The notes under the pieces are model-generated. The model saw only the letters and a program-made list of their open reading frames with translations, had not been told where the DNA came from and ran no database searches. The position numbers and the translations under genes were made by a program. From the NCBI GenBank assembly GCA_012964435.1, contig DTTX01000011.1, positions 1 through 57,555 of the forward strand: a DNA stretch of 57,555 nucleotides, given 5' to 3'. Every line of letters begins with the position of its first letter. Position 1 is the stretch's first letter. Origin of the DNA: Mesonia sp. GTDB lineage: Bacteria > Bacteroidota > Bacteroidia > Flavobacteriales > Flavobacteriaceae. Positions 1 to 57,555 of the stretch are shown here, piece by piece.

Positions 1-507
1 GTTCGTAACAACCGTGAGTTTAATGCGATCTCTAAAGAAATTGAATTTCAAGAATTAGAAATAGAGTTAGCAGAAAAACACATCAAAGAATTTTATGCTC
101 AAATCGAGCAGAAAAAACAAGTGATCGAGCAAAGCAGCGAGCGTATCAACGAGCGTCAAGCGCACTTAGATCACAAAAAAGGTGAGCTTAACGAGATCTT
201 AAGCGAAACTGAAAAAGAAGAGCAGGCGCTTATTGCAAAGTCTGACGATTACAAAAAAGACATCGAAGAAAGATTGGTAAAAGCTTACACACGTATTCGT
301 GAAAATGTGAAAAACGGTCTTGCAGTTGTGCCGATTGAAAGAGGTGCATCTGGAGGTTCTTTCTTTACCATTCCGCCACAGGTACAAATGGAAATTGCCG
401 GTAGAAAGAAAATTATTACCGACGAGCATAGTGGTCGAATTTTAGTAGATCAAGAACTAGCTGAAGAACAAAGACAAAAAATGGAAAAGCTTTTTGCTAA
501 AATGTAA
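1..507 (+). CDS. DUF164/zinc-ribbon-like coiled-coil protein, 5' truncated
   Basis: The reading frame is open from base 1 and ends at TAA 505-507, so the start lies outside the window. The visible 168 residues are a long charged coiled coil (many E, K and Q) followed by a short C-terminal domain, GASGGSFFTIPPQVQMEIA...DEHSGRILVD. This matches the C-terminal layout of the DUF164 (CT398-like) C4 zinc-ribbon family. However, the positions where that family has its CxxC pairs are occupied by SGGS and EHSG, so no cysteine is present and zinc cannot be bound in the usual way. The molecular role is not established. A strong terminator follows directly. Confidence 0.75.
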   Translation, partial: VRNNREFNAISKEIEFQELEIELAEKHIKEFYAQIEQKKQVIEQSSERINERQAHLDHKKGELNEILSETEKEEQALIAKSDDYKKDIEERLVKAYTRIRENVKNGLAVVPIERGASGGSFFTIPPQVQMEIAGRKKIITDEHSGRILVDQELAEEQRQKMEKLFAKM

Positions 508-546
508 GCTTTTTGTCATTACAATACATTTATTGAATTTCAGAAA

Positions 547-575
547 AACCTTCTCAACTTGAGAAGGTTTTTTTA
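547..575 (+). terminator. Rho-independent terminator
   Basis: The inverted repeat AACCTTCTC / GAGAAGGTT (547-555 and 561-569), with a short AACTT loop, is followed by a T run. It lies 40 bp after the stop of the DUF164-like gene. Confidence 0.85.
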
Positions 576-642
576 TTTAACATTTACTTGAGAGAGAATC
601 GCTTGTCTAAATTTTAACTTAGGCTACTTAAAACTTTAGACG

Positions 643-1224
643 ATGAAAAAGTTATTTACTATATTACTGTGTTTACCGCTATGTTTTGGTTGTCAAGATG
701 AGCGTAAATCTAACTCTTCTGAAGAAGAAAATTCTTCACCAACAGAAACTATTGAAGTACAGCGAGACTCAGCACAAAATACTACCTCTAATTCATCAGA
801 TTCTTCAACAGAAAATTCAACAACAAAAGAGATCACCGCAAAAGATTTTTCGGGAGAATTTCAACGTAGCGATGATGACAAAGAAAGTACAAGTTGCGAT
901 TGTAATTGTGTTTACGTTCAAATGGATCAAGCCAGTAAATTATGCTTAGATCAAGAAGAAAATATTCATATTCAGGTAAAATTTAAGCAAATAGATGCAT
1001 CCAATCTAGTGATGTATTACGTAAGTGGTCAAGGAAAGATGGAAGGGCAAAAAGATATTCCGTGGTCAGATTTTGATACCGATCAAGCTTTGGCAACATT
1101 GCATTTTACAGCGCCTAATTCTTTTGAACTCGATTGGAAAGGTTTTATGCAAAACGGCGAGATCGCAATGGATTATGCAGTTTTAGGAAAGAAAAATCTA
1201 GAAGGAAATTATAAAAGAAAATAA
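643..1224 (+). CDS. Putative lipoprotein, unknown function
   Basis: A 193-residue protein with a lipoprotein-type signal (MKKLFTILLCLPLCFGC, Cys17 as the likely lipidated residue). A Ser/Thr/Glu-rich linker spans about residues 20-65, and a compact domain follows. The cysteine cluster TSCDCNC near residue 84 is unusual for an exported protein and could form disulfides or bind a metal. I recognise no family. The stop is 1 bp before the start of msrA, so the two are very likely co-transcribed and the protein may act in the same envelope redox setting; that is inference. Confidence 0.6.
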   Translation: MKKLFTILLCLPLCFGCQDERKSNSSEEENSSPTETIEVQRDSAQNTTSNSSDSSTENSTTKEITAKDFSGEFQRSDDDKESTSCDCNCVYVQMDQASKLCLDQEENIHIQVKFKQIDASNLVMYYVSGQGKMEGQKDIPWSDFDTDQALATLHFTAPNSFELDWKGFMQNGEIAMDYAVLGKKNLEGNYKRK

Positions 1225-1225
1225 G

Positions 1226-1891
1226 ATGAAATTGAAAAGCTTATATTTTATCGCATTTGCCGTATTGGTGAGTTGTGGTAATGTAAAAAAAGAAAAAACA
1301 GAAGCACAAAAAGAATTAGCAAATGCAGAACCGGTTGAGGTAAATGAAACCCAAGAAGGTTTAAAGAAAGCCTATTTTGCCAGTGGTTGTTTTTGGTGTG
1401 TTGAAGCTGTTTACGAAAGTGTAAAAGGAGTAAAAGAATCTATTTCTGGTTACTCCGGTGGGACAGGCAAAAACCCAACTTATCAAAATTATGGTAAAAC
1501 TGATCATGCAGAAGCAGTAGAAATTATCTACGATCCAGAAGTAGTAGATTTTAAAACTCTAGTCGATGTTTATTTTGCATCGCAAAACGTAACGCAACAA
1601 AATGGGCAAGGACCCGATATCGGTAGAGAATACCGTTCAATTATTTTTTATCAAAATGATGCACAAAAAAAGATCATCGAAGATAAAATTGCAGCGCTAA
1701 GTAAATCTTACGATAAGCCGATTGCAGCAGAAGTTATGCCTTTTCAAAAATTTTGGTTAGCAGAAGATTATCATCAAGATTATAAAAAGAAACATCCTGA
1801 AAATCCATATATTCAGAATGTTTCTATACCAAGGTATAATAAATTTAGAAGTAAAATCTCTTCAGAATTACTAAAAGAAAAGTATCAATAA
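1226..1891 (+). CDS. msrA: Peptide-methionine (S)-S-oxide reductase, lipoprotein form
   Basis: MsrA reduces the S-epimer of methionine sulfoxide in proteins. The catalytic signature GCFWC is present with Cys55 as the nucleophile, followed by the family blocks SGYSGGTGKNPTYQNYG, HAEAVEI, QGPDIGREYRS and AEDYHQDY. The protein is longer than cytosolic MsrA because it begins with a lipoprotein signal (VLVSC, Cys17) and a charged linker, so it should act on envelope proteins from a membrane anchor. It is the second gene of a two-gene unit behind another predicted lipoprotein. The family assignment is firm; the anchored location rests on the signal sequence. Confidence 0.95.
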   Translation: MKLKSLYFIAFAVLVSCGNVKKEKTEAQKELANAEPVEVNETQEGLKKAYFASGCFWCVEAVYESVKGVKESISGYSGGTGKNPTYQNYGKTDHAEAVEIIYDPEVVDFKTLVDVYFASQNVTQQNGQGPDIGREYRSIIFYQNDAQKKIIEDKIAALSKSYDKPIAAEVMPFQKFWLAEDYHQDYKKKHPENPYIQNVSIPRYNKFRSKISSELLKEKYQ

Positions 1892-2245
1892 TTATTTTAA
1901 AAACTGAATGGTGAGCGGGTAATTTATCGGCTCGCCATTATTTGCTTTTATTCCATTTAAAATAGGGAAAATTAAACTTATTAAGCCTAATACGGGCAAA
2001 ATAAGTAAGCCTATAAAAACTAAACACAAAATTCCGGCAATTATAAAGTAGATGTAGTAACTTATCTGGAAGTTAATGATTTCTTTAGCGTGTCGATCTA
2101 TATTATTTATTTCTTCCTTTTTAACTTGCCATAAGATCAGTGGAACAATAATACCTCCAAAACCAGTTATAAAATTTAATAGCTGACTCAAATGCATTAC
2201 CATTAGCATTTGTCTATCCTCTTTTTTTTCAATAATAACTTCCAT
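1892..2245 (-). CDS. DUF4870 family membrane protein
   Basis: A 117-residue protein with about three hydrophobic segments and the DUF4870 pattern: an N-terminal helix reading LMVMHLSQLLNFITGFGGIIVPLILW, then ...EIINFQISYYIYFI..., then GLISLIFPILNGIKANNGE. The family is common in bacteria as small inner-membrane proteins of unknown function. It is convergent with msrA: the two stop codons abut at 1891/1892 and no terminator is visible between them. Confidence 0.85.
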   Translation of the reverse strand: MEVIIEKKEDRQMLMVMHLSQLLNFITGFGGIIVPLILWQVKKEEINNIDRHAKEIINFQISYYIYFIIAGILCLVFIGLLILPVLGLISLIFPILNGIKANNGEPINYPLTIQFLK

Positions 2246-2327
2246 AATCTATAGTTTATTTATAGGACGCATGCTTTATAAATTTGTTACAATCTAGTTT
2301 TAATTATTTAATGCCTAAGAACTTTAT

Positions 2328-2335
2328 TACCTTTG
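2328..2335 (+). promoter_or_regulatory. -7 box of the mnmE promoter
   Basis: TACCTTTG fits the Bacteroidota -7 consensus TAnnTTTG perfectly. It lies 4 bp before the mnmE ATG, which implies a leaderless or nearly leaderless mRNA. A matching -33 TTG at the right distance is not obvious. Confidence 0.6.
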
Positions 2336-2339
2336 CGCT

Positions 2340-3737
2340 ATGATTTTAAACGATACGATTGTTGCTTTAGCTACAGCGCCGGGAAGTGGTGCTATTGCTA
2401 TTATTAGAGTTTCCGGTCCAGATGCAATTAGCATAACAAGTCCTATTTTTAAAGCAAAAAATAAGGTGAGTTTAGAAGACCAAGCTTCTCATACCTTACA
2501 ATTAGGAAATATTGTAGATGGAGAACGTATTATCGACGAAAGTCTGGTATCTGTTTTTAAAGGAACACGATCGTATACGGGAGAAAATACTGTTGAAATT
2601 TCTTGTCACGGGAGTCCGTTTATTCAGCAAGAAATTATTAATGTTTTACTTCGAAAGGGTTGCCGATCTGCGCAACCGGGAGAATTTACGTTACGTGCGT
2701 TTTTAAACGGAAAAATGGATCTAAGTCAGGCAGAAGCGGTCGCAGATCTTATTTCGAGTGATAATGCAGCGAGCCATCAATTAGCGATGCAACAAATGCG
2801 TGGTGGTTTTGCTTCAGAAATTCAAAAATTACGAGAAGAATTGCTCAACTTTGCTTCGTTAATCGAGCTGGAACTCGATTTTGCTGAAGAAGATGTAGAA
2901 TTTGCCGATCGCCAACAATTTCAAGATCTAGTGTTTAGAATTCAGAAAGTCTTAAATAAACTTATCGATTCTTTTGCGGTTGGAAATGTGCTTAAAAACG
3001 GAATTCCGGTTGCCATTGTAGGAGAACCAAACGTAGGAAAATCTACTTTACTGAATGCACTTTTAAATGAAGAAAGAGCTATAGTAAGCGATATTGCAGG
3101 AACCACTCGTGATACCATTGAAGATGAAATTTCGATTGGTGGCGTAGGTTTTCGATTTATCGATACCGCCGGAATTAGAGAAACTACCGACGAGATTGAA
3201 GGTTTAGGAATTAAGAAAACCTTTCAAAAAATGGAGCAAGCGCAATTAGTAATGTATCTTTTTGATGCCAATAAGATCAAAAATGAAAATCTTACATTAA
3301 CGCAAGTAAAAACGGAGGTTGAAAAAATTAAAAATCGTTTCCCCGGGAAACCTCTAATAATTGTAGCCAATAAAACCGACGTACTTTCTAAAGAAGAGCA
3401 ACAAAATTTTCAGCAGCAAATCACTGAGCTCAATTTAATTTCAGCAAAAGAAAATAGCGGAGTAGAAGAGTTGCAAGAGAAAATTTTAAGTTACGTAAAT
3501 ACCGGGGCGCTAAAAAGTAATGATGCGATCGTGACTAATTCTCGCCATTATGACGCTTTATTAAAAGCTCAAGAAGAAATTAATAAAGTGCAAGAAGGTT
3601 TAAATATGGGCTTAACTGGCGATTTATTAGCGATCGATATTCGACAAGCTTTATACCATTTTGGTGAAATCACCGGTCAGATTACCACCGATGACCTTTT
3701 AGGAAATATCTTTGCAAATTTTTGTATCGGGAAGTAA
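2340..3737 (+). CDS. mnmE: tRNA uridine-5-carboxymethylaminomethyl GTPase MnmE (TrmE)
   Basis: MnmE works with MnmG to place the carboxymethylaminomethyl group on U34 of certain tRNAs. The 465 residues show the full family order. The N-terminal formyl-THF-binding domain begins MILNDTIVALATAPGSGAIAIIRVSG. The helical domain contains a G domain with GEPNVGKST (about 228-236), DTAG (about 275) and NKTD. The protein ends in the diagnostic CIGK with Cys462. Length is normal and the start is fixed by the conserved N-terminus. The gene stands alone, with its own -7 box just upstream. Confidence 0.98.
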   Translation: MILNDTIVALATAPGSGAIAIIRVSGPDAISITSPIFKAKNKVSLEDQASHTLQLGNIVDGERIIDESLVSVFKGTRSYTGENTVEISCHGSPFIQQEIINVLLRKGCRSAQPGEFTLRAFLNGKMDLSQAEAVADLISSDNAASHQLAMQQMRGGFASEIQKLREELLNFASLIELELDFAEEDVEFADRQQFQDLVFRIQKVLNKLIDSFAVGNVLKNGIPVAIVGEPNVGKSTLLNALLNEERAIVSDIAGTTRDTIEDEISIGGVGFRFIDTAGIRETTDEIEGLGIKKTFQKMEQAQLVMYLFDANKIKNENLTLTQVKTEVEKIKNRFPGKPLIIVANKTDVLSKEEQQNFQQQITELNLISAKENSGVEELQEKILSYVNTGALKSNDAIVTNSRHYDALLKAQEEINKVQEGLNMGLTGDLLAIDIRQALYHFGEITGQITTDDLLGNIFANFCIGK

Positions 3738-3820
3738 AATAATTTTCTTGATAGATAATTCATTTTAAATAATTTAGAAGTTTACAGTTAGAATTGTGAA
3801 TATCTATTGTTTTATGCTAC

Positions 3821-3850
3821 TTGATTGCTATGGCTGAAACTGTATTTTTG
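3821..3850 (+). promoter_or_regulatory. Promoter of the DUF4494 gene
   Basis: TTG at 3821-3823, a 19-bp spacer, and TATTTTTG at 3843-3850 fit the Bacteroidota sigma-A pattern (TTG, 17-23 bp, TAnnTTTG). The box ends 21 bp before the ATG. Confidence 0.6.
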
Positions 3851-3871
3851 GCACTCTAAAAATTAAAAATT

Positions 3872-4432
3872 ATGAGCGCAACTTGGTATGAATGTAAGGT
3901 GAAATATAGAAAAACCGATGAAGCTTCCGGAGCTCGAAAGGTTAAAACAGAACCTTTTTTGGTCGATGCCATTTCGTATACTGAAGCAGAAAAGAGAATT
4001 ACCGAAGAAATGTCGGTTTATTTAAGCGAAGGTGAAGAGATTTTAATAACCAATATTAAGGTAGCTAATTATGCTGAAATTCATCCGTTTGAAATGGCAG
4101 ATCGTTGGTTTAAGGCAAAAATAGCGCTCATTGCTTACGATCAAGAGAGCGGTAAAGAGCGTAAAACTAATCAATACCTTTTAGTACAAGCGAACGATAT
4201 AAAAGAAGCTTACGATAATACGACTCACGTGATGCGCGATACAATGGGAGAGTATAATATTCCTGCAATTTCTGAATCTCCAATTATGGATGTTTTCCCC
4301 TATTTTACAGGTGAAGAAGAAGAAGAAGATGCAGAGCGTGTAGAAGAATTTATGCGTTTAAAGGATTCTGTGCCATTTCAGAATAATGAAGACGAAGCTT
4401 TAGCAAACGAAGATGCTTTAGTTGCTGAGTAA
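3872..4432 (+). CDS. DUF4494 domain-containing protein
   Basis: A 186-residue soluble protein with no signal peptide. The block TWYECKVKYRKTDEASGARKVKTEPFLVDAISYTEAEKRI is characteristic of DUF4494, a family seen almost only in Bacteroidota. The domain fills residues 1-150 and an acidic tail follows (EEEEEEDAERVEEF...). Function is unknown in the family as I know it. The gene has its own promoter and is convergent with the AraC-type gene. Confidence 0.85.
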   Translation: MSATWYECKVKYRKTDEASGARKVKTEPFLVDAISYTEAEKRITEEMSVYLSEGEEILITNIKVANYAEIHPFEMADRWFKAKIALIAYDQESGKERKTNQYLLVQANDIKEAYDNTTHVMRDTMGEYNIPAISESPIMDVFPYFTGEEEEEDAERVEEFMRLKDSVPFQNNEDEALANEDALVAE

Positions 4433-4488
4433 TTAATTTAGTGTTTGTTATTGATAATTATAAGTATTCATATTTATGAGTAATTCTA

Positions 4489-5373
4489 TTAACTAATATT
4501 AAAATTCAATTCATTACGATAAGTTGAAGGAGATTTACCGGTAAGACTTTTAAATTTTTTGTTGAAGTAGCTAAAGTTATTAAAACCACTCTCAAAACAA
4601 ACATCGGTAATGCTAATTTGTTTTTCGTGTAATAATTTAGCCGCGTGTGCCAATCGATATTCATTCACGAATTGCACAAAGGTTTTGCCGGTAATTTTTT
4701 TAAAATAACGACAAAATGCAGGTACCGTCATATTTACCAGTTCTGCAATTTCTTCTAAAGGAATGGGACGTTTAAATTCTTCTTTCACAAAATTGAAAAC
4801 GATATTGATGCGATTATTATCTTCTAGTTTAGTTTCGAGCATAAAACCTTCAGCATTTAAAACCGTATAATTTTTAGCTTCTTCTAAAAGCTTCAGAATT
4901 TCAAGTAATCCCAAAAGTTTTTGGTAGCTGTCTTCATAGCGAAGTCCTTGTATTTTAGCCCCGATCGTTCGCTTGTTTTGACCGTGAAAAACAACACCCT
5001 TGCTTGCGCGCTCAAATAAATTTTTAATTGCAGACATTTCTGGAATATCAAAAAAATACTGACCCAAAAAGTCTGGCAAAAACTGAATAATCGTTTCTTG
5101 TTGTCCTTCTTTCATTTGGTCGGTAAAACCACAATGCGGCAAATTTGAGCCAATAAGTATAAGATCTCCATTTCTGTAATGAGAAACGTGACTCCCAATC
5201 TGGCGTTTACCGGAACCTCTATTTACGTAAACTAATTCTAACTCCGGATGATAATGCCAAAATTTTTCACTCTTATTTAGATTATCTTGATCAAAATATT
5301 TATACGAAAAAGAACTGCCAAACAGCGGTTTTACTTTTTCTAAAACGGGTTTAGAATTTTTATTTGTAGGCAT
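4489..5373 (-). CDS. AraC family transcriptional regulator
   Basis: A 294-residue one-component regulator. Residues about 20-110 form a cupin-type sensor domain (FWHYHPELELVYVNRGSGKRQIGSH...DLILIGSNLPHCGF). Residues about 195-290 form the AraC double helix-turn-helix (RPIPLEEIAELVNMTVPAFCRYFKKITGKTFVQFVNEYRL... and ITDVCFESGFNNFSYFNKKFKSLTGKSPSTYR). In Bacteroidota such proteins often respond to carbohydrate or cell-state signals; the ligand here is unknown. It is divergent from the secreted protein at 5600. A 16-bp direct repeat occurs once beside each gene, suggesting joint control. Confidence 0.93.
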   Translation of the reverse strand: MPTNKNSKPVLEKVKPLFGSSFSYKYFDQDNLNKSEKFWHYHPELELVYVNRGSGKRQIGSHVSHYRNGDLILIGSNLPHCGFTDQMKEGQQETIIQFLPDFLGQYFFDIPEMSAIKNLFERASKGVVFHGQNKRTIGAKIQGLRYEDSYQKLLGLLEILKLLEEAKNYTVLNAEGFMLETKLEDNNRINIVFNFVKEEFKRPIPLEEIAELVNMTVPAFCRYFKKITGKTFVQFVNEYRLAHAAKLLHEKQISITDVCFESGFNNFSYFNKKFKSLTGKSPSTYRNELNFNIS

Positions 5374-5387
5374 AATACGAATTTTAA

Positions 5388-5551
5388 AAAATTCAGCTTC
5401 TTAAATTATGAAATTACTAAAAATTAAGAATATAAATTAATATGTATATAATTGATTGTTAAATTAACTTTAAGTTGAAGTTAAGGGTTAATATAGAACA
5501 TATTTTGGTGATATATGTCCTAAAATTCAGCTTCTTATCATTCTATATTTG
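5388..5551. promoter_or_regulatory. Divergent regulatory region with 16-bp direct repeat
   Basis: AAAATTCAGCTTCTTA occurs at 5388-5403, 15 bp upstream of the AraC gene start, and again at 5522-5537. The second copy ends 6 bp before a TATATTTG -7 box (5544-5551) for the gene at 5600, which puts it over the -35 region. Two identical sites flanking a regulator and its neighbour look like regulator binding sites. That AraC binds them is inference. Confidence 0.5.
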
Positions 5552-5599
5552 TAATGTAATCATAAAGTGATATTTATAAACCATTAAAAAACTAAGATT

Positions 5600-6178
5600 A
5601 TGAAAAAGACAATTAAAACATTCGTATTATCATTATTACTAGTTGTAGGTTATAATGCTCAAGCTGCTAAAAGTTTTGACGTAGAAGTTGCAAAAAATCA
5701 AATTTTAATGGTAGAGTTGAATGATGCTCAAGAAGGAGATATGTTAACTTTATTAGATACTGAAGGAAAAGTGCTTTTTAAAGAAGCGCAATTGAGTAGC
5801 AAATTTCAAAAAAGCTTAAGTTTCGAATTAGTACCAGATGGTACATACTACCTACATTTAGAAGATAGTAACTCTGTATATTCTAGAGAAATTACTAAAA
5901 CAGGAAGTTCTATTTCTGTAAATAAAGATTCTAGAATCATTTTTAAGCCTACTTTTAAGCAAGTAGAAAAACAAGTAAGACTTTCTTTTACCAATCCTAA
6001 CAAAGAAAATACACAAGTATTTATCTATGATGAAAAAGGTAACATTATTTCTTCTTTAGAGAATAATGACTTAGTATTAAAAAAGACTTTCGATTTTTCT
6101 AAAATCGCAAACGGAAATTATACTGTTGCAGTTTTAGCAGGAAGCAGAAGTTTCTACAAAAATGTAACAATTAAATAA
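5600..6178 (+). CDS. Secreted protein of unknown function
   Basis: A 192-residue protein with a clear Sec signal peptide (MKKTIKTFVLSLLLVVGYNAQAA, cleavage after AQA). The rest is beta-rich and reads as two similar halves, each with a turn resembling T9SS C-terminal domains: LLDTEGKVLFKEAQLS...LVPDGTYYLHL near residues 45-85, and IYDEKGNIISSLENND...IANGNYTVAVLAG near 142-182. No enzyme motif is visible. Its promoter carries a copy of the repeat found beside the AraC gene. Function unknown. Confidence 0.75.
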   Translation: MKKTIKTFVLSLLLVVGYNAQAAKSFDVEVAKNQILMVELNDAQEGDMLTLLDTEGKVLFKEAQLSSKFQKSLSFELVPDGTYYLHLEDSNSVYSREITKTGSSISVNKDSRIIFKPTFKQVEKQVRLSFTNPNKENTQVFIYDEKGNIISSLENNDLVLKKTFDFSKIANGNYTVAVLAGSRSFYKNVTIK

Positions 6179-6200
6179 TTACTTAAGTCCCCAAAACCTT

Positions 6201-6236
6201 AAAACGCTGCAAATAACTTGCGGCGTTTTTTATTTT
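6201..6236. terminator. Terminator between convergent genes
   Basis: AAAACGCTGCAA / TTGCGGCGTTTT forms a stem of about 10 bp (one G-T pair) with a 5-nt loop, followed by T-rich sequence. It sits between the ends of the secreted-protein gene and the DUF6134 gene. Confidence 0.75.
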
Positions 6237-6823
6237 ACTACGATTTTAAAACTGATCAATCCCGCATCTACTTCAGCCTCCATCAATTCCCCATTTCTAT
6301 AGTTATAAATAGAGGTTTTACCTTTGTGAGAAGTTTTTTCGTAAGAATGTGAACCAACTTTTTTCAAAGAATGAAAAGTGCCATGTTCTTCTGCGTAGAC
6401 TTTTTGTATAGTTTCAGGTTCTTCAAACATTAAATTTACCGTTCCGTAAGTGATCGATTCGTGAATTCGGTTTTCTTCTTCATCGTCTTCATAAAAAATA
6501 TAACCCTGACTATTTTTATCGGTATAGGTATTGGTTTTTTCTTTTCCGTTGAATAAAATCAAAACATACGCATGCGATAGTTTACTGTTTTCATAAACAA
6601 CTTTATAGTTGTAATCAACTTCGATCTTTGCAATAATTCGGGTATCAATCTCGGTGCGATTGCTGTAAATTGTTTTAGAACCTACCTGTTCTTTTTTAGC
6701 GTAAAGCGTACCAATACTTTTTCCTTTATGAATAATATCGAACACATGGCGTTCTTCTTGTGTAGTTGAAGAATTAAACGCAAATAAAAGTAAAATAGGG
6801 AATAGGAGTAAAAGTTTTTTCAT
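6230..6823 (-). CDS. DUF6134 family exported protein
   Basis: I place the start at ATG 6823, because the upstream in-frame ATG at 6859 would put twelve odd residues before a good signal peptide (MKKLLLLFPILLLFAFNSS). The mature part (HVFDIIHKGKSIGTLYAKKE..., ending ...AGLISFKIVVK) is typical of DUF6134, a Bacteroidota family of about 200 residues predicted to form a beta structure outside the cytoplasm. Function unknown. It is divergent from the copper ATPase gene. Confidence 0.75.
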   Translation of the reverse strand: MKKLLLLFPILLLFAFNSSTTQEERHVFDIIHKGKSIGTLYAKKEQVGSKTIYSNRTEIDTRIIAKIEVDYNYKVVYENSKLSHAYVLILFNGKEKTNTYTDKNSQGYIFYEDDEEENRIHESITYGTVNLMFEEPETIQKVYAEEHGTFHSLKKVGSHSYEKTSHKGKTSIYNYRNGELMEAEVDAGLISFKIVVK

Positions 6824-6885
6824 GCAACAAGAGCTTAAAGATGTAGAAAGATAACACAAAAATTTAGATAATAAAGTGATCGAAA

Positions 6886-6930
6886 CCTGACAATTATCAT
6901 TTTTAGAAAGCTATTGCTATTGCAACTTTG
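6886..6930 (+). promoter_or_regulatory. CRP/FNR-type operator and promoter of the ccoI unit
   Basis: The operator CCTGACAATTATCATTTTTA has a TGACA-AT-TATCA core (6888-6899). CAACTTTG (6923-6930) serves as the -7 box, with its first base exactly 35 bp after the first T of the operator core. The same geometry recurs at four other promoters in the window. Because the -7 box covers the GTG at 6930, translation probably begins at ATG 6954. Confidence 0.8.
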
Positions 6931-6953
6931 TGCATTCAATATTAAGAGAAGAG

Positions 6954-9344
6954 ATGCAACAAACTTGTTTTCATTGTGGGAGCGATTGCGGGAAATCGCC
7001 TATTGTGTTTGACGAGAAAAACTTTTGCTGTCATGGCTGCCAAACTGTTTATGAAATTTTTTCAACGAATAATCTATACTGTTATTACGATCTTCAATCC
7101 TCTCCTGGAGCGATTCCGCAAGAGATTGAAGGCAAATACGATTATCTCGATCATCCTGATATTATTGAAAAATTAGTTGAATTTAACGACGGAATCATCC
7201 AGATCGTTAATCTCTACATTCCGCATATGCATTGTAGTTCTTGCATTTGGATCTTAGAGAATTTAAATCGACTTCAACCTGAAATTAAAAGTTCACAAGT
7301 CAACTTTCCGAAGAAAACCGTTCGCATTACTTTTAAAACTAAAAACTTCAACTTAAAAGAAGTCGTCAAACTATTAAGTACCATTGGTTACGAACCTTAT
7401 ATAAGTTTAAATGATTATGCTGAAGGAAAAAAGCAAGTAGACCGCAGCTTGATCTACAAATTAGGCATTGCCGGTTTCGCTTTTGGGAACGTGATGTTCT
7501 TATCGTTTCCAGAATATTTTGAAGTTTCAGAATATTGGCTCGAGCAATATAAGTATCTGTTTCGTGGTTTGATGTTTGCCTTTTCGTTACCGGTAGTTTT
7601 TTATGCCGCCCAAGAGTATTTTATTTCGGCCTATAAAGGTTTGCGCTCCAAAATTCTGAATATTGATGTTCCTATCGCATTAGGGATTTTAGTGCTTTTT
7701 TTGAGAAGTTCAGCAGAAATTTTTACAGATACGGGAACAGGTTTTTTCGATAGCCTTACCGGTTTGGTGTTCTTTTTATTACTGGGGAAATTTTTTCAGC
7801 AAAAAACCTATTCTTTCTTATCGTTTGAGCGCGATTACAAATCTTATTTTCCGATTGCAGTAACCAAAATTTCTAAGCTGAATGGAGAAACGAAAGAAGA
7901 AAATATTCAGGTATATGAAATTAAAGAAGGCGATCGTTTACTCATTAGAAATGCCGAATTGTTGCCGGTCGATAGTATTTTAATTTCCGGGAAAGGGCAA
8001 ATCGATTACAGTTTTGTAACGGGAGAAAGTGAACCGGTAACCAAAGTAAGCGGAGATAAACTTTTTGCCGGCGGAAAGCAATTAGCGGGCGCGATTGAAG
8101 TAGAAGCGCTCAAATCTGTAGAGCAAAGTTACCTTACACAATTGTGGAGTAACGATGTGTTTGCTAAAGATAAAGAACAGGGTTTTGTAGGTATTACCAA
8201 TGCGATTAGTAAATACTTCACTTGGGCAGTTTTAAGTATTGCGGTATTGGCGACAAGTTATTGGTTGGTTGCCGATAGTAGTTTGGCGATCAATGTACTT
8301 ACTTCGGTATTGATCATTGCTTGCCCTTGTGCATTGGCATTATCGACTCCTTTTGCCTTAGGAAATATGTTACGCATTTTTGGTCGACAAAAATTTTACT
8401 TGAAAAATGCGAATGTAATTGAAAAGTTAGCCCGAATCGATACTCTAATTTTCGATAAAACAGGAACCATTACAACCAACAAAAAAAGTTCGATTGCTTA
8501 TGAAGGGATGGCACTTTCTGAAGAAGAAGAATCTTTATTGAAAAATACTTTACGTTCTTCAAACCATCCGTTAAGTCGAGCTTTGTATGATTTTTTAGCC
8601 GAACAAGATATTCAAACCTTAGACGATTTTGAAGAAATTACCGGGAAGGGAATGCACGCCAAAAAAGCTGAAAATTCTATCGATGTGGGTTCAGCTAAAT
8701 TTGTAGGAAATGAAGCTGAAACCGATACATTAGCAACCTCTGTTCACGTAAAAACCAACGATACGTATAAAGGGAAGTATATTTTTCATAATCAATATCG
8801 GGAAGGTGTAAAAGACTTGTTTCAGCAGCTAAAAAAAGAGTTTAATTTAATCATTCTTTCGGGTGATAATCAGGGAGAAAAAGCCTATTTGCAACAATTA
8901 CTTCCGCAGGGAACCGATATGTTGTTCAACCAAAAACCAGAAGATAAACTCAATTATATTCAAACACTTCAGCAAGAAGGTAAAAATGTGGTGATGATCG
9001 GCGACGGACTCAATGATGCCGGAGCTTTAGCACAAAGCGATGTAGGTATTTCTATAGCAGAAAATGTAAACGTATTTTCTCCCGCTTGCGATGCTATTTT
9101 AGAAGCCGGACAGTTTTCAAAAATCAATGCGTTTATTCAGGCAGCAAAACAAACCGTAGTGATCATTAAAGCGAGTTTTACCTTGTCGTTTATCTATAAT
9201 GTAATCGGTTTATATTTTGCAGTTACGGGACAATTATCTCCCATTATTGCAGCGATTTTAATGCCGTTAAGCTCGATAAGTGTGTTGGTTTTTGTAACCG
9301 TTCTTACAAACTTGAAAGGACGAAAACTGTTTAAAAAAATGTAA
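6954..9344 (+). CDS. ccoI: Copper-translocating P-type ATPase, CcoI/FixI type
   Basis: CcoI exports copper from the cytoplasm for assembly of the cbb3 oxidase. In the frame numbered from GTG 6930 the protein shows an N-terminal Cys-rich metal site (CFHCGSDC...CCHGC), an HMA domain with MHCSSC (Cys102, Cys105), membrane helices, TGES, the transmembrane CPC (465-467), the phosphorylation motif DKTGT (Asp509) and GDGLNDA. I prefer ATG 6954 over GTG 6930 because the promoter -7 box ends at 6930. The PdxH-like gene starts 2 bp after the stop, and the cbb3 structural genes follow. The upstream operator predicts induction at low oxygen. Confidence 0.93.
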   Translation: MQQTCFHCGSDCGKSPIVFDEKNFCCHGCQTVYEIFSTNNLYCYYDLQSSPGAIPQEIEGKYDYLDHPDIIEKLVEFNDGIIQIVNLYIPHMHCSSCIWILENLNRLQPEIKSSQVNFPKKTVRITFKTKNFNLKEVVKLLSTIGYEPYISLNDYAEGKKQVDRSLIYKLGIAGFAFGNVMFLSFPEYFEVSEYWLEQYKYLFRGLMFAFSLPVVFYAAQEYFISAYKGLRSKILNIDVPIALGILVLFLRSSAEIFTDTGTGFFDSLTGLVFFLLLGKFFQQKTYSFLSFERDYKSYFPIAVTKISKLNGETKEENIQVYEIKEGDRLLIRNAELLPVDSILISGKGQIDYSFVTGESEPVTKVSGDKLFAGGKQLAGAIEVEALKSVEQSYLTQLWSNDVFAKDKEQGFVGITNAISKYFTWAVLSIAVLATSYWLVADSSLAINVLTSVLIIACPCALALSTPFALGNMLRIFGRQKFYLKNANVIEKLARIDTLIFDKTGTITTNKKSSIAYEGMALSEEEESLLKNTLRSSNHPLSRALYDFLAEQDIQTLDDFEEITGKGMHAKKAENSIDVGSAKFVGNEAETDTLATSVHVKTNDTYKGKYIFHNQYREGVKDLFQQLKKEFNLIILSGDNQGEKAYLQQLLPQGTDMLFNQKPEDKLNYIQTLQQEGKNVVMIGDGLNDAGALAQSDVGISIAENVNVFSPACDAILEAGQFSKINAFIQAAKQTVVIIKASFTLSFIYNVIGLYFAVTGQLSPIIAAILMPLSSISVLVFVTVLTNLKGRKLFKKM

Positions 9345-9346
9345 AG

Positions 9347-9952
9347 ATGAGTCAAGAGCATAATCCTTTACAAGAATTTCAAACCTGGTTTTATGAAGTA
9401 GAAAAATCTCAGAAAATAGGTGAAGTAAATGCGATGTTGCTCACGACTATAGGAGAAGATGCTTGCCCAAAAAGCCGAATGGTTTTGCTGAAGCGTTTTA
9501 CGTGGGAAGGTTTTTTGTTTTTTACCAATTTTAAAAGTGAAAAAGCAAGAGCAATTGCCAGAAACAAGCGGGTGAGTTTGCATTTTAATTGGCAGGCTGC
9601 AGATCGGGAAATTTATATTCAAGGAAAAGCAGAAAAATTACCTCGCTCAATTTCTGAAGCATATTTTGAACAGCGTCCCAGAGGAAGTCAAATTGGCGCT
9701 TGGGCTTCAGAGCAGAGCAAAGCGATTTCTTCAAGAAGTATTCTAGAAACCAATTTGAAAAGTTTTGAAGAACAATTTCAGCAGCAAAGCATTCCAATGC
9801 CGAAACATTGGGGAGGTTATTTAGTAAAACCGGAAGCTTTCTATTTTATACACTATTCTTCAGTCGGTATTCGCAAAACTATTCAATATCAATTAGATAA
9901 AAATTACACATGGAGTAAACACGTTAGGCATTGCTACGATTTATTCTTTTGA
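9347..9952 (+). CDS. PdxH-like flavoprotein, degenerate at both ends
   Basis: The central part clearly belongs to the pyridoxine/pyridoxamine 5'-phosphate oxidase family: NAMLLTTIGEDACPKSRMVLLK, GFLFFTNFKSEKARAIARN, EIYIQGKAEKLP, YFEQRPRGSQIGAWASEQS and WGGYLVKPE. The N-terminal helix that usually precedes NPLQEF is missing. The C-terminal block, normally reading like FWQGRxxRLHDR...ERLAP, aligns at equal length here as FIHYSSVGIRKT...VRHCYDLFF. The Arg and His of the substrate-binding RLH triad and the RLAP end are therefore gone. It may be a repurposed FMN-binding protein or a decaying gene. It follows ccoI by 2 bp and should share its mRNA. Confidence 0.7.
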   Translation: MSQEHNPLQEFQTWFYEVEKSQKIGEVNAMLLTTIGEDACPKSRMVLLKRFTWEGFLFFTNFKSEKARAIARNKRVSLHFNWQAADREIYIQGKAEKLPRSISEAYFEQRPRGSQIGAWASEQSKAISSRSILETNLKSFEEQFQQQSIPMPKHWGGYLVKPEAFYFIHYSSVGIRKTIQYQLDKNYTWSKHVRHCYDLFF

Positions 9953-9953
9953 A

Positions 9954-9989
9954 GAAGTTCAAATTGAAGCTGAAACTGAAGTTGAAATA
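9954..9989 (+). repeat. Imperfect 6-bp tandem repeat
   Basis: Six units run GAAGTT, CAAATT, GAAGCT, GAAACT, GAAGTT, GAAATA, starting 1 bp after the stop of the PdxH-like gene. Confidence 0.8.
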
Positions 9990-10021
9990 AGATTATTAGA
10001 AATTAATAGTAATCGCTGCAA

Positions 10022-10146
10022 ACTCCTTACTTTTTACTACCAACTGAACACTGTCAACTTATCACTGCTATATATTTACTGCCAGTGGAACACTAAGCAC
10101 TGCCCAATAATTTCTCACCTCTAAAATCTCACGTCTCAGCTCTATT
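10022..10146 (+). repeat. Degenerate 7-bp-periodic repeat
   Basis: ACT recurs at exact 7-bp steps at 10022, 10029, 10036, 10043, 10050, 10057, 10064, 10078, 10092 and 10099, with degenerate units at 10071, 10085 and 10106. From 10114 a second motif of the form CTCAC recurs at 10114, 10121, 10128, 10135 and 10142, also every 7 bp. No reading frame covers it. It fills the gap between the PdxH-like gene and the cbb3 operator. Confidence 0.8.
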
Positions 10147-10154
10147 TTCCCAAA

Positions 10155-10199
10155 CCTGACAAATGTCATTTTTTAAGAAAGCCTTCACATTTACTTTTG
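10155..10199 (+). promoter_or_regulatory. CRP/FNR-type operator and promoter of the ccoS-NOQP operon
   Basis: CCTGACAAATGTCATTTTTT contains the perfect palindrome TGACA-AA-TGTCA (10157-10168). The -7 box TACTTTTG starts at 10192, again 35 bp from the first operator T. There is no TTG -33 element at the expected place, as expected for an activator-dependent promoter. The site centre is about 33 bp upstream of the -7 centre, or near -40. Confidence 0.85.
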
Positions 10200-10216
10200 A
10201 ACCATAATAGAGAGTT

Positions 10217-10420
10217 ATGAGTGTTATTTATGTTTTACTAGCCATTAGCATTACCGTTGCCATCGTTTTTTTCGTGGCATTTATTCTTTCGGTAAAAAGC
10301 GGGCAATATGACGATGTGTATACACCATCGGTACGTATGCTTTTTGAAGACGAGCTGGTAAAAGATCCCAATACCAAGAAAAATCAAAAACAAGTATTAA
10401 CTAAAGACAAACAATCATAA
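10217..10420 (+). CDS. ccoS: cbb3 oxidase assembly protein CcoS
   Basis: A 67-residue protein with one N-terminal membrane helix (MSVIYVLLAISITVAIVFFVAFILSV), then the CcoS/FixS pattern of a short acidic stretch (KSGQYDDVYTPSVRMLFEDEL). CcoS is needed for cofactor insertion into cbb3 oxidase. It is the first gene after the operator and ends 2 bp before ccoNO. Confidence 0.93.
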   Translation: MSVIYVLLAISITVAIVFFVAFILSVKSGQYDDVYTPSVRMLFEDELVKDPNTKKNQKQVLTKDKQS

Positions 10421-10422
10421 AA

Positions 10423-12621
10423 ATGGAAATGGATCAGTTTTATTACGACAATAAGATCGTAAAAAAATTCTTGTACGCTACGATTTTTTGGGGAATCGTA
10501 GGGATGTCTGTAGGGCTTCTCATAGCGTTTATGTTTTTATTTCCCAATCTAACCGATGGGATTTCGTGGCTAAGTTTTGGTCGTTTACGGCCGTTACACA
10601 CCAATGCCGTAATTTTTGCCTTTGTAGGAAACGCCATATTTGCCGGAGTATATTACTCTTTGCAGCGTTTGCTAAAAACCAGAATGGCCAGCGATGCTTT
10701 AAGTAATTTTAATTTCTGGGGTTGGCAATTAATTATTGTAGCGGCAGCGATCACCCTTCCGTTAGGTTATACTTCTTCTAAAGAATATGCCGAATTAGAA
10801 TGGCCAATCGATATTGCGATTGCTTTAGTTTGGGTAGCGTTTGGTGTGAATATGATCTGGACGATCTTTAAAAGAAGACAACGCCATTTATATGTAGCTA
10901 TTTGGTTTTACTTGGCAACTTTCGTAACCGTAGCGGTACTTCATATTTTTAATAATATCGAATTGCCGGTAAGTGCATTAAAAAGTTATTCGGTTTATGC
11001 AGGAGTACAAGATGCATTGGTACAATGGTGGTACGGGCATAACGCGGTAGCATTTTTCTTAACCACACCGTTCTTAGGTTTAATGTACTATTTTGTACCG
11101 AAAGCCGCTAATCGTCCAGTATATTCTTATCGTTTATCAATTGTTCACTTCTGGTCCTTGATTTTTATTTACATCTGGGCAGGACCTCACCATTTATTAT
11201 ATTCAGCTTTACCAGATTGGGCGCAAAACTTAGGAGTTGCTTTTTCTGTAATGCTTATCGCTCCGTCTTGGGGTGGGATGATCAACGGATTATTAACTCT
11301 TCGCGGTGCTTGGGATAAAGTAAGAACAGATCCTGTTTTAAAATTTATGGTGGTAGCGATTACCGGTTACGGGATGGCAACTTTTGAAGGGCCAATGTTA
11401 TCACTTAAAAATATCAACGCCGTTGCTCACTTTAGCGACTGGGTAATTGCACACGTTCACGTAGGAGCTTTAGCGTGGAATGGTTTCTTAACCTTCGGAA
11501 TGGTGTATTGGTTAGTACCAAAATTGGTGAAAAAAGATCTATGGTCAACCAAATTGGCTAACGGGCATTTCTGGATTGGAACCTTAGGAATCATTATGTA
11601 TGCATTGCCAATGTATGTAGCAGGATTCACACAAGCTTCTATGTGGAAACAATTTAATCCTGACGGAAGTTTAGTTTACGGTAACTTCTTAGAGACCGTT
11701 CAAGAAATTATCCCAATGTATTGGATGCGTGCCATCGGTGGTAGTTTATACATCTTAGGAGCTATCGTCATGTTATATAACATTTTAAGAACTGTAAAAG
11801 CAGGAAGCACAGTAACCGATGAGTTAGCAGAAGCAGCTCCACTTGCAAAAGTAACTCACAAACGTGTGGCTGGTGAAGGTTACCATACTTGGTTAGAAAG
11901 AAGACCGGTAAAATTAACCATCTACGCAACGATCGCAATTTTAATTGGTGGTGCGGTTCAAATCATACCAACTTTGATGATCGATTCTAACATTCCAACC
12001 ATTACCAGTGTAAAACCTTACACGCCATTAGAGTTAGAAGGTAGAGATTTATATATCAGAGAAAGTTGCGTGTCTTGTCACTCACAAATGATTCGACCTT
12101 TTAGAAGTGAAGTAGAACGTTATGGTGAATATTCTAAAGCAGGAGAATATGTGTACGACCATCCATTTTTATGGGGAAGTAAACGTACAGGACCCGATTT
12201 ATTTAGAGTAGGAGGAAAGTATTCAGACAACTGGCACTTTAATCACTTCTATGATCCGCAAACTACTTCTTCAGGTTCGATCATGCCAAGTTATAAATGG
12301 CTCATTAAAAATGAACACGATCGTTCACAAACCGAAGATAAAATGCGAGCAATGGTCACTTTGGGAGTTCCTTACACCGAAGAAGAAATTGCCAACGCAC
12401 AACAATGGATGGAAGAGCAGGCTGCTCAAATAGAACAAAATCTGTACTCAGATCCCGATTTTGCTGAAAGTTATGAAGCCGATAAAAAGTTTGCGAAAGA
12501 AAACGGACTCGATTTCGTAGAGATGAAAGATCGTGAAGTCATCGCACTTATCGCCTACATTCAACGATTAGGGACCGATATTAAAATAAAAGAAGCTAAC
12601 CAAGAAGTAAGTTCAAACTAA
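10423..12621 (+). CDS. ccoNO: cbb3 cytochrome oxidase subunits I and II fused (CcoN-CcoO)
   Basis: The catalytic core of the high-affinity terminal oxidase, reducing oxygen to water with electrons from cytochrome c. Residues about 1-470 are the CcoN haem-copper domain with twelve hydrophobic helices and the expected histidine motifs (LRPLHTNAVIFAF, WWYGHNAVAFFLTTP, WAGPHHLLY, HVHVGALAWNG). Residues about 490-732 are CcoO: a membrane anchor (KLTIYATIAILIGGAVQIIP) and a monohaem cytochrome c domain with CVSCH (Cys549, Cys552, His553). The fusion replaces two separate genes of proteobacteria. ATG 10423 follows ccoS by 2 bp. Confidence 0.96.
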   Translation: MEMDQFYYDNKIVKKFLYATIFWGIVGMSVGLLIAFMFLFPNLTDGISWLSFGRLRPLHTNAVIFAFVGNAIFAGVYYSLQRLLKTRMASDALSNFNFWGWQLIIVAAAITLPLGYTSSKEYAELEWPIDIAIALVWVAFGVNMIWTIFKRRQRHLYVAIWFYLATFVTVAVLHIFNNIELPVSALKSYSVYAGVQDALVQWWYGHNAVAFFLTTPFLGLMYYFVPKAANRPVYSYRLSIVHFWSLIFIYIWAGPHHLLYSALPDWAQNLGVAFSVMLIAPSWGGMINGLLTLRGAWDKVRTDPVLKFMVVAITGYGMATFEGPMLSLKNINAVAHFSDWVIAHVHVGALAWNGFLTFGMVYWLVPKLVKKDLWSTKLANGHFWIGTLGIIMYALPMYVAGFTQASMWKQFNPDGSLVYGNFLETVQEIIPMYWMRAIGGSLYILGAIVMLYNILRTVKAGSTVTDELAEAAPLAKVTHKRVAGEGYHTWLERRPVKLTIYATIAILIGGAVQIIPTLMIDSNIPTITSVKPYTPLELEGRDLYIRESCVSCHSQMIRPFRSEVERYGEYSKAGEYVYDHPFLWGSKRTGPDLFRVGGKYSDNWHFNHFYDPQTTSSGSIMPSYKWLIKNEHDRSQTEDKMRAMVTLGVPYTEEEIANAQQWMEEQAAQIEQNLYSDPDFAESYEADKKFAKENGLDFVEMKDREVIALIAYIQRLGTDIKIKEANQEVSSN

Positions 12622-12632
12622 AACCAAAAACC

Positions 12633-12818
12633 ATGTTGAAGTTTATAAAAGGACATATGGAAACCATCGATGGGGTAGAAGTTTACCCAATGATTTCCTT
12701 ACTCATATTTTTCATCTTCTTCGTAGCCTTATTCTGGTGGGTTTTCACTGCCAAAAAAGATTACATTAAAGAAGTAAGTAACATTCCGTTAGATACCAAA
12801 AAAGATTCAGCCTTATGA
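12633..12818 (+). CDS. ccoQ: cbb3 oxidase small subunit CcoQ-like
   Basis: A 61-residue protein with a single membrane helix (MISLLIFFIFFVALFWWVFTA) followed by a charged tail, matching CcoQ/FixQ in size, topology and position. It lies 11 bp after ccoNO, and its end overlaps the start of ccoP (ATGA), implying coupled translation. CcoQ stabilises the oxidase complex. Sequence conservation in this family is low, so context carries much of the call. Confidence 0.85.
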   Translation: MLKFIKGHMETIDGVEVYPMISLLIFFIFFVALFWWVFTAKKDYIKEVSNIPLDTKKDSAL

Positions 12819-13774
12819 AAAGTTTAGCCTCATACCTTCGCGTATTCCTGTTCTTAGTAATTGGGTACTTATTAATCGAATATACGGTAGATGTGCCAGA
12901 AGGTTCTGTTTTTACTACGTATCCGTTAGCTTGGTTAGTTCTAGGGATTGCCGGTTTATTTGCGGTCGCCATAGAACTTTCTGTGGCAGCATTGCAAAAT
13001 GTACTTTTTAGGTCTTTAGATGAAGAAGCCAAAGCAAGATACTTGGCAGCAGAAAAAGAAAGCAATGCCAAACGTTATGCTTGGTTCAGAAAAACGTATA
13101 ACAAATTAGTAGATCGAAAACCTATCGAAGAGGAAGGAGAAATTATCCTTGACCATAATTACGATGGTATTAAAGAGTTAGATAATAACCTTCCGCCGTG
13201 GTGGTTATACGGTTTCTATGCAACGATGGTTTTTGCAGTAATTTATTTGGCTCGTTTCCATATTTTTCAAGACTACAATCAGATTGAAGAATATGAAGCT
13301 GAAGTAATTGAAGCCAAAATTGCGATTGCAGAATACAAGAAAACAGCTAAGAATTTAGTCGATGTGAATACGGTTGAATTATTAACCGATGAAGCAGATT
13401 TAATTGCCGGAAACAACATTTTCCAAACCAATTGTGCCGCTTGTCATAAAGCCGATGGAGGCGGAGGGATTGGCCCTAACCTAACCGATAAATATTGGAT
13501 TTTAGGTGGCGGAATCAAAAATGTATTTAGAACCGTAACCGAAGGAGGTCGTTCTGGTAAAGGAATGGTGCCTTGGGAAGGAACTTTAAAACCGGTCGAA
13601 CGAGCACAAGTTGCCAGCTATGTAATTTCGCTTCAAGGAACAACACCGGCAGAACCTAAAGAACCCCAAGGAGAACTTTGGGTAGAAGAAGGTGAAGCCG
13701 CAGAGGCCGATGAGGTTGAACGTGCAGAAAACACTACCTCTGTCGATACGATTCAAGTAAACGATGAAATTTAA
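12815..13774 (+). CDS. ccoP: cbb3 oxidase subunit CcoP with a single c-type haem
   Basis: CcoP brings electrons to the catalytic subunit. The 319 residues hold two N-terminal helices (about 1-55), a cytoplasmic segment, the cbb3 N-terminal motif DGIKELDNNLPPWWLYGFYATMVFAVIYL (about 125-155), and one cytochrome c domain with CAACH (Cys207, Cys210, His211) and a GMVPW Met-ligand region. Proteobacterial CcoP usually has two haems; only one CxxCH exists here. The last 35 residues are a strongly acidic tail (EEGEAAEADEVERAE). The start overlaps ccoQ by 4 bp. Confidence 0.94.
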   Translation: MKSLASYLRVFLFLVIGYLLIEYTVDVPEGSVFTTYPLAWLVLGIAGLFAVAIELSVAALQNVLFRSLDEEAKARYLAAEKESNAKRYAWFRKTYNKLVDRKPIEEEGEIILDHNYDGIKELDNNLPPWWLYGFYATMVFAVIYLARFHIFQDYNQIEEYEAEVIEAKIAIAEYKKTAKNLVDVNTVELLTDEADLIAGNNIFQTNCAACHKADGGGGIGPNLTDKYWILGGGIKNVFRTVTEGGRSGKGMVPWEGTLKPVERAQVASYVISLQGTTPAEPKEPQGELWVEEGEAAEADEVERAENTTSVDTIQVNDEI

Positions 13775-13778
13775 TTAA

Positions 13779-13842
13779 GTCACCTCGAGCGGAGTCGAGA
13801 GGTCTCAACTCCGCTTGTCTTGAGTCTAGTCGAAAGGCTCGA
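13779..13842 (+). repeat. Dispersed repeat, type A, with inverted half
   Basis: CACCTCGAGCGGAGTCGAGA is followed by its near-inverse: AGCGGAGT (13788-13795) pairs with ACTCCGCT (13808-13815), extended by GAGA/TCTC. A further type A-like stretch (CTTGAGTCTAGTCGAAAGG) follows. Related copies lie at 16084 and 20046. Confidence 0.8.
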
Positions 13843-13865
13843 ACAATAAAAAATTTAAAACTGTG

Positions 13866-13895
13866 CGTCATGCTGAACTTGATTCAGCATCTCAT
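13866..13895 (+). repeat. Dispersed hairpin repeat, type B
   Basis: CGTC, then the hairpin ATGCTGAA-CTTGA-TTCAGCAT (13870-13890), then CTCAT. Six copies of this type, in both orientations, occur between 13.8 and 20.3 kb. Confidence 0.8.
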
Positions 13896-13967
13896 CCAGA
13901 TTGATTTTGATCAAAGCAAGAAATTTTTTCAAAATAAACTTAGAATAGAACCTAACACCTCAACAAC

Positions 13968-15389
13968 GTGGAAACTCCAGAAAACGAAAAATTCAGAGAT
14001 TCTATAGGAACCATTAATCAAGAAGGTAAACGTTCTTGGATTTTTCCTAAAAAGCCTGACGGGAAGTACTACAAATACAGAACTTGGGTGAGTTATGGGT
14101 TATTGTTGTTTCTTTTTGCTGCACCATTTGTCAAAATTAACGGCAATCAGTTTTTGATGTTCAACGTGTTGGAGCGTCGCTTCAATATTTTCGGATTTCC
14201 ATTTTGGCCACAAGATTTTCATCTGTTCGTGATTTCGATGATCATCGGCGTGGTATTTATCATTCTGTTTACAGTTGCCTTTGGTCGAATTTTCTGCGGA
14301 TGGATTTGTCCACAAACCATCTTTTTAGAAATGGTATTCCGTAGAATAGAATATTGGATTGAAGGCGATCGCGGTAAGCAAATTCGTCTAGCCAAACAAG
14401 CCTGGAATGCAGAGAAAATAAGAAAACGAGTTTTAAAATGGTTCATCTTTTTTATTATCAGTTTTTTGATTGCCAATATTTTCTTGGCCTATTTAATTGG
14501 TAGTGACGAACTCATTAGCTATATAACGGAAGGCCCCGGTGCTCACACAAGCACACTCATCTCTCTTCTTATATTTACCGGGGTCTTCTATTTTATTTTC
14601 GCCTGGTTTAGAGAGCAGGTATGTATTATTGCTTGTCCTTACGGTCGTTTGCAAGGCGTTTTATTAGATAAAAAATCGATCGTTGTTGCTTACGATTATA
14701 AACGTGGCGAAAAAGAAGAAGGAAGAGCAAAATTCAGAAAAAACGAAAATCGTGCTGCTACCGGAAAAGGAGATTGTATCGATTGTTCACAATGCGTGCA
14801 AGTTTGCCCAACCGGAATCGATATTAGAAACGGTACACAACTCGAATGTGTAAATTGTACCGCTTGTATCGACGCTTGTGATGCAATGATGGAAAAAGTA
14901 GATCTTCCAAAAGGTTTAATTCGATATGCAAGTGAAGAGAATATAGCCGAAAAGAAAAAATTTACTTTCAATCCAAGATTAAAAGCGTACACGGCAGTTT
15001 TAGTGATTTTAATCGGTGTTTTAACCGGAATGCTTTTTCTGCGAAACGATGTTGAAGCAACGGTTTTACGTTTGCCGGGACAATTATACGAGAAGAAAGG
15101 TAACAACGTAATTCGGAATGTGTACACTTTCAAACTCGTGAACAAAACTGTGGAACCTATTGAAGATGTTCATTTTAAATTGATTTCGCATAGCGGAAAA
15201 ATTGAATTGGTTACCCACGAAAATTTTGAAGTTCCTAAACAAGGATTATCAGAAGGAACGCTGTTTATCGATATCAGTCAAGCCGCTTTAGAAAGCGATA
15301 AAGAACGACTGAAAATAGGAGTTTACAGTGGCGAAAAACTTATTGAAACCGCCAAAGCCGCATTTTTGGGTCCACGTAGTTTTAGGTAG
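13968..15389 (+). CDS. ccoG: cbb3 oxidase accessory ferredoxin CcoG
   Basis: CcoG (FixG/RdxA) is a membrane iron-sulfur protein that reduces copper for cbb3 assembly. The 473 residues begin at GTG, chosen because METPENEKFRDSIGTI is the family's conserved N-terminus and no in-frame ATG is nearby. Membrane helices lie near residues 45, 85, 160 and 195, with redox cysteines in CGWICPQT and CIIACPYGR. Two 4Fe-4S clusters are indicated by CIDCSQCVQVCP and CVNCTACIDACD, followed by another helix and a C-terminal Ig-like domain. It lies 193 bp after ccoP, with repeats between. Confidence 0.96.
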   Translation: METPENEKFRDSIGTINQEGKRSWIFPKKPDGKYYKYRTWVSYGLLLFLFAAPFVKINGNQFLMFNVLERRFNIFGFPFWPQDFHLFVISMIIGVVFIILFTVAFGRIFCGWICPQTIFLEMVFRRIEYWIEGDRGKQIRLAKQAWNAEKIRKRVLKWFIFFIISFLIANIFLAYLIGSDELISYITEGPGAHTSTLISLLIFTGVFYFIFAWFREQVCIIACPYGRLQGVLLDKKSIVVAYDYKRGEKEEGRAKFRKNENRAATGKGDCIDCSQCVQVCPTGIDIRNGTQLECVNCTACIDACDAMMEKVDLPKGLIRYASEENIAEKKKFTFNPRLKAYTAVLVILIGVLTGMLFLRNDVEATVLRLPGQLYEKKGNNVIRNVYTFKLVNKTVEPIEDVHFKLISHSGKIELVTHENFEVPKQGLSEGTLFIDISQAALESDKERLKIGVYSGEKLIETAKAAFLGPRSFR

Positions 15390-15393
15390 AATG

Positions 15394-15423
15394 CGTCATT
15401 CCGTGCTTGAAACGGAATCTCAT
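15394..15423 (+). repeat. Dispersed hairpin repeat, type B
   Basis: CGTC, then ATTCCGT-GCTTGAA-ACGGAAT, then CTCAT, placed between ccoG and ccoH. Confidence 0.75.
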
Positions 15424-15477
15424 TCTGAATTAGAAAAATGCAATAGAATCAAAGAAAACTAAAAAAAATATATAAAA

Positions 15478-15927
15478 ATGAAAAAATTAAATTGGGGCGT
15501 AGGCATCGTGATTACCATCGCTTGTTTTATAGGCTTTATCATGTTTTTTGTGATAAAAATGAGTACCGATAAAAAGTATGATCACGATTTGGTGACCGAA
15601 GAGTATTACAAACAAGAATTAGCCTATCAAGATCAAATCGATGCGCAGCAAAATTCAGCGCGTTTAGTTAAAAATATTCAAGTTGAAGTCAATGCGGAAG
15701 GAATCCAGATTATGTTTCCTTCAGAAAAAAAAGACGTTAAAGGAGAAGTAAGTTTATACCGACCTTCAAACAAAAAGTTAGATTTAGAAATTCCTATTAG
15801 TTTAGAAAATCAGCAAATGATAATTCCTGCTGAAAAATTAGTGGAAGGAAAATACAAACTCTCCATCAACTGGAAATCTAACGGTACCACTTATTTGTAT
15901 AAAAAAGATTTACAGATTAGAAATTAG
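15478..15927 (+). CDS. ccoH: FixH/CcoH family protein
   Basis: A 149-residue protein with one N-terminal membrane helix (WGVGIVITIACFIGFIMFFVIKM) followed by the FixH signature KKYDHDLVTEEYYKQELAYQDQIDAQQNS and a beta-rich exported domain. FixH/CcoH helps assemble the cbb3 complex. It lies 88 bp after ccoG, with a hairpin repeat between, and is probably on the same transcript. Confidence 0.92.
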   Translation: MKKLNWGVGIVITIACFIGFIMFFVIKMSTDKKYDHDLVTEEYYKQELAYQDQIDAQQNSARLVKNIQVEVNAEGIQIMFPSEKKDVKGEVSLYRPSNKKLDLEIPISLENQQMIIPAEKLVEGKYKLSINWKSNGTTYLYKKDLQIRN

Positions 15928-16008
15928 ATATTTCGTTTCATTGCAGACTTGATTAACTACGTTGAATCTTCGATTTCGGAATTATATTCTAAACAAAAGA
16001 TCTGGACA

Positions 16009-16038
16009 ATGAGACCCTGAATCGAGTTCAGGGTGACG
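16009..16038 (-). repeat. Dispersed hairpin repeat, type B, reversed
   Basis: ATGAG, ACCCTGAA-TCGAG-TTCAGGGT (16014-16034), GACG. It is the reverse complement of the type B pattern. Confidence 0.8.
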
Positions 16039-16083
16039 ATACTCGAAATAATTTATAAAACACGTTCATAAATTAATGAACAT

Positions 16084-16148
16084 GCCACTTCGAGCGGAGT
16101 CGAGAGGTTTTTTTAGCTATTGCAAAGTCTCAAGATCTCGACTCCGCT
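16084..16148 (+). repeat. Dispersed repeat, type A, with inverted partner
   Basis: GCCACTTCGAGCGGAGTCGA at 16084-16103 is followed by a T run. AGCGGAGTCGAGA (16093-16105) is perfectly inverted as TCTCGACTCCGCT (16136-16148), giving a 13-bp stem with a 30-nt loop. Confidence 0.8.
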
Positions 16149-16169
16149 AGATCTGACAATGAAGATGAG

Positions 16170-16199
16170 CGTCATTCCAGACTTGATCTGGAATCTCAT
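16170..16199 (+). repeat. Dispersed hairpin repeat, type B
   Basis: CGTC, ATTCCAGA-CTTGA-TCTGGAAT (16174-16194), CTCAT. It has the same CTTGA loop as the copy at 13866. Confidence 0.8.
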
Positions 16200-16240
16200 C
16201 AGAGTAAGTAGTTTATTAGGTTTTACTCATAAATACAATT

Positions 16241-16963
16241 ATGCTTTATTCAGCTTTCATATTAGGATTATTAGGCAGTTTCCACTGCGTGGGGATGTGC
16301 GGTCCTATTGCATTTATGCTTCCGCTGGATCGTAAGAGCAAATTCAAAAAAATACTACAATTAAGTCTTTACCATTTAGCCAGATTATTCACTTATAGCT
16401 TTATTGGGTTGCTATTTGGGTTTTTTGGTAAAGGCTTATTTTTGTTTGGTATTCAACAAAAAATATCGATCGCTATCGGTGTTTTAATGATCTTGGTCGT
16501 GGTTATTCCGCATCAAACTTTTAATAAATATAATTTCTCTAGACCCATTTTTAAACTCATCTCTAAAGTAAAATCGGCTTTAGGAAAAGAGCTACAAAAG
16601 AAAACTCCCGATACATTTTTGACCATTGGTTTTCTAAACGGATTTTTGCCTTGTGGTTTATTGTATATGGCTATTTTCGGTTCGTTTGCTTATGAAAGTA
16701 TCCCGATGAGTTTACTCTATATGTTGCTGTTTGGTTTAGGTACTATTCCGTTAATGACTACGATGGTATTGGCGGGTAATTTTTTAAGTATTTCTTTTCG
16801 ACAAAAAATACAAAAAGCGATTCCCGTTTTTGTGGTAATCGTAGGTTTATTGTTTGTGTTACGTGGTTTAGGCTTAGGTATTCCTTATGTTTCTCCCAAA
16901 GCCATTCATACCACCGAAAAAGTTTCTTCTCAAATAGATTGCCAGGTTATTTCTGGAAAATAA
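16241..16963 (+). CDS. TauE/SafE-like membrane protein of the cbb3 locus (CcoH-neighbour type)
   Basis: A 240-residue protein with about six membrane helices. The family motif GLLGSFHCVGMCGPIAFMLPL lies at residues 7-27, with a second repeat-like block GFLNGFLPCGLLYMAIFGSFAYES near residue 130, as in the COG2836 branch of the TauE/SafE and DsbD-like families. The paired Cys motifs (HCVGMC and PCG) suggest metal or redox handling, probably copper supply, since the gene closes the cco cluster. That function is inferred from position. Confidence 0.85.
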   Translation: MLYSAFILGLLGSFHCVGMCGPIAFMLPLDRKSKFKKILQLSLYHLARLFTYSFIGLLFGFFGKGLFLFGIQQKISIAIGVLMILVVVIPHQTFNKYNFSRPIFKLISKVKSALGKELQKKTPDTFLTIGFLNGFLPCGLLYMAIFGSFAYESIPMSLLYMLLFGLGTIPLMTTMVLAGNFLSISFRQKIQKAIPVFVVIVGLLFVLRGLGLGIPYVSPKAIHTTEKVSSQIDCQVISGK

Positions 16964-17050
16964 TGTTATTTAGAATTCAGTTTTAAGCTCTTATCAGTTA
17001 ACATAAAACAATATGAAGACAAAGAAGTAAACGTTTGTGTTTTATAACTT

Positions 17051-17953
17051 TTATTTCATTTTAGAATTGAAAATATCCATAATAACTTCTAATTCTTTTT
17101 TGTATTTTAAGTCTGTTCTTGAGGCAAAATATAAAGTGTTTTCGGTCTTTACTTTTCCTTTCCAAACTACATTTATTTTATCTGTGAGCACTTCTTCTTT
17201 ACATAAAAAATCAGGAACTAAGGCTAGTCCGTTCTCATTGGTTAAACATCTAATTATAGAGGTTATACTAGGCAAAATATAGTTGGGTTTAAAAGCAGGT
17301 TTTTTACTAAAATTTTCAAACCAAAATCGTCTAAAATGCTCCATTTCATTAGACGAGCTGTACCAAGTGTGCTTAAGTAATTCTTTTTCTAAACTTTTTA
17401 GTTCGTTATTTTTAATTTGTTTTTGTAATTGGGTTATATCTGTTTTTTTACCGGCGATCAAAACAATTCTTTCTTTTGAAAAAGGGATATATTTGACTAA
17501 AGATTTTTTTTCAATTTGTTTTCTTGGAGTAATTACTAAATCTAAAATACCGTTGTTAAGATCTTTTATTAAATCTGTATGCGCGCCAAATCTAGCCACC
17601 AAATCAAAATCTAGTTTTGGTATTTCTGGTTCTATAATTAGCTGAAACATTTCAGAACACATTCCAATATTAAGAGACGGATTTTTTTCTTGGGTAGTTT
17701 TTTTAAAGTGTTGCTCGGCACTTTCAAGCTTATTTAGTGATTTGATAATATATTCATACAAAACTTTACCCTCTTCTGTCGGAATCATTTTTCGAGAGGT
17801 TCGTTCAAATAGTTTTTTACCAACATAAGCCTCTAAAGCATTAAGATGTACACTAACACCAGGCTGTGAAGCGTACAAAGCAATTGAAGCATTTGTTAGT
17901 GTTCCATTTTCATAGATAGCTTTAAGAGTACGATACCATTCCAAATTCACCAT
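17051..17953 (-). CDS. LysR family transcriptional regulator
   Basis: A 300-residue LTTR. The N-terminal winged helix-turn-helix occupies residues 1-65 (WYRTLKAIYENGTLTNASIALYASQPGVSVHLNALEAYVGKKLFERTSRKMIPTEEGKVLYEY), and a substrate-binding-like effector domain follows (about 90-295). It is divergent from the MdaB-like quinone reductase across 93 bp that contain a good inverted repeat. The usual arrangement is an LTTR that senses a quinone or electrophile and activates the reductase. The effector is unknown. Confidence 0.93.
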   Translation of the reverse strand: MVNLEWYRTLKAIYENGTLTNASIALYASQPGVSVHLNALEAYVGKKLFERTSRKMIPTEEGKVLYEYIIKSLNKLESAEQHFKKTTQEKNPSLNIGMCSEMFQLIIEPEIPKLDFDLVARFGAHTDLIKDLNNGILDLVITPRKQIEKKSLVKYIPFSKERIVLIAGKKTDITQLQKQIKNNELKSLEKELLKHTWYSSSNEMEHFRRFWFENFSKKPAFKPNYILPSITSIIRCLTNENGLALVPDFLCKEEVLTDKINVVWKGKVKTENTLYFASRTDLKYKKELEVIMDIFNSKMK

Positions 17954-17968
17954 TACTATTAATTTTAT

Positions 17969-18024
17969 AATACAAATGTATAAAATGTATTATTTTTATG
18001 ATGATAGAGGTGTGTGTAATTTTG
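17969..18024 (+). promoter_or_regulatory. Candidate LysR site and mdaB promoter
   Basis: AATACA (17969-17974) and TGTATT (17986-17991) form a perfect inverted repeat with 11 bp between them, fitting an LTTR box. The -7 box TAATTTTG for the rightward gene lies at 18017-18024, 40 bp from the repeat centre. Confidence 0.55.
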
Positions 18025-18046
18025 TGACGAACATAAAAAAAGTATT

Positions 18047-18643
18047 ATGAAAAAAATATTTATAATAAATGGTAGTCATCCATTTGCACATTCTGGCGGA
18101 CAGTTTAATAAAACTCTTTTTGATACCACCATATCATTTTTTGAAAATCTAGATCATTTTGAAGTGAAATTTACTCAAGTAGGTGATAATTATGATACCA
18201 AAGAAGAAGTCGAAAAATATAAATGGGCAGATCTGGTAATCTATCATACACCAATTTGGTGGTTTCAGATCCCATTTGGATTTAAAAAATATATAGATGA
18301 AGTTTTTACTGAAGGACATCAAAACGGAATTTATGCCAATGACGGAAGGAGTAGTAAAAATCCCAATATTAATTACGGAACCGGCGGATTAATGCATGGT
18401 AAAAAATATGTTTTAACCACTAGTTGGAATGCACCTAAAACGGCATTTACTTTAGATAATGAGTTTTTTAATAAAACAAGTGTGGATGATGGTGCAATGT
18501 TTGGGTTTCATAAAATGAATGATTTTACCGGTATGAAATTGTTAGCAACTCACCACTTTCATGATATGGAGAAAAATGCAGATGTACCCTTAGAATTAAA
18601 AAACTATCAAGTTTTTTTAAATAGCTTGATAGATAATCTATAG
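18047..18643 (+). CDS. MdaB-like NAD(P)H:quinone oxidoreductase
   Basis: A 198-residue flavodoxin-fold protein closely resembling MdaB of E. coli. It shares the start IFIINGSHPFAHSGGQFNKTL, the block KWADLVIYHTPIWWFQIPFGFKKYIDEVFTEGH, DGRSSKNP...YGTGGLMHGKKYVLTTSWNAP and the FH..NDFTGM region. The enzyme reduces quinones by two electrons and so limits semiquinone toxicity. It is divergent from a LysR regulator that probably controls it. Confidence 0.9.
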   Translation: MKKIFIINGSHPFAHSGGQFNKTLFDTTISFFENLDHFEVKFTQVGDNYDTKEEVEKYKWADLVIYHTPIWWFQIPFGFKKYIDEVFTEGHQNGIYANDGRSSKNPNINYGTGGLMHGKKYVLTTSWNAPKTAFTLDNEFFNKTSVDDGAMFGFHKMNDFTGMKLLATHHFHDMEKNADVPLELKNYQVFLNSLIDNL

Positions 18644-18700
18644 CCAAATTAGCATTTATGAGCTTAGGTGTAATTCTAAATAAATAATTTTCCTGAAGTA

Positions 18701-18743
18701 TGCGAAATGTCATATTTTAAAAAGTGTTGAGGTCATAGTTTTG
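18701..18743 (+). promoter_or_regulatory. CRP/FNR-type operator (weaker) and promoter of the CoA-transferase gene
   Basis: TGCGAAATGTCATATTTTAA at 18701-18720 keeps the right half TGTCA and the T-rich flank, but the left half is altered (TGCGA for TGACA). The -7 box TAGTTTTG starts at 18736, exactly 35 bp after the operator's first T, as at the other four promoters. Confidence 0.65.
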
Positions 18744-18769
18744 CAGGAGAAATTAAAAATAGAAGAGTT

Positions 18770-20038
18770 ATGCTACCATTTATTTCAGCCGAAGAAGCTG
18801 TCGCAAATGTACAATCGGGAAATCGTGTATTTTTTCAGGGAGCGGCAATGACGCCAAAAGTGATTATTAAAGCTTTATGCGAACGCTACCAAGAATTATC
18901 TGATATAGAATTGGTGCAAATGCACACCGAAGGCGATGCCTTGTATGCACAAGAACCCTATCATAAAAGTTTTCACGTTAATAGTTGTTTTGTGGGCGGT
19001 AATGTGCGCCGAACCGTAAATTCTGAACACGGCGATTATATTCCTATTTTTTTAAGTGAAATGCATTTGTTGTTTAAGCGTGGTATTTTGCCTTTAGATG
19101 TAGCGTTTATTCAGGTTTCGCCGCCAGATAAACACGGGTATTGCTCGTTAGGAACATCGATCGATGTGACGATCACGGCCATACAATGTGCTAAAAAGGT
19201 AATCGCGCAAGTGAATCCGAAAGTGCCAAGAACGCACGGTGATGGAATTATTCACGTGAGTAAAATTGATGCAGCTGTTGAAGTAAATGAACCAATTCAC
19301 GAAGTATTTACGGTAGAACCTTCTGAAGTTGAAAAGCAAATTGGTTACCACGTGGCGCAATTGGTGGAAGATGGCGCGACTTTACAAATGGGAATCGGCG
19401 GAATCCCAAATGTGGTTTTGAATAATTTACACAACCATAAAGGTTTGGGAATACATACCGAAATGTTTTCTGACGGAGTTTTGCCACTAATTGAAAAGGG
19501 AATTATTACCGGAGAAAATAAACTAGTGAAAAACGGAAAAATTGTGACTTGCTTTGCTATCGGTTCGCCTAAATTATATGAATTTTTAGACGACAATCCA
19601 CTAGTGCATTTTAAAGAAGCAGCTTATACCAACGATACTTCTATTATTCGAAGAAACCCAAAAGTTACGGCGATAAATAGCGCGATAGAAATTGATTTGA
19701 CCGGACAAGTTTGCGCCGATACGATCGGGAAAATGCAATATTCGGGAGTTGGCGGACAAATGGACTTTATTCGCGGAGCTTCTCTTTCTGAAGGCGGTAA
19801 AGCGATTATTGCGATGCCATCGGCTACGGCTAAAGGAATTTCGAAGATCGTTCCGTTTTTAAAAGAAGGAGCCGGCGTTACCACTACACGTGCGCACGTA
19901 CATTATATCGCTACTGAAAATGGTGTGGTTAATTTATACGGAAAGAGTTTAAAACAACGCGCAAAAGCTTTAATTTCTATTGCTCATCCCGATCATCAGG
20001 AGAGTTTAGAAAAAGCGATGTACGAACGTTTTAAATAA
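18770..20038 (+). CDS. Acetyl-CoA hydrolase/CoA-transferase family protein
   Basis: A 422-residue protein of the family that includes 4-hydroxybutyrate CoA-transferase and acetyl-CoA:carboxylate CoA-transferases. Evidence is the two-domain length, the GMGG-like motif LQMGIGGIPNVVL, the block GLGIHTEMFSDG with the catalytic Glu, and GGQMDFIRGASLSEGGKAIIAMPS. The reaction moves CoA between acyl groups. The natural acceptor cannot be read from sequence, but acetate formation under low oxygen fits the operator upstream. A bidirectional terminator follows. Confidence 0.88.
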   Translation: MLPFISAEEAVANVQSGNRVFFQGAAMTPKVIIKALCERYQELSDIELVQMHTEGDALYAQEPYHKSFHVNSCFVGGNVRRTVNSEHGDYIPIFLSEMHLLFKRGILPLDVAFIQVSPPDKHGYCSLGTSIDVTITAIQCAKKVIAQVNPKVPRTHGDGIIHVSKIDAAVEVNEPIHEVFTVEPSEVEKQIGYHVAQLVEDGATLQMGIGGIPNVVLNNLHNHKGLGIHTEMFSDGVLPLIEKGIITGENKLVKNGKIVTCFAIGSPKLYEFLDDNPLVHFKEAAYTNDTSIIRRNPKVTAINSAIEIDLTGQVCADTIGKMQYSGVGGQMDFIRGASLSEGGKAIIAMPSATAKGISKIVPFLKEGAGVTTTRAHVHYIATENGVVNLYGKSLKQRAKALISIAHPDHQESLEKAMYERFK

Positions 20039-20045
20039 AATGAAT

Positions 20046-20072
20046 GTCACCTTGAGCGGAGCCGAAAGGTCT
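20046..20072 (+). repeat. Dispersed repeat, type A
   Basis: GTCACCTTGAGCGGAGCCGA followed by AAGGTCT is a third copy of the type A repeat of the cco locus, without its inverted partner. Confidence 0.7.
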
Positions 20073-20097
20073 TAATGTTTGAAATTTTATAAAAAAA

Positions 20098-20127
20098 ATC
20101 CCTAGCTTAAAAACTAGGGATTTTTTG
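20098..20127. terminator. Bidirectional terminator
   Basis: AATCCCTAG (20098-20106) and CTAGGGATT (20115-20123) form a perfect 9-bp stem, flanked by A and T runs on both sides, between convergent genes. Confidence 0.85.
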
Positions 20128-20140
20128 TTGATGTATTTTG

Positions 20141-20221
20141 CGTTATTCCGGATTTGAACCGAAATCTCATCTGGATGAGTAAAAGAGTTTGATGCGATTC
20201 TGAAATAAATTCAGAATGACG
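20141..20221. repeat. Pair of type B hairpin repeats, head to head
   Basis: A degenerate forward copy (CGTTATTCCGG...CCGAAATCTCAT, 20141-20170) is followed by a reversed copy with the perfect hairpin ATTCTGAA-ATAAA-TTCAGAAT (20197-20217). Confidence 0.7.
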
Positions 20222-20241
20222 AAAAGTTATATTTTAAAAAC

Positions 20242-20967
20242 TTATCTTCTGTTTCCTAAAATACGTAGTAAGAACAAGAAAAGGTTGATAAAGTCTAGGT
20301 ATAAGGTTAACGCTCCAATAATAGAAAGTTTTTGACCCGTTTCTGAGTTTTCGTTTCCTTCAACAGCAATTTTTTTTAGTTTTTGCGTATCCCAAGCAGT
20401 CAACCCTACAAAAATAAGAACTCCGGCATAAGTTACGATCCAATACAGCATTTCATTCTGAAAGAATAAATTTACGATCGAAGCGATCACTAAACCGATA
20501 AGTGCCATAAAACATAGGTTTCCTATTTTGGTTAGGTCTTGTTTGGTAAAATAACCGTATGCGCTCATTGCGGCAAAAGTTGCAGCAGTTACAAAAAAGG
20601 TTGAAGCGATCGAACCTGCCGTATAAGCCAAAAAGATAAACGATAAAGTTAATCCGTTAAAAGAGGCGTAAGCAATAAATAATGCAATTGCGGTACTTGC
20701 CGACATATTTTTAATGGCAGTAGTTAAGTAAGCTACTAAAGCAAATTCACCAATAATGAGTCCGAAGAAAATAATTTTATTTCCTAAAACGGCATTGAGA
20801 AGTGATGGAGTAGAAGCAGTTACAATAGCCACCAATCCGGTAATTACAAGCGCTAAGGTCATCCAACTGTAAACTTTGGTGATGAAGCCGGCTTGTGCTT
20901 TTTTAATTTCGTCTTGCGTTAATGATGGAGCTTCGTAAGTAGAAGCTTCAGAAAAATTCGAGTTCAT
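20242..20967 (-). CDS. Bax inhibitor-1/YccA family membrane protein
   Basis: A 241-residue protein with seven hydrophobic helices. The BI-1 pattern is clear: FITKVYSWMTLALVITGLVAIVTAS at the N-terminus, ...FIAYASFNGLTLSFIFLAYTAGSIASTFFVTAATFAAMSAYGYFTKQDL, and a C-terminal LTAWDTQKLKKI...GALTLYLDFINLFLFLLRILG. Bacterial members are thought to be calcium-leak or protease-associated proteins. It lies 36 bp after the split gene upstream on the same strand. Confidence 0.93.
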   Translation of the reverse strand: MNSNFSEASTYEAPSLTQDEIKKAQAGFITKVYSWMTLALVITGLVAIVTASTPSLLNAVLGNKIIFFGLIIGEFALVAYLTTAIKNMSASTAIALFIAYASFNGLTLSFIFLAYTAGSIASTFFVTAATFAAMSAYGYFTKQDLTKIGNLCFMALIGLVIASIVNLFFQNEMLYWIVTYAGVLIFVGLTAWDTQKLKKIAVEGNENSETGQKLSIIGALTLYLDFINLFLFLLRILGNRR

Positions 20968-21003
20968 AAGTTTTATCTTTATTGATACGCAATTTTAAGC
21001 AAT

Positions 21004-21618
21004 TTATTTCTGAATTTTATTTTGAAGCGGTAAAGTTTCTGGTTCTAATGCAATTTCTTCAGCAGAAGTTTCATTTTCTAGAGGTTGAGGTTCTTCTCTT
21101 TTAGCATGCTTCAGAATTTCTTCATCAGTAATTTTTCGAAAAGCGAATTTATAACCTTCACTAAGGGCAATTCCGTAGAAAAGAATATCGATCACGCTAA
21201 ATGATTCGGCAAAAAGTTCAGGTTATAAACTATAATCCATACTGATTAAAGTTTCAAAATAACTCATTTCTACATAGGCTGAAATAAAACCAACCATACT
21301 CAAAAAGTTACCTAAAAGACAACCCAATAAAGCTAAACTCGCACCAAGAATTCCGAATTTTTTATCGATTCCTTTTCCGGCTTCTCGAATGGTAAAACCA
21401 ACAATTAATCCAACTCCAACCGCCATAAAACCGATTTGATATTCGGTGGCAACGGTAATTACAGCCCAAGCAATTGCGCCAATTAAAGTGGCTGCTATCC
21501 CAGCAATTACGGCTAAATTAAAATTTTGTTCCGGTCTTAGACTTTCGATATACTTATCTAATTTGCGGAAGTCTATTTGGTTTTTGGGAATTTCTGTTTT
21601 TACGTGATCTTCATTCAT
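21004..21618 (-). pseudogene. Conserved membrane protein split by an in-frame stop
   Basis: Two same-strand pieces share one frame: residues 1-131 (ATG 21618 to TAA 21223-21225) and, after the stop, PELFAESFSVIDILFYGIALSEGYKFAFRKITDEEILKHA, continuing to a stop at 21004. Removing the single TAA gives one continuous protein of about 204 residues. It has four or so hydrophobic segments, then an amphipathic segment and a charged tail, which matches the layout I recall for flavobacterial homologues. The interruption could be a true nonsense mutation, a sequencing error, or an early end that leaves a working 131-residue product. Confidence 0.75.
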
Positions 21619-21686
21619 AATCGATAAATTGGTTTGTTAAATATTTCTTAAATATATAACATTATCGCATAATGAAAGGGGCTTTG

Positions 21687-22328
21687 CTAAATTTTATTTC
21701 CTAAGAGTAACGTATTGGTTCCCTTTACGTGTTCAATTTTTTCAAATGAAATGGTTGACTTTACTTTTTGCTGAAGTTGGTTGATTTTTACCTTTTGATT
21801 TTCGCCAATGCCGGCGTTAAATATAACGGTGGCTTTGGGTTGAAGTAATTGCGCAAGATCTTGCCAGAATTCAACTTGGTAGAATTGCTCAGGAACGTGA
21901 ATATCGATAAATAAATCTACAATTACTGTGTCGAATTTTTGATCGTATTGTTTAACGAATTTTTCAGCATCTTCACAAATCACTTCTAAAGGTTGGTATT
22001 GCTGAATATTGAATTCATTTTTAGCAACTTCGATCACTTTTGAGTCGAGTTCGACGGCGGTGATCTTTCCGTAGAAATTAAATTTTTTCCGAAGTAATTG
22101 TAAAACGCTTCCGCCACCTAAACCTAGAACTAGAGTGTGACCACCACGATCGGCTTGCGTTTTTTGCAAAGCCAGATCTAAAATTTGATGCAACGCCCCG
22201 TAAGAATAATTAGCATTTTTAGTGTCTAAAATTTTTTTACCGTTAAGCCAAGTAATCTCTAGCTCTCCGCTAAAATCAGATTTTATTTTTTTGGTTAATG
22301 GCCAGAGGTAGCTGAATGCTTTTTTCAT
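21687..22328 (-). CDS. Spermidine synthase-like SAM-dependent methyltransferase
   Basis: A 213-residue Rossmann-fold protein of the spermidine synthase/fused methyltransferase type. It shows the SAM-binding loop VLGLGGGSVLQLLRKK, an acidic residue in TAVELDSKVIEVAKNEF, VICEDAEKFV, and DTVIVDLFIDIHVPEQFY. It lacks the N-terminal beta domain of true polyamine synthases. The substrate is unknown. Its ATG directly follows the stop of the ygiD-like gene, so the two are co-transcribed. Confidence 0.85.
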   Translation of the reverse strand: MKKAFSYLWPLTKKIKSDFSGELEITWLNGKKILDTKNANYSYGALHQILDLALQKTQADRGGHTLVLGLGGGSVLQLLRKKFNFYGKITAVELDSKVIEVAKNEFNIQQYQPLEVICEDAEKFVKQYDQKFDTVIVDLFIDIHVPEQFYQVEFWQDLAQLLQPKATVIFNAGIGENQKVKINQLQQKVKSTISFEKIEHVKGTNTLLLGNKI

Positions 22329-23105
22329 TTAAGCACTAATTTTTACCGAAGTCATACTAAGAGAACCACCAATTATATAATCGTTAAAAAGTTCGATTTG
22401 GTCTTCGTTATCTTTTAAAGCTAAACTATAAATTAAAGGGAGGTAATGATCGTAACTTGGTACTGCCATTTTGAAATCTTGACCTAGATTTTGCACGTTA
22501 ATTAAATCTTGAAAATTACCATCTAGTATATGATTGTTAATTTTTTCTCGAATACTAAATGCCCAATCGTAACCGTGATCTAAATGGTTAATATGTTGAA
22601 AATCGACATAGCGAAGATTGTGTACAATATTACCACTCCCAATTATTAAAACTCCTTTATGGCGTAACATCGCTAAATGTTGTGCTAACTCGAAGTGATA
22701 CGAAAGCGGTTTGCTGTAATCTAAACTTAACTCAATTACAGGAATATTCGCCTGAGGGTAAATGTGTCGTAAAACCGTCCAAGAACCGTGATCTAAACCC
22801 CAATGTTCATCGAGTTCTGCTTCAAAAGGGCTTAGTATTTCTTTAGTGATTTTTGCCAATTCCGGATCTCCGGGAGCAGGATATTGCACTTCAAAAAGAG
22901 GTTTAGGAAAGCCTCCAAAATCGTGAATGGTTTTTGGGTTTGGCATTGCCGTTACCTTAGTGCCTTGCGTAAGCCAATGTGCAGAAACACAAAGTATAGC
23001 TTGGGGAGTAGGGATATTTTCTCCCAATTTCTTAAACTGCTGTACAAATTCGTTATCCTCAATTGCATTCATCGGGCTACCGTGACCAATAAAAAAAGCA
23101 GGCAT
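22329..23105 (-). CDS. ygiD: 4,5-DOPA-extradiol dioxygenase-like protein (YgiD)
   Basis: A 258-residue class III extradiol dioxygenase homologue. The metal ligands are visible: His in MPAFFIGHGSPMNAI, His in CVSAHWLTQG, His in GSGNIVHNLR near residue 165, and DHGSWTVLRHIYPQANIPVIELSLD in the core. YgiD of E. coli opens catechol rings such as DOPA in vitro; the natural substrate is unclear. It is the first gene of a two-gene unit with the methyltransferase. Confidence 0.9.
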   Translation of the reverse strand: MPAFFIGHGSPMNAIEDNEFVQQFKKLGENIPTPQAILCVSAHWLTQGTKVTAMPNPKTIHDFGGFPKPLFEVQYPAPGDPELAKITKEILSPFEAELDEHWGLDHGSWTVLRHIYPQANIPVIELSLDYSKPLSYHFELAQHLAMLRHKGVLIIGSGNIVHNLRYVDFQHINHLDHGYDWAFSIREKINNHILDGNFQDLINVQNLGQDFKMAVPSYDHYLPLIYSLALKDNEDQIELFNDYIIGGSLSMTSVKISA

Positions 23106-23223
23106 TTTAGGAGAATTTTTTAGGTGAGAACTAAACTTCTACAGGTCTTTTAAGTTATTCATTTGGTTAAGTACATTTCAATACTTTAATTGTCGAAAAA
23201 CTATGCTTTAAATTACAAAGTTT

Positions 23224-24618
23224 CTAATTGGTTTCTGTGTTGATCCAATTGGTAATATCTTCTAAAACTTGGCGATTGATGGTTTCTTCAATGTCTTTAT
23301 ATTCTGAAACACTTCCGGTTTCTGCAGTTTGAAAAAGATGATTGAGTTTTGGGTAAGCGATAATGGTAATTTCTTCTCCAGATTTTTCAACACTTTCTTT
23401 AATGGCCGCCAAATTCTCTTTTGCCGGTACTTGTGAATCTTTTTCTCCGTTTAACGCCAACACTTCACAATCCACCTGTTCTAGATAAGTTTTAGGGTCT
23501 AGACGAATAAATGTCTTCATCCATTCGGTGTTGGTTTGAGCAACAACTTGGTTAAGTTGGTCTTCAGAAATTAGATTTCCCCAGTGTTTTTCAAAAACTT
23601 GTTTCGTTTTATTTTTTGTTTCTTCTTTACTTAATGTCGTATCTAAAACCACATCGTAAACCTCTTGAAAAACTTGCATTCGCTGTAGCGTCATGATCGG
23701 GTTGATACCCATTAATTCTTCTTGTTTTTGACGCTGAATATTTAAAAGTGTACTTCCTTGTAAACCCGGTGCTGCCATTAAAACGATAAAATCTAATTTG
23801 GTTTTTTGTGTGAGCGCCGGAGCAATAAAACCACCTTCACTATGACCAATAGCACCGATTTTTTGCTGGTTGATTTCTCTTCGGGTTTTTAGATATTCAA
23901 CCGCTGCTTGCGCATCATCTATAAAATCATAAGTCGTAGCCTCAGTAAAATATCCTTCTGAAGCCGCAGTACCGCGATCGTCGTAACGTAAAACAGCAAT
24001 TCCGTTGCGGGTAAGGTGATCTGCTAATACTTTAAAAGGTTGATGATTGAATAATTCTTCATTTCGGTTTTGGGCTCCGCTACCCGAAATTAAGATCACC
24101 GCCGGAAATTTGCCTTTTCCTTTAGGAATACTAAGCGTTCCTGCTAAATTGATCTTTGCTTTCGGATTGTAAAAAGTGACTTCTTCTTCCAAGTAAGGAA
24201 ATGGAGCATTAGGCGTTTGTGGTCGATTAGGTTTTACTGCTGAAGTTTCTTTTCCTTCCGCAGTAATTTTTTCAAGATTTAATTGAATGCTAAAACCACG
24301 TTGGTTGAAGGTTCCTTCTAAATGCGTCTCATCAACTAGCGTTGCTTCATATTTTAGATGAGTTGTTTTTTGAGTAAGAGTTAGCGTTTTGTTTTTAAAG
24401 GTTACTTCATCGATCGGGATGCCATAAGCATTTTGATTCGGGCTATCCATTGTTGCTGTGTAAGCATTATCAATTTTTTCAATATGAAAAACGGTAGGTA
24501 AACTCGTTCCTTGAAATTCTAAGTTTCCTTGCCAATCACCTTCAAGGCTTTGTGAGAAAACTAGATTCGAAATGAATAATAAGAGCGCAGGTAAAATTTT
24601 TTCCATGAGATTAAGCAA
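23224..24618 (-). CDS. Exported alpha/beta hydrolase
   Basis: A 464-residue protein with a signal peptide (ALLLFISNLVFS). An N-terminal beta domain covers about residues 20-125 (LEGDWQGNLEFQGTSLPTVFHIEKI). An alpha/beta hydrolase domain follows, with the oxyanion region ILISGSGAQNRNEE, RYDDRG, the nucleophile elbow GHSEGG, an acidic residue in LALNGEKDSQVPAKEN and His in PKLNHLFQ. It probably cleaves an ester or peptide in the periplasm; the substrate is unknown. Its start overlaps the YIP1 gene by 8 bp, making it the last gene of a three-gene operon. Confidence 0.88.
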   Translation of the reverse strand: MLNLMEKILPALLLFISNLVFSQSLEGDWQGNLEFQGTSLPTVFHIEKIDNAYTATMDSPNQNAYGIPIDEVTFKNKTLTLTQKTTHLKYEATLVDETHLEGTFNQRGFSIQLNLEKITAEGKETSAVKPNRPQTPNAPFPYLEEEVTFYNPKAKINLAGTLSIPKGKGKFPAVILISGSGAQNRNEELFNHQPFKVLADHLTRNGIAVLRYDDRGTAASEGYFTEATTYDFIDDAQAAVEYLKTRREINQQKIGAIGHSEGGFIAPALTQKTKLDFIVLMAAPGLQGSTLLNIQRQKQEELMGINPIMTLQRMQVFQEVYDVVLDTTLSKEETKNKTKQVFEKHWGNLISEDQLNQVVAQTNTEWMKTFIRLDPKTYLEQVDCEVLALNGEKDSQVPAKENLAAIKESVEKSGEEITIIAYPKLNHLFQTAETGSVSEYKDIEETINRQVLEDITNWINTETN

Positions 24619-25195
24619 TAAAGTAAATAATTAGTTTTGAAATAACTTCGGCCAGAATCACAGCAATCACAAATAAACCAATAGGTAAAGCACCTTTAGC
24701 ATTGGTGGCGACTTGATAGCCTTTATATAGTAAATACAGGTAATAAATAAGTAATAGGAGGGAAGCAAAAGCAAAAATTAGGATCGCCGTAATATCGAGG
24801 GGATTAATTTGTAAAGCTCCCGGTTGTTGAGTAGCAAGACCTAACATTCGCTCAGATAAATCTGCCATATAACCATTTATGTTCGCTAAACTAATGAGGT
24901 AATACGGTAATCTTGCTATAAGCGATGCATTTAAAATATCGATCGATCGGGTTTTAGGGTTTACAATTTTACCGGCGATAAATAGAAACAGCGTAAGGCT
25001 AAAAATATTGATCAAGTTATCTAGCAGTGGTTCGTATATTTGAATGCTTTCTACAAAATGAACATCCAATATTCCGTCAAATCTTGCGTGAAGAACAAAA
25101 CCAAGTAACGATGCAGCGATAGTGCCTAAGAGGCCAATAGTAAAAAGTCTTTTTTCAGAATAAAAATTAAAAGCTTGAAATAATATTTTTTTCAT
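24611..25195 (-). CDS. YIP1 family membrane protein
   Basis: A 194-residue protein with five hydrophobic segments and the family layout (TIGLLGTIAASLLGFVLHARF, LINIFSLTLFLFIAGKIV, ILIFAFASLLLLIYYLYLLYKGYQVATNAKGALPIGLFVIAVILAEVISKLI). Function unknown. It sits between a DUF2089 regulator and an exported hydrolase in one operon (7 bp after the former, 8 bp overlap with the latter). Confidence 0.8.
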   Translation of the reverse strand: MKKILFQAFNFYSEKRLFTIGLLGTIAASLLGFVLHARFDGILDVHFVESIQIYEPLLDNLINIFSLTLFLFIAGKIVNPKTRSIDILNASLIARLPYYLISLANINGYMADLSERMLGLATQQPGALQINPLDITAILIFAFASLLLLIYYLYLLYKGYQVATNAKGALPIGLFVIAVILAEVISKLIIYFIA

Positions 25196-25202
25196 CTTCT
25201 GT

Positions 25203-25466
25203 TTACTTTGTGTTTAATTGTTCAATAATATCATCGAGCATATTTCTTACGGTAGGATAACTTTTACCTAGTTGAGTGGCCATTTTTTTTAAACTTCCGC
25301 CAGATAATACAAACGCCAAAATAAATTCTTGATCTTCTACAGAAAGCTGCATTAAAGCCGGAAGTCCGTAAATACCAGAAATTTTAGTTTCGCAGTTTCC
25401 GCAAGAAAGTTCACTCACTTCGAGCGTATGTTGACAGCTGGGACATTTAACAGGAAGTTGAGCCAT
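25203..25466 (-). CDS. DUF2089 zinc-ribbon/HTH protein
   Basis: An 87-residue protein. The N-terminal zinc ribbon is CPSCQHTLEVSELSCGNCET (two CxxC pairs), followed by a helical region with ...FILAFVLSGGSLKKMATQLGKSYPTVRNMLDDII, which reads as a helix-turn-helix. This combination is DUF2089, thought to act as a small transcription regulator. As first gene of the operon it probably controls the YIP1 and hydrolase genes. Confidence 0.88.
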   Translation of the reverse strand: MAQLPVKCPSCQHTLEVSELSCGNCETKISGIYGLPALMQLSVEDQEFILAFVLSGGSLKKMATQLGKSYPTVRNMLDDIIEQLNTK

Positions 25467-25565
25467 TTTTAATGAAATTGAAATTAATGTTTAATAAAAT
25501 TAAAACAAAAATGAATAAAATTAAAATTTATATAGATTTATTTGATGTTTGATGGATTTTTCAAA

Positions 25566-25610
25566 CCTGACCAATATCATTTTTTAAGCCGTGCTTCAGC
25601 AGTAATTTTA
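25566..25610 (+). promoter_or_regulatory. CRP/FNR-type operator and promoter of the membrane protein-haemoglobin unit
   Basis: CCTGACCAATATCATTTTTT contains TGACC-AA-TATCA (25568-25579). TAATTTTA at 25603-25610 serves as the -7 box (last G replaced by A), with its first base 35 bp after the operator's first T. Confidence 0.8.
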
Positions 25611-25635
25611 CGCTATAATTTTAAAACAAAAGAAG

Positions 25636-25929
25636 ATGTCTGTGTATCAAAAAGTTTACGGTGAGTTTAAAGAAATGTATTACGGTAGTGCCGCAATTGG
25701 TATTATTGCCTCTAGTTGTTTAGGAGCTATCGCTGCGATGTTTATTTTAATGACCGGTCACGGCGTGTGGCAAATGTTACAATTGTTTTTAGTGGTCATG
25801 ATCAGTATGGGTTACAATACTGCGGTTTTAGCATGTTTACCGGCAAAACAAGTATTTAATTCTTTAGTAGGAAGTGTTTCTGTAAATTTATTATTTATTT
25901 TGTACTACGGAATTATGATGATGCTTTAA
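25636..25929 (+). CDS. Small three-helix membrane protein, unknown
   Basis: A 97-residue, very hydrophobic protein with three predicted helices (YGSAAIGIIASSCLGAIAAMFILMTG, MLQLFLVVMISMGYNTAVLACL, FNSLVGSVSVNLLFILYYGIMMML). It has no signal peptide and no motif I recognise. It is the first gene after a low-oxygen-type operator and ends 6 bp before the truncated haemoglobin gene. It therefore probably works in oxygen, nitric oxide or respiratory physiology; that is inference from context only. Confidence 0.75.
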   Translation: MSVYQKVYGEFKEMYYGSAAIGIIASSCLGAIAAMFILMTGHGVWQMLQLFLVVMISMGYNTAVLACLPAKQVFNSLVGSVSVNLLFILYYGIMMML

Positions 25930-25935
25930 CAGCTT

Positions 25936-26319
25936 ATGAAAGAATTAGAAAATAGAGCCGATGTAGAATTACTGGTACATCGGTTTTACGATAAAGTAAG
26001 AGCCAATCCCGAGATTGGCTCTTTTTTTAATGATACGATTACCGATTGGGATCACCATTTAGAGAAGTTGAGTGACTTTTGGGAAAGTAATTTATTTTAT
26101 GCCGGTAAATATCGTGGCAGACCCGGTCGAGCGCATATTATGGTCGATTATAATTTTAACCATCAAATAGAAGCCAAGCATTTTGGTGTCTGGCTGAATC
26201 TTTGGGTAAATACTTTAGATGAATATTTTGAAGGAGAAGTTGCCGAACGCGCTAAGTTTAATGCTAGAAATATGGCGACTAATTTTCAGATGAAAATTTT
26301 TATGGCAAGACCGAAGTAG
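25936..26319 (+). CDS. Group III truncated haemoglobin
   Basis: A 127-residue 2/2 globin. The N-terminal helix reads ENRADVELLVHRFYDKVRANPEIGSFFND, then DWDHHLEKLSDFWESNLFYAGKYRGRP, and the proximal haem ligand is His in IEAKHFGVWLNLW (about residue 80), a hallmark of group III. These proteins bind oxygen or NO. Co-transcription with the small membrane protein and the operator upstream suggest a role at low oxygen. Confidence 0.92.
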   Translation: MKELENRADVELLVHRFYDKVRANPEIGSFFNDTITDWDHHLEKLSDFWESNLFYAGKYRGRPGRAHIMVDYNFNHQIEAKHFGVWLNLWVNTLDEYFEGEVAERAKFNARNMATNFQMKIFMARPK

Positions 26320-26351
26320 TTTCAAGTTAAATTTTAATGGCGTTTATATAA

Positions 26352-26394
26352 AAAAGGAAACACCCTTCCGTTTAATTAAAAACCTCAGGGTGTT
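26352..26394 (-). terminator. Terminator of the usp-hemN operon
   Basis: On the minus strand AACACCCT (26394-26387) pairs with AGGGTGTT (26366-26359), with a 20-nt loop, followed by TCCTTTTTTT. It lies between convergent genes. Confidence 0.7.
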
Positions 26395-26426
26395 CACCAA
26401 CCTACTAATAAACTTAACCTAAATTA

Positions 26427-27788
26427 TTAAACCGTCATCGAGAATAATCTTGTTTCGGGCTTATTTCTTTGCAAGCGTAAATCGAACGCCATACATATAT
26501 TTCTTACAAAAGGTCTTCCTTTTTCTGTCACTTTTAAGGAGTTGGGTTGTATTTCGATCAATAGATCGTTCTCCATTTCTTCCAGGCGTTCTAAAACTTC
26601 AGGCAGTTCAAAAAAATCATCCTGAAAAGAAAGTGAAGTTTCTAGGTGGCACATTAAATTTAGAATGTGCTTTCTAATAATTAAATCTTCATCGTTGAGT
26701 AAATGTCCGCGAAATACCGGCAATTCCCCTTCGTTAATACTTTGCTGATATTCTTCTATACTTTTTGAATTTTGCGCAAAACCGTACCAACTGTCGCTAA
26801 TAGAAGAAACTCCCAAGCCGATCATTAATTGCGTTTTAGAAGCCGAATACCCCATAAAATTTCGGTGTAATTTTTTTGCTTCTAGCGATTGGTAAAGATC
26901 ATCTGTTTTCAAAGCAAAATGATCCATTCCAATTTCGATGTAACCCATTTCTTCCAGCAACTCTTTGCCTAATTGGTATTGCGCGCGTTTGGTTTCTGCA
27001 GAAGGTAAATGCGCTTCGCTGTAGCCGCGTTGCCCGTTTCCTTTAATCCAAGGTACGTGTGCATAACTGTAAAACGCAATGCGATCGGGCATTAATTCTT
27101 TCGTTTTTAAGATGGTATTTTCAACCGCTTCAATACTTTGAAATGGCAAACCGAAAATAATATCGTGACTCACAGAAGTAAATCCAACTTCACGCGCCAT
27201 TGCTGTCGCATCTTTTACTTTTTCAAAAGGCTGAATTCTGTGAATGGCTTGTTGTACTTTTAGATCGTAATCTTGCACACCATAACTCACGCGTCTAAAA
27301 CCTACATCGTAAAGCGCCTCTAAATGAGCTCGAGTAGTATTATTGGGATGACCTTCAAAACTAAATTGATAATCTTCAGCTAGATCGGCATCTTTTAAAA
27401 TTCCTTTAATCAGGTGTTGTAAATTTTCAGGAGAAAAAAACGTTGGCGTTCCGCCGCCTAAATGAATCTCTTTAATACGAGGTTTTTCCGGTAGAAAAGC
27501 TAAGTATAAATTCCATTCTTTTAGAACCGAAGCTATGTAAGGTTCTTCTACTTCGTGACGTTTGGTGATCCTTTTGTTGCAACCGCAAAACGTGCACATA
27601 CTTTCACAATAAGGTAAATGAATGTAAAGGCTAATACCTTCAGTAGTATTACTTTCTTCAAACGATTCGATGACCGATTTTCTCCAGTTCTGCACAGAAA
27701 AAGTATGATGATCCCAATACGGTACGGTTGGATAACTCGTGTATCGCGGACCCGGAATATTGTATTTTTGTATAAGTGGTTGGCACAT
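26427..27788 (-). CDS. hemN: Oxygen-independent coproporphyrinogen III oxidase
   Basis: HemN converts coproporphyrinogen III to protoporphyrinogen IX without oxygen, using radical SAM chemistry. The 453 residues carry the cluster motif CxxxCxxC (Cys61, Cys65, Cys68, within YCESMCTFCGC), the N-terminal IPGPRYTSYPTVPYW typical of true HemN, GGGTPTF, and the C-terminal HemN domain (MGYSASKTQLMIGLGVSSIS). It follows the universal stress protein gene by 10 bp. That gene's promoter has a low-oxygen-type operator, so haem synthesis would be switched on when oxygen is scarce. Confidence 0.96.
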   Translation of the reverse strand: MCQPLIQKYNIPGPRYTSYPTVPYWDHHTFSVQNWRKSVIESFEESNTTEGISLYIHLPYCESMCTFCGCNKRITKRHEVEEPYIASVLKEWNLYLAFLPEKPRIKEIHLGGGTPTFFSPENLQHLIKGILKDADLAEDYQFSFEGHPNNTTRAHLEALYDVGFRRVSYGVQDYDLKVQQAIHRIQPFEKVKDATAMAREVGFTSVSHDIIFGLPFQSIEAVENTILKTKELMPDRIAFYSYAHVPWIKGNGQRGYSEAHLPSAETKRAQYQLGKELLEEMGYIEIGMDHFALKTDDLYQSLEAKKLHRNFMGYSASKTQLMIGLGVSSISDSWYGFAQNSKSIEEYQQSINEGELPVFRGHLLNDEDLIIRKHILNLMCHLETSLSFQDDFFELPEVLERLEEMENDLLIEIQPNSLKVTEKGRPFVRNICMAFDLRLQRNKPETRLFSMTV

Positions 27789-27798
27789 ATTTCTTCAA

Positions 27799-28617
27799 TT
27801 ATTCGTGTAACACTAAAAACGGAATCTCTTTATGGTAGCTTATTTTCTTTGCCAAAGGATGAAATAAAATATGCTGAAAGAAATTTAAATTCTTCGCCAT
27901 CATGGTGATCATTTGCGTGTCGTGAGAAGTTACAAACGATTGTACGGCTTCTTCTAAAGTATCGTTTCTGGTGTAATGAAAGCTGTGATCTATTTCTAAT
28001 AATTGTTCTTTTAAATAAGCTTTGTTACCTTCTTGTCTTTCTGTAAGATCTTCGCTTTTTTTCGAAAGGTAAAGTACACTTAAAGCAGACTCGTTAAAAT
28101 GGCAAACCTGTTTTAAGGTATGTATTACTTTGTTTTTATACGAGATATTAAAATCTGTAGGAAAAGTGATATTCTTCGGTTCACGATAATTGGCATTTTC
28201 TGGTATGACCAAAACCGGACATTTTACACGAGTGATCACCTCTGTAGAATGGCTTCCTACCGTAGCTTCTTTATAGCCGCTGGCGCCTTGCGTTCCCATC
28301 ACGATAAAATCGATATCACGCTCTTGCACGTGTTCTCGCACCGTATCTACAAAATGACCACGCTCTAGCGAAGTATAAAATTGGTGTTTATTATTAAGTT
28401 GTTGGTTGCCTAAACGTTCTAACAACACTTGAAAAGCGGTTGCCGAATTTTTAGCTTTTACCTGCACGGTCTGCAAGTCTTCTTCATCCTGTTCCCATTC
28501 AGTAGGCTCTACGTGTAAAAAATAAAAATTCGTGTACACGTTCTTAAAAAACGATAACGCATAACTAATAGCGTTCCAAGAGTTTTCAGAAAAATCAGTA
28601 GGCATTAAAATGTTCAT
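27799..28617 (-). CDS. Universal stress protein, tandem-domain type
   Basis: A 272-residue protein with two UspA-like domains. The first (1-145) begins MNILMPTDFSENSWNAISYAL and has an ATP-site pattern (MGTQGASGYKEATVGSHSTEVITRVKCPVLVIPE). The second (about 150-272) is degenerate but ends KKISYHKEIPFLVLHE. USPs are often induced by oxygen limitation. It heads the operon with hemN. Confidence 0.92.
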   Translation of the reverse strand: MNILMPTDFSENSWNAISYALSFFKNVYTNFYFLHVEPTEWEQDEEDLQTVQVKAKNSATAFQVLLERLGNQQLNNKHQFYTSLERGHFVDTVREHVQERDIDFIVMGTQGASGYKEATVGSHSTEVITRVKCPVLVIPENANYREPKNITFPTDFNISYKNKVIHTLKQVCHFNESALSVLYLSKKSEDLTERQEGNKAYLKEQLLEIDHSFHYTRNDTLEEAVQSFVTSHDTQMITMMAKNLNFFQHILFHPLAKKISYHKEIPFLVLHE

Positions 28618-28643
28618 CTTCCTCGTACATTAATTTGATAAAG

Positions 28644-28688
28644 CAAATGTAGATGAAGACTACTTGTTGAAAAATGACAAAAATCAGG
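28644..28688 (-). promoter_or_regulatory. CRP/FNR-type operator and promoter of the usp-hemN operon
   Basis: On the minus strand CCTGATTTTTGTCATTTTTC has the core TGATT-TT-TGTCA (28686 down to 28675). TACATTTG (28651 down to 28644) is a perfect -7 box. Its first base is 35 bp from the operator's first T, the same geometry as on the plus strand elsewhere. Confidence 0.82.
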
Positions 28689-28727
28689 TTTCTAAAATTT
28701 TAGGAAATACCAATATTTTTTTTGGCA

Positions 28728-28830
28728 ATTCCCTATCGGGTCGGGCTATACGCTACAATTCCTCGTAAATTTCCGCTAGCGCTTCAATTTACTGCGGGAT
28801 TTTCACTGCTATCCCTATTGCAATCACCTG
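28728..28830. repeat. Repeat-like structured element
   Basis: A block with TCGGGCTATACGCTACAATT, an inverted pair GTAAATT (28765-28771) / AATTTAC (28786-28792) around the palindrome GCTAGC, and GGGATTTTCACTGCTATCCC. It reads like a dispersed intergenic element I associate with flavobacterial genomes. Only one copy is in this window, so the repeat status rests on memory. Confidence 0.45.
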
Positions 28831-28937
28831 CTAATTTCTTCCTAAAATGAGAAGATCGTTTTGGTGTTTTAATAAGTCTATATTCTCACTTCTAAAAGCG
28901 AAGCGATCTAAATTCTAAAAAAAGCGATCTAAAAAAC

Positions 28938-29990
28938 TTATTCCATCATTTCCAAACCTTCAATATCTAAGATTTTAATATTTCTACCTTCAATTTCAAT
29001 AAGTCCTTCTTTTTTAAATGCCGATAAAGTTCTAATTAAACTTTCGGTAGCAATACCGGCAACACTGGCTAAATCTCCCCGAGAGATCTTAATATTTTCT
29101 GAAGGTTTTTTGTCTAATACTTTTACAAACTGAAGAATGGTTTGTGCGGTTTTACGCTTTACCGAGCTATACGCCATTTGTAGCAGTTGTTGCTTAATTT
29201 CAGATAAACTGTCTGTAAGCACATTCATTAATTCTAACGAAACTTTTTTATTGCTTTCTAAGATATTTTTTAAAGTTTGTTTAGAAATACCGGCAAGTTC
29301 TGCTTTTTCTACAGCAGTGGCAGATTCTTGGTAGGGAATGTTATCTTCAAAAGAAGTAAAGCCTAAAAAGTCGTCTGGTTTAAAAAGGGCTGTGATCAAT
29401 TCTTTACCGTTTTCATCCATTTGATGCGTTTTTACCACTCCTTCTAAAATTAAATAAACAAAATTAGAGTGATCACCTTCCGCATAAATAGGTTCCCCTT
29501 TTTTATACGTTGTGATTTCGCCTTCATCATCAAAAAGGTTTTTGAGTTCGTTGAGATTTCGAACATCATCTTCTTTTTCAACTTCAACTTTAATGGGTTC
29601 TACTATATTTTGAGCCAAAATTTTAGCTTTGGCTAACCTACTTTCTACCGCACTAATGAGTTCTTCTTCATCAAAAGGTTTGGTAAGATAATCGTCTGCG
29701 CCAAGATCCATCCCTTTTCTAATTTCTTTGTGTTCTGTTTTGGCAGAAAGAAATATAAACGGAACGTTTTGTGTGTGTTGATTTTTGGCTAACGCTTCTA
29801 AAACTCCGTAACCATCTACCTCCGGCATCATGATATCGCAAACCACGATATCGGGTTTTTCTTGTAAAGCTTTTTGGATGCCTATTTTACCATTGGGAGC
29901 GGTGATTACTTCGTAATTAGAGAGTTCTAGAAGTTCTGCAGTGTTTTCTCTTAAGGCGGTATCATCTTCAATAAGAAGAATAGTTTTCAT
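28938..29990 (-). CDS. Response regulator fused to a CRP/FNR DNA-binding module
   Basis: The 350 residues combine a receiver (1-120; acidic pocket Glu8/Asp9/Asp10, phospho-acceptor Asp52 in VVCDIMMPEVDG, Lys104), a charged linker, a cyclic-nucleotide-binding-type domain (about 150-260) and a CRP helix-turn-helix (about 270-340). The recognition helix TESLIRTL keeps Glu316 and Arg320, the residues CRP and FNR use to read TGA. The only cysteine is Cys51, so the FNR iron-sulfur site is absent and oxygen sensing must come from the partner kinase, 6 bp upstream. It is the candidate activator of the five operators described here. Confidence 0.93.
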   Translation of the reverse strand: MKTILLIEDDTALRENTAELLELSNYEVITAPNGKIGIQKALQEKPDIVVCDIMMPEVDGYGVLEALAKNQHTQNVPFIFLSAKTEHKEIRKGMDLGADDYLTKPFDEEELISAVESRLAKAKILAQNIVEPIKVEVEKEDDVRNLNELKNLFDDEGEITTYKKGEPIYAEGDHSNFVYLILEGVVKTHQMDENGKELITALFKPDDFLGFTSFEDNIPYQESATAVEKAELAGISKQTLKNILESNKKVSLELMNVLTDSLSEIKQQLLQMAYSSVKRKTAQTILQFVKVLDKKPSENIKISRGDLASVAGIATESLIRTLSAFKKEGLIEIEGRNIKILDIEGLEMME

Positions 29991-29996
29991 AGTAGG

Positions 29997-31232
29997 TTAT
30001 TGGTTTGAAGTTAGCGGAAGCTTCACGGTAAAAGTGCTTCCTTGGTTTTCTGTACTGGTAAAATTAATACTTCCGCCAAGGTTTTCCAAGTGGCTTTGAA
30101 TAATATTGAGTCCGATGCCGGTTCCTTGATTTAATAAAGCGTTTTCTGCTCTAAAATAGCGTTTAAAAATGTATTTCTGTTCTTTCTCGGGAATACCAAT
30201 ACCTTCATCTTTTACTTTTAAGGTGAGTAGATTTTCTTCAGCAAAAGCTTCAATATCGATAGTAGAATGCTCCGGAGAATATTTAATGGCGTTATTGATG
30301 AGGTTGGTAAGAATAAGTTCCAGAATTTTTTCATCAAAATCCAACACGATATCATCAATGTTTTGCGGATAGCTTATTTTTTGTCCGTCTTTAAGCAACA
30401 TATTGGCATCGTAAATCACTTCGTTGGTGACTTTACTTAGTGGGAAACTGCTAAATTTGTAAGAAACTTTTCCGGTTTCTAAACGCTCTACCGAAAGAAA
30501 ATCGTCTAAAATATTGTTGAGGTATTTCACCTTGCTTTTTATGGTTTTTAGGTGTTTTTCTCGCTTTTCTTGTTGCTCGGTTTGTGTGTATTTACCAATA
30601 AGTGTGGTCGAAGTGAGAATACCACTAAGCGGAGTTTTAAACTCGTGCGAAACCAAAGAAAGAAATTTGGTTTTTAGGTCGTTGAGCTCTCGCTCTTTAC
30701 GAAGTGATTCTTTTATTTTATTTTCGGCTTCTTTACGCTTGATGATCTCATCTTCTAACTCCAAAACGGTTTGGCGAAGCTCTTCGGTTCTAATTTCAAT
30801 TTTTTGTTCGAGCTGGTTGTTAAGATCACGAATTTGTTGTTCTTGCGTTTTTCGAATACTAATATCGATCACCATCGCCATTACATAATGATGACCTTCT
30901 AACTCAAACGGATTTAAACCGGCTTCTACCGGAAATTGTTGCCCGTCTTTACGTAAACCAAATAAGTCTCGGCCACTGCCCATCTGTCGATGACTGCTAT
31001 GGTGATGCATAAAATTATCGACCAGCGCATCGTGATGGTGAACATATTTTTGAGGTATAAGAATGTCTAAATGTTGCCCTTTTAATTCGCCTTCTTCATA
31101 ACCAAACATTCGGTTGGCAGAGGTATTGCTGGCAACAATGATCTGCTGTTTGTTAACGACGATGATCCCTTCAGAAACCGATTCAAAAAGAATTCCGAAG
31201 CTATTTTTATTGATTCCCTCAAAGTTTTTCAT
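29997..31232 (-). CDS. PAS-domain sensor histidine kinase, FixL-like
   Basis: A 411-residue soluble kinase with no membrane segment. The PAS domain spans about 10-125. A region resembling the FixL haem pocket includes LIPQKYVHHHDALVDNF, with His67 aligned to the FixL proximal His, and MGSGRDLFGLRKDG with Arg88 at the FixL ligand-sensing Arg position. A coiled coil (127-190) follows, then HisKA with His196 (LVSHEFKTPLSG) and an HATPase with NLINNAIKYS, DEGIGIP and GTGIGLN. Related PAS domains without haem share some of these residues, so haem binding is a proposal. It is co-transcribed with the CRP-type response regulator. Confidence 0.92.
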   Translation of the reverse strand: MKNFEGINKNSFGILFESVSEGIIVVNKQQIIVASNTSANRMFGYEEGELKGQHLDILIPQKYVHHHDALVDNFMHHHSSHRQMGSGRDLFGLRKDGQQFPVEAGLNPFELEGHHYVMAMVIDISIRKTQEQQIRDLNNQLEQKIEIRTEELRQTVLELEDEIIKRKEAENKIKESLRKERELNDLKTKFLSLVSHEFKTPLSGILTSTTLIGKYTQTEQQEKREKHLKTIKSKVKYLNNILDDFLSVERLETGKVSYKFSSFPLSKVTNEVIYDANMLLKDGQKISYPQNIDDIVLDFDEKILELILTNLINNAIKYSPEHSTIDIEAFAEENLLTLKVKDEGIGIPEKEQKYIFKRYFRAENALLNQGTGIGLNIIQSHLENLGGSINFTSTENQGSTFTVKLPLTSNQ

Positions 31233-31362
31233 ACTTCAAAAATAAACAATTTTATAAGTTATTTTTCTGTGGAAATAGGGGATTATCAAGTAATTTTTAA
31301 GAAAGTACTTTTAGATGATTTAAGTAACGCTTATTTTTATATAGAATTTAAATATCAGAAAT

Positions 31363-31662
31363 ATGAAAAGTAGTTTTCAAGATATAATTACGCAAGATGT
31401 ACCGGTTTTAGTCGATTTCTATGCCGATTGGTGTGGACCTTGTAAAATGTTGGCGCCAATTCTTAAACAAGTAAAAGCTGAATTGGGCGATGATCTAAAA
31501 ATCGTAAAGATTGATGTAGATAAAAATCAATCATTAGCCGCAAAATACCAAGTTCGTGGAGTTCCTACTATGATTTTATTTAAACAAGGAAATCAGGTTT
31601 GGCGAGAATCGGGTGTGTTGCAAGCACAAGATCTGGTAGCAATTATTAAGAATAATCAATAA
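31363..31662 (+). CDS. trxA: Thioredoxin
   Basis: A 99-residue thioredoxin with the active site WCGPCK (Cys24, Cys27), the cis-proline region GVPTMILF, and no signal peptide, so cytoplasmic. It is slightly shorter than E. coli thioredoxin at the N-terminus. The TIGR00266 gene starts 16 bp after the stop, so the two are probably co-transcribed. No clear promoter box was found in the 130 bp upstream. Confidence 0.93.
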   Translation: MKSSFQDIITQDVPVLVDFYADWCGPCKMLAPILKQVKAELGDDLKIVKIDVDKNQSLAAKYQVRGVPTMILFKQGNQVWRESGVLQAQDLVAIIKNNQ

Positions 31663-31678
31663 AAACGAATATACAGTT

Positions 31679-32479
31679 ATGAATGCACACGAAATCGATT
31701 ACGAGATTTTTGGAGAAGAAATGCAATATGTCGAGGTTGAATTAGACCCGAATGAAGGCGTGGTGGCTGAGGCCGGCGCTTTAATGATGATGGAAGACGG
31801 CATACGTATGGATACGATTTTTGGAGACGGTTCTTCAAAAGATAATAGTTTTATGGGCAAAGTTTTTGGAGCCGGAAAACGATTAATTACCGGAGAAAGC
31901 TTGTTTATGACGGCTTTTTATAACACCGTTCCCGGTAAAAAGCGAGTGAGTTTTGCATCGCCTTATCCCGGGAAAATCATTCCGATAGATTTGAGCAAAT
32001 TTCAAGGGAAATTTATTTGTCAGAAAGATGCCTTTTTATGTGCAGCTAAAGGAGTTTCGATTGGGGTTGAATTTTCGAGACGCTTAGGTCGAGGTTTTTT
32101 TGGTGGTGAAGGATTTATCATGCAAAAACTAGAAGGTGACGGGATGGCTTTTGTACACGCCGGCGGAACAACTGCTATTAAAGAATTAGCCCCGGGAGAG
32201 CGCTTAAAAGTAGATACAGGTTGTATTATTGGTTTTGAGCATAACGTAGATTATAATATTGAATTTGTTGGTGGAATTAAAAATACCTTATTTGGCGGCG
32301 AAGGTTTGTATTTTGCAACACTTACCGGTCCCGGTAAAGTTTACATTCAATCACTACCGTTTAGTAGATTGGCTAGTCGTGTTTTTGCAGCCGCACCACA
32401 AGGTGGAGGAAAACAAAAAGGAGAAGGTAGTATTTTAGGAAGCTTAGGCGATTTACTTGATGGTGATAACCGATTTTAA
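31679..32479 (+). CDS. TIGR00266/AIM24 family protein
   Basis: A 266-residue soluble beta-rich protein. The family pattern includes YVEVELDPNEGVVAEAGALMMMEDGIRMDT, GKRLITGESLFMTAFYN, GEGFIMQKLEGDGMAFVHAGGTTAIKELAPGERLKVDTGCIIGFE and GGEGLYFATLTGPGKVYIQSLP. The family is widespread and related to mitochondrial AIM24; its molecular role is unsettled. A strong terminator follows. Confidence 0.92.
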   Translation: MNAHEIDYEIFGEEMQYVEVELDPNEGVVAEAGALMMMEDGIRMDTIFGDGSSKDNSFMGKVFGAGKRLITGESLFMTAFYNTVPGKKRVSFASPYPGKIIPIDLSKFQGKFICQKDAFLCAAKGVSIGVEFSRRLGRGFFGGEGFIMQKLEGDGMAFVHAGGTTAIKELAPGERLKVDTGCIIGFEHNVDYNIEFVGGIKNTLFGGEGLYFATLTGPGKVYIQSLPFSRLASRVFAAAPQGGGKQKGEGSILGSLGDLLDGDNRF

Positions 32480-32484
32480 ATTAA

Positions 32485-32513
32485 AAATGCCCTAGAATAC
32501 TAGGGCATTTTCA
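32485..32513 (+). terminator. Rho-independent terminator
   Basis: AAATGCCCTAG / CTAGGGCATTT is a perfect 11-bp stem with a 4-nt loop and a following T-rich stretch. Confidence 0.88.
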
Positions 32514-32531
32514 TTCAATAAAGGAGGTAAA

Positions 32532-32735
32532 TCATTTATTCTTTTTTTTATTTAAGCCATAAATGCCTATGCCTGCACCTACTAAAACTGCTAAAGGGAT
32601 TAGGCCTGTAATAGGAGCGGGATTATCTGTTACATCTCCATCATCGGTGGGAAGACCTTGGGCAAATGTAGCAGTAGAAAGAAATATTATAATAATGATC
32701 AATATCTTTCTTATAACGAATTTAAATTTTTTCAT
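32532..32735 (-). CDS. Small exported protein with PID-CTERM-like sorting tail
   Basis: A 67-residue protein with a signal peptide (residues 1-25, ending FAQG), a short acidic middle (LPTDDGDVTDNP), then APITGLI, a hydrophobic segment (PLAVLVGAGIGIYGL) and a Lys-rich end (NKKKNK). This order matches the short Bacteroidota proteins with a PID-CTERM sorting signal, with Thr in place of Asp in the PI-D-G motif. It follows the T9SS protein by 14 bp and should share its mRNA. The role is unknown. Confidence 0.65.
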   Translation of the reverse strand: MKKFKFVIRKILIIIIIFLSTATFAQGLPTDDGDVTDNPAPITGLIPLAVLVGAGIGIYGLNKKKNK

Positions 32736-32749
32736 AGCAAGGGTTTTAT

Positions 32750-35700
32750 TTATTTCACAATTAATTTTTGAGTATAAGTATTGGTTTCTGTTTTAAGGTT
32801 AACAATATAAATTCCTGTATTAAAGTTTTCATTTAATTGAATATTTAATGAACCATTATTTACCTTAAAATCATTTACATAAACTTGATTACCTAAAATA
32901 GAATGCACAGTGACTTGAACTTTTTCACCATCTAAAGTTGAAGATGAGATACTAAAGTTATTATCTGTTACAGGATTAGGATAGATAGAAAATTTAGATT
33001 TTTCATAACTCTCAGAATTTAAATTATCTGTTGTTATAATTAATTCAAATCTATTGGCTAAAGAAGAATTATCATTTAAGTTTATTTCAAAATCATAAGA
33101 CATTATATTTTGATCTATAGCTGTTGTAGTATTTAAAAAATTATCTTTTAAAGCAATATTTAAATCTTGAATATTGTTCAATTCAATCTGAAAACGATAA
33201 TAATTCGCTCTATAATTACTTAAGTCTAAAGGGTAGGTCTTGTTAACTTCCGGAGCTGGTTCACTTACTATTGCGTAAACTTCAGTATTATTTACCAGAC
33301 CTAATGTTTCATCAAAATTGATAGATTTTAAGACATCTCTCATATCAATATCAAATGAATAATTATCTCCTAGATTTAATTTTACACCATCAATTAATTC
33401 TGTTGAATTTTTATATAGATTAATACGAATAGATTGTGCAGTATTATTATTTACACCTCTAAATACAGCATCGTTTGTAGCTAAAGTAAATTTGTGACTT
33501 TCTTCAAAAGTTATACTCGCGGTTCCTCCATCTGCATCATTGTAAACAAAAGCTGCTTGTCCCGGTTGTAGGTATTGATTTGCAGAAGATGGTGGCACAG
33601 AACTACCATCAGATACATCTATTACAGTGTAAGCTCCATTGTCGTTTAAATGCGCATCATAAACTTGATACACGGCTGTATTTATATTAGTACTACCTGC
33701 TAGAACTAAATTCATATCTACAGGAGATTGATAGGGATTACCAATTAAATTGAAATTATTTGCAGTAGAACTTAGGTCTGAAGTAAAACTGTAATCGCAC
33801 AAATGTAACTGTCCACTAGATCTTAATATCGTATTAGTTGCAGGTGGAGCATTATATTGAGTATTTATAGACCTGTCACCTCGAACTAAAATAAAATATG
33901 GATAACCAACACTAAAATAACTTGCACTAGTATTAGTAAAAGTGATCCAGCTTTGAGAATCATTATCATAGGTAAATAATGAAGGGTTTGTTGTTGCAGT
34001 AATGTCAAAGCCAGAAGATAAAGTATTTGTACCAGTAATATGCGTTCCATAACCAGGAACAGGGTTTTGATTTTGAGTGTAATCTGGTACATTATTGCTA
34101 GCACCTTCTTGCCAATTTTCATTGATAGAAGTAGTAGAATTAACTGGAGCTGTTAAACCTCTAAAAGCTCTTTTAGCAAATATAAATCGTTCTACAGTAA
34201 CTTTACCTTGCGTGCTTCCTGAACCTAAGTAATTTATCGTGGTATTAGCACAATCTAAAACTTGACCGAAGATTGCGGTTTTAGTTGCAGAACTTTTAAA
34301 TACTAGATTAGAATTTTCATTTAAGTTTAGATCACCGCTGGTTATTGTAAAATTATCTATTATATTAATCTCATTATAGGCCTCAAGAATAGTATTTGCA
34401 GTCTTGTTAACTTCAACAATATTTATTGAGTTATTTACAAAATCATTCCCATTTAATACTTGAGATTCACCACCTAACCAGGTTAAAGAACCTTCTTCAG
34501 CATCGATAGAATGATCATCTGCAGCAGCAATATTTCCATAAATCGAAATATTATCGTTGTTGGCTAAACTTAAGATCACTCCAGTGCTTATAAACAAACT
34601 ATCTACAGCAATATCGCCACCATCTTCATTAGAAGTATAATTACCATCAATAAGCGCATCGTCAGAACCATCGGGGTCAGGTCCATCTACATTGTTCCAA
34701 CTAGTACCATCCCAAGTGATGATTTCTGTGGTAAACGATTCTAAATCCCCGTATACATTATAAGTTGTTCCTCCTGCATCTGCAACTGCATATGCTCTAA
34801 AATAATATGTTTTATTTGCATCTAATTCGGTTAGATCATAGCTGTAATTTCCGCCACTTAAGTTAGTAGCTGTAACTTGAGTTCCTGCTCCTTGAGCAAA
34901 ATTTGGATCAGTGCTATATTCAAAACCATAAGTGCCATCTAAACAATCAGAATTTGTTATTGATGCATTAAGCGTAGCTCCGTCAGTATCTATATTTGTT
35001 GCAGTCTCGGTTTCTAACCCGATAGAGTTTCTAGTCACACTGTAAAGTCTTAAACTAGACGTCAATGAAACATTTGCTAGAGAAGAAACTCTTACGGTAA
35101 CTCGGTCTATTGCTGCACCGGGAGTAAAAGGAAAAGTTATGATCTCGTTAGATTGAAATAATCCTAAAAGATCTAAGTCTAATAATGTTGATAATGAAAC
35201 TGAAGAAACTTGGGTTGTACCATTGTAGCCAATAATTTGAATATTATCAGCAAGATTTAAATTTAATACATCTGCTGTTGAAGATAATCTTATTTGGTAA
35301 GTTTCATCTAAAGCCCCATCAAAATAAACGGTTTGCTGTATGCTACCGGCCGTAGTTACTGTTGGTAAAACTAATTCAGAATAATTACTGAAGTTGCTAT
35401 CGATCACGTGATCGGGGAAATTTACACCCGCAGTCCCTGTCAAGTCTAAATTTAATAGGCCACCATCACCTTTCCAAGAAGTGTAATTTGCTCCTTCACA
35501 AGTATTGGTGCTGGTATTGTAATAAGCTCCATAAACATCTAATTCAGCTTCATCAGTTAGTCCTAATAGAGAATTGAAATTATGAGTAATTCTAATTCTG
35601 TTATAATTGCTAGGTGGGGTTACAGCAATAAAATATTCTCCAGAACTGTTTGCTACGAGTCTAATTTGTTCATCGTTAAAATCATCGTCAGATGAGGCAG

Positions 35701-36142
35701 AAAAAACATTTGTAGTTCCGTTTAGAGCATCTATCGTGATAATTTGATTACCTAAAATTAGAGAACCTAAAAGATCAGCAATTTCAGAACCACCTAAAAG
35801 ATTATCTAATAAATCATCTTGGTTACTATCTATCCTGATGTAAGTAGTCGTATTTGCTATAACTGTATTAGGATATTGCAGTCTTATTACTCCATTATAG
35901 TCACCTATGCCACCAAGAAGACCTGAATTAGCTTTTACAGTAGCAAAAGTGGCTAAATTTCCTTGATTTGTTCCATCAACAGCATTTGAGGCATTTTCAA
36001 CTCTTTCGAGGGTAAGATAAGGAATTGAATAATTATTATTAGCCTGTGTATTAGCGTTTTGATAGGTTTGTGCCTGGGTCGTAAAGTAAAATAGGAGGAA
36101 GATAATTCCCATCCAATTTTGAATTGAGGTTGAATTTTTCAT
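32750..36142 (-). CDS. Large secreted protein with T9SS type A sorting domain
   Basis: An 1130-residue exported protein with a signal peptide (GIIFLLFYFTTQAQ). N-terminal beta-rich modules reach about residue 385. A fibronectin/Ig-like domain follows near 385-480 (GATLNASITNSDCLDGTYGFEYSTDP...LDANKTYYFRAYAVADAGG). After that come a G8/adhesin-like beta-helix stretch (WDGTSWNNVDGPDPDGSDDALIDGNY...) and a region with GNPYQSPVDMN. The C-terminal T9SS type A domain contains SKFSIYPNPV and ends IYIVNLKTETNTYTQKLIVK. It is presumably a surface adhesin or matrix protein. Base composition is like its neighbours. Confidence 0.9.
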   Translation of the reverse strand: MKNSTSIQNWMGIIFLLFYFTTQAQTYQNANTQANNNYSIPYLTLERVENASNAVDGTNQGNLATFATVKANSGLLGGIGDYNGVIRLQYPNTVIANTTTYIRIDSNQDDLLDNLLGGSEIADLLGSLILGNQIITIDALNGTTNVFSASSDDDFNDEQIRLVANSSGEYFIAVTPPSNYNRIRITHNFNSLLGLTDEAELDVYGAYYNTSTNTCEGANYTSWKGDGGLLNLDLTGTAGVNFPDHVIDSNFSNYSELVLPTVTTAGSIQQTVYFDGALDETYQIRLSSTADVLNLNLADNIQIIGYNGTTQVSSVSLSTLLDLDLLGLFQSNEIITFPFTPGAAIDRVTVRVSSLANVSLTSSLRLYSVTRNSIGLETETATNIDTDGATLNASITNSDCLDGTYGFEYSTDPNFAQGAGTQVTATNLSGGNYSYDLTELDANKTYYFRAYAVADAGGTTYNVYGDLESFTTEIITWDGTSWNNVDGPDPDGSDDALIDGNYTSNEDGGDIAVDSLFISTGVILSLANNDNISIYGNIAAADDHSIDAEEGSLTWLGGESQVLNGNDFVNNSINIVEVNKTANTILEAYNEINIIDNFTITSGDLNLNENSNLVFKSSATKTAIFGQVLDCANTTINYLGSGSTQGKVTVERFIFAKRAFRGLTAPVNSTTSINENWQEGASNNVPDYTQNQNPVPGYGTHITGTNTLSSGFDITATTNPSLFTYDNDSQSWITFTNTSASYFSVGYPYFILVRGDRSINTQYNAPPATNTILRSSGQLHLCDYSFTSDLSSTANNFNLIGNPYQSPVDMNLVLAGSTNINTAVYQVYDAHLNDNGAYTVIDVSDGSSVPPSSANQYLQPGQAAFVYNDADGGTASITFEESHKFTLATNDAVFRGVNNNTAQSIRINLYKNSTELIDGVKLNLGDNYSFDIDMRDVLKSINFDETLGLVNNTEVYAIVSEPAPEVNKTYPLDLSNYRANYYRFQIELNNIQDLNIALKDNFLNTTTAIDQNIMSYDFEINLNDNSSLANRFELIITTDNLNSESYEKSKFSIYPNPVTDNNFSISSSTLDGEKVQVTVHSILGNQVYVNDFKVNNGSLNIQLNENFNTGIYIVNLKTETNTYTQKLIVK

Positions 36143-36487
36143 AACGAATGTAATTTTTTGTGTTCATATACAAGTTTTAGTGGGTACTTAAAGTTAAATA
36201 AAATAAATGAATTAAATAACGGTTATCCCGTTTTTTTTCATTTAAACGATTAATGTAAACGCTTGTTAGTTAGTTTTTTTAGTATGTTTTAGTGGTCTGA
36301 TTATTCTTAATGTGTAATAATAATTTTGTAAAAAAGTCTTGTAGAAATAAACTTTTGAAATGTTATAAAAGTCCTAATCTTCTAAGTAGCATTTTAAAAC
36401 TTGCCAAAAATTAACGATATTACCCAGTCTGGGTTTCAAAAGTAAATTCAGTTTAAAAGTTCAATCATTATAAACCAATCTTTTCAA
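36143..36487. other. 345-bp divergent intergenic region upstream of pyc
   Basis: It contains a short hairpin with a T run (AACGG-TTATC-CCGTT then T8, 36218-36240) and a 13-bp palindrome ACCCAG-T-CTGGGT (36422-36434) located 53 bp before the pyc start. The rest is A/T-rich with no supported gene. Confidence 0.6.
36422..36434 (+). promoter_or_regulatory. Candidate operator palindrome upstream of pyc
   Basis: ACCCAGTCTGGGT is a perfect inverted repeat with 6-bp arms around one base, GC-rich in an A/T-rich region, 53 bp upstream of the pyc ATG. The cognate protein is unknown. Confidence 0.4.
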
Positions 36488-39400
36488 ATGAAAATCAACA
36501 AAGTTCTAGTTGCCAATCGAGGTGAAATTGCTATCAGAATCTTTCGCGCATGTACAGAAATAGGTCTTCGTACCGTAGGTATTTATACTTATGAAGATCG
36601 TTATTCTTTACACCGTTATAAAGCCGACGAAGCTTATCAAATTGGTGATGATAGTGAACCTTTAAAGCCATATTTAGATATCGATAAGATCATCGAAATT
36701 GCTAAGGAAAACAATATCGATGCAATACATCCCGGCTATGGTTTCCTTTCTGAAAATTCAAAATTTGCGCAAGCTTGTGAAGACAATGGAATTATTTTTA
36801 TTGGTCCAAAAGTCTCGGTTTTAAAATCGTTAGGAGATAAAGTAACGGCTAAACAAGTTGCTATTCAGAATAACGTTCCTATTATTCAGAGTAATAAAAA
36901 AGAACTTACCAATGTAGATATTGCCTTAGAAGAAGCAAAAGAAATTGGTTATCCGGTGATGTTAAAAGCAGCTTCCGGAGGTGGTGGTCGTGGAATGCGG
37001 GTAATTCGTACAGAAGATGAGTTGCGTAAAGCTTTCCCAGAGTCTAAACGTGAAGCAGGTAATGCCTTTGGAGACGATACCGTTTTTATTGAAAAATTTG
37101 TAGAGAATCCAAAACATATTGAAGTTCAGATCATCGCCGATAATCATGGAAACATGGTTCATCTTTTTGAAAGAGATTGTTCCGTTCAACGTCGTTATCA
37201 AAAAGTGATCGAAGTAGCTCCTTCTTATAATTTAAAAGAAGAAACCAAAAATAAATTATACGAATATGCGCTGGCAATTTGCGGAGCGGTAGATTATAAC
37301 AATGCCGGTACCGTAGAGTTTTTAGTCGATGATGACGGAAGTATTTATTTTATTGAAGTAAATCCGCGTGTACAAGTAGAACATACGGTAACTGAAGTGG
37401 TGACCGGTGTAGATGTTGTAAAATCACAAATCTTCATTGCCGGCGGTTACAAACTTTCTGATGAACAAATTAAAATTGAAAGTCAAGAGAAACTTTCTAC
37501 ACAAGGTTATGCCGTACAATGTCGTATTACTACAGAAGATCCTCAAAATGACTTTAAACCCGATTACGGAACGATTACAACTTATAGAAGCGCTTCCGGA
37601 TTCGGAATTCGTTTAGATGCCGGTAGTGTTTATCAAGGTGTAAGTATTTCTCCGTTCTTCGATTCGATGTTGGTAAAAGTAACGGCAAATAGTAGAACAC
37701 TAGACGGAGCTTGCCGTAAAATGCGTCGTGCGTTAGCAGAATTTAGAGTACGCGGTGTAAAAACCAATATGGCGTTCTTAGATAATATTTTGAAAGATGA
37801 AACTTTCAGAAGAGGAGAAGTCACCGTTAATTACATTAAAAATACACCAAAACTTTTTGAAATTAAAGAACCAAGAAACCGTGCTACCAAAATGGTGAAT
37901 TTCTTGGGGAATGTGATCGTTAATGGTAATGAAGATGTAAAGTTTACCGATCCTAATAAAAAATTGGTTTTACCAAAAGTTCCGAAGTTTGAACATAAAG
38001 ATGCCTACCCAAAAGGAACCAAAGATCTATTAAACGAAAAAGGACCGGAAGAGTTCGCGAAGTGGTTAAAATCTGAACAAAAAATTCATTTTACCGATAC
38101 GACTTTTCGTGATGCGCATCAAAGTTTATTGGCAACGCGTATGCGTACGTTCGATATGATGAAAGTTGCTGAAGGCTTTGCGAAAAATCATCCGGAAGTA
38201 TTTAGTATGGAAGTTTGGGGTGGTGCAACCTTCGACGTTTGTATGCGTTTCTTAAAAGAGAATCCTTGGGAGCGTTTAAAATTATTAAGAAAAGCTATCC
38301 CGAATATATTATTTCAAATGTTGCTTCGTGGTTCAAACGGAGTTGGTTATACGGCTTATCCCGATAATCTTATTGAAAAATTTGTAGCTGAAGCTTGGGA
38401 AAACGGAGTCGATATTTTCAGAATTTTCGATTCTCAAAACTGGATGCAGTCATTAGCACCAAGTATCGAGCACGTTCGAAAAAATACAAAAGGTATTGCT
38501 GAAGCTTCGATGTGTTACACAGGAGATATTCTTCAGCCTAAAGACAATAAATACAATTTAGACTATTACATTCAGTTAGCGAAAGATCTAGAAAATGCGG
38601 GTGCTCACATTTTAGCGATTAAAGATATGGCCGGTTTATTAAAGCCGTATGCCGCTTCAGAATTAATTTCAGCATTAAAAAGTGAAACTTCGCTTCCTAT
38701 TCATTTACATACGCACGATACTTCTTCAATTCAGTCGGCAACATATATTAAAGCGATTGAAGCGGGAGTAGATGTGGTCGATGTTGCGTTGGCAGGAATG
38801 TCTGGTTTAACCTCGCAGCCTAACTTCAATTCTTTAGTAGAAGCGATGCGTAATCAAGAGCGTGAGAATAAAATGGATATTCATAAATTAAATGAATACT
38901 CTAATTATTGGAGTAGCGTTCGTGAATATTACTATCCATTTGAATCTGGTTTAAAAGCCGGAACCGGTGATGTTTATGAACACGAAATTCCGGGCGGGCA
39001 ATATTCTAATTTAGTTCCGCAGGCAGAATCTTTAGGCTTAAAAGATCGTTTTAATGAAATTACCGAGATGTATGGTAAGGTAAACGAGCTTTTTGGGAAT
39101 GTAATTAAAGTGACGCCAAGTAGTAAAGTAGTGGGCGATATGGCTCAGTATTTAGTGAGTAATAACTTAACGATCGAAGATTTCTTTGAAAAAGGAGAAA
39201 CACTTTCGTTTCCAGAGTCGGTGAAAAATTTCTTTAAAGGAGATTTAGGTCAGCCGGTTGGTGGTTTCCCTAAAAAAGTACAAGATATTATTTTAAGAGG
39301 GGAAAAGCCTTACACCGATCGACCAAATTCACACTTAGAACCGGTAGATTTTGAAAAAGAATTTGCTGAATTTAAAGAGAAGTTTAGTGAAGGGATGGAT

Positions 39401-39940
39401 CGTGAATGGGATATTACCGATTTCCTTTCCTACAAATTATACCCGAAAGTATTTACCGATCTTTACGATCATTACGTGAAATATGGTAAGGTAATGAACA
39501 TCCCAACCAAGAATTTCTTCTACGGAATGAAACCGGGTGAAGAGATTATTGTAGAATTAGATCGTGGCAAAACCTTATTAATTACCTTAATTTCTACCAC
39601 TAAACCTGATGCAGCCGGAATGGTGACCGTATTCTTTAAAGTTAACGGACAAACCCGAAATATTCAAGTACAAGATAGATCGGTTAAAGTTGAAAAAGTA
39701 GAACACGTAAAAGCCGATAAATCTGATGAGAAGCAAGTCGCAGCGCCATTACAAGGGTCATTATCAGAAATTATGGTGAAAGAAGGTGATAAGGTTACTA
39801 AAAATCAGCCTTTATTCGTGATCGAAGCCATGAAAATGGGAACTACCATTACTTCTAATGATGAAGGTGAAGTGAAAAAGATTTACCTAAAACAAGGCGA
39901 TATGGTTTTTAGCGACGATCTAGTAGTCGAGTTGAAGTAA
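36488..39940 (+). CDS. pyc: Pyruvate carboxylase
   Basis: Pyruvate carboxylase makes oxaloacetate from pyruvate, bicarbonate and ATP, refilling the TCA cycle. The 1150 residues follow the single-chain order. The biotin carboxylase domain spans about 1-460 (VANRGEIAIRIFRAC, KAASGGGGRGMRVI, EVNPRVQVEHTVTE). The carboxyltransferase domain spans about 540-860 (TDTTFRDAHQSLLATRMRT, LHTHDTSS). The tetramerisation part follows. The biotinyl domain at the end has EAMKMGT with Lys1116 as biotin attachment site. Full length, good ATG start. It stands alone, with a terminator after it. Confidence 0.98.
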   Translation: MKINKVLVANRGEIAIRIFRACTEIGLRTVGIYTYEDRYSLHRYKADEAYQIGDDSEPLKPYLDIDKIIEIAKENNIDAIHPGYGFLSENSKFAQACEDNGIIFIGPKVSVLKSLGDKVTAKQVAIQNNVPIIQSNKKELTNVDIALEEAKEIGYPVMLKAASGGGGRGMRVIRTEDELRKAFPESKREAGNAFGDDTVFIEKFVENPKHIEVQIIADNHGNMVHLFERDCSVQRRYQKVIEVAPSYNLKEETKNKLYEYALAICGAVDYNNAGTVEFLVDDDGSIYFIEVNPRVQVEHTVTEVVTGVDVVKSQIFIAGGYKLSDEQIKIESQEKLSTQGYAVQCRITTEDPQNDFKPDYGTITTYRSASGFGIRLDAGSVYQGVSISPFFDSMLVKVTANSRTLDGACRKMRRALAEFRVRGVKTNMAFLDNILKDETFRRGEVTVNYIKNTPKLFEIKEPRNRATKMVNFLGNVIVNGNEDVKFTDPNKKLVLPKVPKFEHKDAYPKGTKDLLNEKGPEEFAKWLKSEQKIHFTDTTFRDAHQSLLATRMRTFDMMKVAEGFAKNHPEVFSMEVWGGATFDVCMRFLKENPWERLKLLRKAIPNILFQMLLRGSNGVGYTAYPDNLIEKFVAEAWENGVDIFRIFDSQNWMQSLAPSIEHVRKNTKGIAEASMCYTGDILQPKDNKYNLDYYIQLAKDLENAGAHILAIKDMAGLLKPYAASELISALKSETSLPIHLHTHDTSSIQSATYIKAIEAGVDVVDVALAGMSGLTSQPNFNSLVEAMRNQERENKMDIHKLNEYSNYWSSVREYYYPFESGLKAGTGDVYEHEIPGGQYSNLVPQAESLGLKDRFNEITEMYGKVNELFGNVIKVTPSSKVVGDMAQYLVSNNLTIEDFFEKGETLSFPESVKNFFKGDLGQPVGGFPKKVQDIILRGEKPYTDRPNSHLEPVDFEKEFAEFKEKFSEGMDREWDITDFLSYKLYPKVFTDLYDHYVKYGKVMNIPTKNFFYGMKPGEEIIVELDRGKTLLITLISTTKPDAAGMVTVFFKVNGQTRNIQVQDRSVKVEKVEHVKADKSDEKQVAAPLQGSLSEIMVKEGDKVTKNQPLFVIEAMKMGTTITSNDEGEVKKIYLKQGDMVFSDDLVVELK

Positions 39941-39960
39941 ATCCAATAATAAATGAAATA

Positions 39961-39992
39961 AAAAGAGTCTCAATTTTGGGACTCTTTTTTTA
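39961..39992. terminator. Terminator after pyc
   Basis: AAAGAGTC / GACTCTTT (39963-39970 and 39981-39988), extended by weaker pairs, with a T run on the plus strand. It lies between convergent genes. Confidence 0.8.
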
Positions 39993-40682
39993 TGACTTAA
40001 TCAATTTTTTAGTAATACTATTTTTGAGTTTTATAAAGTAAATTCCGCTTGTGATCTGATCGATGAGAATAGGCTGATTTTGATTGGCAATTCCCGTTTG
40101 TATCAATTTTCCGCTAATATCATAAATCTTATAAGGTAGCGAGCTTTCTAAATTCTCGATCATAAAATAATTTTCAGCAGGATTCGGATATATTGAAATT
40201 GTATTAGCCGAATAGCTTTCTGTCGATAAACTTTCAGAAGATCTTTCATAACTAAAACTACCTTGACCGCCAGAACCTTGTCCCCATTGTGTAAACATAA
40301 TATCAATATAGATGTCATCACTAATAAGGTGTAAAACCATTTCTTGATCTACCATACTTGGTGGGTTGCTGCCATTAGTATTTTCCCAAGTATCAAAAGT
40401 TAAACTTGATAGATTGGAAGTGTTCCCGTAAGCCCATTCTGTATCTGTAGGACTTACAAAATCTTCGTAATCTGTTTCATCGGCGATATTGAACAAACCT
40501 TGATTGTTAGCCCTAGTGATCCAAACATTATCGGTAATTCTGTCTTGGTTTGCCTCTAATGTCCAATCGGCACCACCGGTTTTAGTAAATGTGATAGTTT
40601 CACCATCCCAGATCGTTTGTCCGAAACTTACAAATGTGGTAAGTCCCATAATTAAAAATAAAAGAAAGTAATTTTTGTTCAT
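39990..40682 (-). CDS. Secreted protein with T9SS type A sorting domain
   Basis: A 230-residue exported protein with a signal peptide (MNKNYFLLFLIMGLTTFVSFGQ), a single beta-type domain of about 130 residues (IWDGETITFTKTGGADWTLEANQDRITDNVWITRAN...DDIYIDIMFTQWGQGSGGQGSFSYERSS) and a C-terminal type A T9SS domain (ISIYPNPAENYFMIENL... to ...KLIKS). The pattern WDGETITFTK...DRITDNVWITR recurs in many Bacteroidota secreted proteins without known function. It would be carried to the surface by T9SS. Confidence 0.85.
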   Translation of the reverse strand: MNKNYFLLFLIMGLTTFVSFGQTIWDGETITFTKTGGADWTLEANQDRITDNVWITRANNQGLFNIADETDYEDFVSPTDTEWAYGNTSNLSSLTFDTWENTNGSNPPSMVDQEMVLHLISDDIYIDIMFTQWGQGSGGQGSFSYERSSESLSTESYSANTISIYPNPAENYFMIENLESSLPYKIYDISGKLIQTGIANQNQPILIDQITSGIYFIKLKNSITKKLIKS

Positions 40683-40744
40683 AATGATTGTATTTTAGAT
40701 TATTAGTAATAAAGTTAGTTGTAAATAATTAAAAATCAAATACC

Positions 40745-41407
40745 TTGTTTAAACATTCTCATCCTTATCAACCTTATATTCCTAAAGGAACCAAAAAATT
40801 AATCGTCGGTACGTTGCCGCCGCCAAGATTTACGATGGGAGAATTTAAAGAAGGTGACGTGAATTTTTGCTACGGAAGTCGCGACGGACAATTATGGATT
40901 ATCCTCAACAGAATTTTTAATCTGAATCTAAAGTTTGAAACTACAGAAGAAGCCATTCAGCAACGAAAAGATTTTCTGAAAACCCACCAAATCGGGATTT
41001 GTGATATGGTAGAATATGCGATGCGAGAGAAAATCGACGCTTCAGATTTAGGAATGAAAGAAGTGAAACTTCGGAATATGATTCAGATTTTAAAAGAAAA
41101 TCCATCAGTAGAAACATTACTCTTTACCGGCGGAAATAGCAAAAACGGTCCGGAATATTTCTTCAGAAAACATATTCGCGACCATAAGGAAATTCAGTTA
41201 AAAAGAATAAGTGATGAGGTGCCGAGAATTCACGAATTTAATTTAGAAGGAAGAATAATTACTACCGTTTCGCTAACCGCACCATCGGGAGCAGCAAATA
41301 GAGCTGTAGGAAGTATGCAGAATTACAAATACTTGAAACAGGAAAACCCTGAAATGAATACTTTAGATTTTCGGGTGTTGCAATACGAACCTTTCTTTAA
41401 AGCATAA
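40745..41407 (+). CDS. Uracil-DNA glycosylase family protein
   Basis: A 220-residue protein with UDG-fold motifs: LIVGTLPPPRF (motif 1 region, residues about 19-29), GICDMVEYAMRE, LLFTGGNSKNGPEYF and TVSLTAPSGAANRAVGS (motif 2 region). The start codon is TTG at 40745: HPYQPYIPKGTKKLIVGTLPPPRF is needed for the fold, an in-frame TAA lies 15 bp upstream, and the next ATG (near 40833) would remove that region. The substrate base is unknown. It is divergent from a T9SS cargo gene, and a terminator follows. Confidence 0.82.
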   Translation: MFKHSHPYQPYIPKGTKKLIVGTLPPPRFTMGEFKEGDVNFCYGSRDGQLWIILNRIFNLNLKFETTEEAIQQRKDFLKTHQIGICDMVEYAMREKIDASDLGMKEVKLRNMIQILKENPSVETLLFTGGNSKNGPEYFFRKHIRDHKEIQLKRISDEVPRIHEFNLEGRIITTVSLTAPSGAANRAVGSMQNYKYLKQENPEMNTLDFRVLQYEPFFKA

Positions 41408-41436
41408 AAAAAGCTACTCGATTTGAGTAGCTTTTT
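41408..41436. terminator. Bidirectional terminator
   Basis: AAAAAGCTACTC (41408-41419) and GAGTAGCTTTTT (41425-41436) form a perfect 12-bp stem with a GATTT loop, between convergent genes. Confidence 0.9.
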
Positions 41437-41464
41437 CAATATTATTCAAATGAATGTTCTTCAA

Positions 41465-42322
41465 TTATTTTTTGTTTGAAGCTTCTTTCATTCCTTCTTC
41501 GATCATATTGTAAAATTGGTCTAACTTAGGTAGCACAACGATTCTTGTTCTACGGTTAGCTGCTTTACCATCTGCGCTATCGTTAGAAGATACAGGAATG
41601 TATTGGCTTCTACCGGCAGCGGTCATTCTTGCAGGATCTACACCAAATTCATTTTGTAGGATTCTAACAATAGAAGTCGCTCTTTTGGTACTAAGATCCC
41701 AGTTATCTTGAATACATTCAGTTTTAATTGGGTCTGTATCGGTGTGACCTTCAACCATAAATTCAAAATCTGGCTTGTTTTTCACAACTTTGGCTACTTT
41801 ACCTAATACTTCTCTTGCACGGTTAGAAACTTGGTAGCTACCACTTCTAAATAAAAGTTTGTCTGAGATCGAAACAAAAACAACTCCTTTTTCAACATTA
41901 ATTTCGATATCTTCATCGTTAATGTTACCTAAAGCTCCCTTTAAGCTTGTTACTAAAGCTAAGGTTACAGAATCTTTTTTATTGATTGCATCACGCATGG
42001 TTTTAATCTGTAGATCTTTCTCTTTAATGCTTTCTAAAGAACGCTCTAAATTTTCAGCTCCTTTTTTAGATAAAGTTGCTAGATCACCTTGATTAGTTAA
42101 TAATGCGTTATTGGTTTTCTTTAAAGTGTTTACTTGATCTTCTAAGTAAGAAACTCGTGTTTCTTTTTCTTCTAAACAAGAATTAAGTTTAACAGTTGCT
42201 GTATTAAGCAAATCCTGAGTCTCTTTTTGTTTATCTTCAAGTTCAGCATATTTCTTTTTAGATACACATGAAGTGAACATTAATACTGATAGTACAGAAA
42301 ATAAAAAAACTCTATTCATCAT
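41465..42322 (-). CDS. OmpA family lipoprotein
   Basis: A 285-residue lipoprotein (signal MMNRVFLFSVLSVLMFTSC, Cys19). A coiled coil covers about residues 22-125 (KKKYAELEDKQKETQDLLNTATVKLNSCLEEKETRVSYLEDQ). An OmpA-C peptidoglycan-binding domain follows (about 150-275) with FMVEGHTDTDP, WDLSTKRATSIVRIL and GKAANRRTRIVVLPK. It probably ties the outer membrane to the cell wall. It stands alone upstream of the glycosyltransferase in the opposite order of transcription units. Confidence 0.93.
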   Translation of the reverse strand: MMNRVFLFSVLSVLMFTSCVSKKKYAELEDKQKETQDLLNTATVKLNSCLEEKETRVSYLEDQVNTLKKTNNALLTNQGDLATLSKKGAENLERSLESIKEKDLQIKTMRDAINKKDSVTLALVTSLKGALGNINDEDIEINVEKGVVFVSISDKLLFRSGSYQVSNRAREVLGKVAKVVKNKPDFEFMVEGHTDTDPIKTECIQDNWDLSTKRATSIVRILQNEFGVDPARMTAAGRSQYIPVSSNDSADGKAANRRTRIVVLPKLDQFYNMIEEGMKEASNKK

Positions 42323-42386
42323 AAGTTATTTTAAAATGTTAATTATTGGTTCAAAGCTATTAAAAAAGCAATATTCAAGTCAAGGA

Positions 42387-43400
42387 TTAACAATTATTTA
42401 GCGCAGGTTTTTTTAAAGCGCTGTATTTTGTGTTTTTCTCAACGTAATACTGCCATACGATTGATTTTAACGGACTGAAATTTTCTTTATTGTAATTTGT
42501 ATTTCTTTTTTTAATCATTTTGTTTAATTGCCTGTAAAAGCTGTAATGTGCCTTTAAAATGGCAAAAAAATGTCTAGGTTTTAATTCGACTACAAACTTA
42601 ATGCCAGCTAATCCATCTAAAAGCATTCGAGTGAAAATACATAGAAATACGTGCTTCTTTTTATTCTTTACCAGGTTAAAAAGGCTGTTTCTAAAGTTTA
42701 AGTAAGTTTTTTTAGGATGCATCGCGTGTAAAGTTCCGCCGCCTAAATGATAAACTTTTGCTTCGGGTATTGCCCAAATTTCATAATTTAAATGGTGTAC
42801 GCGCCAACAAAGATCAATTTCTTCTTGATGTGCAAAATAATCTTCATCAAACATTCCGGTTTCAAAGAACACCCCTTTTCGAATTGCAAAACACGCTCCA
42901 CTTGCCCAGCCAATGCGTTGCGCTTTATTATATTGACCGTGATCTTCCTCTAGTGTTTCAAAAATTCTTCCGCGGCAATAAGGGTAACCCAATTTATCGA
43001 CGAAACCGCCACAAGCACCGGCATAATCAAACTTTTCTTGGTGTTGGTAGCTTAAAATTTTAGGCTGAAGAATTCCTGTTTTTGGATGATTATTAAAATG
43101 AAATAATAAAGGCTGAAGCCAGTTTTCGGTTACTTCAACATCACTATTTAGTAAGATGAAAATATCTTCTTCAACATATTTTAGCGCATCATTGTAACCT
43201 TTTGCATAACCGCCATTTTCTTTATTCTGAATAATTTTTATCTGCGGAAAATTCTCTTCAACATAAGCCACAGAATCATCTTCTGAAGCATTATCGGCCA
43301 GGTAGATTTGAGCTTCTTCAGAATAGTTAACTACGGAAGGCAGAAAAGTTTCAAGCAATTTTCTCCCATTCCAATTTAAGATGACGACGGCAATTTTCAC
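42387..43400 (-). CDS. Family 2 glycosyltransferase
   Basis: A 337-residue GT-A fold enzyme: VVILNWNGRKLLETFLPSVV at the N-terminus, the donor-binding IYLADNASEDDSVAYVEENFP, IFILLNSDVEVTENWLQPLL (DxD-like), GWASGACFAIRKGVFFETGMFDEDYFAHQEEIDLCWR (acceptor region). This is the rhamnosyltransferase-like branch. It probably acts on a surface glycan or glycoprotein; sugar and acceptor are unknown. The HsdR-N-like gene upstream ends 9 bp before its start, so they are co-transcribed. Confidence 0.92.
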   Translation of the reverse strand: MKIAVVILNWNGRKLLETFLPSVVNYSEEAQIYLADNASEDDSVAYVEENFPQIKIIQNKENGGYAKGYNDALKYVEEDIFILLNSDVEVTENWLQPLLFHFNNHPKTGILQPKILSYQHQEKFDYAGACGGFVDKLGYPYCRGRIFETLEEDHGQYNKAQRIGWASGACFAIRKGVFFETGMFDEDYFAHQEEIDLCWRVHHLNYEIWAIPEAKVYHLGGGTLHAMHPKKTYLNFRNSLFNLVKNKKKHVFLCIFTRMLLDGLAGIKFVVELKPRHFFAILKAHYSFYRQLNKMIKKRNTNYNKENFSPLKSIVWQYYVEKNTKYSALKKPALNNC

Positions 43401-43409
43401 GATTGCAAA

Positions 43410-43856
43410 TTAAAGAGAATACGACGAAATTTCGCGTAAGAAATTATATTTTTCTAACTCATAATCCATTTCGCAAAAATAATGATGGAGTCCATTAGTG
43501 ACCATTAACTGTTCTGCTTTCAAAGCTAAATTATAACGAGCAATTTGGTCGAAAGTATCTTGTGTGATCTTAATAGACGGCGCTTTACATTCAACAATTA
43601 AATTTATGCTGCCGTCAGGATTGTATGCTACAATATCGTAGCGTCGCGTTAAGCCATTTACTTTGAGTTGTTTTTCAGCATTTAAAAGTTGTTTTGGGTA
43701 ATTTTTCTGTTTAATTAAATACTGAATCGTATGCTGTCGTACCCATTCTTCCGGGGTAAGAATGATGAATTTTTTTCGGAGTTCATCGAAAATAGCCGTT
43801 TTATTTTCGCTATTTTTGAACCGAAATTGATACGACGGAAAGTTAAGTTTTATCAT
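43410..43856 (-). CDS. HsdR N-terminal-type PD-(D/E)XK protein
   Basis: A 148-residue protein matching the stand-alone HSDR_N domain (type I restriction enzyme R subunit N-terminus). The nuclease core is visible: Asp in RRYDIVAYNPDG, then LIVECKAP giving the E-x-K pair. No helicase part is present, as is usual for this Bacteroidota family. No restriction genes are nearby, and a DNA repair or housekeeping role is more likely. It starts only 32 bp from the divergent holA gene. Confidence 0.85.
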   Translation of the reverse strand: MIKLNFPSYQFRFKNSENKTAIFDELRKKFIILTPEEWVRQHTIQYLIKQKNYPKQLLNAEKQLKVNGLTRRYDIVAYNPDGSINLIVECKAPSIKITQDTFDQIARYNLALKAEQLMVTNGLHHYFCEMDYELEKYNFLREISSYSL

Positions 43857-43888
43857 CTAACTAGTACAACTTAGGCTGTAGCGCTTTT

Positions 43889-44899
43889 ATGGAGCAAGTA
43901 AAGAAAATTGTAGCAGATATAAAAAAAGACGAGCTAAAACCTATCTATTTTTTAATGGGTGAAGAGCCTTATTATATCGATAGTTTAGCCAATTATTTTG
44001 AAGAAAATTTACTCAGTGAAGAAGAAAAGGGCTTTAACCAGTCGGTCTTATATGGTAGAGATGTAAGTATAGACGATATTATTTCTTCAGCAAAGCGTTT
44101 TCCGATGATGGCAAAATACCAATTACTTATTGTAAAAGAGGCGCAAGATCTATCGCGTACCATCGAGAAGTTGGTGAAGTACGCTGAAAATCCGCAGCCT
44201 TCAACCATTTTGGTGATTTGTTACAAATACAAAAAATTAGACAAGCGTAAAGCTTTATATAAAACGCTCAATAAAACTTGTGAGGTTTTTGAAAGTAAAC
44301 CTTTGTACGATAACCAAATACCCGATTGGATTAGTAAAGTACTGAAAGGTAAAAACTATAGCATTACGCCGAAAGCTTCGTTGTTGTTAGTTGAATTTTT
44401 AGGAACCGATCTTGGCAAGATCAATAATGAGTTAGAAAAATTACAACTTATTTTACCGGAAGGTTCACAAATTACACCCGAACTTATTGAAGAAAATATT
44501 GGGATCAGTAAAGACTTCAACAACTTTGAGCTGCAAAAAGCTTTAGGTGAAAAAGATTTCAAAAAAGCTTTTCGAATTATCGATTATTTTTCGCAGAACC
44601 CGAAAGAGCATCCTATTTTACAAACAACTGCTATTTTATTCAGCTTTTTTACGAAGATCTTGAAGTATCATAGTTTAGCGAACCACGATAAAGGAAATGT
44701 AGCAAAAACCTTAGGCGTAAATCCTTTTTTTGTAAAAGACTACGCCGTTGCTGCCAGAAATTATAAAATGAAAGAAGTAAGCGGCATTGTAGAGAAATTA
44801 CGAGAAGTAGATGCCAAAGGGAAAGGAGTAGGAGCAAATGGTGCGAATACTTCAGATCTATTCAAAGAGATATTAATAAAAACTTCAATGGCCAGGTAA
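43889..44899 (+). CDS. holA: DNA polymerase III delta subunit
   Basis: HolA is the clamp-loader subunit that opens the beta clamp. The 336 residues show the family's N-terminal YFLMGEEPYYIDSLANYFEENLL, LLIVKEAQDL, ...KKLDKRKALYKTL, and a C-terminal helical domain. The TAA overlaps the ATG of menA by 1 bp (TAATG), so translation is coupled. It is divergent from the HsdR-N-like gene. Confidence 0.93.
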   Translation: MEQVKKIVADIKKDELKPIYFLMGEEPYYIDSLANYFEENLLSEEEKGFNQSVLYGRDVSIDDIISSAKRFPMMAKYQLLIVKEAQDLSRTIEKLVKYAENPQPSTILVICYKYKKLDKRKALYKTLNKTCEVFESKPLYDNQIPDWISKVLKGKNYSITPKASLLLVEFLGTDLGKINNELEKLQLILPEGSQITPELIEENIGISKDFNNFELQKALGEKDFKKAFRIIDYFSQNPKEHPILQTTAILFSFFTKILKYHSLANHDKGNVAKTLGVNPFFVKDYAVAARNYKMKEVSGIVEKLREVDAKGKGVGANGANTSDLFKEILIKTSMAR

Positions 44900-45801
44900 T
44901 GGGAGTTAAATTTAAAACTTGGGTATCGGCTGCACGATTAAGAACTTTACCACTTTCTATTGCAGGGATCATTACCGGTACTGCACTTGCTGTTGAATAT
45001 CATAGTTTTTCTTGGGCAATTTTTGTGTTTGCGATTTTAACCACCTTAGGTTTACAAATACTTTCAAATTTTGCCAACGATTATGGCGATGGAGTAAAAG
45101 GTACCGACAACGAAGAACGTATCGGACCGATGCGCGCGCTACAAAGCGGAATTATTACTGACAAAGAAATGAAGAAAGCGATGATCATTACCTCGGTTGT
45201 CACCATGATTTTCGCATTGATCTTAATTTATTTAGCCTTCGGAAAAGAGAATTTTGCTTATTCATTGCTGTTTTTTGTATTAGGTTTAGCTTCAGTCGGA
45301 GCAGCGATAAAGTATACGGTTGGTAAATCTGCTTACGGTTATCGTGGTTTAGGCGACGTATTTGTGTTTTTATTTTTTGGTTTATTGAGTGTTGCAGGTA
45401 GTTTCTTTTTGTACTATCAAGATCTATCGCTTCAAATTTTTCTTCCGGCAGTTGCTGTTGGTTTATTGAGTACGGCGGTTTTAAACCTAAATAATATGCG
45501 TGATCGCATAAGTGATGCTAATTCAGGTAAAAATACATTGGTAGTGAAATTAGGAGGAAAAAGAGCAAAAATCTATCACTTTTCGATCATTATTGTCGCT
45601 TTATTGGCACAACTTATTTTTATTATTTTAAAGGGAAATTATTACCTATTGATTAGTTTGGTAGCGTTTATTCCACTATTCATTCATTTGAATGTTGTTG
45701 CGAAAAACACCATTCCGAAAGACCTAGATCCAGAATTAAAAAAAGTAGCTTTAAGTACATTTTTCTTTTCAATATTGTTTTTAATTGCCGTTCACTTATA
45801 A
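44899..45801 (+). CDS. menA: 1,4-dihydroxy-2-naphthoate polyprenyltransferase
   Basis: MenA attaches the polyprenyl chain to DHNA, the membrane step of menaquinone synthesis. The 300 residues contain about eight helices and the UbiA-type Asp-rich motif (SNFANDYGDGVKGTDNEERIGPMRALQSG) plus the second motif NNMRDRISDANSGKNTL. The start overlaps the holA stop. menC and menE lie 1-4 kb downstream on the same strand, though a terminator separates menA from them. Confidence 0.95.
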   Translation: MGVKFKTWVSAARLRTLPLSIAGIITGTALAVEYHSFSWAIFVFAILTTLGLQILSNFANDYGDGVKGTDNEERIGPMRALQSGIITDKEMKKAMIITSVVTMIFALILIYLAFGKENFAYSLLFFVLGLASVGAAIKYTVGKSAYGYRGLGDVFVFLFFGLLSVAGSFFLYYQDLSLQIFLPAVAVGLLSTAVLNLNNMRDRISDANSGKNTLVVKLGGKRAKIYHFSIIIVALLAQLIFIILKGNYYLLISLVAFIPLFIHLNVVAKNTIPKDLDPELKKVALSTFFFSILFLIAVHL

Positions 45802-45802
45802 A

Positions 45803-45828
45803 AAAAGCCTTCATTTCTGAAGGCTTTT
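45803..45828 (+). terminator. Terminator after menA
   Basis: AAGCCTTCA (45805-45813) and TGAAGGCTT (45818-45826), a 9-bp stem with a TTTC loop, followed by T's. It starts 2 bp after the menA stop. Confidence 0.85.
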
Positions 45829-46046
45829 AAACAAACCGCTAAAGCAAATAAAAAATTACGATAATCAATTTGGGAACTATCTTATTTCATTTGGTGTAAA
45901 TCTATAAGAAATTCTATTGTGAAAACATCCCTTGTAGTGGGTAATTATCTGTATTTCAATATATATTAAATTGAAATGTTATTATAATGTGAATTGATTT
46001 AGTAGAGCACGAAAAATCACTATTTTTCTGTTTAAAACTAAATATT

Positions 46047-46730
46047 ATGAAAGTTACCTTTTACGGGCAAAATTCACTTGCTATCGAAGTAGCAGGAAAA
46101 CATATTATTGTAGACCCATTTATTACCGGAAGCGATCTTGCCAAAGACAAAGTAGATATTAACGAGTTAAAGGCAGATTACATTTTTTTAACTCACGCTC
46201 ACCAAGACCATACCTTAGATGCCGAAGCCATCGCAAAAAATACCGGCGCGAAGATCGTGAGTAATTTTGAAATAGCTAATCATTACGAAGCTAAAGGTTT
46301 TGAAGTTCACCCAATGAATCACGGCGGAAGCTGGAAGTTTGAATTTGGAACGGTAAAATATGTAAATGCCATACACACCAGCTCCTTTCCCGACGGTAGT
46401 TATGGCGGGCAACCTGGAGGTTTTGTATTTGAAACCGAAGAGGGTAATCTTTACATTGCCGGAGATACCGCACTAACCATGGATATGAAACTTATCCCGA
46501 TGCGAACAAAATTAGATCTAGCAATTTTACCGATCGGTGATAATTTTACGATGGGAGTAGATGATGCGATTATTGCCAGTGATTTTATTGAATGTGATAA
46601 AATTCTAGGATGCCACTACGATACTTTTGGTTTTATTGAAATAGATCATAATTTAGCCAAAGATAAATTCAAGATGAAAAATAAAGAATTGTATTTATTA
46701 CCAATTGGCGAGAGTATCGAAGTTAAATGA
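46047..46730 (+). CDS. Metal-dependent hydrolase, UPF0173 type
   Basis: A 227-residue metallo-beta-lactamase-fold protein. The metal motif is THAHQDHTLDAE (HxHxDH), with further ligands in IHTSSF, AGDTALTMDMKL and CHYDTFGF. The pattern matches the UPF0173 (YtkL) family of hydrolases with unknown substrate. Its stop overlaps the start of menC by 4 bp (ATGA), so it is the first gene of the menC-CPBP unit. It may act on a CoA ester in the quinone pathway, but nothing in the sequence proves it. Confidence 0.9.
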   Translation: MKVTFYGQNSLAIEVAGKHIIVDPFITGSDLAKDKVDINELKADYIFLTHAHQDHTLDAEAIAKNTGAKIVSNFEIANHYEAKGFEVHPMNHGGSWKFEFGTVKYVNAIHTSSFPDGSYGGQPGGFVFETEEGNLYIAGDTALTMDMKLIPMRTKLDLAILPIGDNFTMGVDDAIIASDFIECDKILGCHYDTFGFIEIDHNLAKDKFKMKNKELYLLPIGESIEVK

Positions 46731-47773
46731 AAGCAACTTACAAAAAGTACACATTAAATTTTAAACGCCCTAGCGGAACTTCGCGGGGCGTTCTTACTAC
46801 CAAAGAAACCTGGTTTATAATTTTAGAGGAAGAAAATAATTTCGGGATCGGAGAATGCGGAATCTTACGAACACTCAGTATCGACGATCGTCCCGATTAT
46901 GAAGAAAAACTAAAATGGACGTGCCAAAACATTCATTTGCTAAAGGATGAGTTGCTGGCCAAGTTGATTGAATTTCCCTCCATTCAGTTTGGGGTAGAAA
47001 TGGCATTGTTATCGCTTCAGTCGCAAGATCCGTTTCAATTATTTCCTTCCGCATTTACGAATGGTGAAAAAGGAATCCCGATTAACGGACTTATTTGGAT
47101 GGGCGAAGAAGCTTTTATGCACGAGCAAATTGAGCAGAAATTAGAACAGGGCTTTACTTGTATTAAATTGAAAATTGGAGCGATCGATTTTGATAAAGAA
47201 ATTGCGTTGCTTCAATCGATCCGTAAAAAATATTCAGCTTCAGAAATAGAGTTACGCGTAGATGCTAACGGAGCTTTTCAGCCTCAAGAAGCTTTGCAAA
47301 AACTTCAACGTTTAAGTGAATTAGATCTGCATAGTATTGAGCAACCTGTTAAGCAAGGTCAGTTTTCAGAAATGGCAAAACTATGTGCTAAAACTCCGCT
47401 GCCTATTGCTTTAGATGAAGAATTAATTGGCGTGTTTTCTGTAACAAAAAAAGAAGAACTTCTACAAACCATACAACCGCAATACATTATTTTAAAACCA
47501 AGTTTAATCGGTGGTTTTAAAGGTACGCAAGAATGGATAGATCTAGCGGAAAAGCAAAATATCGGTTGGTGGATCACCAGCGCATTAGAAAGTAATATTG
47601 GTTTAAGTGCAATTTCGCAATTTACGTTTATTCAAAATAGCAATATGCCGCAAGGTCTTGGTACCGGTAGTTTGTACACCAATAATATTGAAAGTCCGTT
47701 AGTGGTCAAAGGAGAATATATAACTTATGCACCCGAAAAAACTTGGGATGTAAATTCAATTTTAAAAAATTAA
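46727..47773 (+). CDS. menC: o-Succinylbenzoate synthase
   Basis: MenC dehydrates SHCHC to o-succinylbenzoate in menaquinone synthesis. The 348-residue enolase-superfamily protein shows the catalytic Lys in CIKLKIG, metal ligands Asp in RVDANGAF, Glu in HSIEQP and Asp in ALDEELIG, and the second Lys in ILKPSLIGGF. The fold could also fit an L-Ala-D/L-Glu epimerase, but menE lies one gene away and settles the call. It overlaps the hydrolase gene by 4 bp and abuts the CPBP gene. Confidence 0.92.
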   Translation: MKATYKKYTLNFKRPSGTSRGVLTTKETWFIILEEENNFGIGECGILRTLSIDDRPDYEEKLKWTCQNIHLLKDELLAKLIEFPSIQFGVEMALLSLQSQDPFQLFPSAFTNGEKGIPINGLIWMGEEAFMHEQIEQKLEQGFTCIKLKIGAIDFDKEIALLQSIRKKYSASEIELRVDANGAFQPQEALQKLQRLSELDLHSIEQPVKQGQFSEMAKLCAKTPLPIALDEELIGVFSVTKKEELLQTIQPQYIILKPSLIGGFKGTQEWIDLAEKQNIGWWITSALESNIGLSAISQFTFIQNSNMPQGLGTGSLYTNNIESPLVVKGEYITYAPEKTWDVNSILKN

Positions 47774-48709
47774 ATGAACGATTTTATTGCAATTGCCGCC
47801 AAAGAAGGAAGTTTTAAAAAATGGAAATACATTTTACCTCCGTTGGGTTTTTTAGGGTTAATGGCGCTTAATTATATAGCTATTCAATTACTACAAATCG
47901 ATGTAGATAAATTTATGCAACAACAAGTAGCGCAAAAAGGAGCCAATCAAATGGTTTTCGAATCATTGTTACCTTTTGCGTTTTTTCTAGGCGGTTTATT
48001 TTTGTGGGTGAAGTTTGTACACAAGCAAACCTTAAAATCGCTTACAACAAGTCGAAACAAAATAGATTGGAAAAGGATTTCTTTTGGTTTTTTACTTATT
48101 AGTATTTTTACCATCGTTGTTACTTTGATCGATTATAATACAAATCCTGAAGGTTACATTTACAATTTTGTAGCCGATAAATTTTTTATTCTTTTACTCA
48201 TTGCAATAATTCTTATTCCGATACAAACCAGTTTTGAAGAGTATTTTTTTCGAGGTTATTTGATGCAAGGTTTAGGCTTGACGTTCAAAAATAGATGGAT
48301 TCCTTTTTTGGTAACTTCTATCATGTTTGGGATAATGCATTTAGGAAATCCTGAAGTTGGTAAACTCGGCCCGATCATTATGGTTTATTACATTGGTACA
48401 GGGCTCTTTTTAGGCTTAATTACATTAATGGATGAAGGAATGGAGCTGGCGCTTGGTTTTCACGCAGGTAATAACCTTATTGGGATTTTGCTAGTAACTG
48501 CAAACTGGACGGCGTTTCAATCTGATTCAATTTTAAAAGATGTGGCAGAACCCGAAGCCGGTTTAGATATTTTACTGCCAGTAGTGATCGTGTATCCTAT
48601 TTTTACATTAATTATGGCAAAGGTCTATAAATGGAAAAACTGGAAAGAAAAACTATTTGGTTCCGTAAGACTTCCTGAAGCGGAAAAAGTTTCTGTTGAA
48701 GAAATTTAA
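47774..48709 (+). CDS. CPBP family intramembrane metalloprotease
   Basis: A 311-residue protein with about eight helices. The CPBP (CAAX protease/bacteriocin-processing) motifs are complete: EEYFFRGYLMQG (EExxxR), FGIMHLGN (first His) and GFHAGNN (second His). Substrate unknown. Its ATG directly follows the menC stop, and menE starts 55 bp downstream with a -7 box of its own. A CPBP gene between men genes has no evident link to quinone chemistry. Confidence 0.9.
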   Translation: MNDFIAIAAKEGSFKKWKYILPPLGFLGLMALNYIAIQLLQIDVDKFMQQQVAQKGANQMVFESLLPFAFFLGGLFLWVKFVHKQTLKSLTTSRNKIDWKRISFGFLLISIFTIVVTLIDYNTNPEGYIYNFVADKFFILLLIAIILIPIQTSFEEYFFRGYLMQGLGLTFKNRWIPFLVTSIMFGIMHLGNPEVGKLGPIIMVYYIGTGLFLGLITLMDEGMELALGFHAGNNLIGILLVTANWTAFQSDSILKDVAEPEAGLDILLPVVIVYPIFTLIMAKVYKWKNWKEKLFGSVRLPEAEKVSVEEI

Positions 48710-48754
48710 TTTTAATTTATTGGTTTAGTAACACTAAATTATTTACGAAATCTC

Positions 48755-48762
48755 ATATTTGG
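48755..48762 (+). promoter_or_regulatory. Possible -7 box of menE
   Basis: CATATTTG differs from TAnnTTTG only in its first base and ends 2 bp before ATG 48765. It supports that ATG over the in-frame TTG at 48759. Confidence 0.4.
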
Positions 48763-48764
48763 TT

Positions 48765-49868
48765 ATGACTGAATTTAACGACTATTTTACCCCAAGACTT
48801 CACGAAGATTTTCAGTTTAACAAAAACCAACTGAATGAGGCCGGTTTAATTCAATTGGCTAATTTATATATTAATGAAGGCGAACCTTACGAAGAGCAAA
48901 TAGGAGAATTTATTTTAGATTGGTTAGATGAACGAGATTTTGTTGAAGTAAAAACTTCTGGTTCTACGGGAACGCCAAAAATTATAAAAATCAGTAAAGA
49001 ATTTATGGTGAATAGCGCAAAAGCGACCGGTAAATTCTTTAAACTGCCAGAACAAACTACCGCTTTACTTTGTTTACCGGCTTCTTACATTGCCGGTAAA
49101 ATGATGTTGGTAAGAGCGATGGTTTTAGGTTGGCATATCGATAGCGTTCAACCGAAATCAAATCCGATCGATCAGGTTTTTAAACGCTACGATTTTTGTG
49201 CAATGACGCCTTTTCAGCTCGATAATTCGTTGGCAAGACTTCATTTAATTAAAAAATTAATTGTTGGTGGCGGCGCTGTTTCTGTTCCTTTAAAAAGATT
49301 GGTACAAGGTATTCCTACTAAGATTTATGAAACTTACGGAATGACCGAAACCGTTACACACATCGCTGCACGCCGAATAAATTCTAAAAAAAGCAGAAAA
49401 AAACAGCTTCCGTTTAAAGTATTAAATAATGTAACTGTTGCCCAAGACGACCGAAATTGTTTAGTGATCAAAGCGCCAATGGTTGCTGATGAAACCATCG
49501 TTACCAATGATGTGGTTGAATTAGTGACCTATAAAAAGTTTTTCTGGAAAGGTAGAATTGATCACGTAATTAATAGTGGTGGCGTAAAAATACATCCGGA
49601 AGAAGTAGAGAAAAAGCTACAAAATATCATTTTACAACGTTTTTTTGTGACCTCATTGCCCGATGATGCGTTGGGTGAAAAATTAATTCTGTTTGTTGAA
49701 GCGGCTTTTAGTGAAGAAGTGCTTCAGCATTTAAAAGAAGAAATTCAGCACTCCAAAAAATTAGACAAGTTCGAAAAACCGAAAAAGATCTATTTTGTTG
49801 AAAAATTTGAAGAAACACATACCGGTAAAATTAACCGTTTAAATACGTTGAAAGCGAGACTTGATTAA
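48765..49868 (+). CDS. menE: o-Succinylbenzoate-CoA ligase
   Basis: MenE activates o-succinylbenzoate with CoA and ATP. The protein (367 residues from ATG 48765) is a short adenylate-forming enzyme. It shows the phosphate-binding loop KTSGSTGTPKIIKI, YETYGMTETVTHIAAR, WKGRIDHVINSGGVKIHPEEVE and a C-terminal catalytic Lys in THTGKINR. It lacks much of the usual N-terminal subdomain, as is typical for Bacteroidota MenE. I reject the TTG start at 48759 because a -7 box lies there. The gene is convergent with an M1 peptidase. Confidence 0.9.
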   Translation: MTEFNDYFTPRLHEDFQFNKNQLNEAGLIQLANLYINEGEPYEEQIGEFILDWLDERDFVEVKTSGSTGTPKIIKISKEFMVNSAKATGKFFKLPEQTTALLCLPASYIAGKMMLVRAMVLGWHIDSVQPKSNPIDQVFKRYDFCAMTPFQLDNSLARLHLIKKLIVGGGAVSVPLKRLVQGIPTKIYETYGMTETVTHIAARRINSKKSRKKQLPFKVLNNVTVAQDDRNCLVIKAPMVADETIVTNDVVELVTYKKFFWKGRIDHVINSGGVKIHPEEVEKKLQNIILQRFFVTSLPDDALGEKLILFVEAAFSEEVLQHLKEEIQHSKKLDKFEKPKKIYFVEKFEETHTGKINRLNTLKARLD

Positions 49869-49887
49869 ATCAATTTTTTCGCGGTTT

Positions 49888-51537
49888 CTATTTTTTCAAA
49901 ACTTCTTCTAAATCTGTCGTAATGTAGAACTTCTTTAGGTTTACTTTTAGATGTTTAGTTGAAATTTTTTGATCTAACTCTTGCCATTTATTAGTTGGGT
50001 TAATTCTTATTTCTTCATTATCATTAGAAAGTTCTACCGGAATTTCAAAATTCTCGACATCGGTTTTCCAGCGGTAAGAAATAACATTCTTTTCCTTTTT
50101 AAACTGGAGTTGAGGTAGTTTTGTATAACGCAAGTATTGATCGAAAAACGGAGTTAATTCTAGACCGGTTTCAGCTTCAAAAAAAGCAACTACACTTTCG
50201 GTATCTGTGGTGGTATGTTTAAATTCTGAAGTGAAATCATTCAATATTTTCCACCATTTATCATCATCATTAATTACAAAACGTAACGTATTGATCATAT
50301 TGGCGCCTTTAAAATACATGTCGCCCGAGCCTTCAGCATTTACACCATAATCACCAATAATTGGTTTGTTGTTTCTTACCATCGTACGTTTTACTCCGTT
50401 AAGGTAAGTGAGGGCCTTTTCGAGTCCCCAACGGCATTCAATATAAATCGCTTCAGTATAAGAAGTGAACGATTCGTGAATCCACATATCGGCAATATCT
50501 TTTGCAGTAATGCTGTTGCCAAACCATTCGTGCCCCGATTCGTGAATAATAATATAATCCCAATTTAAACCTACACCGGTCGCAGAAAGATCTCTACCCA
50601 TATAACCAAAACCAAAACCATTACCGTAAGCAACGGCACTTTGATGCTCCATCCCAAGAAAGGGAGTTTCTACTAATTTGTAAGAATCTTCAGGAAAAGG
50701 GTAGGGACCAATTTTTTCGTAAAAACAGTCCATCATCGGTTGCACTTCTTGAAACGATTTTTTGGCTTTTTCTAAATTGTAAGAAAGTACGTAATATTCT
50801 AGATCTAAGTCCTGAAATTGATCTGAAAAATTAACGTAATCTCCAATATTTAAAATGATGTTGTAGTTATTGATCGGGTTCACGACTTTCCAGTTCCATT
50901 GCGTGAAGTTTTTATCTAAGTCTTCTTTGCCCATCAATCTACCGTTAGAAACGGCGACTAAATCTTTTGGGGCTGCGATATGAATTTCAACCTCTTCAGG
51001 TTCATCACTTAAATGGTCTTTGTTAGGATACCACAAACTTGCTCCGGTACCTTGTACGGCAACACTTACCCAATCTTTACCGTTTTGATCTTTGGTGAAA
51101 ATAAAACCACCATCCCAAGGCGGAGTTTTTGCAATTATGGGATTACCGGAGTAATAAACTTCAATCGTTCGTTTTTTATTCTTCTTGATCGCTTTTTCAA
51201 ATTCAACAAAAACAGCATTAAATTCTCTGTTGAATTTTAATTTTTTTCCACGGAAAAGAATAGAATCGATCTTCATATTTTCAAAAAGATCGATCTGTAG
51301 TTTTGGGAGCTTTGCTGAAGTTTTAAAACTGATTTTATTAACTCCGGAAATGTATTTCTTTTCAGGATCTACTTTTACAAATAGATCATATTTCTTTACA
51401 TTATAGTCTGTTCTTTCTGGGCGTAACGAGCCACGAAGAGAATCTTTACGCGTATAATTTTTCTCTTTTCCTGAAAGTAATTGTGCGTTAGAGAACTGAA
51501 AAAAACTAAATAAAATAAAGAAAAGTAGGTATCGCAT
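49888..51537 (-). CDS. M1 family metallopeptidase
   Basis: A 549-residue exported aminopeptidase-type enzyme. The signal peptide is MRYLLFFILFSFFQFSNAQ. The N-terminal beta domain reaches about residue 240, with the M1 exopeptidase-like block GMEHQSAVAYGNGF. The zinc motif HESGH-18-E uses His332, His336 and Glu355, with Glu333 as the catalytic base. A Tyr-containing segment and a short helical end follow. The C-terminal half is shorter than in the 850-residue M1 enzymes. It would act on peptides in the periplasm or at the surface. It is transcribed alone. Confidence 0.92.
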   Translation of the reverse strand: MRYLLFFILFSFFQFSNAQLLSGKEKNYTRKDSLRGSLRPERTDYNVKKYDLFVKVDPEKKYISGVNKISFKTSAKLPKLQIDLFENMKIDSILFRGKKLKFNREFNAVFVEFEKAIKKNKKRTIEVYYSGNPIIAKTPPWDGGFIFTKDQNGKDWVSVAVQGTGASLWYPNKDHLSDEPEEVEIHIAAPKDLVAVSNGRLMGKEDLDKNFTQWNWKVVNPINNYNIILNIGDYVNFSDQFQDLDLEYYVLSYNLEKAKKSFQEVQPMMDCFYEKIGPYPFPEDSYKLVETPFLGMEHQSAVAYGNGFGFGYMGRDLSATGVGLNWDYIIIHESGHEWFGNSITAKDIADMWIHESFTSYTEAIYIECRWGLEKALTYLNGVKRTMVRNNKPIIGDYGVNAEGSGDMYFKGANMINTLRFVINDDDKWWKILNDFTSEFKHTTTDTESVVAFFEAETGLELTPFFDQYLRYTKLPQLQFKKEKNVISYRWKTDVENFEIPVELSNDNEEIRINPTNKWQELDQKISTKHLKVNLKKFYITTDLEEVLKK

Positions 51538-51581
51538 CGATCTAATTTTGAGGATAGCAAGATACCAATTTAAACTGAATT

Positions 51582-51905
51582 TTATTCTAAGTTTTCGGTA
51601 TGGAAGTCGTTGGGCTCTATAATCTCATCACTTTGCCAAGCATTTTTGAATATCCAGTATAACCCAAAACAAGCCAATAATCCAAATGGAATACAAAGAA
51701 AACCAAACGCTATCTCATTAAATGAGTCTATGGCTCCCGGCATAAAAATTTCAAAAAGGATACCTAATACAATTCCGCCGGTTACTAAACCAAAATAATA
51801 GCTAAGTACGCCAAGAATTGCGTAAAGCCACTTTTTCTTGTGTTTCTCTTCAGCAAGGGTGTAGAACTTTTTTCCGACAAAGTAGATAAATACAATTCCG
51901 ATCAT
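51582..51905 (-). CDS. Small membrane protein, unknown
   Basis: A 107-residue protein with three hydrophobic segments (MIGIVFIYFVGKKFY, WLYAILGVLSYYFGLVTGGIVLGILFEIF, FGFLCIPFGLLACFGLYWIF). I recognise no family with confidence. It lies 45 bp upstream of the M1 peptidase gene on the same strand and may be co-transcribed. Confidence 0.65.
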   Translation of the reverse strand: MIGIVFIYFVGKKFYTLAEEKHKKKWLYAILGVLSYYFGLVTGGIVLGILFEIFMPGAIDSFNEIAFGFLCIPFGLLACFGLYWIFKNAWQSDEIIEPNDFHTENLE

Positions 51906-51938
51906 AAGTTAAGTGTTGGTTATGAGCTTACTAAGGTA

Positions 51939-52580
51939 CTAATTTTTTTGAATTGTTTTATTAACGTTGTTGTATAGGTTAAGTTTGTGCGTTTTTAGTT
52001 CTGCAGGTAATTTATCTAAAATGCTATCTAATTTTCTAATTTTTTGCTGATTCTCTTGATTTTTATAGTAATAAACTTCTGCAGGTGCAAATGCGAATGG
52101 AGAGTTGCTATTTTCTTCAATTTCTTCTAATAAAAATTTATCGATCTTTTCATTATTAGCTTCTGGATCTTTATAAAGTTCTTCTAATTGTTTAGAATAA
52201 TCTTTAATATGTTTATTTAGAGGTGAATTAGAGACTTTTTCAATTTTAGCAAAACGATCTATAGAAATATCTATTATTGGGTGTTCACCATCTAGCCAAA
52301 CTTGAACTGGAGTGATGTGTTTTTCGCTAAAAAATTCAATTTTATAAATATCATTTAAAGGTTTTGACATATTAAATTTTAAGGTATCGTATTTAGTAGA
52401 GTCAAACACCTTTTTCTCATTATTAACGCTAAATACGGCAATACTATCTATTTTATGTTTAGGTGAATCTAATACAATATTTATATCTCCTAGTGGTCTA
52501 GGATCATTAATATTTTTTGTTTCTTTTTGGCAGCTTTGTAGAGTGACAACAATTATTAAAAGAATGAATAAGTTTTTCAT
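51939..52580 (-). CDS. Putative lipoprotein, DUF4369-like
   Basis: I choose ATG 52580 because it opens a good lipoprotein signal (MKNLFILLIIVVTLQSC, lipidated Cys17); the longer in-frame start adds 25 residues before it. The mature part (214 residues in all) resembles the DUF4369 N-terminal domain seen in Bacteroidota thioredoxin-like lipoproteins (...PLNDIYKIEFFSEKHITPVQVWLDGEHPIIDISIDRFAKIEKV...), but the thioredoxin domain is absent. Function unknown. Confidence 0.65.
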   Translation of the reverse strand: MKNLFILLIIVVTLQSCQKETKNINDPRPLGDINIVLDSPKHKIDSIAVFSVNNEKKVFDSTKYDTLKFNMSKPLNDIYKIEFFSEKHITPVQVWLDGEHPIIDISIDRFAKIEKVSNSPLNKHIKDYSKQLEELYKDPEANNEKIDKFLLEEIEENSNSPFAFAPAEVYYYKNQENQQKIRKLDSILDKLPAELKTHKLNLYNNVNKTIQKN

Positions 52581-52742
52581 GATTTGCATATTTTTTCCAA
52601 ATATATTGAAATACAACAAAAATTCTAAATTCATTTTTTTTTTGAAATTAATCATATTAAAATTCTATTTTAAATAAATCAGTGCTTTTAGTTAATCGAT
52701 TTACTAATAAATTTGGTTATTTCTAAGATTTAGGGTTTAAAA

Positions 52743-52774
52743 TTTGGTGATAAGCTTGTTGTGTTATAATTTTG
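52743..52774 (+). promoter_or_regulatory. Promoter of the small secreted protein gene
   Basis: TTTG at 52743-52746, a 20-bp spacer and TAATTTTG at 52767-52774 fit the Bacteroidota consensus. The box ends 8 bp before ATG 52783, and this supports that start over the in-frame codon at 52744. Confidence 0.65.
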
Positions 52775-52782
52775 CCGAGCAA

Positions 52783-53211
52783 ATGAAAAGAGTTTTATAT
52801 ACATATTTTACTTTTTTTCTTATCCTATTTTCTGGGATAAGTGCTTTCGCATCTATTTCTAAAGACGTTGAAGGCCAGAACTCTTTTACTATTTACGATT
52901 TAATTGAAGCAGAACAACAAGATCTGCAATCTCAATTAAATGCTCAAGGTTTTCAATATGTGAAAACACCACTTTCTAACGATATCGGTTTTGAAATTAA
53001 AGCCATTGATGATATTGAAGTAGAAGAATACGAGTGGGTTTCTGTTAAAAAGATTATTGAAAGCAATAAGACATTTACCGTATTGTTTTATACTTTATTT
53101 TCAGATTTTTCTTTCAAAGAAGATAAAGTAAGTATTCATTATTTTAAAGACTCTTTTAGTCAACTCTCCGTACATCCGTTGTACGTTACTTTCTGCGTTT
53201 ATAGAATTTGA
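52783..53211 (+). CDS. Small secreted protein, unknown
   Basis: From ATG 52783 the protein has 142 residues with a signal peptide (MKRVLYTYFTFFLILFSGISAFA) and a mixed-charge mature domain, ISKDVEGQNSFTIYDLIEAEQQDLQSQLNAQGF... I recognise no family. The promoter covers the upstream alternative start at 52744, which would also spoil the signal peptide. It precedes the RND pump genes by 150 bp but probably forms its own unit. Confidence 0.65.
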   Translation: MKRVLYTYFTFFLILFSGISAFASISKDVEGQNSFTIYDLIEAEQQDLQSQLNAQGFQYVKTPLSNDIGFEIKAIDDIEVEEYEWVSVKKIIESNKTFTVLFYTLFSDFSFKEDKVSIHYFKDSFSQLSVHPLYVTFCVYRI

Positions 53212-53364
53212 TTTTTTTATTGGAGCACTTTCTAAAGCCATTTAGGTCAAGTGTTATTTTAAAGTTTCAATAGCTGTTTGGTTTAAAAAATAGCTATACG
53301 TCTGTGTGTTTTAAAAACATTCTACAGATACATTTTTAAAATTCATTCAATAAAAAATTAAGTT

Positions 53365-54450
53365 ATGATGAGGAGAATTCTCATAGTAATGAGCTTGTTA
53401 GCAACTGTTATTATTACAAGCTGTGAATCACATAAAGAACATCACGAAGAAAAATCTAAACTTCTAGTTACAAGTCCAATTAGAAAAGATACCATCACTA
53501 CTAAAGAGTACGTGAGTCAAATACATTCAATAAGACACATAGAGCTTAGAGCTCAAGAAAAAGGATATCTGCAAAAAATATATGTAGATGAAGGGCAAGC
53601 CGTAAAGAAAGGTGATTTACTTTTTAAAATTATGCCAAATCTTTACGAGGCAGAAATGCAAAAAGCAAAAGCTGAAGCAGAATTTGCACAAATCGAATAC
53701 CAGAATACTACAAGGTTAGCCGATAGTAATGTGGTGGCTCAAAATGAATTGGCAATGGCAAGAGCCGAATATGATAAAGCAAAAGCAGAATTGCAATTAG
53801 CACAAGTTCATTTACAATTTACAGAAATTAGAGCTCCTTTTGATGGTATAATCGACCGTTTTCACGTAAGAGAAGGAAGTTTAGTAGAAGAAGGAGAACT
53901 ACTTTCAAATTTATCAGATAACAGTAAAATGTGGGTATATTATAATGTTCCTGAAGCTGAGTATCTTGATTTTAAAATGAATCATAAAGATAGTACAAAA
54001 GCCAAGGTGAATTTACTTATGGCCAACAACCAAAAATTTTCTGAAGAAGGTGTGGTAGAAACTATTGAAGCCGATTTTAATAATGAAACCGGTAACATTC
54101 CTTTTAGAGCAACTTTTGCAAATCCCGACGGTTTGTTAAGACACGGAGAAACAGGAAGTATTTTATCTAAAATCCCATTTAACAATGCTTTACTCGTACC
54201 ACAAAAAGCCACTTTTGAAGTATTAGACAAGCACTATGTTTATGTAGTTGCAGAAGACCATACCATACATTCCAGAGAAATAAAGCTGGGAGGTGAAATT
54301 CCGCATATTTATATCGTTACTGAGGGATTATCTGAGAACGATCAAATTCTTTTAGACGGATTAAGAAAAGTAAGAGACGGAGACGAAATTGCTTTCGACT
54401 ACGAAGAACCGGAAGATATGCTTCATCATCTTCAACTTTACGCAGAGTAA
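53365..54450 (+). CDS. RND efflux periplasmic adaptor (membrane fusion protein)
   Basis: A 361-residue lipoprotein adaptor (signal ...LLATVIITSC, Cys20). Order: first beta-barrel strand, lipoyl half (LRAQEKGYLQKIYVDEGQAVKKGDLLFKI), helical hairpin (about 95-155, EMQKAKAEAEFAQIEYQNTTRLADSNVVAQNELAMARAEYDKAKAELQLAQ), second lipoyl half (IRAPFDGIIDRFHVREGSLVEEGELL), beta-barrel and membrane-proximal domain. It links the inner-membrane pump to an outer-membrane channel. The pump gene follows after 23 bp, so they form an operon. Confidence 0.95.
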   Translation: MMRRILIVMSLLATVIITSCESHKEHHEEKSKLLVTSPIRKDTITTKEYVSQIHSIRHIELRAQEKGYLQKIYVDEGQAVKKGDLLFKIMPNLYEAEMQKAKAEAEFAQIEYQNTTRLADSNVVAQNELAMARAEYDKAKAELQLAQVHLQFTEIRAPFDGIIDRFHVREGSLVEEGELLSNLSDNSKMWVYYNVPEAEYLDFKMNHKDSTKAKVNLLMANNQKFSEEGVVETIEADFNNETGNIPFRATFANPDGLLRHGETGSILSKIPFNNALLVPQKATFEVLDKHYVYVVAEDHTIHSREIKLGGEIPHIYIVTEGLSENDQILLDGLRKVRDGDEIAFDYEEPEDMLHHLQLYAE

Positions 54451-54473
54451 ATCTAATAGCAAAATAAAACATT

Positions 54474-57400
54474 ATGTTTAGCAAGTTTATACATAGACCT
54501 GTATTTGCTATAGTAATCTCTATTATTATAGTTTTTATGGGATCTCTCGCCATAAAAAAATTACCAATATCTCAGTTTCCACAAATTGCACCAACAACTG
54601 TAAACATTTTTATAGCATATCCGGGAGCAAGTGCAGATGTATTGGTAAAATCGACCTTAATTACCTTAGAAAACTCTATTAATGGGGTTCAAGGAATGCG
54701 CTATATGGCTACCGATGCAACTAGTGCCGGTGAAGCCACATTAAGAATTATTTTTGAACCGGGAACAGACCCTAACGAAGCTGTTGTACGAGTAAAAACC
54801 AGGGTAGATCAAGTAATGCCATTACTTCCTGAACTTGTGCAAAGGGAAGGTGTTACTATAACTCCTATACAGCCTAGTATGTTAATGTACGTAAATCTAT
54901 ACTCTAAAAATGAGAGTATGGATGAGAAGTTCTTATACAACTATGCGAACGTAAAAATGATTCCTGAAATTAATCGTATAAAAGGGATAGCTCGTTCAAA
55001 AATTTTAGGAAGTAGAAGATACGCAATGCGTGTTTGGTTAGATCCCGACAGAATGCGTGCTTACGATGTTTCTACAGAAGAAGTGATGGAGGCTATGCAA
55101 GAGCAAAGTATTGTAGGACGCCCCGGTCGTTTAGGTAGAAGCTCGGGTATAGAAGCACAATCTTTAGAATATGTACTTACTTATAAAGGTAGGTACAATG
55201 ATCCTAAACAATATGAAAATATTGTAATTCGAGCCAATGCAGAAGGAGAAAGCTTACATTTAAAAGATATCGGTAGGGTAGAGTTAGGTAGTGAATTTTT
55301 TGATATTTACTCTAATTTAGATGGCCATCCTTCCGCAGCGATCGTATTAAAGCAAAGTTACGGGAGTAATGCAAGCGATGTAATTGAAGAAGTAAAAGCT
55401 AAACTTGAAGATATGCGGGCAGATTTCCCACCCGGTATGGACTTTAAGTTGAGTTATGATGTATCTAAATTCTTAGATGCTTCTATAGAGCAAGTGGTTC
55501 ACACGCTTCGGGATGCATTCTTCTTAGTGGCTATTGTGGTCTTTATTTTCTTAGGCGATTGGCGATCCACATTAATTCCAATTTTAGCGGTTCCCGTATC
55601 GTTAGTAGGAGCGTTTTTTGTAATTCAGTTTTTTGGTATTTCAATTAACCTAGTAACATTATTTGCCCTCGTATTAGCTATTGGTATTGTGGTTGATGAT
55701 GCAATTGTCGTCGTTGAAGCTGTACACGCCAAGTTTGAAGAATTTCCGCATATTTCGCCTTATCAGGCGGTAAAAAAAGTTTTAGGTGAAATTAGTGGAG
55801 CGATTATCGCCATTACCATGGTTATGGTTTCGGTATTCTTACCTATTTCATTTATGTCGGGTCCTGTGGGTACTTTTTATCGACAATTCTCGATTACCAT
55901 GGCAAGTTCAATCGTTATTTCTGCATTAGTAGCATTAACATTGACTCCGGTATTATGTGCAATGCTGCTAAAAAATAATCACGGTAAAGAGAAAAAGAAA
56001 AATTTCTTAACCAAAGGCTTAGACAAATTTAATAGCGGTTTCGATAAACTTACAGGTAAGTATGTAAGTGTTCTTAAAAAAATGGTAAGCAGAAGATGGC
56101 TTACTTTCGGGATCTTAATTGCATTCTGTGCCGGTATTTATTTAGAAAGTCAAGTACTACCTTCTGGTTTTGTACCAAGTGAAGATCAAGGTACTATTTA
56201 TGCGATTATCCAAACTCCGCCGGGAGCTACATTAGAACGTACCAACGAAGTTTCTAAAAAGTTGCAAGCAATTTGTGAAGAAGTTGAAGGAATAGAGTCT
56301 GTATCTTCTTTAGCGGGTTACGAAATTATGACCGAAGGTCGTGGTTCTAATGCCGGTACTTGCTTAATTAACTTAGAAAACTGGTCAGATCGAGAGCATA
56401 CCGTTACCGAGATCATGGAAGAGCTCGAAGAGAAATCTCAAGATCTAGGTGCAGTAATTGAATTTTTTGAACCACCGGCGATTCCAGGTTTTGGTTCTTC
56501 GGGTGGTTTTTCTATGCGATTGTTAGATCAAAATACAGATACCGATTATCAAGAATTCGATAAGATTAACCAAGAGTTTATGGAGAATCTTAAAAAGCGA
56601 AAAGAATTAAAAGGTCTGTTTACTTTCTTTGCGGCTAATTATCCGCAATATGAGTTAGAAATTAACAACGAACTCGCCATGCAAAAGGGAGTTTCTATAG
56701 GTAAGGCTATGGAAAATCTAAACATCTTAATTGGTAGTACTTACGAGCAAGGTTTTATTAAATTCAACAGATTCTTCAAGGTCTATGTACAATCAGACCC
56801 TAAGTTTAGAAGACTACCTTCTGATGTTTTAAATATGTATGTGAAAAATGATCACGGAGAAATGGTACCTTATTCTGCGTTTATGACGCTTAAGAAAATG
56901 CAGGGTCCAAACGAGGTGACGCGTTTTAATATGTATAATTCTGCAGCAATTAGAGGTTTACCGGCCGATGGTTATACTACTGCAGATGCAATTAACGCAA
57001 TTAAAGAAGTGGCTAAAGAAACGCTACCTAAAAACTACGATATTGCTTGGGAAGGTCTATCTTATGATGAGGCTAGAAGAGGTAACGAGTCAATTTACAT
57101 ATTCTTGATCGTATTAGTGTTTGTATATTTTGTATTGGCAGCTCAATATGAAAGCTTTATTGTACCGTTAACAGTAATATTTTCCTTACCGGTCGGGGTT
57201 TTCGGTTCTTTTATGTTACTAAAATTTATGGGACTTCAAAACGATATCTATGCACAGATTGGTTTAATCATGTTAGTAGGGTTGTTAGGTAAAAATGCTG
57301 TGTTAATCGTAGAGTTTGCAGTACTTAAACATCATCAAGGTGCTACAATTTTAGAAGCAGCTATAGAGGGTGCTAAAGTTAGGTTTAGACCAATTTTAAT

Positions 57401-57555
57401 GACATCTTTTGCATTTATTGCCGGTTTAATTCCGCTTATGGTAGCAACAGGAGCAGGAGCAATTGGTAATAGGACTTTAGGAGCTTCAGCGTTAGGCGGG
57501 ATGCTATTTGGTACTGTTTTCGGGGTAATTATCGTTCCCGGGCTTTACTATATCT
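54474..57555 (+). CDS. RND efflux pump, AcrB/HAE1 type, 3' truncated
   Basis: The ATG at 54474 opens a frame that stays open to the window end, giving 1027 residues of a protein of roughly 1040-1070. The N-terminal helix is FIHRPVFAIVISIIIVFMGSLAIKKLPISQFPQIAPTTVNIFIAYPGASADVL. The proton-relay pair Asp408-Asp409 lies in LAIGIVVDDAIVVVEA, matching Asp407/Asp408 of AcrB. The second half has FVPSEDQGTIYAIIQTPPGATLERT and GLLGKNAVLIVEFA. It expels hydrophobic compounds together with the adaptor; an outer-membrane factor gene presumably follows outside the window. Confidence 0.95.
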   Translation, partial: MFSKFIHRPVFAIVISIIIVFMGSLAIKKLPISQFPQIAPTTVNIFIAYPGASADVLVKSTLITLENSINGVQGMRYMATDATSAGEATLRIIFEPGTDPNEAVVRVKTRVDQVMPLLPELVQREGVTITPIQPSMLMYVNLYSKNESMDEKFLYNYANVKMIPEINRIKGIARSKILGSRRYAMRVWLDPDRMRAYDVSTEEVMEAMQEQSIVGRPGRLGRSSGIEAQSLEYVLTYKGRYNDPKQYENIVIRANAEGESLHLKDIGRVELGSEFFDIYSNLDGHPSAAIVLKQSYGSNASDVIEEVKAKLEDMRADFPPGMDFKLSYDVSKFLDASIEQVVHTLRDAFFLVAIVVFIFLGDWRSTLIPILAVPVSLVGAFFVIQFFGISINLVTLFALVLAIGIVVDDAIVVVEAVHAKFEEFPHISPYQAVKKVLGEISGAIIAITMVMVSVFLPISFMSGPVGTFYRQFSITMASSIVISALVALTLTPVLCAMLLKNNHGKEKKKNFLTKGLDKFNSGFDKLTGKYVSVLKKMVSRRWLTFGILIAFCAGIYLESQVLPSGFVPSEDQGTIYAIIQTPPGATLERTNEVSKKLQAICEEVEGIESVSSLAGYEIMTEGRGSNAGTCLINLENWSDREHTVTEIMEELEEKSQDLGAVIEFFEPPAIPGFGSSGGFSMRLLDQNTDTDYQEFDKINQEFMENLKKRKELKGLFTFFAANYPQYELEINNELAMQKGVSIGKAMENLNILIGSTYEQGFIKFNRFFKVYVQSDPKFRRLPSDVLNMYVKNDHGEMVPYSAFMTLKKMQGPNEVTRFNMYNSAAIRGLPADGYTTADAINAIKEVAKETLPKNYDIAWEGLSYDEARRGNESIYIFLIVLVFVYFVLAAQYESFIVPLTVIFSLPVGVFGSFMLLKFMGLQNDIYAQIGLIMLVGLLGKNAVLIVEFAVLKHHQGATILEAAIEGAKVRFRPILMTSFAFIAGLIPLMVATGAGAIGNRTLGASALGGMLFGTVFGVIIVPGLYYI

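Follow-up and report, generated by a model that had tools for sequence, protein, structure and literature searches.

A receiver-CRP fusion as candidate activator at conserved low-oxygen promoters of Mesonia and other Flavobacteriaceae

FNR of Escherichia coli works through TGA..TCA half-sites of the kind described below, with class II placement and a recognition helix bearing Glu and Arg. For the FixL-FixJ-FixK cascade of rhizobia and Caulobacterales, it has been proposed that FnrN was lost and that FixK took over its sites (PMC4999443, PMC9104804). Flavobacteriaceae account for a major share of the communities in soil and in marine and freshwater habitats, and in one of them, Flavobacterium psychrophilum, the cbb3 oxidase is reported to be strongly upregulated at low oxygen together with enzymes of the haem pathway (PMC9723704). 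The main text of that study, from which the terms 'crp', 'palindrom' and 'fixk' are absent, appears to give no operator or regulator for the response, and a literature search at the level of titles and beginnings of abstracts yielded neither a described oxygen regulon for the Flavobacteriaceae nor a published description of the motif or the receiver-CRP fusion considered here.

The DNA analysed here, referred to as the window, is a stretch of 57,555 nucleotides from Mesonia sp. (contig DTTX01000011.1 of assembly GCA_012964435.1), in which an earlier note had described five promoters sharing a CRP/FNR-type palindrome at a fixed distance from a -7 box. Inspection of the sequence located all five operators where they had been placed, starting at 6888, 10157, 18701 and 25568 on the forward strand and at 28686 on the reverse strand (Table 1), with exactly 35 bp from operator start to box start in each of the five. 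The palindrome holds, with TGAY-N4-RTCA present as a two-fold symmetric TGA-N6-TCA operator, the 5' half-site of which is degenerate in one of five, and four of the sites share the string ACCTGAY....RTCATTTTT. The TAnnTTTG-like form of the box stands in general, with deviations at base 1 of the ccoI box and at the last base in the globin promoter. The degenerate half-site belongs to the CoA-transferase promoter, where the site reads GTATGCGAAATGTCATATTTT; its TGC is kept in all five related loci whose promoter was recognised by its flanks, and a sixth genome (G150) has TGT at this half-site.

Table 1. Positions of operators, promoter boxes, predicted target genes and proposed regulatory genes in the window.
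Feature	Position	Strand	Remark
Operator TGACAATTATCA	6888..6899	+	upstream of ccoI; same site in other Mesonia genomes
-7 box CAACTTTG of ccoI	6923..6930	+	35 bp from operator start
ccoI, heavy-metal P-type ATPase	6954..9344	+	target; likely ATG at 6954
Operator TGACAAATGTCA	10157..10168	+	upstream of ccoS and cco genes
-7 box TACTTTTG of ccoS	10192..10199	+	35 bp from operator start
ccoS, ccoNO fusion, ccoP, ccoG, ccoH, DsbD-like	10217..16963	+	target; presumably a single operon
Operator TGCGAAATGTCA	18701..18712	+	upstream of acetyl-CoA hydrolase/transferase gene; degenerate 5' half-site
-7 box TAGTTTTG, CoA transferase promoter	18736..18743	+	
Acetyl-CoA hydrolase/transferase family gene	18770..20038	+	target; family search
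Operator TGACCAATATCA	25568..25579	+	upstream of small membrane protein and truncated haemoglobin
-7 box TAATTTTA, membrane protein-globin promoter	25603..25610	+	
Small membrane protein and group III truncated haemoglobin	25636..26319	+	target
usp and hemN	26427..28617	-	target; family search
-7 box TACATTTG, usp promoter	28644..28651	-	
Operator TGATTTTTGTCA	28675..28686	-	upstream of usp-hemN
Receiver-CRP fusion response regulator	28938..29990	-	receiver, cNMP-type fold, HTH_Crp_2; proposed activator of five promoters
PAS histidine kinase, FixL-like haem-PAS signature (His67, Arg88)	29997..31232	-	proposed O2 sensor

Family searches bore out the low-oxygen character that had been ascribed to the controlled genes, identifying a cbb3 oxidase, a heavy-metal P-type ATPase, hemN, usp and an acetyl-CoA hydrolase/transferase. 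The haemoglobin assigned to positions 25936-26319 fared less evenly: its Bac_globin match (E 0.0034) does not reach the Pfam cut-off, yet among solved structures it matches a group III truncated haemoglobin with E 4.7e-11; for the small membrane protein encoded upstream of it, the family search gave no match. The ccoS product is 67 amino acids long.

For a weight matrix, 414 distinct sites were taken from other genera (loci L115-L188, with L109-L114 left out), and the matrix is strict because these sites were picked by consensus. Among about 115,000 positions the window sites rank 1, 2, 3, 4 and 7, with scores of 35.2, 31.8, 31.7, 23.6 and 15.7, ranks 5 and 6 (16.2 and 16.1) being taken by an extra candidate at 5509 and by the mirror image of the ccoI palindrome; the next-best score in the window is 0.2, and 15.7 was reached at none of 6,000,000 simulated first-order Markov positions. 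When three mismatches to the pattern were allowed, the genome itself gave 24 places against 9 for the reversed control, so that weak genome-wide matches are partly noise, and a regulon list drawn from them was discarded as noisy. Although this ratio lends some colour to the idea that the sites are chance similarities in AT-rich DNA, we regard that idea as exceedingly improbable in view of the simulation, the conservation of the sites in related genomes and the 577 motif matches in 149 genomes of the family, where the reversed pattern gave 7 (counted by hand from tables).

The spacing, which was checked in relatives, is kept there. In 80 loci, 204 of 220 palindrome-box pairs lie at a distance of 35 and none at 34 or 36, and with 29 spacings allowed in 60 genomes, 114 of 136 matches have the 35-bp spacing, control matches in this search numbering 5 (counted by hand from tables). 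A further check found matches in relatives upstream of ccoI, ccoS-NO-P, hemN and usp, in agreement with the earlier note. Other genes preceded by the motif in relatives encode a ribosome hibernation factor, Hsp20 and SCO1/SenC, and many of the target clusters are without known function. Within 1.58 Mb around the gene of the receiver-CRP fusion, 439 sites were counted, and two Markov simulations gave 0 and 2. The occurrence of TGAY-N4-RTCA in a fixed 35-bp register throughout the family, upstream of genes for high-affinity oxidase, a metal pump, haem, globin and stress, is established at the level of sequence comparison.

In F. psychrophilum the sigma-A box has been mapped at -12 to -5 (PMC9723704) and, if the -7 boxes lie likewise in Mesonia, the 35-bp register would centre all five palindromes at -41.5, a class II position in line with the placement near -41 that had been claimed. 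A rigid register to the -7 box could also be a property of an alternative sigma factor promoter element rather than an operator. We consider this very improbable, since the -7 box, TAnnTTTG, has the ordinary sigma-A form and the conserved element is palindromic and tracks regulators of the CRP/FNR type, as documented below.

A regulator for these promoters, which the earlier note did not name, probably lies in the same window, as a receiver-CRP fusion encoded beside a PAS kinase. The fusion gene ends 252 bp before the usp operator and adjoins the kinase gene; in 77 of 80 loci, a site is found on the same strand 1000-1400 bp past the start of the fusion gene. E316 and R320 of the recognition helix, the Glu/Arg pair of a CRP/FNR class II activator, are present in 80 of 80 fusions, as are receiver residues D9, D10, D52 and K104. 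The recognition helices of the fusion (GIATESLIRTLSAFK) and of the FNR-like protein of the family (GTATESAIRVLSQFK) are nearly equal, and at the position that we take to be the recognition-helix Ser of FNR the fusion has Ile. Six alignment columns hold Cys in all 11 FNR-like rows, and none of 14 fusion rows has Cys at any of them; moreover, in a set of 81 fusion rows no sequence carries more than one Cys beyond residue 130, and the fusion is thus without the cluster cysteines of FNR. With a cNMP fold and HTH_Crp_2 as its output, it is not a FixJ, in which the receiver is joined to a LuxR-type HTH, nor is it a FixK, a stand-alone CRP-type protein induced by FixJ, because its CRP module is fused to the receiver. 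The FNR-like protein matches the NCBIfam model of Fnr at 1.2e-27, yet with 97 bits against a cut-off of 228 bits, and matches FNR in the PDB at 1.9e-22, behind 2gau at 1.3e-25.

For the PAS domain of the kinase, the first 11 of 14 matches among solved structures are FixL or DosP, the best at 7.1e-14. The aligned His is present in 79 of 79 kinases and the Arg in 77 of 79 (42 and 37, respectively, in a second set of 43), and we take these residues to be the haem proximal His and distal Arg that form the FixL signature. PAS domains with His at the haem-ligand position are common, which weakens the haem assignment. The phospho-His is conserved in 79 of 79 kinases, and this is only suggestive of an O2-dependent autophosphorylation.

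Presence of the regulators in the 149 genomes was scored with cut-offs of our own (best E <= 1e-40 for FNR-like and <= 1e-75 for the fusion), and the numbers were copied manually from the search outputs. The motif occurs in 115 of the 121 genomes with an FNR-like protein, the fusion or both, versus 5 of the 28 with neither (Fisher 6e-17, each genome being counted as independent), the exceptions being those five and six regulator-bearing genomes without a match. Many of the 28 are small or incomplete. By these cut-offs 31 genomes, among them both sampled genomes of the window's genus, are fusion-only, and 55 have an FNR-like protein without the fusion. Ten genomes, in which the FNR-like search gave E between 1e-40 and 1e-30, were not scored as having an FNR-like protein; their matches are to a paralogue of 237-261 aa, to the fusion itself or to both. 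If that paralogue reads the sites too, several fusion-only genomes (among them G036, G108, G113 and G124) are not clean.

The motif is found in 50 of the 55 genomes, and an FNR-like gene stands in 11 of 20 loci picked from motif matches, divergent to ccoI in seven and beyond usp in four. Both observations would suit an FNR-like Fe-S activator that is present in Mesonia and was missed in the draft, with the fusion acting on different genes or on a smaller set, such as usp alone. We consider this unlikely, given that the motif is kept in 30 of the 31 fusion-only genomes, that DUF6134, and not an FNR-like protein, is encoded divergently to ccoI in the window, and that a search of G000 and G053, two genomes of the window's genus beside which there are six further Mesonia-type genomes (G149-G154), found no FNR-like protein at E 1e-30. 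An assembly gap could account for the missing gene, since the window's genome is 90.5% complete, but G053 is 99% complete and also has none. Nor did either genome match the 237-261-aa paralogue at 1e-30. Two other CRP-like proteins are present in the genome, one at C41:20629 and a short one on C83 (locus L023), and the E..SR helix of the latter (PESLSR) might read TGA half-sites; that one of these acts at the promoters is nonetheless improbable, as the C41 protein is without the recognition-helix Glu (NSSRVVISRLL) and the motif is mostly absent where neither the fusion nor the FNR-like protein is present.

The base before TGA is C in four of the five window sites and more often A in FNR genomes. 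In fusion-only genomes the C:A count is 87:82, compared with 63:149 in those with FNR only (p 2e-5 for an odds ratio of 2.5, with genomes taken as independent). As a discriminator of the two regulators this base was set aside as weakly supported; the usp site has A in the four two-regulator loci (L094-L097).

We favour, with a probability of about 0.7, the reading in which the five sites would be class II operators of an FNR/FixK-type activator, this being the fusion with its haem-PAS kinase in Mesonia and the FNR-like protein elsewhere in the family. The kinase would bind haem as FixL does and become active when O2 drops, leading to phosphorylation of receiver Asp52 in the fusion, the fused CRP module of which would dimerise on the operator, contact RNA polymerase and replace the -33 element. 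Elsewhere in the family, the FNR-like protein with its conserved cysteines may act at these sites too, either by itself or alongside the fusion, and in the window's genus, where it was not found, the two-component system alone would serve the regulon. Owing to the single fixed register, candidate targets can be listed from sequence in each genus, and the natural series of FNR-like only, both and fusion only offers a view of how both regulator and sensor chemistry can change at sites that are kept.

F. psychrophilum belongs to the same family as Mesonia and its reported response to oxygen limitation includes the cbb3 oxidase and haem-pathway enzymes (PMC9723704). A CRP/FNR homologue of Flavobacteriales read as MalR-like is a predicted sensor of carbon availability and not of oxygen (PMC8510549). 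With FNR, as represented by the Aliivibrio fischeri structures 5cvr/5e44 and relatives, the Mesonia system shares TGA..TCA half-sites, a predicted class II placement and helix Glu and Arg; it differs in that the fusion lacks the FNR-like cysteines and the outer TT/AA of the FNR site is absent. With FixL-FixJ-FixK as reported (PMC4999443, PMC9104804), it shares the haem-PAS kinase signature and a response regulator, a CRP/FNR-type activator without Fe-S cysteines and the targets cco/fixNOQP and hemN; it is set apart by its operator, TGAY-N4-RTCA as against the FixK2 box TTGA/C-N6-T/GCAA, and by the TAnnTTTG promoter box of Bacteroidota. Moreover, since receiver and CRP-type activator are one protein in Mesonia, there is no FixJ-to-fixK transcription step, unlike in the rhizobial cascade. 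The hFixL-FxkR-FixK system of Rhizobium likewise provides an alternative two-component input to a FixK-type regulon, but FxkR reportedly acts a step before the regulon by inducing fixK, unlike the fusion (PMC4999443, PMC7888657). A wider proposal, on which we judge the odds to be even, is that Flavobacteriaceae possess a one-step system from haem-PAS kinase to receiver-FixK-like CRP, which shares the operators of FNR and is the sole low-oxygen regulator where no FNR-like protein is found, Fe-S having been exchanged for haem with operators and the -41.5 register kept. On the best reading, the signalling of FixL-FixJ-FixK would here be condensed into one kinase-activator step, acting on operators that are used elsewhere by FNR.

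The five palindromes proposed in the earlier note lie where it had placed them in the window, which derives from a Mesonia sp. genome of 3.05 Mb and 90.5% completeness, and in all five promoters the TAnnTTTG box starts 35 bp downstream, bearing out the invariant spacing claimed for them. The operators have a 12-bp palindromic core, TGAY-N4-RTCA, with a T-rich stretch after it, and the -33 zone contains TTG in none of the five promoters, in line with the earlier reading that a clear element is missing there. At mapped starts of Flavobacterium psychrophilum the box occupies -12 to -5 (PMC9723704), and, with this register and the 35-bp distance, the palindrome would span -47 to -36 with a predicted centre at -41.5. 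This prediction, with its register taken from F. psychrophilum, agrees with the placement near -41 suggested previously. In class II promoters, CRP and FNR sites are centred at -41.5.

Operators, candidate sites and regulatory genes in the window
Feature	Position	Strand	Remark
Operator	6888		ccoI
Operator	10157		ccoS
Operator	18701		CoA transferase
Operator	25568		membrane protein-globin
Operator	28686	-	usp-hemN
Sixth candidate site	5509-5551	+	TGATATATGTCC, box TATATTTG, again 35 bp apart; matrix score 16.2; upstream of Por_Secre_tail protein gene at 5600
Mirrored ccoI palindrome	6899-6857	-	opposite reading; weak box at 35 bp toward DUF6134 gene
Receiver-CRP fusion gene	28938-29990	-	response regulator
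Kinase gene	29997-31232	-	PAS histidine kinase
Thioredoxin and AIM24 genes	31363-32479	+	divergent from kinase

When scored with a weight matrix trained on 414 distinct sites from other genera, which is strict because these were picked by consensus, the five sites rank 1, 2, 3, 4 and 7 within the window, and none of 6 million simulated positions reached the lowest of them. The CoA-transferase site scores low (15.7), with TGC replacing TGA; this odd half-site is kept at the promoter, recognised by its flanks, in five loci of relatives (L109, L111, L112, L113 and L114), and genome G150 carries TGT there. Allowing at most one mismatch, the motif yielded 577 matches in 120/149 family genomes, whereas its reversed pattern yielded 7. 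In a survey of 296 genomes of the phylum, with taxonomic groups counted by hand, exact matches occurred in 27/30 genomes of the family, 1/6 of the same order, 8/37 of the same class and 4/223 others, and the reversed pattern had none; the motif is therefore mainly a feature of the Flavobacteriaceae.

The spacing is also kept in relatives, a point on which the earlier proposal depended. In 80 loci that surround relatives of the fusion gene, both strands together contain 662 palindromes TGAY-N4-RTCAT; 204 of them have an exact TAnnTTTG at distance 35, versus 16 at all other distances from 15 to 60 together, of which not one is at 34 or 36. With the box counted on the wrong side of the palindrome instead, 20 cases are scattered over 46 distances. 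With 29 spacings allowed in 60 genomes, 114/136 matches have the 35-bp spacing, 7 exceed it by one base and 2 fall short of it by one, and the reversed control gives 5 matches. Three near-identical 44-bp matches with a spacing one base longer (G036:C9:72887, G036:C21:5 and G050:C30:7150) may represent a repeated element instead of operators.

A candidate regulator, unnamed in the earlier note, is encoded in the window itself. The fusion protein (350 aa) combines a receiver with a cNMP-type fold and HTH_Crp_2, and is 99% identical to the receiver-CRP protein of Mesonia mobilis DSM 19841; the usp operator lies 252 bp beyond the end of its gene, which adjoins the kinase gene. Receiver residues D9, D10, D52 and K104 are kept in 80/80 relatives. 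Many family genomes encode, in its place or alongside, a 225-aa FNR-like protein with six cysteines (C4, C7, C29, C53, C59 and C106) invariant in 11/11 sequences. Three of these (C4, C7 and C106) line up with cluster-binding cysteines of A. fischeri FNR; 0/14 fusion rows have cysteine at any of the six columns. The recognition helices of the two proteins are nearly identical, and their HTH parts share 41% identity, compared with 17-19% to C41, another CRP-like protein of the same genome. Since the FNR-like gene is divergent to ccoI in 7/20 loci of relatives, its autoregulation through the mirrored ccoI palindrome is possible there. A second FNR-like paralogue (237-261 aa, 30-36% identical, e.g. 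G036:C19:16268) is present in several genomes, some of which also encode the FNR-like protein and some of which do not.

Motif and regulators co-occur (Fisher p 6e-17 over 149 genomes, kinship ignored). The motif was found in 35/35 genomes with both regulators, 50/55 with the FNR-like protein only, 30/31 with the fusion only, including both sampled genomes of the window's genus (G000, its own, and G053), and 5/28 with neither. These last are G048, G051, G086, G138 and G147, three of them less than 90% complete; genomes with a regulator and no match are G026, G050, G057, G060, G075 and G128. Outside the family, fusion-type proteins occur in 26/37 same-class and 1/6 same-order genomes (E 1e-50; counted by hand), and, as the TGAY-N4-RTCA form is rarer there, their operators may differ.

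In 20 loci of relatives, picked from motif hits, matches repeatedly precede ccoI, ccoS-NO-P, hemN and usp, the low-oxygen genes that had been anticipated. Around the fusion gene lies a regulon island in which usp paralogues are numerous: the 80 loci, none longer than 21 kb, contain 439 sites in 1.58 Mb (median 5 per locus), versus 0 and 2 in two simulations. Among 433 downstream proteins compared with those of the window, ccoS being outside the comparison set, 183 resemble usp, a share inflated by the use of the fusion gene to retrieve the loci; 22 resemble the small membrane protein, 4 thioredoxin, and one each ccoNO and hemN. The remaining 222, grouped in 34 clusters, are unlike any of the proteins compared; among them are S30AE/HPF (30), ccoS (23, identified by eye), Hsp20 (10), DUF2267 (7), four pyridoxamine-oxidase-like proteins and two multicopper-oxidase-like proteins that carry a cytochrome c domain. 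No Pfam match was obtained for the largest of these clusters (63 proteins; representative the 146-aa L178:8447 (-), plus 62 relatives), and the second largest has 36 members. Elsewhere in the Mesonia genome, weaker matches lie upstream of genes for SCO1/SenC, a metallo-beta-lactamase-rhodanese protein and a protein that we take to be YceI-like, which gave no Pfam match in a search using an over-long frame; these three sites are also present in other Mesonia-type genomes. Ferredoxin-reductase-like and FabH-like genes, named by eye, also follow weak matches.

The PAS domain of the kinase best matches FixL (7.1e-14), with DosP at 7.5e-13, and the first 11 of its 14 matches are FixL or DosP. Its His67 aligns with the histidine of the FixL HD pair and Arg88 with the arginine of GIGR/GIDR, which in FixL are the haem ligand and the oxygen-contacting residue. 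The histidine is present in 79/79 kinases of the 80 loci (one locus gave none) and the arginine in 77/79; for the 43 scorable PAS domains from a further set of 48 loci, the values are 42/43 and 37/43.

The anatomy, register, conservation and co-occurrence observed here are best explained by the fusion and kinase driving the five promoters at low oxygen. Most likely, low oxygen would leave the putative haem of the kinase unloaded, the kinase would phosphorylate the receiver of the fusion, and the CRP module would bind at -41.5 and recruit polymerase to promoters that lack a -33 element.

The reported rise of cbb3 oxidase and haem-pathway enzymes in F. psychrophilum under oxygen limitation (PMC9723704) fits the proposed low-oxygen regulon. 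For a Flavobacteriales CRP/FNR homologue, carbon rather than oxygen sensing is predicted (PMC8510549), a different reading for a protein of the CRP/FNR family. Among the titles and opening lines of abstracts covered, none describes the TGAY-N4-RTCA operator or the fusion as its reader. The fusion qualifies as none of FixJ, FixK or Fe-S FNR. In Caulobacterales, the loss of FnrN with FixK taking over its sites has been proposed, and in rhizobia FixL, FixJ and FixK act in series for the same task (PMC4999443). The proposed system would work alike, its kinase carrying the FixL PAS signature, but the last two steps, separate in rhizobia, would be united in one protein.
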